The notes under the pieces were generated by a model. It was given only the letters and a program-made list of their open reading frames with translations, was not told where the DNA came from and searched no databases. 64,000 nt of DNA from Tragulus kanchil. Lineage: Eukaryota; Chordata; Mammalia; Artiodactyla; Tragulidae. Both the position numbers and the translations under genes were made by a program. Below, one piece after another: positions 1-64,000 of the stretch; position 1 is the stretch's first letter; every line of letters begins with the position of its first letter. The stretch lies in NCBI GenBank assembly GCA_022376925.1, contig JAIOJX010000004.1, positions 127,001,123 through 127,065,122 of the forward strand, written 5' to 3'.

Positions 1-1714
1 ACATGGAAGGTTTCCACTTTCCAAGTTTTCTTAACTGACTGATGACGCATGCTGAAACAAGAATCCTATTTTTCTTTTCAATAATTTGTTCTCCTTTCTG
101 GGAGGGTGGCCTGTGAAATTTAGTTAAAACTTTTTATTTCCACACTACCAAACATTATGTCAAACTAAGCTTTGCAGCTTACATTGCTATAGACCTGAGT
201 GAGTAGGGCTTTATCAACCTGACGCCTGTCTTGTTTATTTAGGAAACTCCCCTCCTCCTCTGCTTTTTCTACACTGCTCCCATTCTTCTTCTATGACTCT
301 GTTTCCTCTTTTTTCGCTGAGCCAGGAAATTTTGATAGCTCCAAGTTCTTACAGTCCTTGTTCCTCATGTTCTGTTAAGTCTAACTCAGGACTCCCGTTA
401 TTCCTTCATAAGCTTGCTATACAGGCCATGTATATACTTAACTTACATGCACCATGATTCATGAATTCTAAGACTCTTTTGATTGCGGTATGCACCATTA
501 TTTTATCTACCATTAAAAGATTAATAATGCTACCAATTTAAACATCTATGCAAGCCATCAAATATATGGCATATTCCAACTTCAGAAATACTAAAATATG
601 AACAAAACTATCTTTGAGTCAAAAATTATATATAGATTAAAACAAGAAGAAAAGAGAATTTAGAATAAGGCATGAAAGCAGTTTTTCAAAATACCAATTA
701 AATTCTGTTTTCAAGTTAAGTTAATCTGTGTGTCCTACATTGTTTACTCCCAAATGTTACTGATGGAAGTACTGCTTATCTGGAAATACTTACAATTAAT
801 TTGTTCACAAATCACCAAAATAAATATTTTTTAGCCTAATCACATCTCTAATATTATTATAACTGGCCACGACTAAATTTCAACAGTGGTTCAACAGTAG
901 GGTTTTTTCCCTCATGAACTGAGCATTTTGCTATTTTTCTAAAAAATACTTTCTAAATATTGTCTGCCACTTGATTGTACTCAGCCAGAGTTGGTTTGGG
1001 ACTAGGTTTTGCAAAATCAGGGGTTTTGTCCAACAATGGCTAATTTGGGTTTTGGTTTGGCATTGTGGTCTAGAAGAACATGGAAGGTTTCCACTTTCCA
1101 AGTTTTCTTAACTGACTGATGACGCATGCTGAAACAAGAATCCTATTTTTCTTTTCAATAATTTGTTCTCCTTTCTGGGAGGGTGGCCTGTGAAATTTAG
1201 TTAAAACTTTTTATTTCCACACTACCAAACATTATGTCAAACTAAGCTTTGCAGCTTACATTGCTATAGACCTGAGTGAGTAGGGCTTTATCAACCTGAC
1301 GCCTGTCTTGTTTATTTAGGAAACTCCCCTCCTCCTCTGCTTTTTCTACACTGCTCCCATTCTTCTTCTATGACTCTGTTTCCTCTTTTTTCGCTGAGCC
1401 AGGAAATTTTGATAGCTCCAAGTTCTTACAGTCCTTGTTCCTCATGTTCTGTTAAGTCTAACTCAGGACTCCCGTTATTCCTTCATAAGCTTGCTATACA
1501 GGCCATGTATATACTTAACTTACATGCACCATGATTCATGAATTCTAAGACTCTTTTGATTGCGGTATGCACCATTATTTTATCTACCATTAAAAAGATT
1601 AATAATGCTACCAATTTAAACATCTATGCAAGCCATCAAATATATGGCATATTCCAACTTCAGAAATACTAAAATATGAACAAAACTATCTTTGAGTCAA
1701 AAAATTATATATAG
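1..1714. repeat. Tandem pair 1, period 1077 bp, cut by window start
   Basis: Bases 1 to about 634 recur at 1078 to about 1714 in the same orientation. Copy A evidently starts before the window, so the second copy probably begins near 634. Copies differ in homopolymers: the A-run near 516 has four bases in A and five near 1593 in B. After 'tatatatag' the copies part, A continuing with a garbled version of what follows in B. AT-rich non-coding DNA with no recognised repeat family. Confidence 0.93.
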
Positions 1715-3632
1715 TAATTTAAAGCAAGAAGAAAAGAGAATACCTTTAAATATCCTCATAAAGTCAGAACCACTGACTGTCTTCCATTTGGATTTACTGA
1801 TTGTCTACAGCCCTACCTATGTCTTCTTTCATTCAGTTTTTACATTACCAAAAGTGCCTACCATGAGCAGGTCCTGTGTGCAGGTACTGAGGATATACAA
1901 TACATATGAGTTAGTCTTTGTGTATGAGATGTTTTTGCTTGTGGAATGGATACAGAAGGCAGCTAGAAAATTATGATAAAGTGACTATCAATATACTACC
2001 CAGAAGCACAAAACTCTATGGGAGCACAGTGAAAGGTGACCTAACTCGGCTTTCCAGAGGTTATGGAGAGCAATGGAGAAAGGCAGCTTCTGAGCCATGC
2101 TCTCAAAGATGGCTGCGAAGAGTTAGCTATTTGAAAGGACAAGGCAGAGGAAGAAAGGTATTTGAGTAAAGGAAATAGTAGGCAACAAGGGAAATTTTAG
2201 CTTTGTATTCTTTCAAATGCAAAGGTCTCCATAAAACTGCAGGACAGGAAGAAGTGAGGTGAGCTAGGACCAGCTGGTGAATGGCCTTGCCTATTGTGCA
2301 GATGAGATGAAAATTCATTCTGAAGACACTGGCGAACCAATGAGGGTTTTAAGCAAAAGTGACGAGATCAATTTCACCTTTTATTTTACATTGTCTTTTA
2401 CTTTGTATTCAATAAGAATCAAATTAATCATGAATAACTGGGTCATCTCTGTAACTTTGGCCTCTGAAGTTTCACTGAGATTGCACTGAATACTCAGCTT
2501 TGTTTGTTCCTTCCAAGAGATTTTTTTTTTTTTTTTCCCCCCCAATTCGTTTTTCCAAATTTTGATTTTTATTTTATTCAAATTATTCAAATCATCCTTT
2601 CCATTTCTATACAGGCCATGTATATACTTAACTTACATGCACCATGATTCATGAATTCTAAGACTCTTTTGATTGCGGTATGCACCATTATTTTATCTAC
2701 CATTAAAAAGATTAATAATGCTACCAATTTAAACATCTATGCAAGCCATCAAATATATGGCATATTCCAACTTCAGAAATACTAAAATATGAACAAAACT
2801 ATCTTTGAGTCAAAAAATTATATATAGTAATTTAAAGCAAGAAGAAAAGAGAATACCTTTAAATATCCTCATAAAGTCAGAACCACTGACTGTCTTCCAT
2901 TTGGATTTACTGATTGTCTACAGCCCTACCTATGTCTTCTTTCATTCAGTTTTTACATTACCAAAAAGTGCCTACCATGAGCAGGTCCTGTGTGCAGGTA
3001 CTGAGGATATACAATACATATGAGTTAGTCTTTGTGTATGAGATGTTTTTGCTTGTGGAATGGATACAGAAGGCAGCTAGAAAATTATGATAAAGTGACT
3101 ATCAATATACTACCCAGAAGCACAAAACTCTATGGGAGCACAGTGAAAGGTGACCTAACTCGGCTTTCCAGAGGTTATGGAGAGCAATGGAGAAAGGCAG
3201 CTTCTGAGCCATGCTCTCAAAGATGGCTGCGAAGAGTTAGCTATTTGAAAGGACAAGGCAGAGGAAGAAAGGTATTTGAGTAAAGGAAATAGTAGGCAAC
3301 AAGGGAAATTTTAGCTTTGTATTCTTTCAAATGCAAAGGTCTCCATAAAACTGCAGGACAGGAAGAAGTGAGGTGAGCTAGGACCAGCTGGTGAATGGCC
3401 TTGCCTATTGTGCAGATGAGATGAAAATTCATTCTGAAGACACTGGCGAACCAATGAGGGTTTTAAGCAAAAAGTGACGAGATCAATTTCACCTTTTATT
3501 TTACATTGTCTTTTACTTTGTATTCAATAAGAATCAAATTAATCATGAATAACTGGGTCATCTCTGTAACTTTGGCCTCTGAAGTTTCACTGAGATTGCA
3601 CTGAATACTCAGCTTTGTTTGTTCCTTCCAGA
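1494..3632. repeat. Tandem pair 2, period 1113 bp
   Basis: 1494-2518 recurs at 2607-3632. Between the copies lies about 88 bp of filler (2519-2606) with a long T-run, a run of C, and a scrambled version of sequence found intact near 3750. Differences are single-base homopolymer changes, such as the A-run before 'gtgcctacc' at 1850 and 2964. Confidence 0.95.
1830..2400 (+). repeat. Possible ancient interspersed repeat, family not named
   Basis: Phrases here (counts of affected bases 'gtgcctaccatgagcagg', then 'gaatggccttgc', then 'gagggttttaagcaaaa') resemble the diverged medium-reiteration repeats common in mammalian introns. I do not recognise the family. A second copy lies at 2944-3513 because of pair 2. 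Short open frames inside show no coding signature. Confidence 0.3.
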
Positions 3633-5790
3633 GATGCCAATCTGTCCATTTTGATAAATATCCTTTCATTCTTTTTAATTTTCCTCCTCTAATATCTCTT
3701 TCTGAAATTCCTACAAGTTAGTTTGTTAACCCCCTAAATTGATCTTCTGTGATTTTTATTTTATTCAAATTTTTCATCTCCTCATCAGATCATTCCACTT
3801 CAGGAAGCATTCCTAGAATTTATCTTCCAGTTCTAATATCAACTTTTATGGAAGGAATAACATGATTCTATTTTTAACTTCTAAGAATGCTATTGGATTT
3901 TTTCCAGCAATCAGTTATTGTTTACAGATTCAATAACTTTTCGCATTTCCCCCAATAATATAAGATAAGAGTTTTAGCATATGTAATATCCCTGCATTAT
4001 CTCCGTTTCCTTCTTTCCCTGTTTTTATCTTGTTTACTTTGGCCCTCTCTCCATCCTTAAACACAAGGGCGAATCTTTATGTTCTGATGATCCAAGGTGG
4101 TCCATTCATATTTAAGAGTGGAGCTTCGAGACCTGAAAGGAAGCTCGGTACACATGGCTAGCGTTAGCTGAGTCCTTTTCAGGTAGATCTTGTCAGGCAC
4201 CTGGCCATTCCAACCATTAGCCTATTTCTTTAGTTTTGTATCTATATGAGCTAATGGATATTCACCAAACATATGTGATGATAATTTTAGGGTGCAGGTA
4301 AAATCATTCTACTGTACAACTTAAACTATACGGTCCTGTATGTCAATTATATCTCAATAAAACTAGAAAAAAAAAAGTAAATACTACTTTTTAAAAAATA
4401 AATCCCATTTGACTTTCATACACCTTCAGAAAATGCTGCTATACTCATAAAGGTCTTTATTTAAGTGTGTATCGTATGGGTAGTGTGAACTGATCAAAGA
4501 AGGACATTGAGTCTGATGGAATACAGTGCAGAGATGACAGACAAGAAACAGCAGAGTGAACCACGAACTGAGAAAAGGTAGCAGAAGCATGAACTCCAAA
4601 TCAGCCAAGAAAACTGTAAATCATTCTCTTTCCCCACCAGAATCCACTGTCTTTTACTTTGTATTCAATAAGAATCAAATTAATCATGAATAACTGGGTC
4701 ATCTCTGTAACTTTGGCCTCTGAAGTTTCACTGAGATTGCACTGAATACTCAGCTTTGTTTGTTCCTTCCAGAGATGCCAATCTGTCCATTTTGATAAAT
4801 ATCCTTTCATTCTTTTTAATTTTCCTCCTCTAATATCTCTTTCTGAAATTCCTACAAGTTAGTTTGTTAACCCCCTAAATTGATCTTCTGTGATTTTTAT
4901 TTTATTCAAATTTTTCATCTCCTCATCAGATCATTCCACTTCAGGAAGCATTCCTAGAATTTATCTTCCAGTTCTAATATCAACTTTTATGGAAGGAATA
5001 ACATGATTCTATTTTTAACTTCTAAGAATGCTATTGGATTTTTTCCAGCAATCAGTTATTGTTTACAGATTCAATAACTTTTCGCATTTCCCCCAATAAT
5101 ATAAGATAAGAGTTTTAGCATATGTAATATCCCTGCATTATCTCCGTTTCCTTCTTTCCCTGTTTTTATCTTGTTTACTTTGGCCCCTCTCTCCATCCTT
5201 AAACACAAGGGCGAATCTTTATGTTCTGATGATCCAAGGTGGTCCATTCATATTTAAGAGTGGAGCTTCGAGACCTGAAAGGAAGCTCGGTACACATGGC
5301 TAGCGTTAGCTGAGTCCTTTTCAGGTAGATCTTGTCAGGCACCTGGCCATTCCAACCATTAGCCTATTTCTTTAGTTTTGTATCTATATGAGCTAATGGA
5401 TATTCACCAAACATATGTGATGATAATTTTAGGGTGCAGGTAAAATCATTCTACTGTACAACTTAAACTATACGGTCCTGTATGTCAATTATATCTCAAT
5501 AAAACTAGAAAAAAAAAAGTAAATACTACTTTTTAAAAAATAAATCCCATTTGACTTTCATACACCTTCAGAAAATGCTGCTATACTCATAAAGGTCTTT
5601 ATTTAAGTGTGTATCGTATGGGTAGTGTGAACTGATCAAAGAAGGACATTGAGTCTGATGGAATACAGTGCAGAGATGACAGACAAGAAACAGCAGAGTG
5701 AACCACGAACTGAGAAAAAGGTAGCAGAAGCATGAACTCCAAATCAGCCAAGAAAACTGTAAATCATTCTCTTTCCCCACCAGAATCCAC
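3508..5790. repeat. Tandem pair 3, period 1141 bp
   Basis: 3508-4648 recurs at 4649-5790 with no filler. The A end and B start share 'ccact'/'gtcttttact'-type short homology. Differences are homopolymer lengths, such as three versus four C after 'tttgg' at 4039 and 5180. The first part is already present at 2394-2500, so that stretch occurs three times. Confidence 0.95.
4215..4375 (+). mobile_element. L1-type LINE 3' end fragment
   Basis: The stretch ends 'tatgtcaattatatctcaat' then 'aaaactag' and a run of A, the usual 3' end of old artiodactyl L1 copies. The body is 5'-truncated with no coding capacity. Artefactual second copy at about 5356-5516. Confidence 0.65.
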
Positions 5791-7754
5791 TGAGAGATAG
5801 GAAAGAACTCAAGGTTCCCACTCTAAGTTTACAGTACAACAGCTGACATCTGGGTTCATTTTATGCAGCGTCTCTGAACCTTAAAAAAAAAACTGTAAGC
5901 AAACCTGTAGCTTACAAAAGGAGACTGAATTGTCTATTGTATCTGCTTTTGATGAAGATCAAACAGAAAAGGTATTTAAGCTAAATAAAGACACAACAAA
6001 ATGCCTCAAGAAGTCCCTTTTGCTAAAGAGTGTTCTAGGGTGAGTTCTTGCAGTAGGGAGGGGATTGTATAAGAAATATAAGGTCTGGAATAGGAGATGG
6101 GACTGGATGGGGTTCTTTAAGATCTTGAAAGTCTTCTAGGCACCATGCAAACTGTTTCAATGTTCCCCAAATGTAACTAAAGTTTAAACTGGTGTTATGT
6201 ATAATGTCTCATAGCTCTCTTAGCAAAGTTTACCACTACACCATAGCCTTTATTCTTGTTCAAGCCAGGGGAAGGAGAAATAGAGGTACTGCAAAAATTA
6301 TTCCACTATTTCCTGTTGGATCAACTCTATCATTTTCTGAAACACCAAAAGGAGCCATGAACAGAGACAGAAGTAGAAATCTTTCCAAACCAGGAGGGGT
6401 GAGTCAGGTTGAAAGAGCAGGTCCAACCTCTTGCACAGAGGTCTCCTCCTGGTCGGAAGTAGGTTTTTATTTCTCTGAAAAGGGTTGGCATGCTAATTAT
6501 TATTTGCATTTATGAAGCTTTCTTATAAGCACCTTCTGGGGACTTGCATTTTAATTCAAGATGTGGCCTTTATTTTGGGGATAAATCAGTAAATAGGGTC
6601 TGCACTAACCTGTCATTTTCCTCTTCTATTTTGAAGCTTTCTATATGGGAGTTAACTTCGCCCAAAAACAGCATTTGGAAAATTCCTGGTTAGGCCACTT
6701 GCTTGTTTTGTGAATGATGTTTGTGGTCAGCTATAACATACATAGCATGCTTCTTCTTATTGCTGCCTTTGTCATGCATGTTTTTCTTATTTTGGCATTT
6801 TTATGGAAGTGATTAAATATTATTTGGTTTCAAGCTGGTGTAGAAATTGCAGAGATGTAGAAAATACTCTCTAGCTGAAATCCAACATACACATACCCAC
6901 ACAATCATAAACACACTCACATATGCATGCAACATTTCTCAAATATGCCCAGATAGCTTTTGTTTGATTCAACTTGGTTTTCTTTCTTTCGTTTCTTTTT
7001 TTTTCTTTTTCATTTTTGTCTCTTGAGAGAGAGAGAAGGCTTGAGAGGAGGGCCATGAAAGTAAATATGATTTCTTTTTCATTTTAGGCCGGCTTTCTAA
7101 TAGAGGCAGCATTGTTTGGATGCCCAAGCCTCCTGCTTTGACCCAGAGTTAAATGTTGTAGAAATGTTGTTTCAAGTCTTATTCAGAATAACCGAAATAT
7201 TTTTGTAAGGTGTCAGCTTCCTAGCCTTCATTAATATTTACAGTTTCAAAGGCAAATTATATTGCTATAGGAACACTTAAAGGAATAGTTCTTCCCCATC
7301 ACACCCCACCACCAAATATCTTAAGCTGAAGAGAGGGTGAATCCTGGAATTTAGACCAAAAATTTCTGACATACTGTTTAGTATTTGGTAACTGCCAAAA
7401 GGTATCCTCAAGAAGCAAAATGTTTCTTATTCTATTACATATTTCATCTCATGTTGTATGATAAAACTCTAACAATCTTAAGAAAAACTCTGGTTTTGGT
7501 TATCACAAACTTGAACTTGTACTGGCACAAAGAGGAAAGAAAACATAAACGAGTTAAACTGGGATTTGGACCAGAATAAAATGTTTTGTGACGAATCCTA
7601 CAGCTATGAGAAGAGTTAAAAATTCTATTCAATATTTCATATCTGCCTATTGACTTAATAAGATTAAAAAGATCTTTTTCATTTGATTACTTCCTAGAAG
7701 GATGAATTGGAATATTTAGTTTCATTGCTACATAGCCCAGTATCTGGGTGTGCA
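5791..7754. other. Single-copy non-coding stretch
   Basis: No convincing exon, RNA gene or young repeat. It is AT-rich, with a pyrimidine tract at about 6970-7020 followed by GA repeats at 7026-7037. The longest open frame (6192-6515) has no domain, no plausible splice context and an unremarkable composition, so I treat it as chance. Confidence 0.6.
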
Positions 7755-7948
7755 TCAGTCATGTCTGACTCTTTGCAACTCCATGAACTATAGTCCACCA
7801 GGCTTCTCTGTCCATGAAATTCTCTAGACAAAAATATTGGAGTGGTTAGCCATTTCCTTCACCTGTGGATCTTCCCGACCCAGGGGTCGAACCTGGGTTT
7901 CCTGCATTGCAGGCAGATTCTTTACTGTCTCAGCTTCCAGGGAAGCTC
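7755..7948 (-). mobile_element. Bov-tA SINE, minus strand
   Basis: It reads 'agtcatgtctgactctttgc' at the left and ends with the tRNA-Glu-like head in reverse ('ggttcgaacctggg'-type box B, here 'gtcgaacctgggtttcctgc'). This is the standard ruminant SINE with a tRNA-derived head and a BovB-derived tail. Several diverged positions. Confidence 0.93.
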
Positions 7949-8133
7949 TAACATTTATAACTGAAAAGAGATGATATATTTGGATACATTTTTATATAGT
8001 CAATTTACATCTGTTGCAATAGTAATGATAAAGTTGTAGTCAGAATTTTTATTTACCTATACACAGTGTTTAGTTTCTAGGAAAGAAATATGAATTATTT
8101 AATATCATTATTAAATGAGTCGTAATTCACTTT

Positions 8134-8334
8134 GGGGGTTCACTGGTGACTCAGCAGTGAAGAATCTGAAGAGACTAGAGTTCAATTTCTGGATCAGAAA
8201 GATTCCTTGAAGGAGGGCATAGCAACTCACTCCAGGATTCTTGCCTGGAGAATCCCCTGGACAGGGGAGCCTGGTGGGCTACAGTCCATGGGGTCGCAAA
8301 GGGTTGGACACGACTAAAGCAACTTAGCATTCAG
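8134..8334 (+). mobile_element. Bov-tA SINE, plus strand
   Basis: The head 'ttcactggtgactcagcagt' is followed by the tail 'cttgcctggagaatcccctg' and 'ggtcgcaaagggttggacac'. Part of the tRNA-derived box B region is shortened. Pair 4 starts inside this element, so its tail recurs at 9301-9444. Confidence 0.93.
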
Positions 8335-10350
8335 GCAATCCACTTTCGCTTTCGCTATGCTGGTTGCTTTGCGACATGTATTTACTTAGACTCTGAAGAC
8401 ATTGTATATTCCATGCAATATGAATATCTTTGTCTGGTCTTTCATTTATAATTTGGAGAAAGGTTAATAAACAAAATGTCACCCTAAAAAGTAAGATGAT
8501 CTCTTACAAGATTCAGAGTCTTATCAGATTATCTGCAACTTAAAATTTTGATGATTTACATAAATCAGTTGCAAGCTGAAACAAACTCAATATGTTTAAT
8601 TCTCTTTTCACATCACAAATGTGTAACAGGAGCTCTTCTAACAATAGAAGAAATTTATATAACATTTTTGTCATGATTGACTTTATTTTGCTGTGATATG
8701 CAGGACAGGCATTTTTCAAATTGAAGAATATCACATATAGAGATCAGTCATTTGCTACAGAACACAAAGTGGCAATTATGCCGATATTAACCACCGTGCC
8801 AGCTCTACCTCAGCACAGTGTACCCTGCATTGAACTGAAACAAGTGTCTCTTCTACTGAGAAATCTCAAACTTCAGCCTTCTTTGTTACAAGTAAATTAT
8901 CCTATGATTTTGCGTCCTCATTACCACTTGTGTTCTTTAAAGTGTTTTCTAATATATTTCAGAAGATACATTCAGATAAATAAGAAGTATTTCTACTCAC
9001 TACTTAACCTAATACTTGTATTGCTTTTTAAAGAAATGTTCGAATATTTGTTGTGTCTGGAGTTATATAGTATTAATAGTTCAGCTTGGAAACTCCTCAT
9101 TAATAATAAAGAATACATATGCTTCAAAAAACGTGATTTCAACCCAAAAGTTTCCCCAGTCCAAAGAGTAACTTTTCTACCTGCTTCACCTCAGACTTTA
9201 CTATTTGTGTGACTAACACTTCTCTACCAATCCTCACATTTTTTAAAGAATGGACATATGCTTCAAAAACGTGCATGAGTCTATTCACTTGCGTTCTTTG
9301 GATTCAGAAAGATTCCTTGAAGGAGGGCATAGCAACTCACTCCAGGATTCTTGCCTGGAGAATCCCTGGACAGAGGAGACTGGTGGGCTACAGTCCATGG
9401 GGTCGCAAAGGGTTGGACACGACTAAAGCAACTTAGCATTCAGGCAATCCACTTTCGCTTTCGCTATGCTGGTTGCTTTGCGACATGTATTTACTTAGAC
9501 TCTGAAGACATTGTATATTCCATGCAATATGAATATCTTTGTCTGGTCTTTCATTTATAATTTGGAGAAAGGTTAATAAACAAAATGTCACCCTAAAAAG
9601 TAAGATGATCTCTTACAAGATTCAGAGTCTTATCAGATTATCTGCAACTTAAAATTTTGATGATTTACATAAATCAGTTGCAAGCTGAAACAAACTCAAT
9701 ATGTTTAATTCTCTTTTCACATCACAAATGTGTAACAGGAGCTCTTCTAACAATAGAAGAAATTTATATAACATTTTTGTCATGATTGACTTTATTTTGC
9801 TGTGATATGCAGGACAGGCATTTTTCAAATTGAAGAATATCACATATAGAGATCAGTCATTTGCTACAGAACACAAAGTGGCAATTATGCCGATATTAAC
9901 CACCGTGCCAGCTCTACCTCAGCACAGTGTACCCTGCATTGAACTGAAACAAGTGTCTCTTCTACTGAGAAATCTCAAACTTCAGCCTTCTTTGTTACAA
10001 GTAAATTATCCTATGATTTTGCGTCCTCATTACCACTTGTGTTCTTTAAAGTGTTTTCTAATATATTTCAGAAGATACATTCAGATAAATAAGAAGTATT
10101 TCTACTCACTACTTAACCTAATACTTGTATTGCTTTTTAAAGAAATGTTCGAATATTTGTTGTGTCTGGAGTTATATAGTATTAATAGTTCAGCTTGGAA
10201 ACTCCTCATTAATAATAAAGAATACATATGCTTCAAAAAACGTGATTTCAACCCAAAAGTTTCCCCAGTCCAAAGAGTAACTTTTCTACCTGCTTCACCT
10301 CAGACTTTACTATTTGTGTGACTAACACTTCTCTACCAATCCTCACATTG
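8195..10350. repeat. Tandem pair 4, period about 1109 bp
   Basis: 8195-9241 recurs at 9305-10350. Filler 9242-9304 is a scrambled rehash of bases near 9110-9140 ('acatatgcttcaaaaa'). The copies differ at 8253-8270 versus 9363-9379 by one C and several substitutions. The unit's longest frame (163 codons at 8721-9212, again at 9830-10321) has no recognisable domain and no splice or promoter context. I do not call it a gene. Confidence 0.95.
9301..9444 (+). mobile_element. Bov-tA SINE tail, second copy from pair 4
   Basis: Same tail as 8192-8334 with the head missing because the copied block begins inside the SINE. It would not be an independent insertion if the duplication is artefactual. Confidence 0.85.
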
Positions 10351-12190
10351 TTTTCCTTGCTTGGATGGAAGGCTCTATCTCTTCCTATGGGCTTTTCTTA
10401 GGACTGCTATAATCAGCGAGCATTCCTCAGCTAAGAGAAACCAGATGGCCATGAAGAGACATTTATGTTCCCCTCCCATGTCCTCTGGGAAATCCTCCTT
10501 CATAAAGGACAAGCATGCTGACTTGGCACTCTGAGACTTACATTAATCCAAATAACAAAGGAAAATTTTTCCTATCTTGATAACAGGCATAAGCCATGAG
10601 GATCCTACCTTTACATAGCAAGAAATCAACTTGTCTGAAGACAGCCCTGAATTGTGCCATATATATAGTACCAAAATAATGTTCTGTTTCAATGAAAATA
10701 TTTTAGGTGAAATAGAAGACTATGATTTGGCATTAAAACACCCATAGATTCTTAGAGATTAAAATGAATATGTATCTAGCAAAAACAAAGGATCGTAAAA
10801 CATAGCTAAGGTCACCATATTGGTGCTATGAAAACACAGATAATTTAAAAACTATAATATCTATATTCTTCTTCCTTGTTTTTCATCAAATGTTTGAGAG
10901 GTCATACAGAGTAATTGAAAGGTCACTGGGTGGGGTAATGAGACTCCAAAGGATTGGTTTGAATCTTGGCACCTTCACAAGCAATCTAATTACACTTGAA
11001 GGCATTCCCTGACTTTTCTGAGATAATTGTCTCATCTTTCAGCTGGAGGCAATTATCCTGGCTTAATTGCAAGATGGATATTAGGGTCAAAAAAAAAATT
11101 CATGCAAGCAAGGTTACATCGTCCTCATTACCACTTGTGTTCTTTAAAGTGTTTTCTAATATATTTCAGAAGATACATTCAGATAAATAAGAAGTATTTC
11201 TACTCACTACTTAACCTAATACTTGTATTGCTTTTTAAAGAAATGTTCGAATATTTGTTGTGTCTGGAGTTATATAGTATTAATAGTTCAGCTTGGAAAC
11301 TCCTCATTAATAATAAAGAATACATATGCTTCAAAAAACGTGATTTCAACCCAAAAGTTTCCCCAGTCCAAAGAGTAACTTTTCTACCTGCTTCACCTCA
11401 GACTTTACTATTTGTGTGACTAACACTTCTCTACCAATCCTCACATTGTTTTCCTTGCTTGGATGGAAGGCTCTATCTCTTCCTATGGGCTTTTCTTAGG
11501 ACTGCTATAATCAGCGAGCATTCCTCAGCTAAGAGAAACCAGATGGCCATGAAGAGACATTTATGTTCCCCTCCCATGTCCTCTGGGAAATCCTCCTTCA
11601 TAAAGGACAAGCATGCTGACTTGGCACTCTGAGACTTACATTAATCCAAATAACAAAGGAAAATTTTTCCTATCTTGATAACAGGCATAAGCCATGAGGA
11701 TCCTACCTTTACATAGCAAGAAATCAACTTGTCTGAAGACAGCCCTGAATTGTGCCATATATATAGTACCAAAATAATGTTCTGTTTCAATGAAAATATT
11801 TTAGGTGAAATAGAAGACTATGATTTGGCATTAAAACACCCATAGATTCTTAGAGATTAAAATGAATATGTATCTAGCAAAAACAAAGGATCGTAAAACA
11901 TAGCTAAGGTCACCATATTGGTGCTATGAAAACACAGATAATTTAAAAACTATAATATCTATATTCTTCTTCCTTGTTTTTCATCAAATGTTTGAGAGGT
12001 CATACAGAGTAATTGAAAGGTCACTGGGTGGGGTAATGAGACTCCAAAGGATTGGTTTGAATCTTGGCACCTTCACAAGCAATCTAATTACACTTGAAGG
12101 CATTCCCTGACTTTTCTGAGATAATTGTATCATCTTTCAGATGGAGGCAATTATACTGGCTTAATTTGCAAGATGGATATTAGGGTCAAA
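10022..12190. repeat. Tandem pair 5, period 1098 bp
   Basis: 10022-11090 recurs at 11120-12190, with filler at 11091-11119. The part beginning 'cgtcctcattaccacttg' also occurs at 8912, giving three copies. The last 60 bases of copy A differ from B by three c/a changes and an indel, while the rest is nearly identical, so errors cluster at the junction. Confidence 0.95.
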
Positions 12191-12364
12191 TAAGAGTATA
12201 TTTGAAAGTTTACTAAATTATAAAGTTACATGCTTAAAAATGCATAATCAGCATCATCTTCATCAAGGTCAAACTAATTTCCAAATTCTATCTCATTCCT
12301 TTTCTACCCTTGGTAGAGGTGCCATAACTTGAGAAACTGAAGAATAAGGAAGAGATGTGAAATT

Positions 12365-14532
12365 CCCCACCTCACCCACAAAATACCATCAGTAACTTCA
12401 TGATGTAGAATTGCCTTTGATAGCCATATCCTGACTACCAAAGACGCCTCTGAAAGAAGACCGATTTGAAGCCCTTTAGATTAACTTCCTGACTTTATGA
12501 AGTCAGAAAAAAGAAAAAACAAGCTCTGGAACATCTCATTAGACAAGCACATGACAGCAATATGGGCCTCTTTCTAGGGCTCAGAAGCCAAACAGACTTT
12601 GTACCTATTTGTTTTCACCCCTGTGGTGTGAAGCACGCAGGACAGACGAGGTCATTTTCCAGATCATCTGACTCCAGCTTGAAATCAGTAACTCAGAAGG
12701 AAAAAATGTTGGGAGCACAGGGGCATCAGAGAGGGGGCTGGGTCTGGGCCAGCTGATAAAGGCTGATAATGTTGAGTGGAGAGGGCCGAATGTGACTCTG
12801 TGGATCCTTGATCCCAAAAGGCACTCCTCAGTGCACACAGATGTCTGGGTCCCCTCTGGAGAGAAATTAGGGTAAAATAGTCACAGTATCAGACAAGGGG
12901 GACTATAATATCCACAGTCTGAGCTCAACACTGACAAAATATTACTTTTCCTATAAAATCCTCCATGTGAAAAGTTCTCTAAATCACGAAAATTCTAGAC
13001 AGCTTGCTTATCTACAGCACCCGTTGGTAACCCCACAGTAACTAACACAAGAAAAGTTGAATGACTGAACTCCACAGAGCACCTAAAAGTAGCAGTGATT
13101 TTTTCTTTTTATTATGGAAATTTTAAAATATAAATCTAAATAGAGACAATTGACTGCTTCAACAATCCTGTTTCTCTATTCTCCTCAGTTTGGGGATGGA
13201 GGAGATTATTAATATTTTAAAGAAACTCCAAAATATCACATCATTGTATCCATAAACACTTTATATCTCTAATTCATAAGGATGATACACTCACACTCGA
13301 CAAAATTAGTAATTCCTTAATGTAGCTCAGAGAGTAAAGAATCTACCTGCAATGCAGGAGACCTAGGTTTGATCCTCGGGTCAGGAAGATCCTCTGGAAA
13401 AGGAAATGGCAACCCACTCTGTCATTCTTGCCTGGAATTTGAGGGGGCCTGGTGCCCCACCTCAACCACAAAATACCATCAGTAACTTCATGATGTAGAA
13501 TTGCCTTTGATAGCCATATCCTGACTACCAAAGACGCCTCTGAAAGAAGACCGATTTGAAGCCCTTTAGATTAACTTCCTGACTTTATGAAGTCAGAAAA
13601 AAGAAAAAACAAGCTCTGGAACATCTCATTAGACAAGCACATGACAGCAATATGGGCCTCTTTCTAGGGCTCAGAAGCCAAACAGACTTTGTACCTATTT
13701 GTTTTCACCCCTGTGGTGTGAAGCACGCAGGACAGACGAGGTCATTTTCCAGATCATCTGACTCCAGCTTGAAATCAGTAACTCAGAAGGAAAAAATGTT
13801 GGGAGCACAGGGGCATCAGAGAGGGGGCTGGGTCTGGGCCAGCTGATAAAGGCTGATAATGTTGAGTGGAGAGGGCCGAATGTGACTCTGTGGATCCTTG
13901 ATCCCAAAAGGCACTCCTCAGTGCACACAGATGTCTGGGTCCCCTCTGGAGAGAAATTAGGGTAAAATAGTCACAGTATCAGACAAGGGGTACTATAATA
14001 TCCACAGTCTGAGCTCAACACTGACAAAATATTACTTTTCCTATAAAATCCTCCATGTGAAAAGTTCTCTAAATCACGAAAATTCTAGACAGCTTGCTTA
14101 TCTACAGCACCCGTTGGTAACCCCACAGTAACTAACACAAGAAAAAGTTGAATGACTGAACTCCACAGAGCACCTAAAAGTAGCAGTGATTTTTACTTTT
14201 TTTATTATGGAAATTTTAAAATATAAATCTAAATAGAGACAATTGACTGCTTCAACAATCCTGTTTTCTCTATTCTCCCTCAGTTTGGGGGATGGAGTAG
14301 ATTATTAATATTTTAAAGAAACTCCAAAATATCACATCATTGTATCCATAAACACTTTATATCTCTAATTCATAAGGATGATACACTCACACTCGACAAA
14401 ATTAGTAATTCCTTAATGTAGCTCAGAGAGTAAAGAATCTACCTGCAATGCAGGAGACCTAGGTTTGATCCTCGGGTCAGGAAGATCCTCTGGAAAAGGA
14501 AATGGCAACCCACTCTGTCATTCTTGCCTGGA
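12365..14532. repeat. Tandem pair 6, period 1090-1096 bp
   Basis: 12365-13436 recurs at 13455-14532. Filler 13437-13454 is G-rich. The period grows from 1090 to 1096 through one-base homopolymer insertions in B, as at 14145, 14196 and 14206. Copy A stops inside a Bov-tA SINE that is complete in B. The unit is otherwise non-coding. Confidence 0.95.
13321..13436 (+). mobile_element. Bov-tA SINE, truncated by the pair 6 junction
   Basis: Head 'tgtagctcagagagtaaaga' and box B 'ggtttgatcctcgggtcagg' are present. The element stops at 'cctgga' where the copied block ends. Confidence 0.88.
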
Positions 14533-14614
14533 GAATTCCATGGACAGGGGAGCCTGGTGGACTATGGTCTGTGGGCCACAAAGAGTCAGACATGACTGAG
14601 CAACTAAAACTTTC
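14417..14614 (+). mobile_element. Bov-tA SINE, complete
   Basis: Full head and tail: 'ggtttgatcctcgggtcagg', 'cttgcctggagaattccatg', 'cacaaagagtcagacatgac'. It is the intact counterpart of 13321-13436. Confidence 0.93.
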
Positions 14615-15229
14615 TTCTTTCTAATGTCTTCTAAAAACCACAATTTTTCAGAATCTATACAAGACTCGCAAAATTGAAGTCTTTTCCTTTTCTTCGTGAA
14701 TCTGTTATAGTCTTCCCACCCCACCCCGTATTTTGTTAATACCATTGACTTGTTTGAGAAAGCGGGTTTTTTCTATACAATGTGCCCCACTCTGAATTTG
14801 GCTTACATGCCTGGTGGTGTCATTTAACTTGATCCTCTCTATGTATATCGCCCCTACACTGGTAGATGTAACCAGAGGATTACTTAAAATCGGTCTACTT
14901 CAAATGAGCTTCATCATTAACTGGAAACTTTCTACAGCACCTCACAGAAAGAATCTTTGAAATAGCACCAAATAGCAGAAATTGATTTGGCCTGTCTATA
15001 TGCCAGATATGGAGTATAGCATATCCATATTCTAGACGTACTAGAAACTCGATCCTCAAATTAAACAATATATACTCTTATGTTTTGGTCTTATTTGTTT
15101 TAATGGATCTGTATTGGGGCAGTAGCTACATACCGCTATTTTCTTGAACCTGTGACGGGAGGAAGAGTAGAAGTGGGGTAAGTTTAGCAGACATTCCCAG
15201 TACTCAGCAATGTCATACGTGTAAGGATG
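14615..15229. other. Non-coding stretch
   Basis: No gene, RNA or young repeat seen. Confidence 0.5.
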
Positions 15230-15325
15230 AGGATATCCTATGGGAAACTCTTCCTCTGAGCTCCTTTATATGCTTGCTTTGGAGGATAATTGACTTGTAG
15301 GATATATGGGTTCCTGTTAGCCAAC

Positions 15326-15369
15326 ATATATATACACACACACACACACATACACAGAGAGAGAGAGAA
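15326..15369. repeat. Compound (TA)(CA)(GA) microsatellite
   Basis: Short runs of TA, CA and GA directly upstream of a BovB 3' end. Second copy at 16397-16440. Confidence 0.9.
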
Positions 15370-15370
15370 G

Positions 15371-15532
15371 AGGACAGCTGAGGATGAGATGATTGGATGG
15401 TTGGATAGTGTCACTGACTCAATGGACATGAACTTGAGGAAACTCCGGGAGATAGTAGAGGACAGAGGAACTTGGAGTGCTTCAGTTCAGTGGGTCACAA
15501 AGAGTCAGACACGACTTAGCGACTGAAAAACA
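15371..15532 (+). mobile_element. BovB (RTE) LINE 3' end
   Basis: The stretch 'gactcaatggacatgaactt' followed by 'aaactccgggagatagt' and 'cacgacttagcgactga' is the 3' end of BovB, 5'-truncated. Second copy at 16442-16603. Confidence 0.93.
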
Positions 15533-15894
15533 ATTATATTATATATACTTTATAATATATCACCATACAAAGAAATTACATAGTTTTCACCCTGTACATT
15601 TTATATCCATGACTCTTTTCTTTTGCATCTGTAAATTTCTCAATCTCCCTCACCTATTTCTTTTCTCCCCCAATCCCCATTGCCTCTGGTAATAACCATG
15701 TTTGTTTGTATCTATAACTTTGTTTCCATTTTGTCATGTTTATTCATTTTTGTTTGTTTTTTAGATTTCATAAATTTCCTTTTCCTTATAAGAACAAGGA
15801 AAAGGAAACTTATGTTGGGTTTAGCATCCAACTTAATTCAGTAGGACTTTATTGCTTCTCAGCTAAGATTGAGGGTAGTATCTGTTATCAGTAG

Positions 15895-16040
15895 GACTTT
15901 ATCTTAACTTGATTACATCTGCAAAAAACAAACAAACAAACAAACAAAAAAAAACCTATTTCTAAAGAAGGTCACATTCACAAGTTCCAAGCTAGACATG
16001 AATTTTTGGAGGACACTATTCAACACAATACAATGGTCAA
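15895..16040 (+). repeat. Ancient interspersed repeat with (CAAA)n insertion
   Basis: The phrases 'cttgattacatctgcaaa', 'aaggtcacattc' and 'ggaggacactattcaaca' match a mammalian repeat also seen, more diverged, at 23405-23545. A (CAAA)n run splits it at 15923-15950. Second copy 16966-17111. Family name not assigned. Confidence 0.5.
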
Positions 16041-16441
16041 AAATCATCTCTGTGAGTGGTAAGAGTGGTAAGAGTGGTAAGAGAGCTCACCGGTTGTGAA
16101 TCTACAGAAAGACAGTCGAGGCAGAGAACAGTGAGGATGGAGGTCTGAGACATGAACAGGCCTGGTGAGTAAAGCAAGTGAGGGGAAGGTCAGTAGGAAG
16201 AGCAGCTACAAAGGGAGTTGGGGTGGAGGGTGGTCAGGACAGATGTGGAGGCTATTTCTGAAAACTCTGACTCTGGCTTGGATGGCGAAGGACGTCTTGA
16301 AGGATATCCTATGGGAAACTCTTCCTCTGAGCTCCTTTATATGCTTGCTTTGGAGGATAATTGACTTGTAGGATATATGGGTTCCTGTTAGCCAACATAT
16401 ATATACACACACACACACACATACACAGAGAGAGAGAGAAG

Positions 16442-16603
16442 AGGACAGCTGAGGATGAGATGATTGGATGGTTGGATAGTGTCACTGACTCAATGGACAT
16501 GAACTTGAGGAAACTCCGGGAGATAGTAGAGGACAGAGGAACTTGGAGTGCTTCAGTTCAGTGGGTCACAAAGAGTCAGACACGACTTAGCGACTGAAAA
16601 ACA
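16442..16603 (+). mobile_element. BovB LINE 3' end, second copy from pair 7
   Basis: Identical to 15371-15532 at an offset of 1071. Confidence 0.9.
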
Positions 16604-17784
16604 ATTATATTATATATACTTTATAATATATCACCATACAAAGAAATTACATAGTTTTCACCCTGTACATTTTATATCCATGACTCTTTTCTTTTGCATC
16701 TGTAAATTTCTCAATCTCCCTCACCTATTTCTTTTCTCCCCCAATCCCCATTGCCTCTGGTAATAACCATGTTTGTTTGTATCTATAACTTTGTTTCCAT
16801 TTTGTCATGTTTATTCATTTTTGTTTGTTTTTTAGATTTCATAAATTTCCTTTTCCTTATAAGAACAAGGAAAAGGAAACTTATGTTGGGTTTAGCATCC
16901 AACTTAATTCAGTAGGACTTTATTGCTTCTCAGCTAAGATTGAGGGTAGTATCTGTTATCAGTAGGACTTTATCTTAACTTGATTACATCTGCAAAAAAC
17001 AAACAAACAAACAAACAAAAAAAAACCTATTTCTAAAGAAGGTCACATTCACAAGTTCCAAGCTAGACATGAATTTTTGGAGGACACTATTCAACACAAT
17101 ACAATGGTCAAAAATCATCTCTGTGAGTGGTAAGAGTGGTAAGAGTGGTAAGAGAGCTCACCGGTTGTGAATCTACAGAAAGACAGTCGAGGCAGAGAAC
17201 AGTGAGGATGGAGGTCTGAGACATGAACAGGCCTGGTGAGTAAAGCAAGTGAGGGGAAGGTCAGTAGGAAGAGCAGCTACAAAGGGAGTTGGGGTGGAGG
17301 GTGGTCAGGACAGATGTGGAGGCTATTTCTGAAAACTCTGACTCTGGCTTGGATGGCGAAGGACGTCTTGAAGGATTCTAAACTAGACCTTTCTTGTGAG
17401 AGTAACTCTCTTTTCTGATGGCAATAGATTCTAGGAAGGATAAGAGTGTAAGTGGAGAGAAGCTATTCTAACAATTCATGTGAGAAATGATGGTAGTTTG
17501 GATCACAGTGAAAGGAGTTGGAAGCTATCAGATAAGAATTATAAATGTAAAAGTTCCAAATATTTTTTACCAATATCTATCCGCCACATTATCAAGTGTT
17601 TTGTTACCCATTAGTATCATCCCCAGACAATGGAGGCAGCACTGTTAAGTTTAAGAATTCTTGTCACAAGAAAATCTTAACATGAGAAGACTGAACTGTT
17701 TGCCAAGAATTTGTTCTTATAGACACAATTATATAATTTAATTCTTAAACTAAACCTGCTTCACAAGCATTGTTTTCCATGCTG

Positions 17785-17905
17785 CACATAAGAAATGTTA
17801 AGGTTCAGAGAGGTTAAGCAAAGCATCCAGTCATATGGATAGCTGATGTCAGAGGCAGGGTTCAAATTTATACACATTTAGTCTCAATTCCATGTGATTT
17901 TCATT
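17785..17905 (-). mobile_element. MIR SINE, minus strand
   Basis: 'ggttcagagaggttaagcaa' and 'agaggcagggttcaaattta' are the reverse complement of the MIR core. Second copy about 18915-19035. Confidence 0.8.
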
Positions 17906-18261
17906 GCACTAGAGTGTAAGTTAGGAAAACAAAAGTGACTATTTGATTTACCTATGTAATCACTGTGGCCCAGATCTTATTTGAAAGAGATTGTCTTCAT
18001 TTATAGGTAGTTGATTCATCAATTTAACTGATTGTTATTGACCAGGAATATTGTGAAAAGAGATTTTTCAGTAATTAACGTACTGGGAGAGGAAGAGGCT
18101 AAGGCATACCTTACTTATACCAGCCAGTGTCCATGATTACAGGAGCTAATCTTTTCATCTCTACATTCAGTAACATCACATCAGACCTTGAAATAAGTCT
18201 TGGTGGAAGGTCGTTACCCCATGCAAATCAGCTAACACAATAAAACAGCTTTCTCCCCAAC

Positions 18262-18692
18262 TGTCCCTTCCCCCTGAATCACCGTGCTCTACACCTGATA
18301 CTAACACCACACTGTAAATCAACTATACTTCAATAAAAAATAAAATAATATAAAAAGTAGTACAATACATGAAGAGACTCACAGACTTAGAGAATGAACT
18401 CATGGTTGCCAAGGGGAAGGAAGCAGGGAAGGGACAATTGGGAGTGTGAGATGAACATGTATACGCTACTATGTTTAAAATGGATAACCAATAAGGACCT
18501 ACTGCATAGCACATGGAACTCTGCTCATCATTATGTGGCAGCCTGGATGGGAGAGAAGTTTGGGGGAGAATGGATCCATGTATACATATGGCTGAGTCCT
18601 CGCACTATTCACCTGAATCACAACATTGTTTGTTTTTTAATATTGTTTGTTTATCAACTATACCCTAATACAAAATTAAAAGTTTAAAAAAA
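18262..18692 (+). mobile_element. L1 LINE 3' end
   Basis: 'gtaaatcaactatacttcaa' followed by A-rich sequence, then 'catggttgccaaggggaagg', 'taaggacctactgcatagca' and a final A-rich tail at 18680-18710 are typical of the 3' region of artiodactyl L1. No intact frame. Second copy about 19392-19840. Confidence 0.85.
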
Positions 18693-19970
18693 AAAAGAAA
18701 GAAAGAAAATCTACTATCTAACATAAATAAATAAAGCAGAAAACAGAATTTTCTTTCTCAGAGACCTCGTTTACCAATATACTATTACCTATAACTCAGA
18801 CTCCAGTCACAACTAAACATAAAAGTGTGGAGACTAAAAAAAAGTTTAAAAAAAAAGAAAGAAAAATAGACACAATTATATAATTTAATTCAGCAAGCAT
18901 TGTTTTCCATGCTGCACATAAGAAATGTTAAGGTTCAGAGAGGTTAAGCAAAGCATCCAGTCATATGGATAGCTGATGTCAGAGGCAGGGTTCAAATTTA
19001 TACACATTTAGTCTCAATTCCATGTGATTTTCATTGCACTAGAGTGTAAGTTAGGAAAACAAAAGTGACTATTTGATTTACCTATGTAATCACTGTGGCC
19101 CAGATCTTATTTGAAAGAGATTGTCTTCATTTATAGGTAGTTGATTCATCAATTTAACTGATTGTTATTGACCAGGAATATTGTGAAAAGAGATTTTTCA
19201 GTAATTAACGTACTGGGAGAGGAAGAGGCTAAGGCATACCTTACTTATACCAGCCAGTGTCCATGATTACAGGAGCTAATCTTTTCATCTCTACATTCAG
19301 TAACATCACATCAGACCTTGAAATAAGTCTTGGTGGAAGGTCGTTACCCCATGCAAATCAGCTAACACAATAAAACAGCTTTCTCCCCAACTGTCCCTTC
19401 CCCCTGAATCACCGTGCTCTACACCTGATACTAACACCACACTGTAAATCAACTATACTTCAATAAAAAATAAAATAATATAAAAAGTAGTACAATACAT
19501 GAAGAGACTCACAGACTTAGAGAATGAACTCATGGTTGCCAAGGGGAAGGAAGCAGGGAAGGGACAATTGGGAGTGTGAGATGAACATGTATACGCTACT
19601 ATGTTTAAAATGGATAACCAATAAGGACCTACTGCATAGCACATGGAACTCTGCTCATCATTATGTGGCAGCCTGGATGGGAGAGAAGTTTGGGGGAGAA
19701 TGGATCCATGTATACATATGGCTGAGTCCTCGCACTATTCACCTGAATCACAACATTGTTTGTTTTTTAATATTGTTTGTTTATCAACTATACCCTAATA
19801 CAAAATTAAAAGTTTAAAAAAAAAAAGAAGAAAGAAAGAAAATCTACTATCTAACATAAATAAATAAAGCAGAAAACAGAATTTTCTTTCTCAGAGACCT
19901 CGTTTACCAATATACTATTACCTATAACTCAGACTCCAGTCACAACTAAACATAAAAGTGTGGAGACTAA

Positions 19971-20545
19971 GAAAGAGGGAGAGAGAGAGAAGAAAGTGTT
20001 ATCAAATTGCTAGATATAGTTAACGTGTAACAGTAGTTTATGAGCTGCCTCAATTTATATTGAAATAACAAAGTGTCTGCTGGACAGATAAGCACATTTA
20101 AAGTTTAGGATTATTCGGTTCCCAGTTGACCTCAGCAAAATGGCCTTTAGGCCTTGGATATATTCAGGTTTTCCCTCCACCCAGACACCCCTCACCTAAC
20201 CTTGCCTGGTGGTGCTTCTCCAGCAAGCACACCTTTGGAGAGTTTCTCTCTTCCATATAAGATAAAAGTCACAGCAGGTGAGGCTGGCCTATTGCCTGGC
20301 TGATCTGGAAGAATGTTTTTCACCAGGGAGAGACTGAGGAAGGGAATCAGCCTGACTGTTAACCAAAATAAGTATGCTTTCCTTGCCATGGCAAAAATGT
20401 CAGGATACCTCCATTCAGATGGAGTGATTGCTTCTGAAAGCCAGGTACAAACCGTTTGAGGGTTATTGATTAGTTTGAATCATCCCCATACCTTGTATCT
20501 CCTATCAGTATTTACTCTAAAAAAACAGCAGCATGTGTCTTGAAC

Positions 20546-20548
<3 letters not shown>
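19971..20548. other. Non-coding stretch
   Basis: GA-rich start (19975-19996), then single-copy sequence with no supported gene. Confidence 0.5.

Positions 20549-20549
<1 letters not shown>

Positions 20550-20590
<41 letters not shown>
20550..20590. repeat. (CA)n microsatellite, about 20 units
   Basis: Uninterrupted CA run of about 40 bp. Likely length-polymorphic. Confidence 0.97.
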
Positions 20591-20591
<1 letters not shown>

Positions 20592-21054
20592 AGCTCTACT
20601 TCTACCCAGTCTCTCTCTTAAAACCTTTCTCAGAGAAACACTCTCAGCACTGCTGTCCTCAGTTGGAGAGTATAACCTCCCCCTTTCTTTTCCCTTCTCC
20701 CTCTCACAACATTGTCCCCAAGGGCCAGACCCAGGCTTAAGATCAGGTCAGAATTTTCCCTTCATAGTCAATGTCCAGACACCAGAGGTGGCCTGGAAAG
20801 GATGCTGAGGTCATGATCAAAGACAGAAAAATAAATCCACATGAGACCATAGATCCAGGAAGGAGAGGAGAACAAGGTGAGATGAGAAATGAATCCTGAG
20901 TGAGGCAGAGAAGAATAGGGAGGCTAGAAAGGAGGGCTCAAAGCAGATCCAGAAACTAGGAGGCAGAAGAGATGGGCATGCCTTCCAGACACTTTCAGAG
21001 AGTCGGTGTCGCTGACAACTTCTTTGTTTCTTCATAAATTCTATCGGAAGTCAG

Positions 21055-21235
21055 GATTGCAGAGGGGTTAAGTCATACACCCTGGAACCACATTACTTGG
21101 CTTTAAAGCCTAAATTTGCAATTTAATAACTCTGTGATGTTAATCAGTTGCCTCAATTTCTTAATCTGTAAAAATGAGATAATAATACAGGCTTTAACTC
21201 ACAGAATTGTTACAAGGATTAAGTAAATCGGTATC
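21055..21235 (+). mobile_element. MIR SINE, plus strand
   Basis: 'gcagaggggttaagtcatac', 'gcctcaatttcttaatctgt' and 'aaaatgagataataatacag' follow the MIR consensus order. Second copy 22226-22406. Confidence 0.82.
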
Positions 21236-21489
21236 TATAAAGTGCATAGAAAAGAGTCTATTTTTAAAAAGCCATAAAAGTAAAACAACAGATACCCCTG
21301 TGCCCCACATCAAGCCTCAGGGAAAAAAAAGTCACCATCACGATTGGAGAGTTCTTTATTTATTCCTCTCATTTCTCTCAAAGGAAGCCTCCATCTTGAA
21401 ACTGAGCTTTATCATTCCTATCCATTTTTGGACGCATTTATGTGAATTGTCATATCTCTAATAATGAGAAATTTTATTTTCTGTATTTT

Positions 21490-21740
21490 AAACCGTATGT
21501 AAAGGTGTTATGCTTTATGTATTTATACGAACCTCACTCTGCTTACTTAATTCATGTATGTTGATACAAGCCGTTCTGGGTCATACTGTCATGCCATTCC
21601 TATTATTGTTAGAGTACTCCCAATGGAGGCCCACATCATGATTGATTTATCTGCTCTCCTATTGGTAGACGCTTAAGTTGCTTCTACTTTTTGCTATTCT
21701 AAGCACTCTTAGACATATTTCTTAGCAAATGAGAGTTCTA
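21490..21740 (-). mobile_element. L1-derived fragment, minus strand (probable)
   Basis: The series 'tgttgatacaagccgttctg', 'catgattgatttatctgc', 'cttaagttgcttctac' resembles diverged mammalian L1 3' UTR read in reverse. Copies also at 22661-22911 and 23852-24083 because pairs 9 and 10 overlap. Confidence 0.5.
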
Positions 21741-22992
21741 AGCTGATTTAGAAGTGAAATTCTTGATGTTCAGGGTAAGCTTAATTGCAAATTGATCTTT
21801 TAAAAATTATTCTTTTAAAGTTCTTGGAAGTCCAGTGGTTTGACTACCTCCCCCTTTCTTTTCCCTTCTCCCTCTCACAACATTGTCCCCAAGGGCCAGA
21901 CCCAGGCTTAAGATCAGGTCAGAATTTTCCCTTCATAGTCAATGTCCAGACACCAGAGGTGGCCTGGAAAGGATGCTGAGGTCATGATCAAAGACAGAAA
22001 AATAAATCCACATGAGACCATAGATCCAGGAAGGAGAGGAGAACAAGGTGAGATGAGAAATGAATCCTGAGTGAGGCAGAGAAGAATAGGGAGGCTAGAA
22101 AGGAGGGCTCAAAGCAGATCCAGAAACTAGGAGGCAGAAGAGATGGGCATGCCTTCCAGACACTTTCAGAGAGTCGGTGTCGCTGACAACTTCTTTGTTT
22201 CTTCATAAATTCTATCGGAAGTCAGGATTGCAGAGGGGTTAAGTCATACACCCTGGAACCACATTACTTGGCTTTAAAGCCTAAATTTGCAATTTAATAA
22301 CTCTGTGATGTTAATCAGTTGCCTCAATTTCTTAATCTGTAAAAATGAGATAATAATACAGGCTTTAACTCACAGAATTGTTACAAGGATTAAGTAAATC
22401 GGTATCTATAAAGTGCATAGAAAAGAGTCTATTTTTAAAAAGCCATAAAAGTAAAACAACAGATACCCCTGTGCCCCACATCAAGCCTCAGGGAAAAAAA
22501 AGTCACCATCACGATTGGAGAGTTCTTTATTTATTCCTCTCATTTCTCTCAAAGGAAGCCTCCATCTTGAAACTGAGCTTTATCATTCCTATCCATTTTT
22601 GGACGCATTTATGTGAATTGTCATATCTCTAATAATGAGAAATTTTATTTTCTGTATTTTAAACCGTATGTAAAGGTGTTATGCTTTATGTATTTATACG
22701 AACCTCACTCTGCTTACTTAATTCATGTATGTTGATACAAGCCGTTCTGGGTCATACTGTCATGCCATTCCTATTATTGTTAGAGTACTCCCAATGGAGG
22801 CCCACATCATGATTGATTTATCTGCTCTCCTATTGGTAGACGCTTAAGTTGCTTCTACTTTTTGCTATTCTAAGCACTCTTAGACATATTTCTTAGCAAA
22901 TGAGAGTTCTAAGCTGATTTAGAAGTGAAATTCTTGATGTTCAGGGTAAGCTTATTTGCAAATTGATCTTTTAAAAATTATTCTTTTAAAGT

Positions 22993-23092
22993 TCTTGGAA
23001 GTCCAGTGGTTAAGACTTTGCACTTCTACTGCAGAGGGTACGAGTTACCCTTGGTAGGGGAACTCAGATCCCACATGCCACACAGTGTGAAA
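22993..23092 (+). mobile_element. tRNA-Glu-derived SINE, 5' part
   Basis: 'ggaagtccagtggttaagac' and 'ggggaactcagatcccacat' then an A-run: a short, diverged cetartiodactyl tRNA-Glu SINE. Second copy 24167-24276; a truncated stub lies at 21822-21840. Confidence 0.85.
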
Positions 23093-23164
23093 AAAAAAAA
23101 AACTTTTTTCAGACAAAAGTTATGTTGTCATCAACTATACCGTACTATACTTGTACTACTACTG

Positions 23165-23330
23165 CAAGTCCTTTGACAGATTCACCTGTTTAATCCTCAA
23201 AGCAACACTACAAAGGATGCTGTTATTTCCCTTACTTTACTGAGGAGACGTTCTGTAATTCTCAGTCTCACTGTTGGTAACCCATGGAGCTGGGATTCAC
23301 ACCTAGATACATCAGTTCTAGAGTTGTGCT
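23165..23330 (-). mobile_element. MIR SINE, minus strand
   Basis: 'gtttaatcctcaaagcaaca', 'ctttactgaggagac' and 'gagctgggattcacacc' form the reverse MIR core in order. Second copy about 24340-24505. Confidence 0.75.
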
Positions 23331-23404
23331 AGATGAAAATGGGATAAACAAAAAGCCAAGAAATTCTGACCAGAAAGTATCACAAGGCAGATAAAAAGGT
23401 TTAA

Positions 23405-23545
23405 TTTCGAGAGATGAGACTTCATATAATTCAGTTTGACCTCATTTTAACTAATTGCATCTACTCCTTCCAAATAAGACCCATTCTGAAATTCCAGGGT
23501 AAACATGCATTGTAGCTGGGGGGGACACTATTCAACCCAGCAAAG
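23405..23545 (+). repeat. Ancient interspersed repeat, same family as 15895-16040
   Basis: 'cattttaactaattgcatct', 'tccaaataagacccattc' and 'gggacactattcaaccca' line up with the repeat at 15895-16040. Second copy 24579-24719. Confidence 0.5.
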
Positions 23546-25021
23546 GATCCCCCTCTATCATCTGTGGCCAAAGAGAGGAATCTAATCTACTTACTACAGA
23601 ACTAGCCTTCTGATACTCAGATTGCCACTCCTGACCCCTGGCCAAATGTGCCCAATTCAGCCAAACCACACTGTTTGAATACCCAGTAATTCTCAGTCTC
23701 CAAGAGAATTCCCTCACTATCCAAGTGGCCCTGCTCTGAGCACCTTCCCTTTACCAATGTCTTTCGCATGAAGGAATATCTATAACAGATATTAGACAGA
23801 GCAATACAAGATCCAGGAAACCCTAAGAGTTGGGTTCCTAACCACTGTTAAAAAGGTGTTATGCTTTATTAACGAACCTCACTCTGCTTACTTAATTCAT
23901 GTATGTTGATACAAGCCGTTCTGGGTCATACTGTCATGCCATTCCTATTATTGTTAGAGTACTCCCAATGGAGGCCCACATCATGATTGATTTATCTGCT
24001 CTCCTATTGGTAGACGCTTAAGTTGCTTCTACTTTTTGCTATTCTAAGCACTCTTAGACATATTTCTTAGCAAATGAGAGTTCTAAGCTGATTTAGAAGT
24101 GAAATTCTTGATGTTCAGGGTAAGCTTATTTGCAAATTGATCTTTTAAAAATTATTCTTTTAAAGTTCTTGGAAGTCCAGTGGTTAAGACTTTGCACTTC
24201 TACTGCAGAGGGTACGAGTTACCCTTGGTAGGGGAACTCAGATCCCACATGCCACACAGTGTGAAAAAAAAAAAAACTTTTTTCAGACAAAAGTTATGTT
24301 GTCATCAACTATACCGTACTATACTTGTACTACTACTGCAAGTCCTTTGACAGATTCACCTGTTTAATCCTCAAAGCAACACTACAAAGGATGCTGTTAT
24401 TTCCCTTACTTTACTGAGGAGACGTTCTGTAATTCTCAGTCTCACTGTTGGTAACCCATGGAGCTGGGATTCACACCTAGATACATCAGTTCTAGAGTTG
24501 TGCTAGATGAAAATGGGATAAACAAAAAGCCAAGAAATTCTGACCAGAAAGTATCACAAGGCAGATAAAAAGGTTTAATTTCGAGAGATGAGACTTCATA
24601 TAATTCAGTTTGACCTCATTTTAACTAATTGCATCTACTCCTTCCAAATAAGACCCATTCTGAAATTCCAGGGTAAACATGCATTGTAGCTGGGGGGGAC
24701 ACTATTCAACCCAGCAAAGGATCCCCCTCTATCATCTGTGGCCAAAGAGAGGAATCTAATCTACTTACTACAGAACTAGCCTTCTGATACTCAGATTGCC
24801 ACTCCTGACCCCTGGCCAAATGTGCCCAATTCAGCCAAACCACACTGTTTGAATACCCAGTAATTCTCAGTCTCCAAGAGAATTCCCTCACTATCCAAGT
24901 GGCCCTGCTCTGAGCACCTTCCCTTTACCAATGTCTTTCGCATGAAGGAATATCTATAACAGATATTAGACAGAGCAATACAAGATCCAGGAAACCCTAA
25001 GAGTTGTTCCTAACCACTGTT

Positions 25022-25276
25022 ATTATGATTGGGTCATGACTACATAAGCCATATGTTCTAGGTCATTGAGGAAAGTTGAGTAATAGTTCTAGCTCTGTCT
25101 CTAACTTTGTAAACAGAAGTAAATCAAGCTTTTTGTGTTCCTTTAGAAAAAGGAATGCTTGCCCTAACCTGTTTGACAATGTTGTTGTGAGAATACACAT
25201 CAGATTGGTACAAAACACTCCGATAAAAATAAACAGGAAGAATGAGACTAGACAACCACAATGCAATGGAATTTAA
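25022..25276. other. Non-coding stretch between pairs 10 and 11
   Basis: Open frames on both strands here are short and featureless. No gene supported. Confidence 0.5.
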
Positions 25277-27490
25277 TCTTTCATGCCATCATGTCTTTCA
25301 GTTATCCAGTGAAATCTATGGTGCACCTCCTCAGAAAATACACATAAGAATGGGCACGTTCATACACCTGAGCTTCAGAATAACTGGGAGGTTAAATTAC
25401 CCTGGAGTTCAAACACAGTTTCTTTTCATTCCTTAATTAAGAAGAGACATTGAGCCTAAACATTAATCATTTTATGACATATAGCAACTCCTTCTTGATT
25501 CACAAGTGGCTGCTCCAGTCTAGAACTGAGATTACTAACCCAACCCAGGAGCCCTAGCAAAGCATGTGTCTGTTGGAACAGAGTAGGAATTTTTTTTCAT
25601 ATTGAATTGAGTGTCTAGAGATTCAGAGAACCCTTTCTCAGTAGTAGCAACAGATCTCCGAAGTCAAAGAGGTGGCACTCATTTTCCCATCTCTGCCTCC
25701 TCCTCCCTCCTTTAACATCCCCATTTCAGCACATATTCTCTCATCTCTCTTTGACAAGATAAAACTGACCCATTAAAGTAGTCCTCACTAAGTTGTTAGA
25801 AAATCAGGGTCTAGGATTAGCCAAGAGATCAGTCTTAGGAAAGTTCACTACAGTCAGAGAAGCATCATTATCTAAACACATGATTTACTAGTGATAGCAT
25901 TTCTGATACTGGTGGTAGAAATAATTTGGAACAAGAGCATTTTTCTTGTCCCTCCTGCCAATAATGTATTTTTGCCATAATTTTTACATAGTTTAATATC
26001 CCCTGGAGAAGGAAATGGCAACCTACTCCAATATTTTTGCCTGGACAATTCCATAGACAGAGAAGCCTGTGGGCTACCATCCATGAAGTCAATTAAAGAG
26101 TCGGACACAACTTAACGACTGAGCGTGACTGCATACTATTTATATAATCTCAAACTTTCCAAAGGAATATATATAACTTCTCCTAGGAATCTATATAACT
26201 TCTTTTTTCTTCCTACCAAAAGACAAAATGGGAGGGGAAGACAGGGCATGCCCATTTTATACATAAAAAAATTGCATCCTTTAGAAGTTAGGAAACTTGC
26301 AGGCATCTTAGAGTTTAGTAGGAGGATGGATGCCCAGACTGACCTGAAATCCCACCTTTGAAATCCATTCCTTAAAACCTAAAAAAGAAAAAATATAATT
26401 TCTTTCATGCCATCATGTCTTTCAGTTATCCAGTGAAATCTATGGTGCACCTCCTCAGAAAATACACATAAGAATGGGCACGTTCATACACCTGAGCTTC
26501 AGAATAACTGGGAGGTTAAATTACCCTGGAGTTCAAACACAGTTTCTTTTCATTCCTTAATTAAGAAGAGACATTGAGCCTAAACATTAATCATTTTATG
26601 ACATATAGCAACTCCTTCTTGATTCACAAGTGGCTGCTCCAGTCTAGAACTGAGATTACTAACCCAACCCAGGAGCCCTAGCAAAGCATGTGTCTGTTGG
26701 AACAGAGTAGGAATTTTTTTTCATATTGAATTGAGTGTCTAGAGATTCAGAGAACCCTTTCTCAGTAGTAGCAACAGATCTCCGAAGTCAAAGAGGTGGC
26801 ACTCATTTTCCCATCTCTGCCTCCTCCTCCCTCCTTTAACATCCCCATTTCAGCACATATTCTCTCATCTCTCTTTGACAAGATAAAACTGACCCATTAA
26901 AGTAGTCCTCACTAAGTTGTTAGAAAATCAGGGTCTAGGATTAGCCAAGAGATCAGTCTTAGGAAAGTTCACTACAGTCAGAGAAGCATCATTATCTAAA
27001 CACATGATTTACTAGTGATAGCATTTCTGATACTGGTGGTAGAAATAATTTGGAACAAGAGCATTTTTCTTGTCCCTCCTGCCAATAATGTATTTTTGCC
27101 ATAATTTTTACATAGTTTAATATCCCCTGGAGAAGGAAATGGCAACCTACTCCAATATTTTTGCCTGGACAATTCCATAGACAGAGAAGCCTGTGGGCTA
27201 CCATCCATGAAGTCAATTAAAGAGTCGGACACAACTTAACGACTGAGCGTGACTGCATACTATTTATATAATCTCAAACTTTCCAAAGGAATATATATAA
27301 CTTCTCCTAGGAATCTATATAACTTCTTTTTTCTTCCTACCAAAAGACAAAATGGGAGGGGAAGACAGGGCATGCCCATTTTATACATAAAAAAATTGCA
27401 TCCTTTAGAAGTTAGGAAACTTGCAGGCATCTTAGAGTTTAGTAGGAGATGGAGCCTGGACTTGACCCCAGATCTGACCTGAAATCCCAC
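25277..27490. repeat. Tandem pair 11, period 1124 bp
   Basis: 25277-26356 recurs at 26401-27490. The end of copy A (26320-26356) is a shortened, rearranged version of B (27444-27490), followed by A-rich filler 26357-26400. Confidence 0.95.
25999..26127 (+). mobile_element. Bov-tA SINE tail
   Basis: 'ggagaaggaaatggcaacct', 'gcctggacaattccatagac' and 'gagtcggacacaacttaacg'. The tRNA head is absent. Second copy 27123-27251. Confidence 0.92.
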
Positions 27491-27949
27491 TTTCCTTTGC
27501 TGGTATCAGAAAAGCAATTTGTACATAATATAGTTTCAATTTTCAAACAGCCCCTTTGAAGGCAAGATGTAAAATGACATCAGGGATAGTAGAGGGCCAT
27601 CCCAGGAGTCGGAGGTCCCATGGTCTTCTCTTTCTGGGTAACCTTAAGGTGGAGTTGACAATTGCCTCCACTTACTCAAAAAAAGGAAAAAATTCTGTCC
27701 CTGTTCTTACAGACGCCTGAGATCCATTTAACTCTGGCTAGTGCCTTTCACCCCAGAATCAGTGTCAGGGTTGGAAAGGCAAATACCTGGGTATATGTCC
27801 ATGAGAATGGCTAATACCAGGTCTTCTTCTGAAAACAAGTCTCAACAGAGGACAAGGCAGGGAGAGAAGTCCCCACCAGAACCAGGACACCATCTGAGGC
27901 TGCAGAGAGTCAAGGGGAGAGAGAAAGGGCTTATCTAAAGACCAATGGT
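27491..27949. other. Non-coding stretch
   Basis: Single-copy. No exon, RNA or young repeat seen. Confidence 0.5.
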
Positions 27950-28295
27950 GGAACTTCCCTGTAGTTCAGTGACTAAGACACTATGCTCCCAATACAGGGG
28001 GTCTGGGTTTGATCCCTGGTCAGGAAACTATATCCCACATGCTACAACTAAGAGTTCATACAATGTTATGAAGATTCAAGATGCCATGTGCTAGGGGATC
28101 CTGCAGGGGTGCTGTGCGATGGCCTGGAGGGGTGGGATGGGGGGGATATACATATGACTAATCTGGGATCATACATATCTGTAAACAACAAAACTCTGTA
28201 AAAGTTAAAAGTAGAATAAAAATTTTTAAAAAGAAAAAAAGATGCCATGTGCTGTAACTGTGATCCAGTGTAACCAAATAAATAAATACTTTTTT
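27950..28295 (+). mobile_element. tRNA-Glu SINE split by a nested retroposon
   Basis: The SINE starts 'ggaacttccctgtagttcag', has box B-like 'ggtttgatccctggtcagg', is interrupted after 28092 and resumes at 28254, ending with (AAAT)n near 28280. The interruption is flanked by the 15-bp repeat 'aagatgccatgtgct' (28078-28092 and 28239-28253). Confidence 0.88.
28093..28238 (+). mobile_element. 5'-truncated retroposon nested in a SINE
   Basis: A 146-bp insert ending in an A-rich tail, bounded by perfect 15-bp target-site duplications. Its body ('ggatcctgcaggggtgctgt', 'ctgtaaacaacaaaactctg') is shared in reverse by 54486-54757, so both belong to one family. L1-mediated 3'-end retroposition is the likely source. 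Confidence 0.85.
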
Positions 28296-28766
28296 AAAAC
28301 TTCTGTAAAAAATAAAGACCAAAGGCACCAGCTTCCTCTCAACTTCACTGTTTTCCCTTTCTACACAGTTTTCAGGGCTCAGAGAGGAACAAAATGAGTA
28401 TCTTCTTAATTACAGGAGAAACACAGTGTTTCTCAAAGAGGGTCCCTAAGACCACACATCCAAAAGCTCTGGTTAAATGTGCAGATTCACATGAACTCCA
28501 TGCCTCCCCTCCCCCACCAAGCCACCTACACACCTCTCCAGGCTCTGGGACTGGGACCAGGAATTCTCCCTGGAGCAAGTTCCAAGGAGGCGGGTGGTGG
28601 ACAGTAAAGTTTGAGAACTGTTATTCCAGAGGCCAGATGAGACCAGGAAAACACTGAAGAGAACTTGTTTCTGAAAGACCTTGAGGAAAACACCTCAGAG
28701 AAAAGCTATTTCATAGGATTTCATCTACACCTCTCCTCTTCCTTTATCTAAAAATCACTTGGCGTA

Positions 28767-28959
28767 TTTTTTTTTTTTTCTTTTTTTCAGTTGCGGTGGG
28801 TCTTCGTTTCTCTGTGCAGCTTTCTCTAGTTGCAGCAAGCAGGGGCTACTCTTCGTTGTGATGTGAGTTTCTCATTATGGTGCCCAGGCTCCAGGCACCT
28901 GGGCTAAGCACGTGCACTCAGTAGTTGTGGCTTGCAGGCTCCAGAGCACAGGAAAGTCC
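28767..28959 (-). mobile_element. tRNA-Glu-type SINE body, minus strand
   Basis: A T-run is followed by 'gcaagcaggggctactcttc', 'tgagtttctcattatggtg' and 'cagtagttgtggcttgcagg', the reverse of the SINE body. It lacks the head. Near-identical flanks 'acttggcgta' (28757) and 'acttggtgta' (28960) look like target-site duplications. Second copy about 29851-30043. Confidence 0.85.
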
Positions 28960-29229
28960 ACTTGGTGTACATGTTTTTCAATTATGCAAACCTATGCATA
29001 TATCACTTAAATGCACAAATGTGATCTATAACTGTATCTGCATAGAGACTTTTTCCATTTCTTTTCGCTTTTTGCAGGTCTCTCCCTGTCTCTTCTCCCT
29101 GTCTATCCCCATCTCCATGGGGTCCCCAGTAATCTGTACTGCAGTCCAGTCTCTGGTCTCCCTGATAAACATGCCTACAGACACACACACAAACACACAC
29201 GCTCAAACCTACATGGATGAATGTTGGTT

Positions 29230-29500
29230 TTTGTATTACTAAAGTAGAAAGCATATTTTACATTTTTTTATATATCTCGCTTTTCTCACTCAGCACTACC
29301 TAATAGAAATCTTTCCATATTACAAGATTCAACTCCAATTTATTCTTTTAAATGATTGCATATGATTTCACAGTGCAGATGAGTCATAATGTATTCAATC
29401 ATTCCCTTACTGACAGACATAATTTTTTCTTTAGTTTGCTGCTGCTATGCACAGTGTAGCAATGAACATCTTTGTATTTTTAGGTATTCTTTATTTCTAG
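29230..29500 (-). mobile_element. L1-derived fragment, minus strand (probable)
   Basis: 'tttctcactcagcactacct', 'caatttattcttttaaatga' and 'gcaatgaacatctttgtatt' follow diverged L1 3' UTR in reverse. Second copy about 30314-30585. Confidence 0.5.
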
Positions 29501-30733
29501 GGATAGATTCTTGTTTCTCAAAGAGGTCCCTAAGACCACACATCCAAAAGCTCTGGTTAAATGTGCAGATTCACATGAACTCCATGCCTCCCCTCCCCCA
29601 CCAAGCCACCTACACACCTCTCCAGGCTCTGGGACTGGGACCAGGAATTCTCCCTGGAGCAAGTTCCAAGGAGGCGGGTGGTGGACAGTAAAGTTTGAGA
29701 ACTGTTATTCCAGAGGCCAGATGAGACCAGGAAAACACTGAAGAGAACTTGTTTCTGAAAGACCTTGAGGAAAACACCTCAGAGAAAAGCTATTTCATAG
29801 GATTTCATCTACACCTCTCCTCTTCCTTTATCTAAAAATCACTTGGCGTATTTTTTTTTTTTTCTTTTTTTCAGTTGCGGTGGGTCTTCGTTTCTCTGTG
29901 CAGCTTTCTCTAGTTGCAGCAAGCAGGGGCTACTCTTCGTTGTGATGTGAGTTTCTCATTATGGTGCCCAGGCTCCAGGCACCTGGGCTAAGCACGTGCA
30001 CTCAGTAGTTGTGGCTTGCAGGCTCCAGAGCACAGGAAAGTCCACTTGGTGTACATGTTTTTCAATTATGCAAACCTATGCATATATCACTTAAATGCAC
30101 AAATGTGATCTATAACTGTATCTGCATAGAGACTTTTTCCATTTCTTTTCGCTTTTTGCAGGTCTCTCCCTGTCTCTTCTCCCTGTCTATCCCCATCTCC
30201 ATGGGGTCCCCAGTAATCTGTACTGCAGTCCAGTCTCTGGTCTCCCTGATAAACATGCCTACAGACACACACACAAACACACACGCTCAAACCTACATGG
30301 ATGAATGTTGGTTTTTGTATTACTAAAGTAGAAAGCATATTTTACATTTTTTTATATATCTCGCTTTTCTCACTCAGCACTACCTAATAGAAATCTTTCC
30401 ATATTACAAGATTCAACTCCAATTTATTCTTTTAAATGATTGCATATGATTTCACAGTGCAGATGAGTCATAATGTATTCAATCATTCCCTTACTGACAG
30501 ACATAATTTTTTCCTTAGGTTGCTGCTGCTATGCACAGTGTAGCAATGAACATCTTTGTATTTTTTAGGTATTCTTTATTTCTAGGGGATAGATTCTTGT
30601 TCAGAGGATAGAAAACTCTACAAACATTTGCTGCAATGGTAATTAATATTAGAATTTTGCAGGATTACACATATTTTTATTTTTAATAACTTTCCAACTT
30701 ACTTTCCAAACGAGGTAATATTTTTATGTGTAA

Positions 30734-32956
30734 TTCACATGAGGACTCTTTTTCCCTTTACAACTTCTCATTTTAAAAATCTATATTGTTAGCAAAATGT
30801 AACAAGCTATGTACATCTATCTTATGGAATTTTTAAATGTCCTTTACTTTACATTTCAACTTTTCTAATAACATTTGCGTTTCACATCACAAGCAAATAA
30901 CAAACATTGAGTTATGAGGTGTTACATAGGTGTTGAAGGAGGAAATGGCAACCCACTCCAGTATTCTTGCCTTCAAAATGCCATGGACAGAGGAGTCTGG
31001 TGCACTACAGTCCATGGGGTCGCCAAGAGTTGCACACGACTGAACATGCATGCACACCACACACATGCAGAAAACAAACAAAAGAAAATAATAAAACAAA
31101 CAAAAGTAACCAACAAAACAAAACAGAAGTAGCCTGCCTTCAGTAAGACTATCCTGTAAATAGTTTAGATTTTAGAGAGATAGCCCGACAGAAGATAGGA
31201 AAAACTCTCTAACATTTGCCCTGCCTTGCCAACAGCCAGATCTGATAGGGCCAGTTTTTCTTCATCTATGAAGGTACAGAACAAATGAAGGTCAAAGAAC
31301 ATTTTCTGGGAACAATAACTATTCTCTTCTTTTTTTCTAATTTTTTATAACACTGAGCAGGAGTTAGGGGAAAAATTTGACCTTGCTAGATTCACAGCCT
31401 TCAACCTATTCCTTGTTTGATTAGAGTATCTAGAAGACACCAAGGTGCACAAATAGTTTCCCTATGGCTAAGTCTAAAGAACCATTTACAATTCATGGGA
31501 AATGGCAAGATTCACAATGGGGTGTTTAAGAAAGATGAGAACAGTAGGGAAGGAGATAAAAGATAGCCTGGAGAAGGGAGAAAGAAAGCTTAGGTCTGTG
31601 AGCTAAAGGGAGAAAAAAGCCAGCTTAATTATGGAAGAAAAGGCACACACATAGGATAGCTCACACAGGCAGAGTTGCTGTGGAAGCACATTCCAGGAAA
31701 ATCTTAAGAGATTACTTTAATAATAAACCATGCATTCTTCAGCAAGCTATCACGAGATTAACTACCCCTTTCCTTGGCTGGGAACAGTCGTCAGTTTAGG
31801 GATTTTTTTTGTTTCTTCCTTCTCCCTCTCTAACAACTTACATCTGTTTAGGATTTTAAATTTTTTTTTCACATGAGGACTCTTTCTTTACAACTTCTCA
31901 TTTTAAATCTATATTGTTAGCAAAATGTAACAAGCTATGTACATCTATCTTATGGAATTTTTAAATGTCCTTTACTTTACATTTCAACTTTTCTAATAAC
32001 ATTTGCGTTTCACATCACAAGCAAATAACAAACATTGAGTTATGAGGTGTTACATAGGTGTTGAAGGAGGAAATGGCAACCCACTCCAGTATTCTTGCCT
32101 TCAAAATGCCATGGACAGAGGAGTCTGGTGCACTACAGTCCATGGGGTCGCCAAGAGTTGCACACGACTGAACATGCATGCACACCACACACATGCAGAA
32201 AACAAACAAAAGAAAATAATAAAACAAACAAAAGTAACCAACAAAACAAAACAGAAGTAGCCTGCCTTCAGTAAGACTATCCTGTAAATAGTTTAGATTT
32301 TAGAGAGATAGCCCGACAGAAGATAGGAAAAACTCTCTAACATTTGCCCTGCCTTGCCAACAGCCAGATCTGATAGGGCCAGTTTTTCTTCATCTATGAA
32401 GGTACAGAACAAATGAAGGTCAAAGAACATTTTCTGGGAACAATAACTATTCTCTTCTTTTTCTAATTTTTGATAACACTGAGCAGGAGTTAGGGGAAAA
32501 ATTTGACCTTGCTAGATTCACAGCCTTCAACCTATTCCTTGTTTGATTAGAGTATCTAGAAGACACCAAGGTGCACAAATAGTTTCCCTATGGCTAAGTC
32601 TAAAGAACCATTTACAATTCATGGGAAATGGCAAGATTCACAATGGGGTGTTTAAGAAAGATGAGAACAGTAGGGAAGGAGATAAAAGATAGCCTGGAGA
32701 AGGGAGAAAGAAAGCTTAGGTCTGTGAGCTAAAGGGAGAAAAAAGCCAGCTTAATTATGGAAGAAAAGGCACACACATAGGATAGCTCACACAGGCAGAG
32801 TTGCTGTGGAAGCACATTCCAGGAAAATCTTAAGAGATTACTTTAATAATAAACCATGCATTCTTCAGCAAGCTATCACGAGATTAACTACCCCTTTCCT
32901 TGGCTGGGAACAGTCGTCAGTTTAGGGATTTTTTTTGTTTCTTCCTTCTCCCTCTC
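30734..32956. repeat. Tandem pair 13, period 1126-1134 bp
   Basis: 30734-31830 recurs at 31868-32956 after 37 bp of T-rich filler. Copy B lacks a few T and C bases at its start ('ctctttcttta' for 'ctctttttcccttta'). Confidence 0.95.
30935..31052 (+). mobile_element. Bov-tA SINE tail
   Basis: 'ggaaatggcaacccactcca', 'gtattcttgccttc' and 'ccatggggtcgccaagagtt'. Head missing. Second copy 32063-32180. Confidence 0.92.
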
Positions 32957-34897
32957 AAGCAGCTTTTGTGCAAGGAAAGAATCATACAAGGACCGTAGGT
33001 TTTCAAACATTGTACTCAATTTTCCTCACCTTAATTTTCTAAACATTCATTTCAGGGATGATTAAAAAACAAACAAACAAACAAAAAACCGACCATGATT
33101 TAGGCAGGGTTAACATCTGGGTGGGCTTAGGTGTTATTCTCCAGCTGCAAGGCTGTTCGTTTTAGATCTACCGAAAAGCCAACAGCTTCGATGGGACAGG
33201 GAACTATGTCCTACCAGGGCCCAAAAGGGTTACATTTATTTTCATTCTTCTCTCTCTCTTTTTTCTTTCTTAATGTGAGCAGGACACCGAATCACTGCCA
33301 GAAGCAATATCAGAGCACTGGAAATATAAAAACACACTTCAAATCAAATCAGAGTTCCCCACTGTCAGCTTTTAGGATTTCTGGAATGACAGAGCTGTCC
33401 ACTTCAAGCTGTATGTATGAACCCACTGCTCGAGAATGAACTATTTTCATCAAAGTCTTCTCTTGAAACTGCAGCTCATGGCAGATGAAATCATTTTCTT
33501 CCTCTGACTTCTTAGACAAAAGTGGAAGGAAGAGAGCAAACATAAGTCAACATTTCTTGATAAGAGTCTCCATTAAAAAAAACCAGATGTTAGTGATCCC
33601 TTCTGAGAAAGTGTTACATTGTTGTTGTTCAGTCATGTCCAACTCTTTGAGACCCCACGAACTGCAGCGCATCAGGCTTCTCTGTCTTCCACTGTTTCCT
33701 GGAGTTTGCTCAAACTTATGTCCATTGAGTCAGCGATGCCATCCAACCTTCTCATCCTTGGTTGTCTGCTTCTTCGCCTGCCTTCAGCGTTTCTCAGCGT
33801 CAGCGGCTTTTCCGAGCTGGAGAAGGGAAAAAAGCCAGCTTAATTATGGAAGAAAAGGCACACACATAGGATAGCTCACACAGGCAGAGTTGCTGTGGAA
33901 GCACATTCCAGGAAAATCTTAAGAGATTACTTTAATAATAAACCATGCATTCTTCAGCAAGCTATCACGAGATTAACTACCCCTTTCCTTGGCTGGGAAC
34001 AGTCGTCAGTTTAGGGATTTTTTTTGTTTCTTCCTTCTCCCTCTCAAGCAGCTTTTGTGCAAGGAAAGAATCATACAAGGACCGTAGGTTTTCAAACATT
34101 GTACTCAATTTTCCTCACCTTAATTTTCTAAACATTCATTTCAGGGATGATTAAAAAACAAACAAACAAACAAAAAACCGACCATGATTTAGGCAGGGTT
34201 AACATCTGGGTGGGCTTAGGTGTTATTCTCCAGCTGCAAGGCTGTTCGTTTTAGATCTACCGAAAAGCCAACAGCTTCGATGGGACAGGGAACTATGTCC
34301 TACCAGGGCCCAAAAGGGTTACATTTATTTTCATTCTTCTCTCTCTCTTTTCTTTCTTAATGTGAGCAGGACACCGAATCACTGCCAGAAGCAATATCAG
34401 AGCACTGGAAATATAAAAACACACTTCAAATCAAATCAGAGTTCCCCACTGTCAGCTTTTAGGATTTCTGGAATGACAGAGCTGTCCACTTCAAGCTGTA
34501 TGTATGAACCCACTGCTCGAGAATGAACTATTTTCATCAAAGTCTTCTCTTGAAACTGCAGCTCATGGCAGATGAAATCATTTTCTTCCTCTGACTTCTT
34601 AGACAAAAGTGGAAGGAAGAGAGCAAACATAAGTCAACATTTCTTGATAAGAGTCTCCATTAAAAACCAGATGTTAGTGATCCCTTCTGAGAAAGTGTTA
34701 CATTGTTGTTGTTCAGTCATGTCCAACTCTTTGAGACCCCACGAACTGCAGCGCATCAGGCTTCTCTGTCTTCCACTGTTTCCTGGAGTTTGCTCAAACT
34801 TATGTCCATTGAGTCAGCGATGCCATCCAACCTTCTCATCCTTGGTTGTCTGCTTCTTCGCCTGCCTTCAGCGTTTCTCAGCGTCAGCGGCTTTTCC
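32734..34897. repeat. Tandem pair 14, period 1084-1090 bp
   Basis: 32734-33813 recurs at 33825-34897. The bridge 'gagctggagaa' looks like a collapsed version of sequence at 32690-32740. Copy A stops inside a BovB 3' end that is complete in B. Confidence 0.95.
33620..33813 (-). mobile_element. BovB LINE 3' end, minus strand, truncated by junction
   Basis: Begins 'gttgttgttcagtcatgtcc' and stops at the pair 14 junction. Complete counterpart at 34704-35163. Confidence 0.9.
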
Positions 34898-35163
34898 AGT
34901 GAGTCAGCTCTTCCTATCAGGTGGGCAAACTATTGGAGCTTCAGCTTCAGCGTCAGCCCTTCCAATGAACATTCGAGATTCATTTCCTTTAGGATTGACT
35001 GGTTTGATCTTGGTGTCCAAGGGACTCTCAAGAGCCTTTTCCAGCACCACAATTTGAAAGCATCCGCTCCTTGATACTCAGCCTTCTTTATGGTCCAGCT
35101 CTAACCATATGACTACTGCTAAGACCATAGCTTTGACTCTACAGACGTTTGTCAGCAAAGTGT
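34704..35163 (-). mobile_element. BovB (RTE) LINE 3' end, minus strand
   Basis: About 460 bp: 'gttcagtcatgtccaactct', 'ttgagtcagcgatgccatcc', 'ttgatcttggtgtccaaggg', 'cagccttctttatggtccag' and 'gacgtttgtcagcaaagtg'. The order matches reverse-strand BovB. It is 5'-truncated with no intact reverse-transcriptase frame. Confidence 0.92.
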
Positions 35164-35429
35164 TGCACACTAAGTATTAATTGTTACATAGTGAGGTGAA
35201 AACAGACACCCATTCCCACTCCCACCCCTCCAAATTAGTAAAGCCTGTATGTGCCTGAAATCAGCTGTCATTTTTCTAGCTACTTAGCTTCTGGGTATGA
35301 AACCAACCTTCTGCACTTCTGGAACTTAGAAATAAAGCACCACCTCCTAAGATGTATCAGAATTAAAGTTCACTGCATAAATGTTATAAATGCACTACCA
35401 AGACTGAATTTTATATGCCTTTTGTCATT
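35164..35429. other. Short non-coding stretch
   Basis: Nothing recognisable. Confidence 0.4.
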
Positions 35430-35438
35430 CACAAAGTC

Positions 35439-35440
<2 letters not shown>

Positions 35441-35472
<32 letters not shown>

Positions 35473-35507
35473 GATGTGGGTTATATAAATATATATATAT
35501 ATGTATA

Positions 35508-35543
<36 letters not shown>

Positions 35544-35544
35544 C
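35441..35544. repeat. (TG)n(TA)n microsatellite in a SINE tail
   Basis: About 28 bp of TG, then interrupted TA repeats. It lies between a 12-bp repeat and a minus-strand SINE head, where the SINE's 3' tail should be. Confidence 0.95.
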
Positions 35545-35651
35545 TATTTGACTTTACCAGGTCTTAGTTACAGCATGTGGGATCTAGTTCCCTGACCAGG
35601 CCCTCTGCACTGAGAGCTCAGTGTCTTAATCACTGGACCACCAAGGAATCC
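35545..35651 (-). mobile_element. tRNA-Glu-derived SINE head, minus strand
   Basis: 'gtgggatctagttccctgac' and 'cactggaccaccaaggaatc' form the reverse head. The whole unit from 35442 to 35651 sits between direct repeats 'cacaaagtcatt' at 35430-35441 and 35652-35663. Confidence 0.88.
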
Positions 35652-36087
35652 CACAAAGTCATTTTTTTTCTTTTAATAACAACAGAGTACCTCAGAAGAA
35701 TATTGAAAACTGTCAGCATCGCCGCTCCCAGCCTCCCCAGAGGTGAGGGGATATGACAGGTGGCAGATAGAGTAAAGGTCAAGAGGCAGCATTCTTGTTG
35801 CTATCGGGTTTTGCTGCTCTGCACTCCTAGCTCCTGAGCTGTTTCAAGTCCGACCTACTTGAGAGCAGGGACTGTCACTCACACTGATCTGTCCCAAATT
35901 ACACAGTGGCTTTGCAGTCGGGGCTAGGCTGGAACCACAAAATACACCCTTGGTGTCCCATGAGCCCGATTTGCACCCCCAATTTCCAGAGGTAAAATGC
36001 AAATCCACTGTGTGTTGCTTGCTCACTGAAAGCAATAACCCCTTCCCATCCAAGTCACAACTTGGTATTGTCACATTGACTACATGC

Positions 36088-36292
36088 CAGTGGTGCCAGT
36101 CGTAAAGAATCTTCCTGCCAATGCAGGAGATGCAAGAGACGCAAGTTCAGTCCCTAAGTGGGGAAGATCCCCTGTAGAAGGAAATGGAAACCCACTGTAG
36201 TATTCTTGCCTAGAAAATTCCATGGACAGAGGAGCCTGGTATGCTACAGTCCACGGGGTCTCAAAGAATCAGACACGACAGCACACATGCCA
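36088..36292 (+). mobile_element. Bov-tA SINE, plus strand
   Basis: 'gtaaagaatcttcctgccaa', 'gcaagttcagtccctaagtg', 'ttcttgcctagaaaattcca' and 'aaagaatcagacacgacag'. Second copy 37242-37446. Confidence 0.92.
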
Positions 36293-36485
36293 TGCTCTCT
36301 CAGACGGAAAAAGGAAGGAAACACAGACATACTTTTCACGAGGACAATTTCATAATTCTTAAAAAGCAAAAAAGCTTCTGAAGGTGTTTTACAATTGTTC
36401 ATGCATGATTATAAAATATAGAGAAGATGAATCCCCAGTTTGTTAAGGTCTGCGAAGATAAGCTATACAGTGCTTTCTACTGCTG

Positions 36486-36645
36486 AGTACTGCAAGTCAG
36501 TATTTTTATTTATTTTTTTTTCCTTTTTTTTTTTGGCCAAGCTGGGTGGCTTGTGGGATCTTAGTTCCCCCACCAGGGATCTAACCTGTGACCCCTGAAT
36601 TGAAAGTGCAGAGTCTTAAGTATTGGACCTCTAGGGAAGTCCCTT
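36486..36645 (-). mobile_element. tRNA-Glu-derived SINE, minus strand
   Basis: A T-rich run, then 'gatcttagttcccccaccag', 'gatctaacctgtgacccctg' and 'ggacctctagggaagtccc'. Second copy 37640-37798. Confidence 0.88.
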
Positions 36646-38259
36646 TGCAAAGATTTTATTTCTCATATTTCAGACTTTTCTTAGACGCATAGGAAACACT
36701 ATGGAAATCAGTGCAGATAAAGTCATGTTAAGTGTCTACACAGCGATGCCCATACTGTGGGGAAAGCCAGAATATAATCTCTCTTTATATCAAATATACA
36801 GCTTACTTGGGTTATATAGACCTGCACATTTTTGTTTATATTAGTTTCCTAGAGAGTGTATTGCTTTTATATGTGTATTTGCAGGATTATATCTCGTACA
36901 TAAATGCAGTACGTTTTATGTATACACACAGATTACCTACCAATTTAAGCATACCCACATCTGCCCTGAAAGAGACACGAATTCCTTCAAAAGGGGCGAT
37001 GGCAAGTGCAACTGTAGCCCCAGCAGATTCTGAGCTAGCATCCACAGCCTCTAGCCAGGAAAGTCAGGAGTAAAGACAGCCCTTTGTTCCAAGGGCCCCA
37101 TCGGGTTAGGATGACTTGGGACGCCACATCACTGGAAGCGGCAATCCAGAAGAAGGCATCTGTGAGATGCAAATCCACTGACTGAAGCAATAACCCCTTC
37201 CCATCAAGTCACAACTTGGTATTGTCACATTGACTACATGCCAGTGGTGCCAGTCGTAAAGAATCTTCCTGCCAATGCAGGAGATGCAAGAGACGCAAGT
37301 TCAGTCCCTAAGTGGGGAAGATCCCCTGTAGAAGGAAATGGAAACCCACTGTAGTATTCTTGCCTAGAAAATTCCATGGACAGAGGAGCCTGGTATGCTA
37401 CAGTCCACGGGGTCTCAAAGAATCAGACACGACAGCACACATGCCATGCTCTCTCAGACGGAAAAAGGAAGGAAACACAGACATACTTTTCACGAGGACA
37501 ATTTCATAATTCTTAAAAAGCAAAAAAGCTTCTGAAGGTGTTTTACAATTGTTCATGCATGATTATAAAATATAGAGAAGATGAATCCCCAGTTTGTTAA
37601 GGTCTGCGAAGATAAGCTATACAGTGCTTTCTACTGCTGAGTACTGCAAGTCAGTATTTTTATTTATTTTTTTTTCCTTTTTTTTTTGGCCAAGCTGGGT
37701 GGCTTGTGGGATCTTAGTTCCCCCACCAGGGATCTAACCTGTGACCCCTGAATTGAAAGTGCAGAGTCTTAAGTATTGGACCTCTAGGGAAGTCCCTTTG
37801 CAAAGATTTTATTTCTCATATTTCAGACTTTTCTTAGACGCATAGGAAACACTATGGAAATCAGTGCAGATAAAGTCATGTTAAGTGTCTACACAGCGAT
37901 GCCCATACTGTGGGGAAAGCCAGAATATAATCTCTCTTTATATCAAATATACAGCTTACTTGGGTTATATAGACCTGCACATTTTTGTTTATATTAGTTT
38001 CCTAGAGAGTGTATTGCTTTTATATGTGTATTTGCAGGATTATATCTCGTACATAAATGCAGTACGTTTTATGTATACACACAGATTACCTACCAATTTA
38101 AGCATACCCACATCTGCCCTGAAAGAGACACGAATTCCTTCAAAAGGGGCGATGGCAAGTGCAACTGTAGCCCCAGCAGATTCTGAGCTAGCATCCACAG
38201 CCTCTAGCCAGGAAAGTCAGGAGTAAAGACAGCCCTTTGTTCCAAGGGCCCCATCGGGT

Positions 38260-38786
38260 TAGGATGACTTGGGACGCCACATCACTGGAAGCGGCAATCC
38301 AGAAGAAGGCATCTGTGAGATGAAGGTCGCTGGGTCCCACCCCTTTCCTGCGGAGTTTCCCTTTCCTGTCCTTAAGCGCACCCTCCCCAGTCCCTTGCCC
38401 CAGCTCCGGACGGCGCCCCGACTCCTCCCTCCTTCGCTTAGCTGCGCTTGGGGCGATCGCCCCCCGCTGGCGGGGTTCCCAGCTCCCCGGAGCGGCTGCC
38501 TTGCGCGGCCCCGGCCCGAGTTAATAAACAGTTAAGTTTGGAAGACTCAGCAGACACGTTGAGGGGGAGTTACCCAACCCAGGCAGCAAAAACATCCCGG
38601 CGCATTCCTGGGGAGTCCTGGGCTGCCAGCATCTGATTAGAACCATATCTCGCCGGGAGTGGCCCGCGGCTCGGAGGCTCCCGGGCCGGCGGCTATTTAA
38701 GCGCGGCCGCCGTGTCGGCTGCGCGGCCGCCAGGAGGCTCGGGCACCGAGGAGTCATGCTCGCATCGCAGAGGCGCTAGCTAGCCT
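38260..38786 (+). promoter_or_regulatory. CpG-island promoter with TATA-like box
   Basis: GC- and CpG-rich DNA stands out sharply from AT-rich surroundings, most strongly from 38400 to 38780. It has a TATA-like 'tatttaa' at 38694-38700 in a GC-only context, with NotI-type 'gcggccgc' motifs just downstream (38703 and 38722). Upstream 'gttaataaacagttaa' (38520-38535) contains a forkhead-like 'ataaaca' and imperfect HNF1-like half-sites. Initiation is expected about 25-32 bp past the box, near 38725. Site assignments are motif matches only. Confidence 0.75.
38725..38786 (+). other. Probable non-coding first exon, copy A
   Basis: From the inferred start near 38725 the exon runs to 'gctagctagcct', followed by the donor 'gtgagt' at 38787-38792, a near-consensus 5' splice site. 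The only ATG (38756) opens a seven-codon frame that closes at 38779 before the donor, so the exon is most likely 5' UTR with a small upstream frame. I cannot name the gene. The next exon candidate on this strand is at 61860, but no link is shown. An identical exon lies at 39822-39883. Confidence 0.6.
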
Positions 38787-39356
38787 GTGAGTAGCTTTCG
38801 TCTCCTTCTTCCCTTTGGCTCCATTTTTGGCGACCTCCTGGCCTCCTTTGCTCTTTGCCCTCTTGGGATGCAGACCTGGGACGGTTGGAACATCTTAGTA
38901 AGGAGATGGTGTACTTGGACAGACGGGCGCTTTTGTGGCCTGACCTCCGAGGACTGTTTCCACGGAAGGCTTTACCTTTGGGGTCGGACTTCAGATGTCC
39001 AGCCAGTGGCGTGTAACAAGCGCCTCCCTTGTGTGTGTGCGTGTCTGTCTGTCTGCTGGTTTAAAAGCTCGCTCGTGTGGCTGCCCACCGCCTAATTAGC
39101 ACCCCCAAGAGTGTGTACTTGTGCCCTGTGACAGGATTATATCTCGTACATAAATGCAGTACGTTTTATGTATACACACAGATTACCTACCAATTTAAGC
39201 ATACCCACATCTGCCCTGAAAGAGACACGAATTCCTTCAAAAGGGGCGATGGCAAGTGCAACTGTAGCCCCAGCAGATTCTGAGCTAGCATCCACAGCCT
39301 CTAGCCAGGAAAGTCAGGAGTAAAGACAGCCCTTTGTTCCAAGGGCCCCATCGGGT

Positions 39357-39883
39357 TAGGATGACTTGGGACGCCACATCACTGGAAGCGGCAATCCAGA
39401 AGAAGGCATCTGTGAGATGAAGGTCGCTGGGTCCCACCCCTTTCCTGCGGAGTTTCCCTTTCCTGTCCTTAAGCGCACCCTCCCCAGTCCCTTGCCCCAG
39501 CTCCGGACGGCGCCCCGACTCCTCCCTCCTTCGCTTAGCTGCGCTTGGGGCGATCGCCCCCCGCTGGCGGGGTTCCCAGCTCCCCGGAGCGGCTGCCTTG
39601 CGCGGCCCCGGCCCGAGTTAATAAACAGTTAAGTTTGGAAGACTCAGCAGACACGTTGAGGGGGAGTTACCCAACCCAGGCAGCAAAAACATCCCGGCGC
39701 ATTCCTGGGGAGTCCTGGGCTGCCAGCATCTGATTAGAACCATATCTCGCCGGGAGTGGCCCGCGGCTCGGAGGCTCCCGGGCCGGCGGCTATTTAAGCG
39801 CGGCCGCCGTGTCGGCTGCGCGGCCGCCAGGAGGCTCGGGCACCGAGGAGTCATGCTCGCATCGCAGAGGCGCTAGCTAGCCT
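39357..39883 (+). promoter_or_regulatory. CpG-island promoter, second copy from pair 16
   Basis: Same island at an offset of 1097, with the TATA-like box at 39791-39797. Only one copy is expected in the real genome if pair 16 is artefactual. Confidence 0.7.
39822..39883 (+). other. Probable non-coding first exon, copy B
   Basis: Identical to 38725-38786 and followed by donor 'gtgagt' at 39884. It joins single-copy intron sequence from 40231 onward, whereas copy A runs into the duplicated block. Confidence 0.6.
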
Positions 39884-40230
39884 GTGAGTAGCTTTCGTCT
39901 CCTTCTTCCCTTTGGCTCCATTTTTGGCGACCTCCTGGCCTCCTTTGCTCTTTGCCCTCTTGGGATGCAGACCTGGGACGGTTGGAACATCTTAGTAAGG
40001 AGATGGTGTACTTGGACAGACGGGCGCTTTTGTGGCCTGACCTCCGAGGACTGTTTCCACGGAAGGCTTTACCTTTGGGGTCGGACTTCAGATGTCCAGC
40101 CAGTGGCGTGTAACAAGCGCCTCCCTTGTGTGTGTGCGTGTCTGTCTGTCTGCTGGTTTAAAAGCTCGCTCGTGTGGCTGCCCACCGCCTAATTAGCACC
40201 CCCAAGAGTGTGTACTTGTGCCCTGTGACA

Positions 40231-42177
40231 AAGGCTGGGGTTCTGGTTGTACCCACCAGAAGCTTTTGCCCCAGAAACTGACAACGTGTGGCATTAAAAT
40301 GTGGACTTTGTGTTACACCCGCATTCTTAAGAAAGTATCTATCTGCCCAAGAGACCGAGCAAACTCGTTTGAAAGCCTCCGAAGGTTCAAAAGGTGTTTG
40401 CCTGCTTGCTGTAATCTAGAAAGATTAAGTAAGAATTTTAGAAAAAGGGGGAAATAAATGAATGGGTTAACACCGTGGAGCCCTCGTCAGCATAGCGGGT
40501 TTCATAGCATAGAGCTGGCTGTGTTATTTGTTCCTGCCTTCCGTCCTTAATTCTTAGCCTAGAATTCAGGTCCACGGTCAGTTTTAGCAAGGAGCCCTTT
40601 GAGTGCAAAGGGAAATCTAAATGGATTAAAAATACTTACTCTTGTCGTTCCTCACCCCCACCTCCTTCGCACCCCCATCCTCTTTCTTTCTAGTCTGTGT
40701 TTGGAAGGAAGAGAGGCGCTCTGTAAAACGAGAAGAGCAGAAATCAGCTTCCAGACACATGGAAAGACTTAAAAATTCTGAAGGGGCGACTTCATGAATA
40801 GTAAATGTTGTTATTGCACTATAAAGTGACTTAATGAAAAAATTTCTGGCCCTGATCAGGCAAATCAGGGGAGTCAGGGAGAGGGAGGTAGGACAGAAGT
40901 AACTCAAACAGAAGGAAAGGCTGAGGAAAGAAGGCAGCTGCAAAAAATGCCTTGGAGACAGTCCGATAAGGCTCTAGGGATGGCTTTGATGGGATTTTAA
41001 TTGATCTTCCTGCAGACTTGAGACAGGCTCCCTGCTCAGGAGCGTCTCCTGGCTGCTGGGGAAGGAGGAACTAGCTGGGAATAGGGGAGCCTGACCGCTG
41101 CCGAAGGGCTTGGTTCTCTGCTCCGTGTCACCTCCACCTGGCTTAAACCAGCAGCCAGACCTCAGGCTACTCTTCTTTGGATCCCGTGCGTACCCCCTTT
41201 CCTCCAGGTTTTGTTCCTTTTTCTTTGAGGGGAGATAGGCCTCCTTTGTCACTGTAAGAAAGTTTGTTGTCATAAGAATTCAGGAGTTTGAGGGAGGACT
41301 CTTTTGGTTGAAGGGCTCGACATGTGGTAATAAACGAGGCTACACATAATACAGTGTACAATCTTGTCGAAAAAGCTCAAAGGAGGCCTGTGGTTTTTTT
41401 TTTTTTTCTCTTGTGTGTATTTCTGGGACTGATTACTTCTAAATCCCTCGTCAGTCTCCTCCTGAGGCAGACTGGATTCTTTTTCCTGTTGATGATGAAT
41501 AACTTCATTTTCCCTTCCCTTTCCACTCCCAACTCTCTCCCTTCCTGTTCAAGTGGATGCCTTAGAAACCTGTGCTTCTTCATCTCTGCCCTGTTAAAGT
41601 AGACAGTAGAAGGAGTGTCTTCCAGTTTTGCGCTGTGACACATAGGGAGCGACCATTCTGGTGATCCTGGACACGGCTGATCTTCTCCCAAGGATGTGAG
41701 AGAGGAAACGGGGCCCCAATGCTTGTTCACAGTCTTGCTCATGGTTAAGGACAGAAATTATGGTCTGCATTTCCACTTATACTTGCAAATTCAACTAAAA
41801 GTCCAAATTCCTGTTCATTAGGCTTACTCCTTACCTTACCTGAAAGGTTGAATGGATTTCAGCCACCTTGTTTAGGTTGAAGGGAATTGCTTTTGAGACT
41901 GTTGTTGGGGTTAAGGTGGCATAGGGACCTCTGGAAGCTGCCGACCAGCTGGTTGGGGTGACCTTTATTTTCCTGCTCTTCCGTGCCTCTGTTACCTGAG
42001 GATTTAGAAAGCAGAAAGACAGAAGTGTTGGTCATGGCTCCTGGTCAGTTGGAGGCTTGGTAGAGACATGGGCTCTTGGTGGTACAGCCAGGAAATGATG
42101 CTTTATTTCTTGTTTTACCCTCAAATCTCTATAGACTTACACTTGCTACCACCAATATTTTTTACTTGGGTAGGTCC
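40231..42177 (+). other. Single-copy putative first intron
   Basis: No tandem pair and no young repeat here. A pyrimidine-rich stretch ending 'ctctttctttctag' at 40694 could serve as a 3' splice site, but no open frame with a matching donor follows. I see no supported exon. Confidence 0.5.
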
Positions 42178-42436
42178 TTTTTTTTTTTTTGGCTTTATGC
42201 AGGCTTTCTTTAGGTTCAAAGAATGGGGGCTACTCTCTGTTGTGGTGCACGAGCTTCTCATTGCAGTGACTTCTCTCCTTGTGGAGCATGGGTTCTAGAG
42301 TGTGGGCTCCGTAGTTATGGCACATAGGCTTAGTTGTACCGCGAAATGTGGGATCTTCCCGGACCAGGGATGGAAGCTGTGTCCCCCCCCATTGGTAGGC
42401 AGATTCTTAGCCAGTGGACCACCAGGGAAACCCTAC
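42178..42436 (-). mobile_element. tRNA-Glu-derived SINE, minus strand, near full length
   Basis: A T-run, 'gaatgggggctactctctgt', 'cgagcttctcattgcagtga', 'gtgggatcttcccggaccag' and 'cagtggaccaccagggaaac': body and head in reverse order. An eight-C run interrupts it at about 42384. Confidence 0.92.
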
Positions 42437-42688
42437 CTGCATAGTTTTGAAGGTTCCATGTGTTTCCCTTCCTCAGTCTTTCCTGATTAGAGGATTTAAT
42501 CAATGCTTTTCTTAAAGACAAATCTAATACTGAAATACTTTAAAAGGCTACCTGAAACAGAGCTCCAGGATATTAAGTTACCCTAAGACTTAACAGAAGA
42601 TGCCTTCCCAGGAGAAAAGAATTGCAAATGGACTGATTGGGGAAGTTTTGGTATTTGACCAAAGGTATAAAGCTTTCTACCCTTCAGG

Positions 42689-42902
42689 GTCTTCCCTGGT
42701 GACTCAGTGGTAAAGAACCCACCTGCCAATGCAGGAGGCTTAGGAGACAGGGCTTCGATCCCTGGATCACGAATATCCCCCAGAGGAAGAAGTGACAACC
42801 CACTCTGGTATTCTTGCCTGGAGAGTCCCAAGGACAGAGGAGCCTGGTGGGCTACAGTCCGCGGGTTCACAAAGAGTCAGACACGACTGAGCACGCACAC
42901 AC
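42689..42902 (+). mobile_element. Bov-tA SINE, full length
   Basis: Complete head ('gtcttccctggtgactcagt', 'gcttcgatccctggatcacg') and tail ('ttcttgcctggagagtccca', 'cacaaagagtcagacacgac'). Confidence 0.95.
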
Positions 42903-43304
42903 CCTTCAAGCAGAACCAGAGTGAGGACTGGCAGTATGAAACACCTGAGAAACAGGATGTGGTATTTGAAATTCCTCTGGTGCTGCTGTGTAATTCTAAA
43001 GTTGAAGCTGTGCCACTGACTCGCACAGAGATTGGCCCAAATCACATTTACCTGAAATAGCTGTAACCCCAGATCTCTGTATTTAAGGGAAATCTAACTC
43101 ATGGGTATGCATCCTGCCCAGATTAATCCTGTGACTCAGAAGGAAAGCAGGCCTTGGAATCCCCTTCTTCTACAAAGGACACACTGATTTCCAGTGAGGG
43201 GAACAAATACACTGAGTGTGAACACAAAGAGTTGGCCCACCCTTTCTGCCTCCTTCCTGGCTAAACCCGGAGGGTGGTGGACGTGGCTTCTGCAGCCCCA
43301 AGGC

Positions 43305-43413
43305 CTCAGTTCAGATCCCAGAGACAGTGCTGCTGCCTGTGTAACCTTGAACAAATTGCATCATTCTCTGTACTTAAGCTTTCTTATCTGAAGAGCATAA
43401 TACCTACTCCCAG
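43305..43413 (+). mobile_element. MIR SINE, plus strand
   Basis: 'cagttcagatcccagagaca', 'ctgtgtaaccttgaacaaat' and 'aagcataatacctactcc'-like 3' end follow MIR order. Second copy about 44339-44447. Confidence 0.78.
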
Positions 43414-43505
43414 TTTTTTTTTTTTTTCTTTTCTTTTTTCATTAATTTTTTTATTATTTTTTTAATATTTTTACAGAGTTTTGTTGTTCACATACATGTA
43501 TGTTC
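43414..43505 (-). mobile_element. Retroposon 3' end, same family as 28093 and 54486 (probable)
   Basis: A T-rich head is followed by 'cagagttttgttgttcacat' and 'catgtatgttcccag', close to the reverse of the retroposon at 28093-28238. Second copy about 44524-44610. Confidence 0.55.
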
Positions 43506-45177
43506 CCAGCCCCCAGGTGTGCTGGGAAGACTGTTAATCTAATATGCTTAGAATCCATTATTCGAGGTTTTGATTTCATTTTGCCCCCTGAACCACTGAA
43601 TTACATATTTTTGTGAAAACTGAGGGCAGAATGGGGAATGTCTTTGTCAAAGCTGGACACCGACAGTCTACCTGAAAAATGTTAATCGCTTAAACTCTTC
43701 ATGTGAACAAAGCCAGGGAATGTGCTGTGCTTTCTCTAAAGGGACTGGGAGTTACTCTCTGTTCTCTGCCTGGAGCTGGCAGTTAAGTGTGGTCAAGCTG
43801 TTCTATGGTCTCATTTCAGTCTTTCTCCCCATCCCCAGACTCCTACAGAGGAGGAGCAGCCCTGCCCGAAGAAGTCAGCATTAGAGAAGAAAGAAGGGGA
43901 AGGGGAGGGACCGCACATACTACACTGAGGGACTAGGCTAGAAATAAAAAACCTCTTAAGTACCGGGGGCCCCATAGTGTCCTTGCCCAAGGAGCTGGGC
44001 AGGTTGCCATGGTTACTCCCCTGCCCAAATCTTTTTCCTACTTTGGAAGGAAGCCTGCCACCTTAGGGTAAGCAAAATCTGAACAAATTGCTTCCTGGTC
44101 TAAAAATGGAACTTACTTTTTTCCCTCTCCTTAAGGTAGAAAGTCCTCTCTACTAACCTCATCTTTCCTTTCTAAACTTATTTTAGTCCCAGACTTAAAT
44201 CCAAATTGTTCAACTCTTGGTCATTTCTTACATCATCGCGGTGGAGAAACATGACGATTTAAGAAATTTCAGGAATGTAAAGCTGTTGCCTCAATGTAGC
44301 AGCAGCCAGGTGGGACGTGGCTTCTGCAGCCCCAAGGCCTCAGTTCAGATCCCAGAGACAGTGCTGCTGCCTGTGTAACCTTGAACAAATTGCATCATTC
44401 TCTGTACTTAAGCTTTCTTATCTGAAGAGCATAATACCTACTCCCAGTTTTTTTTTTTTCTTCTAATTTTCATTATATTCTTTACTTAAGCTTTTTTTAC
44501 AAGAGCATAATACCTACTCCCAGTTTTTTTCTTTTCTTTTTTCATTAATTTTTTTATTATTTTTTTAATATTTTTACAGAGTTTTGTTGTTCACATACAT
44601 GTATGTTCCCAGCCCCCAGGTGTGCTGGGAAGACTGTTAATCTAATATGCTTAGAATCCATTATTCGAGGTTTTGATTTCATTTTGCCCCCTGAACCACT
44701 GAATTACATATTTTTGTGAAAACTGAGGGCAGAATGGGGAATGTCTTTGTCAAAGCTGGACACCGACAGTCTACCTGAAAAATGTTAATCGCTTAAACTC
44801 TTCATGTGAACAAAGCCAGGGAATGTGCTGTGCTTTCTCTAAAGGGACTGGGAGTTACTCTCTGTTCTCTGCCTGGAGCTGGCAGTTAAGTGTGGTCAAG
44901 CTGTTCTATGGTCTCATTTCAGTCTTTCTCCCCATCCCCAGACTCCTACAGAGGAGGAGCAGCCCTGCCCGAAGAAGTCAGCATTAGAGAAGAAAGAAGG
45001 GGAAGGGGAGGGACCGCACATACTACACTGAGGGACTAGGCTAGAAATAAAAAACCTCTTAAGTACCGGGGGCCCCATAGTGTCCTTGCCCAAGGAGCTG
45101 GGCAGGTTGCCATGGTTACTCCCCTGCCCAAATCTTTTTCCTACTTTGGAAGGAAGCCTGCCACCTTAGGGTAAGCA

Positions 45178-47536
45178 AAATCTGAACAAATTGCTTCCTG
45201 GTCTAAAAATGGAACTTACTTTTTTTTTTCCCTCTCCTTAAGGTAGAAAGTCCTCTCTACTAACCTCATCTTTCCTTTCTAAACTTATTTTAGTCCCAGA
45301 CTTAAATCCAAATTGTTCAACTCTTGGTCATTTCTTACATCATCGCGGTGGAGAAACATGACGATTTAAGAAATTTCAGGAATGTAAAGCTGTTGCCTCA
45401 ATGTAGCAGCAGCCAGGCACTGTCTCTCCGCTGCTCGAATTTCTAGCTTAGCCCCTAGGCTAGCTAGAGGCAAGTGACCTTTAACTTCTTTCAACTGGTA
45501 AGCATTCTGTGTCAATAGAGCAGCCCGAGTGAGTCGTTCAGCTGCAGGAAAGTTACCAGGAGGCAGATGCATGCGGGCTGTCACTTAGATATTTAGGAGA
45601 GGAGAAGGAGCCCATGGGTTTGAAAGTAAAGATACTGGAAAAGCTGGATTTGAAACATTATCCAACCTGGAAGAGATTTGGGGGAGGAATTTACGTTTGC
45701 TCTGGATAAAAAGCTACCCCCTTTCTCCTTAGCAATTTGGTTTACTCTGAAACAGGCTTAGACTTTTACTAATGAACAACTGCTGATCGTTTTTGTTTAA
45801 CAGTCAAATTCATTCATTCTTGCAAGGCTGGACACTTAGCTAGAGTGTGTGTAGTTCACAGCTAGAAAAGCCTTGTCTCAGACTGGCTTTCAGAGCGTAG
45901 TCCCAGATCAGCTACTTCGGCATCACTTGGGAACTTGTAAATGCAAAATTCTTGGTTCCCATCCCAGAACCACTAAACCAAATATGAGCAGTAGGGTCCA
46001 TCCAGCTGTATTCCAACAAGCCCTTCACATGATCTAAGAGTAACTTTCATAATTCAGTTGTTCATTGGAAAGCATAACAAAATACCTGAATTCCTACAGT
46101 CATGCAAATAAAGCAAAGCATTTAAACGAAGCTCAGGTTAACTGAATCTTAAAAAGATGAGAAAGCACAGACCACTGACTGTTTTTCCTGCTGTCTCAAG
46201 AATTGCTATCTTGATTTTGGGTAAACAGACCTACTCCTTAGTTTTATTTTTACCTTGCTTCCAAATCCTTTCCCCTCTTCTGGGGTTTTTAAGGAACATA
46301 ATTAATCTTCATTTATTAGAAGACTGTCCCAGTGATTTTTTAAAAGATATCAGTAAATCTGAACAAATTGCTTCCTGGTCTAAAAATGGAACTTACTTTT
46401 TCCCTCTCCTTAAGGTAGAAAGTCCTCTCTACTAACCTCATCTTTCCTTTCTAAACTTATTTTAGTCCCAGACTTAAATCCAAATTGTTCAACTCTTGGT
46501 CATTTCTTACATCATCGCGGTGGAGAAACATGACGATTTAAGAAATTTCAGGAATGTAAAGCTGTTGCCTCAATGTAGCAGCAGCCAGGCACTGTCTCTC
46601 CGCTGCTCGAATTTCTAGCTTAGCCCCTAGGCTAGCTAGAGGCAAGTGACCTTTAACTTCTTTCAACTGGTAAGCATTCTGTGTCAATAGAGCAGCCCGA
46701 GTGAGTCGTTCAGCTGCAGGAAAGTTACCAGGAGGCAGATGCATGCGGGCTGTCACTTAGATATTTAGGAGAGGAGAAGGAGCCCATGGGTTTGAAAGTA
46801 AAGATACTGGAAAAGCTGGATTTGAAACATTATCCAACCTGGAAGAGATTTGGGGGAGGAATTTACGTTTGCTCTGGATAAAAAGCTACCCCCTTTCTCC
46901 TTAGCAATTTGGTTTACTCTGAAACAGGCTTAGACTTTTACTAATGAACAACTGCTGATCGTTTTTGTTTAACAGTCAAATTCATTCATTCTTGCAAGGC
47001 TGGACACTTAGCTAGAGTGTGTGTAGTTCACAGCTAGAAAAGCCTTGTCTCAGACTGGCTTTCAGAGCGTAGTCCCAGATCAGCTACTTCGGCATCACTT
47101 GGGAACTTGTAAATGCAAAATTCTTGGTTCCCATCCCAGAACCACTAAACCAAATATGAGCAGTAGGGTCCATCCAGCTGTATTCCAACAAGCCCTTCAC
47201 ATGATCTAAGAGTAACTTTCATAATTCAGTTGTTCATTGGAAAGCATAACAAAATACCTGAATTCCTACAGTCATGCAAATAAAGCAAAGCATTTAAACG
47301 AAGCTCAGGTTAACTGAATCTTAAAAAGATGAGAAAGCACAGACCACTGACTGTTTTTCCTGCTGTCTCAAGAATTGCTATCTTGATTTTGGGTAAACAG
47401 ACCTACTCCTTAGTTTTATTTTTACCTTGCTTCCAAATCCTTTCCCCTCTTCTGGGGTTTTTAAGGAACATAATTAATCTTCATTTATTAGAAGACTGTC
47501 CCAGTGATTTTTTTTAAAAAAAAAGATATCAGTAAA
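45178..47536. repeat. Tandem pair 18, period 1172-1179 bp
   Basis: 45178-46354 recurs at 46355-47536 with no filler. The T-run before 'ccctctcc' is nine or ten bases at 45222 and five at 46398. The T/A run at 46336 is much longer at 47511. The start is also present at 44075, giving three copies. Confidence 0.95.
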
Positions 47537-47699
47537 CTGGATCATCCTTCTTGAGCCAGATGGTTTTCTCTAACCTATAAAACTTTTTATGTTGTCTTTT
47601 CATGTCACACCCTGAGTACAGATGGAGGCCTTTGCATCATGGTAAATGAATCTGCTGCCCTTAGGTTTTTAATAGCCTTTGATGGTTTGTGAAGTACTG

Positions 47700-47850
47700 T
47701 TCTCCCATATGACTTTAACTTTAAATAACTTAAGGTGGAAACGATATCTCCATTTCTTCGCTTCGGTATGATCAATAGATATCAGCCTGCCCAAGGTCAT
47801 TCCTTCACCTTGTGGAAGTGGTAGAGTCAGGATTTAAGCATGAAATCTGT
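47700..47850 (-). mobile_element. MIR SINE, minus strand (probable)
   Basis: 'tgcccaaggtcattccttca' and 'ggtagagtcaggatttaagc' match the reverse MIR core. Confidence 0.55.
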
Positions 47851-48182
47851 ATGATTAAAATCTTGATGTTTATCAGAATACTTGGTAAATGCCTGTTATG
47901 TGAAGTATGTGGCTAGGCCAGCAATGGAAGAACTGCCAGTCAGCAGGAGTCTAGAAGACAATGAGTTACATGAAGGAAAGAGCAAGCTCAAGTTCTTCGG
48001 TGGAATGACAGCACTGACATTTCTTAGGCATGCTGCTCAATGCCTCTGACTCTGAGTCACTTCACTCGCCTTGCACAATAGTTGTAAGAGTGATCTGTGT
48101 TAATCAGACTGCTGTTTAGCAGAGTTCATGTCTTCGACTGAAAGATACAAGGGTGTGATGATAACACACCCAATTCTCTCTT

Positions 48183-48460
48183 TTTAAAATTTATTTATTT
48201 ATTTATTTATTGGCCACTTCTATTGGTCTTTCATTTATTTATCCTTGTTCTTTGGCCTGTGTGGGCCTCCCATCACAGTGGCCTCTCTCGCTGCAGAGCA
48301 CTGGCTCTGGGCACATGTGCTCCAGAGCTCTGGCTCATTTGTTGGACACATTCATCCAGCTGCTCCGCAGCACGTGGGATCTTCCCAGGCCAGGGATCAA
48401 ACCAGCATCCCTTGCACTGCAAGGCAGTGTCCTTACCCACTGGACCACCAGGGAAGCTCC
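48183..48460 (-). mobile_element. tRNA-Glu-derived SINE, minus strand, with target-site duplication
   Basis: (TTTA)n tail at 48190-48212, then 'ttctttggcctgtgtgggcc', 'gtgggatcttcccaggccag' and 'cactggaccaccagggaagc'. Flanks 'ccaattctctctt' (48170-48182) and 'ccagttctctctt' (48461-48473) differ at one base and look like the target-site duplication. The frames of 67-113 codons here are SINE frames, not genes. Confidence 0.95.
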
Positions 48461-48536
48461 CCAGTTCTCTCTTCAATGAAAGAATTGGAACTCTGAATAG
48501 ACAGCATAGGTTACTGGTTAAGAGCTTGAGTTTTGA

Positions 48537-50823
48537 ACTGCATATGAGTATGTGTGCAACCTAGCTTTCTGTTGAAGATAAGGGATATGACAGCTGAGCT
48601 TTATTTTCTTTATCATTAAAATGAGTTGCCTTCAAACTAAAAGATGAAGTTATTAAAATAACCTTCTCAGCGCTACTGCTTCAGAAAGGTATCTGCTCCA
48701 GGAATATAATGCTCAATCAACGCAGTGACTAAGCTGATACTGGAACATGGTCTTGTTCTCATTGTTTGTGGTCTTTAGGCAAGCTGAAATCTAGAGATGA
48801 ATATATTTGGGCTGAAAAGGAGAGGACCATCTTTCTTACATACTGTGAATCTATTAAATGAGGGTCAATCAAGAAAAGGTACGGGCACACAGATGTTAAG
48901 TCTTAGGGCACCACTTGAATCTCCTCTGGGCAGAGCAGTTGAGTCCTCCTGAAATCTAGCATGAATCCATGCCCAAAGAACTGGAAAGTGAAGAATAACT
49001 TCATTACCGGATCCCTGTCGGGTGCAGCTGCCCTCCTTGTTCTGTTAATAAACATTTCACCCAAATGACCTCACTTTTTTTTTTCCTATTTTAAATGTCC
49101 TACGGAGGAGCCTGTTGTAATCTTTCAGACTATGTAATGCAGATGCTAACATGCTTTTTGTTATCTTTTAGTGCAGCAGACATAAGCCAAATGTGTGTGA
49201 ACAATTGTCAGAGGGTTCACATAGTTCTGTGAAGAATGCTGAACCAGTCTGACTTTGGGACTTTTAATCCAGATGGGAACCATGTAACTTAACTGGTAAA
49301 CCAGAGGATCAGAAGTTAGAATGGTACACATAGTAGGTGCTCAAATCACCCTTAAAGGAAAATATCAGCTTTACTACATCAGTGTGGAGTGGTGGTGGTG
49401 TTATTTTTTAGGTTCTGTTTTGGGGTTTCTTTTCATAACCTTTGCCTCTGAAGTCAGACATCTTAAATAAAATCCTGGTTTCAAAGTAAAAATCAAATAT
49501 GTAACTGATAGAACAAGCTCTTCTGGCCATAGGTGGTTGACAATAGGAGATTTAATATCGATTTCTGTCTGGACCAATGTTCAGCTATAGCTGAGGCTTT
49601 TCAGAAGCATCCGTGTACTTGAATTCAAATGATAATTTTATTCAATGTCCAACCTGTCTTCTGGAGGATATAAGTTGGTAACTTGATTTGACTGCATATG
49701 AGTATGTGTGCAACCTAGCTTTCTGTTGAAGATAAGGGATATGACAGCTGAGCTTTATTTTCTTTATCATTAAAATGAGTTGCCTTCAAACTAAAAGATG
49801 AAGTTATTAAAATAACCTTCTCAGCGCTACTGCTTCAGAAAGGTATCTGCTCCAGGAATATAATGCTCAATCAACGCAGTGACTAAGCTGATACTGGAAC
49901 ATGGTCTTGTTCTCATTGTTTGTGGTCTTTAGGCAAGCTGAAATCTAGAGATGAATATATTTGGGCTGAAAAGGAGAGGACCATCTTTCTTACATACTGT
50001 GAATCTATTAAATGAGGGTCAATCAAGAAAAGGTACGGGCACACAGATGTTAAGTCTTAGGGCACCACTTGAATCTCCTCTGGGCAGAGCAGTTGAGTCC
50101 TCCTGAAATCTAGCATGAATCCATGCCCAAAGAACTGGAAAGTGAAGAATAACTTCATTACCGGATCCCTGTCGGGTGCAGCTGCCCTCCTTGTTCTGTT
50201 AATAAACATTTCACCCAAATGACCTCACTTTTTTCCTATTTTAAATGTCCTACGGAGGAGCCTGTTGTAATCTTTCAGACTATGTAATGCAGATGCTAAC
50301 ATGCTTTTTGTTATCTTTTAGTGCAGCAGACATAAGCCAAATGTGTGTGAACAATTGTCAGAGGGTTCACATAGTTCTGTGAAGAATGCTGAACCAGTCT
50401 GACTTTGGGACTTTTAATCCAGATGGGAACCATGTAACTTAACTGGTAAACCAGAGGATCAGAAGTTAGAATGGTACACATAGTAGGTGCTCAAATCACC
50501 CTTAAAGGAAAATATCAGCTTTACTACATCAGTGTGGAGTGGTGGTGGTGTTATTTTTTAGGTTCTGTTTTGGGGTTTCTTTTCATAACCTTTGCCTCTG
50601 AAGTCAGACATCTTAAATAAAATCCTGGTTTCAAAGTAAAAATCAAATATGTAACTGATAGAACAAGCTCTTCTGGCCATAGGTGGTTGACAATAGGGAG
50701 ATTTAATATCGATTTCTGTCTGGACCAATGTTCAGCTATAGCTGAGGCTTTTCAGAAGCATCCGTGTACTTGAATTCAAATGATAATTTTATTCAATGTC
50801 CAACCTGTCTTCTGGAGGATATA
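48537..50823. repeat. Tandem pair 19, period 1150-1154 bp
   Basis: 48537-49672 recurs at 49691-50823, with filler 49673-49690. The T-run after 'cctcac' is longer at 49075 than at 50228, which accounts for the change in period. Confidence 0.95.
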
Positions 50824-52884
50824 TTGACGCATAGATATTTGCTTAGCTGCCTGATAACTTGTTCTTGGGATTCTTGATTTGTCAGCTTGTCTAAAGTTTC
50901 TATGGGTTGTAACTGAAAGTTGGATGAAAGTATTTACCTAACACCAGCCAGGGAACATACAAGTGTCAGCGATTGCTGTCTACAAGAAATTTAGAGAAAA
51001 CAAAAACTACTCAGCTAGCATGTGGTTTTATCATGATTAAGTGATACAGAGCAGAGTTCAGAGAAAGAAAAGGACTCTGGTGTGCTGATGGACATGGCCT
51101 TTAAAGAAATAGTGGAAGTTACATCAGCAAAGGTAGGAAGAAAATGCATTCTAGGCAGAAGCTCATAAGTATATTATGTAGATGTATGCCCATAGAGTAC
51201 TGACAGGACCGTTTGACCAAGAAAAGGCACAAGTGGTAGAGAGATCAAGGGTGACACATTTGTAAAGGAGAGCTGGATTGCCCTGAGCTTTGAATACCAT
51301 GGCAAGAACTTAGATATTATCTGCTAAGCAGTAGATCTCTTTATTAAATCAGGAGAATGTAATGCTGACTCAGACCAACTAACTGGAAGGATGAGTTTAA
51401 ATGGCAGATTGTTTAAGAAGTTGAAGAGAAACCTATTTTTCATGAAAAATCAGAAAAATAAATATTTTAGTATTAAGGAACAAATGACAAATGGCAACTG
51501 TGTATTACGTCTAGTATGTTTAGTACACTGCTCTTTACCAGACCATGTGCATGCTAGAAAAGTAGGAACAATGTTCCTCTGACCTCAAAATTCCATTGAG
51601 TTAGGGGAAGAGTTAATGGCAACCCACTCCTCATATAGTTGTGTGTGCAACTGTATTACAGGTAAAGATTTGCCTGGAGAATCCCACGGACAGAGGAACC
51701 TAGCAGACTATGGTTCACATCGTCACAAAAACTGGACATGACTTAATGACTAAACCACCACCATAGTCCTCAGATTCTCAAGGATAGTACAAACTATTTT
51801 CTAAAAAAAAGGGGGGCTATAGCTGAGGCTTTTCAGAAGCATCCGTGTACTTGAATTCAAATGATAATTTTATTCAATGTCCAACCTGTCTTCTGGAGGA
51901 TATATTGACGATAGATATTTGCTTAGCTGCCTGATAACTTGTTCTTGGGATTCTTGATTTGTCAGCTTGTCTAAAGTTTCTATGGGTTGTAACTGAAAGT
52001 TGGATGAAAGTATTTACCTAACACCAGCCAGGGAACATACAAGTGTCAGCGATTGCTGTCTACAAGAAATTTAGAGAAAACAAAAACTACTCAGCTAGCA
52101 TGTGGTTTTATCATGATTAAGTGATACAGAGCAGAGTTCAGAGAAAGAAAAGGACTCTGGTGTGCTGATGGACATGGCCTTTAAAGAAATAGTGGAAGTT
52201 ACATCAGCAAAGGTAGGAAGAAAAATGCATTCTAGGCAGAAGCTCATAAGTATATTATGTAGATGTATGCCCATAGAGTACTGACAGGACCGTTTGACCA
52301 AGAAAAGGCACAAGTGGTAGAGAGATCAAGGGTGACACATTTGTAAAGGAGAGCTGGATTGCCCTGAGCTTTGAATACCATGGCAAGAACTTAGATATTA
52401 TCTGCTAAGCAGTAGATCTCTTTATTAAATCAGGAGAATGTAATGCTGACTCAGACCAACTAACTGGAAGGATGAGTTTAAATGGCAGATTGTTTAAGAA
52501 GTTGAAGAGAAACCTATTTTTCATGAAAAATCAGAAAAATAAATATTTTAGTATTAAGGAACAAATGACAAATGGCAACTGTGTATTACGTCTAGTATGT
52601 TTAGTACACTGCTCTTTACCAGACCATGTGCATGCTAGAAAAGTAGGAACAATGTTCCTCTGACCTCAAAATTCCATTGAGTTAGGGGAAGAGTTAATGG
52701 CAACCCACTCCTCATATAGTTGTGTGTGCAACTGTATTACAGGTAAAGATTTGCCTGGAGAATCCCACGGACAGAGGAACCTAGCAGACTATGGTTCACA
52801 TCGTCACAAAAACTGGACATGACTTAATGACTAAACCACCACCATAGTCCTCAGATTCTCAAGGATAGTACAAACTATTTTCTA
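50735..52884. repeat. Tandem pair 20, period 1081 bp
   Basis: 50735-51803 recurs at 51816-52884. The 12-base filler is only A followed by G. The first 90 bp overlap pair 19, giving three copies of 'gctatagctgaggctttt' (49581, 50735, 51816). Confidence 0.96.
51614..51755 (+). mobile_element. Bov-tA SINE tail with a foreign 30-bp insert
   Basis: 'aatggcaacccactcc' is normal, but the usual seven bases before 'ttgcctggagaatcccac' are replaced by about 38 bases. Of these, 51639-51672 match 54937-54970 at all but one position. The tail ends 'ggacatgacttaatgacta'. Second copy 52695-52836. Confidence 0.85.
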
Positions 52885-53234
52885 TTTTGCCCTTTAAGGA
52901 TACTTATAAGTAGCTGATATTTGGCCTGACCTAAAAGTGACCCTGTTGTCCTCTTAGAAAAATCTAGTAATTACGAGTGCTACAGACAATTTTTGACTCT
53001 AGAATATAGAAGTTTGTGTCATCTCTGAATTGTTTGTGCTCCTGAAGTGACAAAACTCCTGTCAAAGGAGCATAGTGTTTCTTTTCCTATGTTTATTCAG
53101 AACTCTGATTTTAGATAACTTTGCAGGAGATATTATTGACATTCCTTAATAACCTATCACAAGATTTTTTTCTTCCTACTGGCTCTGTCCCAGAGATGCA
53201 ATATTGTCTTCTAGATCGCAATATTGTTATAGTG
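52885..53234. other. Non-coding stretch
   Basis: Nothing supported. Confidence 0.4.
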
Positions 53235-53248
53235 AAAAATACACGTCA

Positions 53249-53545
53249 GGGCTTCCCTGGTGGTCCAGTGGGTAAGGACACTGCCTTGCAGTGCAAGAGG
53301 CAATGGTTCGATCTCTGGCCTGGGAAGATCCCACATGCTGTGGAGCGGCTGGACCCATGTGTCCAATTACCGAATTGGAGCCCTGGAGCACATGTGCCCA
53401 GAGCTGGTGCTCTGCGACAAGAGGCCGCCTTGATGGGAGGCCCACATGGGCCAAAGAACAAAGATGGATGAAAATAGACAAATGAAAGACCAATAGAAGT
53501 GGCCCGCCCACCCCTCTCCGTCCGCACCTTTACCTCCCCCCTCAA
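53249..53545 (+). mobile_element. tRNA-Glu-derived SINE, plus strand, with target-site duplication
   Basis: 'ggcttccctggtggtccagt', 'ggttcgatctctggcctggg', 'cacatgtgcccagagctggt' and 'gacaaatgaaagaccaatag'. Flanks 'aaaaatacacgtca' (53235-53248) and 'aaaaatacaagtca' (53546-53559) differ at one base. Its right target site overlaps the edge of the neighbouring Bov-tA. Confidence 0.95.
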
Positions 53546-53553
53546 AAAAATAC

Positions 53554-53690
53554 AAGTCACTCAGTGGTGTCCAACTCTTTGCAACCCCATGGACAGTAGC
53601 CATTCCCTTCTCCCAGGGATCTTCCCAGGTTTCCTGCATTGCAGGCAAATTCTTTACCATCTGAACCACCAAGGAAGCCCAGTATCATTA
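53554..53690 (-). mobile_element. Bov-tA SINE, minus strand, internally deleted
   Basis: 'agtcactcagtggtgtccaa', 'ctctttgcaaccccatgg', 'ggtttcctgcattgcaggca' and 'ctgaaccaccaaggaagccc', with the middle of the tail missing. Confidence 0.9.
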
Positions 53691-54471
53691 TACGATATTC
53701 CCAAATATTCATTGTAAATGCCCCCATCTAATTAATGTTTTAAATAAATGTCATCATTTTAAAACTGTGTATTAAAAGAGAATAATTACACCCTTAGACA
53801 AAATTTTCATCTTTCCATGGTTGATATTAAAAGGAGAGCAATTTATAGAATTCCTTGAAATAGTCTAATTCTACCTTCTCTTACTACACTGTATTAATAG
53901 CAGTGAAACTTTCAACCCTAATTGGAAACATTTCCACTAAAATACTCAGCACCAGTTGTGACTTACTTGCTTGTTCTCTCTCCCCTCCTATATTGTAAAG
54001 CCCTTTGAGAGTAGATACCATATCTATTTTTCTCATAGTATGTATAGCATAATCAGTGCTTAGTACATAGTTGGTGTTCAATAAACATTAATCAGATCAT
54101 CAAGTGAATGAGTGAGTCAAGCTACTCTCATCTGCAGCATAAACTGAAATTTATTAGACAGTGAACAGAATGGAAAGCTTCAGCTTGCCATATCTATAGT
54201 ATAAGCCAAACAGTTTGGAGTCTTTTTTTTAACTTTAAGGTTACTTATAATGAGCTGTATCCCAAGGTTCATCTAGGTTATGTCTGCTCAGGGCGTGAGA
54301 AAGGCCAACAAGCTGTTGCTGAAATTCTCCAGATGTAGTCTTTTCAAGTCCTTGGTTTATCTTCTATGCCTGGAGTGTTCACCATGCTGCTCCATTTGTC
54401 TGACTTTGAACACAGTCACTGGCTGATAATAATCGTGGTGGTGAATAGTCTCCAATCTGATAACTTCATCC
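53691..54471. other. Non-coding stretch containing an L2 3' end
   Basis: Apart from the L2 piece at about 53995-54112, nothing recognisable. Confidence 0.5.
53995..54112 (+). mobile_element. L2 LINE 3' end
   Basis: 'ctttgagagtagataccata', 'agtgcttagtacatagttgg' and 'tgttcaataaacattaatca' follow the L2 3' consensus in order. Confidence 0.75.
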
Positions 54472-54485
54472 AAGGACAACTTCTT

Positions 54486-54757
54486 TTTTTGTGTGTGTGA
54501 ACTTTTATTTTACTTTTAACTTTTACAGAGTTTTGTTGTTTACAGATATGTACGTTCCCAGATTAGTCATATGCATATCCTCCCCATCCCACCCCTCCAG
54601 ACCGTCACACAGCACCCCTGCAGGATCCTCTTTTCTCACAGAGCAATGACTGTAACTATTTTCTTCACATATGATAGTAGAGGCCTTCATGCTACTTCCT
54701 TTACGCCTCCCACCCACTGTTCATTCCCCATAATGTCCACATGTCTACTGTCCATGC
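54486..54757 (-). mobile_element. Retroposon, minus strand, with target-site duplication
   Basis: T-rich head with TG repeats, then 'cagagttttgttgtttacag' and 'cacccctgcaggatcc', the reverse of 28093-28238 but about 270 bp long. Flanks 'aaggacaacttctt' (54472-54485) and 'aagaacaacttctt' (54758-54771) differ at one base. Probably a 5'-truncated L1-type 3' end. Confidence 0.85.
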
Positions 54758-54984
54758 AAGAACAACTTCTTATTCTCCTCCTGCTTCTCCTTTTAAAAGC
54801 ATCCACCAAACTACTTACGAAAGAACTAATAAAAATTGAGAAAATAGGTGAAACCTTTGGCTCAGTACTGGATGATTAAGGTTATCCCTTTCACAACACA
54901 ATTTCTGCTCCAATCAAAGAAAGCTGATTTTTTAATTTGTGTGTGCAACTATATTACAGGTAAAGATTTGAAATCCATTAGGTT

Positions 54985-55254
54985 TTGTGGGGAGTGGTGG
55001 CCTCTTTTTCATTGATTTTTAATTTATTTTTCATCCATCTTTATTCTTTGGCCTGTGTGGGCCTCCAATTGCAATGGCCTCTCTCGTTGCAGAGCACTGG
55101 CTCTGGACACATGCACTCCAGAACACTGGCTGGTAATTGGACACACTGGTCCAGCCGCTTCGCAGCACATGGGATTTTCCAGGACCAGGGATCAAACCAG
55201 CGCCCCTTGCACTGCAAGGTGGATTCTTTACCCACTGGACCACCAAGGAAGCCC
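54985..55254 (-). mobile_element. tRNA-Glu-derived SINE, minus strand, with target-site duplication
   Basis: 'ttctttggcctgtgtgggcc', 'agagcactggctctggacac' and 'cactggaccaccaaggaagc'. Flanks 'tccattaggtt' at 54974-54984 and 55255-55265 are identical. Confidence 0.94.
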
Positions 55255-55265
55255 TCCATTAGGTT

Positions 55266-56990
55266 CTTTAAATGCTTGAAATTAGATTGTTAGTTTGTTC
55301 CTGTCTACAGAGACCCCACTGGATCTAAGAAAGCCAGTCTGGAAATTGGCAGTAGACCATACCCCGACCAGCTTTAAAAATCCTAGCATGGGTTTGATAA
55401 ACCCATGTGAGCCCTTGTGAGCATTTGATTCAAAACTTACTGTCATTGTTTTAACATATATCAGGAGCTTTTCTCAACAGTTTTGGATATGTAAGCATCA
55501 GTTAATGAAGTCTAAGATGATAGCATGGAAAACTCACTGTGGGCAGTGTTCTACATGCTTCTAGAAATGTTTAAGTTCAATTTGTAGGTTCTTTAAACTT
55601 TTGAGTTTAATTTCATGTGACTGATCCTAGAGTAGCTTCATGATTCTGTCTTTAGCCTAAGTTAAGACTATCGTTTTGCCTACATTTAAAATACTGCTAC
55701 CTAACAAATAAGCATGTCTCTAAGGAATTTAATGTTAAAAACACAAAAGGGCTCAAGTCACCCTAATATCACTATAATAAACCTGTTAGAAGCAGAAATC
55801 TGTCTCTTATTCTACTGCCACCCTTGTTAGCCAGTGCTTCCTTGGTACTGATCCTTCTAGTCTTTTAGTAGTTTTATAGAGAAACATCAATACGATGGGA
55901 AAACAGTACCTGTTCTGCTTTAAACGAGGAACTATAATGGGAGGACTGCTTTAGTCCACAGCTGCCTTCTACAAAAGATGTTCCTTTAGCTGCTCAAATT
56001 TCAGATATCGTTTTACTTATGTAAATTTTTATAAAACTGACATGAGAATTCTTTTAGGGTCTTAGAATGAAAGTTGTAATATGTATTGGCCTTTTTTTTT
56101 TTTTAAAGCCATCTTTAGAACATGTTGTTTATTTGAAGTTTGAGGATCACCAAGCATCATAGCTTGGTAAGAAGCGATAACCTTGAATCTGACATTTGAG
56201 ATGGTTAGACCTTGACCTTTCTGATAAAAGGCTTTGTTTCCAAAAGATTAGCCATGTAATTAAATGACAGTACCTGGCAGTGTTGAATCACTCAAAATGG
56301 CAAGTTCATGCAACTTTCCTACTACAAAGCTATCTGCCTTTTTGAGGCCATGGCTCCACACCCAGATCTGTCACCACCCTGACCTCCACACCATTGCTCA
56401 AAACCTCCAAGTCTTCTCAGTGCTGTCTCACCCTAATCCAGTCTGCCCCCCTTTTCAACCTTTTCCCATAGTATAACCCAGAACGGGGTCAGTGTTCTAG
56501 CCAAGATGACATGAATATGCTTCCTTTTCTCACTGCTATCACTTCCTCTTTCCCAAATGTCTTTTCTGGCTAACATCTGTTCCACCTATCAAAGAACTAC
56601 ATTAATGCTCTCCTTTTGCCTGATTTATTTAAAAACAAAGGAATTAAAAAGTATAGATATTAGACTCGTGTGACTTTCAGGGAACTGATTAGCCTCTGGA
56701 CTTCAGCGTCCACTCTGGTCAAATAGAGATGACAATGCTTTCTTCTAGGACAAAATGAGAGTTACATAGACTCACATTTGGTATGTAATAAATATTCAAT
56801 GAATTTGACATTTAAAAATATGGTATTCCTTCTGTGTTTCTAAAAAACCTATTTAAACTATCCCCAATCCTGTACTCCCAACCTACTTTACTCTGCTGTC
56901 TTTTTCCAGAGCACCTGTAACTTTCTCAAAGACTGTAATCCATTTATGGGTTTCCTGTGCTAGAGTGTAAATCCTATAAGGTAAAAAAGG
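55266..56990. other. Long non-coding stretch
   Basis: Single-copy AT-rich DNA. The frame at 56264-56476 (70 codons) has no domain or splice context. No supported gene. Confidence 0.5.
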
Positions 56991-57024
56991 AATGAATTTG
57001 AGTCAGTTCTAATGAGGTAGATGA

Positions 57025-57475
57025 GCCTAGAACCTATTATACAGAGTGAGGTAAGTCAGAAAGAGAAAAACAAACATTGCATATTAATGCATATACATAG
57101 AGAATTTAGAAAGATAGTACTGATGAACTAATCAGAATGGCAGTGGAGACCTAGACATAGAAAACAGTCTTGTATACACAGTGGGTAAAGGAGAGAGTGG
57201 GATGAATTGAGAAAGCAGCATTGAAATACATACATTATCATATGGAAGATAGATAGCCAGTGGGAATTTGCTATATGACTCAGGAAGCTCAACCCACTGC
57301 TCTGTGACAATCTATAGGAGTGGGATGGGATTGGAGGTGAGAGGGAGGTTCAGGAAGGAGGGGACATATGCATACCTATGACTGACTCATGTTGATGCAT
57401 GGCGGAAACCAACATAATGTTGTAAAACAATTACCCTCCAATTAAAAATAAATAGATTTTTTAAATAAGCAATTA
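57025..57475 (+). mobile_element. L1 LINE 3' end
   Basis: 'gaggtaagtcagaaagagaa', 'gggaatttgctatatgactc', 'gactcatgttgatgcatggc' and 'ccaattaaaaataaataga' are in consensus order for artiodactyl L1. 5'-truncated. Confidence 0.92.
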
Positions 57476-57504
57476 AATAGTCCCTCTAAAGGAATAGATC
57501 TTTA

Positions 57505-57585
57505 TTTTGCTCACTGATATATCCCAAGCATTAGAAGAGTATCTGGCACATAGTAGGAATGTAGATTTGTTACATGAATTAACTT
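57505..57585 (+). mobile_element. L2 LINE 3' end (probable)
   Basis: 'gatatatcccaagcattaga' and 'tctggcacatagtaggaatg' resemble the L2 3' end. Confidence 0.6.
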
Positions 57586-58084
57586 GCTGGCACTGATCAC
57601 TGGCATTCAGGGATTAGCTTTGTGTTCAGGGTCTAAGTCATAGTGGCTTTGAGCAGGGATCAATCACTAGATCCTTATGCTCTCAGCAACAGCAAAAAAA
57701 AAAAAAAGTAGCTGCCTATATTCGAAGGCCTTTTAAATTTTCTAGTAGCAAGGCTTCAGAGTAAAACCTAGGGTAGCCAATGATGTACCGTCTGTGGAGT
57801 CACACTGACTCAGCACAGTGCTCTTAAGGGTCAGCATGGATGGCATTTGACTCTTAGGGGAATTTCTTGGAGATTCAAATGTTGAATGAAACTTCAGTTA
57901 GAGAACCTCAACTCTAGAGAGAATGATGTTGAGAAAGACATTTTATTCACATCCTACTTGTGATAATTAGTCCTAAAAGTAAAACTTTTTTTCTTAACAG
58001 TGACTATGAAAACATTTTAGTGTTGTTTCTTTCACTGTTTTATTTGGCGAAATTCATTGTTCACATACTGCTGTACATCCTGGC

Positions 58085-58225
58085 TTTTAAAGAGATTACA
58101 ACTATATTGCAAGCTATTATATATAAAACAGATAAATAGTAAGGTCCTATTAGAGAGCACAGGGAACTATATTCAATATCCTGTAATTATCCATAATGGA
58201 AAAGAAAAAAATTAAAACTATGAAT
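58085..58225 (+). mobile_element. L1 LINE 3' end, short
   Basis: 'aaggtcctattagagagcac', 'agggaactatattcaatatc' and 'ctgtaattatccataatgga' then an A-rich tail. Confidence 0.85.
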
Positions 58226-58387
58226 ATATTTCTAATTCAAGTTTTACTGCAGTAGAAGACATCATTGGATTATAGAAAAGCTTGATCATTGTTTTTTTGT
58301 TTTTTGATTTTTTTTAATCTTGTCTTAGCTGTCTTGTGTGCAGTATTGAGTCTTTTTAATAAAGATTGGATTAGGAACTTAATAGTG

Positions 58388-60566
58388 GCCTTCAAAAGCT
58401 TGTCTTTGCACAGGGCTAGAGTTCAGCTAAGGAAACAAACGATCTAATTGCATTCTCTCATGCTAAAAATGCCTACATAATAAGACTGAAAAATAGCAGA
58501 TGCCACTGTGGAGTGACTCTGAAACTTCAAGGACCAACTCAAGTTCCTTTTATTTAATGACCATATGTAATAAGGATCATAAAGAGAAGCTACAAATGGA
58601 GTCCCTATTCAATTGTTTCCATCCATTCATTTTTTCCTTAAGTATTTAAATATTAGTTACTTAACAGACACAAAATTTTGCCACAAATCATTAATGATTC
58701 GGATATCAGATGAGATTGCTCCAAATGCTAATGAAATTACTTGGTTAAATAGTGCATATTTTATCAATCAAGAAAATTTCCTTCACAGTGAATCATTGAT
58801 GTTGACAGTCCTGCATAGACTAATCAGAAATCTTTTTTGTAGTTGAGTATAAATGTGACATTTCATAATGGCCCAGGTGGTTTCTATAGAAGACTAGCAA
58901 AGTGGCCGGTGATAAGGAACCATGTCTACTAGTTCACCTTCAGCTAAATCTGTAGACCTATGTGGCACCCCTGTGATTTGTCATCATAAGAAGGGAATGA
59001 GGGCTTCCCTGGTAGCTCAGTGGTGAAGAGTTCACCTGCCAATGCAGGAGACACGGGTTTGATCCCTGATCTGGGAAGATCCCACACACTGCGAAGCAAT
59101 TAAGCCCGTGAGTCACAACTATTGAGCCTGTGCTCTAGAGCTTCAGAATCACAACTATTGAGCCCATGTGCTGCAACTACTGAAGCCCATGTGCCCTAGA
59201 GCCCAAGTTCCACACAAGAGAAGTCACCACAACAAGAAGCCTGCTCAGCTCACTGGAGAGTAGCCCACATTCCTGCAACTAGAGAAGAGCATGCGGCAGC
59301 AGTGAAAACCTAGAATAGCCAAAAATAAATAAATAATTTTTTAAAAAGGCAATGAAACCCAATAGGGATGGTGTACATGCAACACGTCTGCGTGGAGGAA
59401 CGATTCACGTCTCATCCACTGATTCTGCAAGCATCCCGATAGTAAATTAGATTTTTGGCCAATTACTTGCCCAAGCCTTCAAAAGCTTGTCTTTGCACAG
59501 GGCTAGAGTTCAGCTAAGGAAACAAACGATCTAATTGCATTCTCTCATGCTAAAAATGCCTACATAATAAGACTGAAAAATAGCAGATGCCACTGTGGAG
59601 TGACTCTGAAACTTCAAGGACCAACTCAAGTTCCTTTTATTTAATGACCATATGTAATAAGGATCATAAAGAGAAGCTACAAATGGAGTCCCTATTCAAT
59701 TGTTTCCATCCATTCATTTTTTCCTTAAGTATTTAAATATTAGTTACTTAACAGACACAAAATTTTGCCACAAATCATTAATGATTCGGATATCAGATGA
59801 GATTGCTCCAAATGCTAATGAAATTACTTGGTTAAATAGTGCATATTTTATCAATCAAGAAAATTTCCTTCACAGTGAATCATTGATGTTGACAGTCCTG
59901 CATAGACTAATCAGAAATCTTTTTTGTAGTTGAGTATAAATGTGACATTTCATAATGGCCCAGGTGGTTTCTATAGAAGACTAGCAAAGTGGCCGGTGAT
60001 AAGGAACCATGTCTACTAGTTCACCTTCAGCTAAATCTGTAGACCTATGTGGCACCCCTGTGATTTGTCATCATAAGAAGGGAATGAGGGCTTCCCTGGT
60101 AGCTCAGTGGTGAAGAGTTCACCTGCCAATGCAGGAGACACGGGTTTGATCCCTGATCTGGGAAGATCCCACACACTGCGAAGCAATTAAGCCCGTGAGT
60201 CACAACTATTGAGCCTGTGCTCTAGAGCTTCAGAATCACAACTATTGAGCCCATGTGCTGCAACTACTGAAGCCCATGTGCCCTAGAGCCCAAGTTCCAC
60301 ACAAGAGAAGTCACCACAACAAGAAGCCTGCTCAGCTCACTGGAGAGTAGCCCACATTCCCTGCAACTAGAGAAGAGCATGCGGCAGCAGTGAAAACCTA
60401 GAATAGCCAAAAATAAATAAATAATTTTTTTTAAAAAAGGCAATGAAACCCAATAGGGATGGTGTACATGCAACAGGTCTGGGAGAAGGAAGGATTCTCG
60501 TCTCATCCTCTGATTCTGCGAAAGCATCCCGATAGTAAATTAGATTTTTTGGCCAATTACTTGCCC
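58388..60566. repeat. Tandem pair 21, period 1087-1094 bp
   Basis: 58388-59472 recurs at 59475-60566. Copies are near-identical until the last 90 bp, where A (59385-59440) and B (60473-60530) differ at many bases. The join uses 'aagcctt', which also follows B. Confidence 0.95.
59001..59345 (+). mobile_element. tRNA-Glu-derived SINE, plus strand, full length
   Basis: 'ggcttccctggtagctcagt', 'gggtttgatccctgatctgg', repeated 'attgagcc' body motifs and an (AAAT)n tail. Flanks 'aagggaatga' (58991) and 'aaggcaatga' (59346) differ at one base. Second copy 60088-60437. Confidence 0.94.
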
Positions 60567-61084
60567 TAAAACCAAGCCTTGACTGTGAGATGATACATGG
60601 TGACTATGAGTTCTAGGCAGGTTATAGATAATTACTTGTCACAAAGGAAAAATAGTCAACACAATTTCTTTTTTTAAAAAAATTATATTGAAGTATACTT
60701 GATTTAAAATGTTAATTGCTTACAATTTTTAGCCTTAGCTCTGAGAACTAGAAAACAGACATACTTCAGAAATGTTTAACACAACTGTTAAACTGTGTAG
60801 TACTCTCACTATTAAGTCAAATTCATTTAACTGGAAAGGAGTAGAGGGTTACCTAGCATTAGATTCATGCTAACCCTATCTGTAGCTGGAGATGAATAAC
60901 ACATTTTAAAAGACACAGATATAGATCTAATAAACAAGCCTTTATACTCTGGAAAGCCAGAAAAACTATATAGATTGTCCTAGTATATAAATATATCATT
61001 TCAAATATATTAAGCTCTTTGGGAGATAGCAATTCCTTTGCCTCTATATGAATTGATGGTTTATTTCATTAATGCATTTATCAC
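60567..61084. other. Non-coding stretch
   Basis: AT-rich; nothing supported. Confidence 0.4.
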
Positions 61085-61456
61085 CTTTTACATTTTTTAA
61101 ATAAATTATTTGCTTATTTTTGACTCTGCTGGGTCTTTACTGCTGCGAGGGCTTTTCTCTAGTTGGGGCAAGTGGAGGCTTATCTCTAGTTGTGGTGCGC
61201 AGGCTTCTCATTGCAGTGGTTTTACTTGTTATGGAGCACAGGCTCTAGGGTGCACTGGCTTCAGTAGCTGCACATGTAGACTCAGTCGTTGTGGCTCCCA
61301 GGCTCAGAACACAGGCTCTGTAGTTGTGGCTCATGGAGCAACTAAGTCCGTGAGCTTAGGAAGATCCCATGTGGGATCTTCCTGAACCAGCGATCAAACC
61401 AGTGTCTCCTGCATTGGCAGGTGGATTCTTTAGCACTGAGCCAACAGAGAAGCCCC
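61085..61456 (-). mobile_element. tRNA-Glu-derived SINE, minus strand, full length
   Basis: T/A-rich tail, 'tctagttgtggtgcgcaggc', 'ttctcattgcagtggtttta', 'gaaccagcgatcaaaccagt' and 'gcactgagccaacagagaag'. The 91-codon frame at 61110-61385 is SINE sequence. Confidence 0.94.
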
Positions 61457-61859
61457 ATTAAATACCCTAACTGAGTTGTTTATCAGGCTACTAGTATAGG
61501 TTTATAAGAAACAACATATTGCCTTGAATATTACTTCATGTAAATATCAAGTTAAGGCACTGATTACTTCTGCAATCTTGCAGAATAATATCTAGATCCA
61601 AAAAACCAAAATATTGTGTTGGACTTGAGCAAGAAAAATACCATTTTTCGAGGCTCCTCAAAGTCATTGTTTAATACCACATCAAGAACTTATCTTTTAA
61701 AAAAGAGAAAATTTTAAAAAAGAGAAAATAGTCAATGAAATATTCAAGACTTGAGCCATTGAAAATGGTGTATAATGACATAACCAGGACAGGTTTGTTA
61801 GGTACTTTGTTTTTATGCAGCTGATACAAATTAATTTTTCTCCTTCTCCCTTTCCCCAG

Positions 61860-62043
61860 TTCTGGAATGATTTTAATATTAGAAGAGGTGACTAAAGAAA
61901 ACAATCCAGTGGAATATATGTTAGAAAATCTTCAAAGTCACTCTTTAAATCCCAGCATAAAGCTTTTGACATCTGTACAGATTAAGGTGGTACTTGAGAT
62001 CTTTCCTGTGTTCTTTGATGCTTACAGCCAAGAAAGAAAACCA
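61860..62043 (+). CDS. Probable internal coding exon, gene not recognised, copy A
   Basis: A strong 3' splice site (pyrimidine tract 61837-61857 ending 'ccccag') precedes this 184-bp stretch and the donor 'gtaaga' follows at 62044. Only one frame is open across the whole exon: it starts with one base finishing a codon and ends on a codon boundary. It encodes about 61 residues beginning SGMILILEEV, including EYMLENLQSH, and ending QERKP. The residues are leucine- and isoleucine-rich with mixed charge, as in helical-repeat proteins, but I recognise no domain. If exon 1 (38725) is its leader, translation could start at the ATG at 61867, though its context is weak. Confidence 0.5.
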
Positions 62044-62899
62044 GTAAGATGTATCTTCATTTTCTAAAAACTCTTAACTTCATTCTCCGAAACAATATCT
62101 TTGTTTTGACTTTATTTGCAGAAGTCACTTAAATGATTGCCAAAGGTGAGATAAAAATCGATGTCCTGAAAGCTTCTTTAGATAATTGACATTTAATGCT
62201 TGGAATGTATAAGGGTGGCTTTTCCCTGAAGGTTTATGTGATGTCAGGTTCCCTGAATTACTCTTTAAACTTGCAAATGATGTATCACAATTGGTAAGGT
62301 AGATGTCCAGAAATGTTTGCGAAACGGAGGGCCAGTTAATGGTGATGACTTACATGATTGTGACAGAGTTCAATTTGGTTACATTCACACAGATTTATGT
62401 ATAGAATTTATGAAAACATCCTCATCTACTTAGACTTCAGAAGCGAAAGTCTGATATTAAGTGATAGATATTTTTTCTTGTAATTGGAACTTCCTGAGCT
62501 CATCTATCTCTGAACCATATACAGATATTTTGATACTTAGAACACTTTGTTATATACATTTCTCATGTAGTTACTTCATGTAAATATCAAGTTAAGGCAC
62601 TGATTACTTCTGCAATCTTGCAGAATAATATCTAGATCCAAAAAACCAAAATATTGTGTTGGACTTGAGCAAGAAAAATACCATTTTTCGAGGCTCCTCA
62701 AAGTCATTGTTTAATACCACATCAAGAACTTATCTTTTAAAAAAGAGAAAATTTTAAAAAAGAGAAAATAGTCAATGAAATATTCAAGACTTGAGCCATT
62801 GAAAATGGTGTATAATGACATAACCAGGACAGGTTTGTTAGGTACTTTGTTTTTATGCAGCTGATACAAATTAATTTTTCTCCTTCTCCCTTTCCCCAG

Positions 62900-63083
62900 T
62901 TCTGGAATGATTTTAATATTAGAAGAGGTGACTAAAGAAAACAATCCAGTGGAATATATGTTAGAAAATCTTCAAAGTCACTCTTTAAATCCCAGCATAA
63001 AGCTTTTGACATCTGTACAGATTAAGGTGGTACTTGAGATCTTTCCTGTGTTCTTTGATGCTTACAGCCAAGAAAGAAAACCA
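62900..63083 (+). CDS. Probable internal coding exon, copy B
   Basis: Exact repeat of 61860-62043 at an offset of 1040, with the same splice sites. Splicing both copies would put the phase wrong: copy A ends on a codon boundary while copy B needs two bases carried in. Two tandem copies in one transcript would therefore shift frame. This favours a single real exon. Confidence 0.45.
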
Positions 63084-63619
63084 GTAAGATGTATCTTCAT
63101 TTTCTAAAAACTCTTAACTTCATTCTCCGAAACAATATCTTTGTTTTGACTTTATTTGCAGAAGTCACTTAAATGATTGCCAAAGGTGAGATAAAAATCG
63201 ATGTCCTGAAAGCTTCTTTAGATAATTGACATTTAATGCTTGGAATGTATAAGGGTGGCTTTTCCCTGAAGGTTTATGTGATGTCAGGTTCCCTGAATTA
63301 CTCTTTAAACTTGCAAATGATGTATCACAATTGGTAAGGTAGATGTCCAGAAATGTTTGCGAAACGGAGGGCCAGTTAATGGTGATGACTTACATGATTG
63401 TGACAGAGTTCAATTTGGTTACATTCACACAGATTTATGTATAGAATTTATGAAAACATCCTCATCTACTTAGACTTCAGAAGCGAAAGTCTGATATTAA
63501 GTGATAGATATTTTTTCTTGTAATTGGAACTTCCTGAGCTCATCTATCTCTGAACCATATACAGATATTTTGATACTTAGAACACTTTGTTATATACATT
63601 TCTCAATGTAGTTACTTCA

Positions 63620-64000
63620 ACTGCCCAGTAATTAAAGTCCCATATCTGTTTCATTTTGCATGAGTTAATGTGCGGCCCTTTAGAATATTTCCATCCCTCA
63701 GTTTACGAATGCATTGACACATCCACATATTTATTTGGTCTAATATCATTTCCCAAAAGATGAGGGAATAATGATGGAGTGTGAACCTTAGTTCAAGGAT
63801 GCTTGTGCATTTCCACCACTTCCTCCATCTCATGCGGCAGCAGCTTCTTAGAATATTTATACTCACAAGTTTAAAGCATGTGGGCTAGCTATTTCAGACT
63901 GTTTATAGGACCTGACACCTAAATTTTCAGCACTCTAGTAGAATTAATACATCACTACAAGAAGCAAGAAAGCAGGCTAGTAGATTCACCTTTCTGCTTA
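63620..64000. other. Non-coding stretch at window end
   Basis: Presumed intron. No exon or repeat recognised. Confidence 0.4.

What the first reader, a model, noticed from the sequence alone, without database searches (positions are those of the whole stretch)
1..63619. Twenty-two unrelated ~1.1-kb blocks, each present as an adjacent direct duplicate
Pairs start at about 1, 1494, 3508, 8195, 10022, 12365, 15230, 17719, 20675, 22672, 25277, 28427, 30734, 32734, 35997, 38035, 43281, 45178, 48537, 50735, 58388 and 61531. Periods all lie between 1034 and 1180 bp although the sequences are unrelated. Biological tandem duplication would give varied lengths. A fixed length independent of content points to an assembly unit. 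Fuzzy de Bruijn-type long-read assemblers use graph nodes of about 1 kb that adjacent edges share; an unmerged shared node would appear twice. That link is my inference.
Basis: partly seen in the sequence, partly recalled or inferred. Interest (0 to 1): 0.9.

Follow-up and report, generated by a model that had tools for sequence, protein, structure and literature searches.

The report
Unmerged assembler overlaps, not duplicated DNA
The twenty-two back-to-back repeats of about 1.1 thousand letters are almost certainly an error of the genome-assembly software, turn up on every sampled chromosome of this mammal assembly and seem to make it about a quarter too long.

Summary
All 22 adjacent direct duplicates are present, with periods of 1036-1180 bp and near-identical copies; no tandem pair of another size was found. 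It is not local: one 10-kb stretch from each of the 16 large scaffolds of the same 3.17-Gb assembly gave pairs in 16 of 16, 38 pairs, periods 1056-1201. All 60 pairs fall between 1024 and 1280 bp. Copies differ mostly by indels, clustered at block ends (61 of 86 differences within 100 bp of an end in the window, 18% expected; 71 of 115 in the sample). Neighbouring blocks overlap by at most 340 bp, and no junction-to-junction piece is shorter than 1847 bp. These are signs of fixed-overlap consensus pieces laid end to end without merging the shared segment. Dropping second copies would take 3.17 Gb to about 2.3 Gb. That it is an artefact is near certain; naming the assembler is likely but unproven without reads or the assembly record.

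The parts
1..1741 (.). pair 1: copy 1 ..659 (begins before the window), copy 2 686-1741
   Evidence: (L002); period 1077
1494..3635 (.). pair 2: 1494-2521 / 2607-3635; overlaps pair 1 by 248 bp
   Evidence: period 1113; 85-bp low-complexity filler at the junction
3507..5789 (.). pair 3: 3507-4646 / 4648-5789; overlaps pair 2 by 129 bp
   Evidence: period 1141
8190..10353 (.). pair 4: 8190-9244 / 9299-10353
   Evidence: period 1109
10022..12190 (.). pair 5: 10022-11091 / 11120-12190; overlaps pair 4 by 332 bp
   Evidence: period 1098
12365..14559 (.). pair 6: 12365-13454 / 13455-14559
   Evidence: period 1090
15230..17371 (.). pair 7: 15230-16300 / 16301-17371, identical copies
   Evidence: period 1071
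17719..19974 (.). pair 8: 17719-18841 / 18866-19974
   Evidence: period 1147 by end-to-end alignment (1129 by BLAST)
20675..23011 (.). pair 9: 20675-21840 / 21846-23011
   Evidence: period 1171
22672..25022 (.). pair 10: 22672-23850 / 23852-25022; overlaps pair 9 by 340 bp
   Evidence: period 1180
25270..27499 (.). pair 11: 25270-26360 / 26392-27499
   Evidence: period 1122 (1124 by BLAST from 25277)
28427..30597 (.). pair 12: 28427-29511 / 29512-30597
   Evidence: period 1085
30734..32956 (.). pair 13: 30734-31830 / 31868-32956
   Evidence: period 1134
32732..34897 (.). pair 14: 32732-33813 / 33823-34897; overlaps pair 13 by 225 bp
   Evidence: period 1091
35997..38314 (.). pair 15: 35997-37161 / 37167-38314
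   Evidence: period 1170 (1156 by BLAST)
38035..40228 (.). pair 16: 38035-39131 / 39132-40228, identical copies; overlaps pair 15 by 280 bp
   Evidence: period 1097
43273..45415 (.). pair 17: 43273-44308 / 44309-45415; copy 2 carries about 70 extra bases near its start
   Evidence: period 1036
45178..47533 (.). pair 18: 45178-46354 / 46355-47533; overlaps pair 17 by 238 bp
   Evidence: period 1177
48525..50823 (.). pair 19: 48525-49672 / 49682-50823
   Evidence: period 1157
50735..52884 (.). pair 20: 50735-51803 / 51816-52884; overlaps pair 19 by 89 bp
   Evidence: period 1081
58388..60566 (.). pair 21: 58388-59472 / 59475-60566
   Evidence: period 1087; all 7 substitutions lie in the last 100 bp of copy 1
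61531..63611 (.). pair 22: 61531-62570 / 62571-63611
   Evidence: period 1040

Best explanation
The pairs are not in the animal's chromosomes. They are an assembly artefact. Best supported by the arrangement: the sequence is a string of consensus pieces, each 1.85 kb or longer, whose neighbours share a stretch of about 1.1 kb that was written out twice (end of one piece, start of the next) instead of being merged. Inferred: the pieces are the edges of a fuzzy de Bruijn graph of the wtdbg/wtdbg2 (Redbean) kind, whose vertices are 1024-bp read segments. Each edge gets its own consensus running from one vertex to the next. The join that should align the two copies of the shared vertex failed or was skipped, so the pieces were concatenated. 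Later polishing (also inferred) made the copies nearly identical except at piece ends, where read support was poor.
For: (1) Fixed length: 60 of 60 pairs (22 window, by alignment; 38 sample, by BLAST) have periods of 1036-1201, mean 1114, CV 3.3%, all in 1024-1280. (2) Widespread: 16 of 16 stretches, one per large scaffold, hold at least one pair. (3) No tandem pair of another size and no inverted pair at 150 bp or more and 90% or more. (4) Copies differ mainly by indels (62 indels, 24 substitutions in the window; 81 and 34 in 29 complete sample pairs), with 61 of 86 (57 of 81 without pair 1, which the window cuts) and 71 of 115 differences within 100 bp of block ends, against 18% expected. 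(5) Where neighbours overlap, so that a segment exists three times, the odd copy is usually at a piece end. Columns with one odd copy (gap runs counted once): window 13 first-piece end, 7 last-piece start, 1 middle, of 21; sample 13, 22, 11 middle, 3 undecided, of 49; pooled middle 12 of 70, p 0.002 against one third (columns are not independent). (6) All 15 overlaps are 55-340 bp although blocks are 1.1 kb (2e-8 if uniform), and the shortest of 35 pieces is 1847 bp. (7) Dropping second copies takes 3.167 Gb to about 2.31 Gb (bootstrap on the uncorrected 39 pairs 2.13-2.48). (8) wtdbg2 uses 1024-bp segments as vertices (PMC7730629 passage), and wtdbg or wtdbg2 has been used for ruminants (PMC10372904, PMC9650288 passages).
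Against: No reads, no independent assembly and no assembly record could be examined. Mean block length is 1114, about 90 more than 1024; I explain this by bin jitter between reads, which I did not test. The triple-copy vote is mixed in the sample: the 11 middle cases come from 2 of the 7 overlaps, L023 (9) and L024 (2). The clustering of differences at block ends may be helped a little by alignments that reach into junction noise. Fillers at six of six tested junctions match neither flank convincingly; the best, pair 4 against its upstream flank, was reached by 6 of 300 shuffles. I saw no printed description of wtdbg2 leaving doubled nodes at this rate in the listings or the passages I opened from them.
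Confidence: 0.85

Rival explanations
1. Same class of artefact from another step: contigs or gap-filling patches with ~1-kb anchor flanks, or overlapping polishing windows, concatenated without trimming the overlap.
For: Would also give doubled flanks, end-concentrated errors and a fixed overlap set by a parameter.
Against: Gap filling needs contigs and patches to alternate, yet overlapping neighbours occur consecutively (pairs 1-2-3 in the window; three blocks in a row in L011), which would need contigs of about 2 kb. It does not predict the 340-bp overlap cap or the 1024-bp floor. Polishing windows would have constant spacing, but junction spacing in the window runs from 1847 to 7669 bp.
Confidence: 0.12
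2. Uncollapsed haplotypes: the two copies are the two alleles placed side by side (heterotype false duplication).
For: Divergent haplotypes were the primary source of false duplication in a study of three vertebrate species (PMC9516828 abstract and passages).
Against: Copies differ mainly by indels at block ends rather than by spread substitutions; two pairs (7 and 16) are identical over 1.07-1.10 kb. Allelic blocks would not have one fixed length.
Confidence: 0.02
3. Real recent tandem duplications in the animal.
For: 75-90% of cattle segmental duplications are organised in local tandem clusters (PMC2796684 abstract).
Against: About a quarter of the sampled sequence would be doubled in units of one length, against 3.1% of cattle sequence (abstract) in intervals with a median of 48.8 kb (passage). 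End-placed indels and the absence of other lengths also speak against it.
Confidence: 0.01

Closest known systems
Homotype false duplication (Vertebrate Genomes Project terms)
   Same: Same locus written twice, near piece boundaries, with consensus quality differing between copies; one reported case came from a bug in an assembler (FALCON, hummingbird) (PMC8081667 and PMC9516828 passages).
   Different: Those were often of read length, at contig boundaries, with a gap between after scaffolding (PMC8081667 passages), and 0.4-2.7% of the three earlier assemblies, 0.1% or less of the VGP ones (PMC9516828 table passage). Here the block is a fixed 1.1 kb, without Ns at the window's joins, inside contiguous sequence, and about 27% of the sampled sequence.
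wtdbg2/Redbean fuzzy de Bruijn graph node (1024-bp segment)
   Same: Block length floor of 1024 bp; limited overlap of neighbouring blocks; pieces run from block to block.
   Different: In correct output adjacent edges are merged across the shared node (recalled); here they are not. The assembler of this genome is not known to me.

Membership tests
Homotype false duplication | Same locus present twice in one assembly, near-identical | tested here: inconclusive
   near-identical adjacent copies are shown; that they are one locus follows from the pattern but needs reads
Homotype false duplication | Lies at a boundary between assembled pieces, with worse consensus there | tested here: met
   61 of 86 and 71 of 115 differences within 100 bp of block ends
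Homotype false duplication | Abnormal read depth and k-mer copy number over the copies | not testable with these tools
   no reads available
Unmerged wtdbg-type graph nodes | Block length set by a 1024-bp node | tested here: met
   60 of 60 periods in 1024-1280; the mean about 90 above 1024 is unexplained in detail
Unmerged wtdbg-type graph nodes | Neighbouring nodes overlap only up to a set limit (256 bp default, recalled) | tested here: inconclusive
Unmerged wtdbg-type graph nodes | Assembly made with wtdbg/wtdbg2 | not testable with these tools
Biological segmental duplication | Variable length, divergence spread along the unit | tested here: not met

The most novel reading that the evidence does not exclude
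The per-edge consensus pieces of a fuzzy de Bruijn assembly were never merged over much of this genome, so that a chromosome-scale, 3.17-Gb mammal assembly is about 27% false sequence, with roughly 0.77 million doubled nodes (extrapolated from 38 pairs in 156.7 kb of non-N sample). The printed node boundaries would let the assembler's own graph be read back from the finished sequence.
Probability: 0.6. Interest if true: 0.45.

Novelty: not a real feature. Interest (0 to 1): 0.3.

Why it matters
It is not biology, but it is a large and silent defect. Roughly a quarter of the sampled sequence in a chromosome-scale mammal assembly appears to be false second copy; the window's joins carry no Ns, and blocks this short and this close would hardly stand out in Hi-C maps (inference). 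It can be expected to give false exon and gene duplications, wrong reading frames, false tandem-duplication calls in comparative work, lowered mapping quality and an inflated genome size (none of these was measured here). The signature (fixed period of 1.03-1.2 kb, end-placed indels) is easy to scan for in other assemblies.

Tried and rejected
Biological tandem duplication and uncollapsed haplotypes were rejected on length uniformity and on the kind and place of the copy differences. Transposon or viral terminal repeats as a cause were set aside because the different pairs do not share a sequence (among hits of 80% identity and 100 bp with period under 4 kb, only the pairs themselves and the overlap echoes); no search for proviruses or transposons was made. 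Rfam gave one tRNA match and ARAGORN none. I tried to match six junction fillers to the flanks, without a convincing match. I tried to identify species and assembly from papers (listings; passages) without success. Reports of this exact artefact were sought (listings), with passages of PMC9516828, PMC8081667, PMC9635638, PMC8389630 and PMC10951436; none of what I saw describes it. The wtdbg2 paper itself is not held (with a DOI I mis-recalled, with the right one), so what I say of its defaults and of its merging step is recall, apart from the 1024-bp segment.

Counting notes: the BLAST tally gave 39 sample pairs and 23 window pairs; one in each was a single pair split in two (L022, window pair 17), so I use 38 and 22. 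Nine of the 38 sample pairs are cut by the stretch ends and were left out of the error-placement count (29 used) but kept in the period list. The overlap of 1145 bp listed for L022 came from that split and was dropped, leaving 7 sample overlaps. Overlap lengths differ by up to 5 bp; the extremes 55 and 340 do not change. The other 16 scaffolds, of at most 10.7 Mb each, were not sampled (lengths).

Full report
What was checked. Periods are 1036-1180 bp, mean 1112, sd 42. The copies lie 0-85 bp apart. BLAST identity is 99% or more in 20 of 22 pairs (pairs 17 and 21 are lower), and two pairs (7 and 16) are identical over 1.07-1.10 kb. About 38% of the window is second copy. The first pair is cut by the window edge: its true junction is at about 659/686 (L002).

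Is it local or general? The window lies at C3:127001123-127065122 of an assembly of 3,167,203,957 bases in 32 scaffolds. Sixteen scaffolds are longer than 70 Mb; the others have at most 10.7 Mb and were not sampled (lengths). I took one 10-kb stretch from each of the 16 large ones, at positions chosen without looking (30 Mb on ten; 60 Mb on six). All 16 hold at least one such pair, 38 in all, periods 1056-1201 (with one split pair merged). Pooled with the window, 60 of 60 periods lie between 1024 and 1280 with a coefficient of variation of 3.3%. At 150 bp or more and 90% identity or more, no tandem pair of another size and no inverted pair turned up; the remaining direct hits are echoes of overlapping neighbours and one dispersed 264-base repeat.

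What kind of differences separate the copies? In the window there are 62 indels and 24 substitutions, and 61 of the 86 lie within 100 bp of a block end, where 18% are expected (57 of 81 without the cut pair 1). In 29 complete sample pairs there are 81 indels and 34 substitutions, with 71 of 115 near ends. Real duplicates diverge along their whole length and mostly by substitution (general knowledge); poorly supported consensus ends look like this. Alignments reaching into junction noise may add a little to the clustering.

Which copy is wrong? Eight neighbouring pairs in the window and seven in the sample overlap, so that a short segment exists three times: at the end of one piece, in the middle of the next, and at the start of the third. 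In the window the odd letter is at a piece end in 20 of 21 columns. In the sample it is at a piece end in 35, in the middle in 11 and undecided in 3 of 49. The 11 middle columns come from two of the seven overlaps (9 in L023, 5 of them at the very edge of its alignment, and 2 in L024). Pooled, the middle copy is odd in 12 of 70, less than one third (p 0.002; neighbouring columns are not independent). The direction is as predicted, but the sample is noisier than the window.

How are the blocks arranged? Junction-to-junction pieces are 1847 bp or longer in all 35 measured. Overlaps between neighbouring blocks never exceed 340 bp in 15 cases, though blocks are 1.1 kb long. Blocks of 1024 bp with a permitted overlap of up to 256 bp, each about 90 bp wider in the final consensus, would give just these limits (2 x 1024 - 256 = 1792 for the shortest piece; 256 + 90 for the largest overlap). 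The 1024-bp segment is documented for wtdbg2 (PMC7730629 passage); the 256-bp default is from memory.

Genome size. If the sampled fraction (42,359 of 156,668 non-N bases, 27%) holds genome-wide, the collapsed genome is about 2.31 Gb. The bootstrap range of 2.13-2.48 Gb was computed on the uncorrected 39 pairs. This is an ordinary to somewhat low value for a ruminant, while 3.17 Gb is high (general knowledge). At one doubled block per roughly 4.1 kb this is about 0.77 million blocks, an extrapolation from 16 stretches.

Mechanism. Best supported: consensus pieces that share a ~1-kb vertex were concatenated without merging. The arrangement and the place of the errors support this directly. That the pieces are edges of a wtdbg-type graph is inferred from the 1024-bp floor, the overlap cap and the use of that tool for ruminants (sika deer with wtdbg 1.2.8, PMC10372904; mule deer with wtdbg2, PMC9650288; passages only; neither is claimed to be this genome). 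Why the merge failed is not known; a skipped or faulty join step in the consensus program is my guess.

Comparison. It belongs with the homotype false duplications of the Vertebrate Genomes Project (PMC8081667, PMC9516828; passages), in a form that differs by its fixed unit, its joins without Ns in the window and its extent. One of their cases was traced to an assembler bug that was later fixed (PMC8081667 passage). I saw no printed account of this form in the searches. For scale, recent segmental duplications make up 3.1% of cattle sequence (PMC2796684 abstract), in intervals with a median of 48.8 kb (passage).

Limits. No reads, no second assembly and no named record were available. That the host is a ruminant rests on SINE-like peptide motifs in the open frames recognised from memory. 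Sixteen large scaffolds would fit a species with about 15 chromosome pairs; I could not name it.

Noticed in passing
G000 scaffold lengths: Some small scaffolds have round lengths (200000, 225000, 242000 bases), as left by Hi-C scaffolding tools that cut at fixed resolution (recalled).
   Followed up: no
window 2522-2606, 11092-11119, 18842-18865: Fillers between copies are rich in homopolymers and match neither flank convincingly; they look like unsupported consensus ends.
   Followed up: partly
L004/L005 (C8, around 104604673-104605913): Further 1.1-kb tandem pairs on a different scaffold, met by chance because they share a diverged stretch (73% identity) with the window.
   Followed up: partly
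window 7872-7943, - strand: A tRNA match (Rfam RF00005, 33.6 bits) that ARAGORN does not call; perhaps a tRNA-derived SINE.
   Followed up: no
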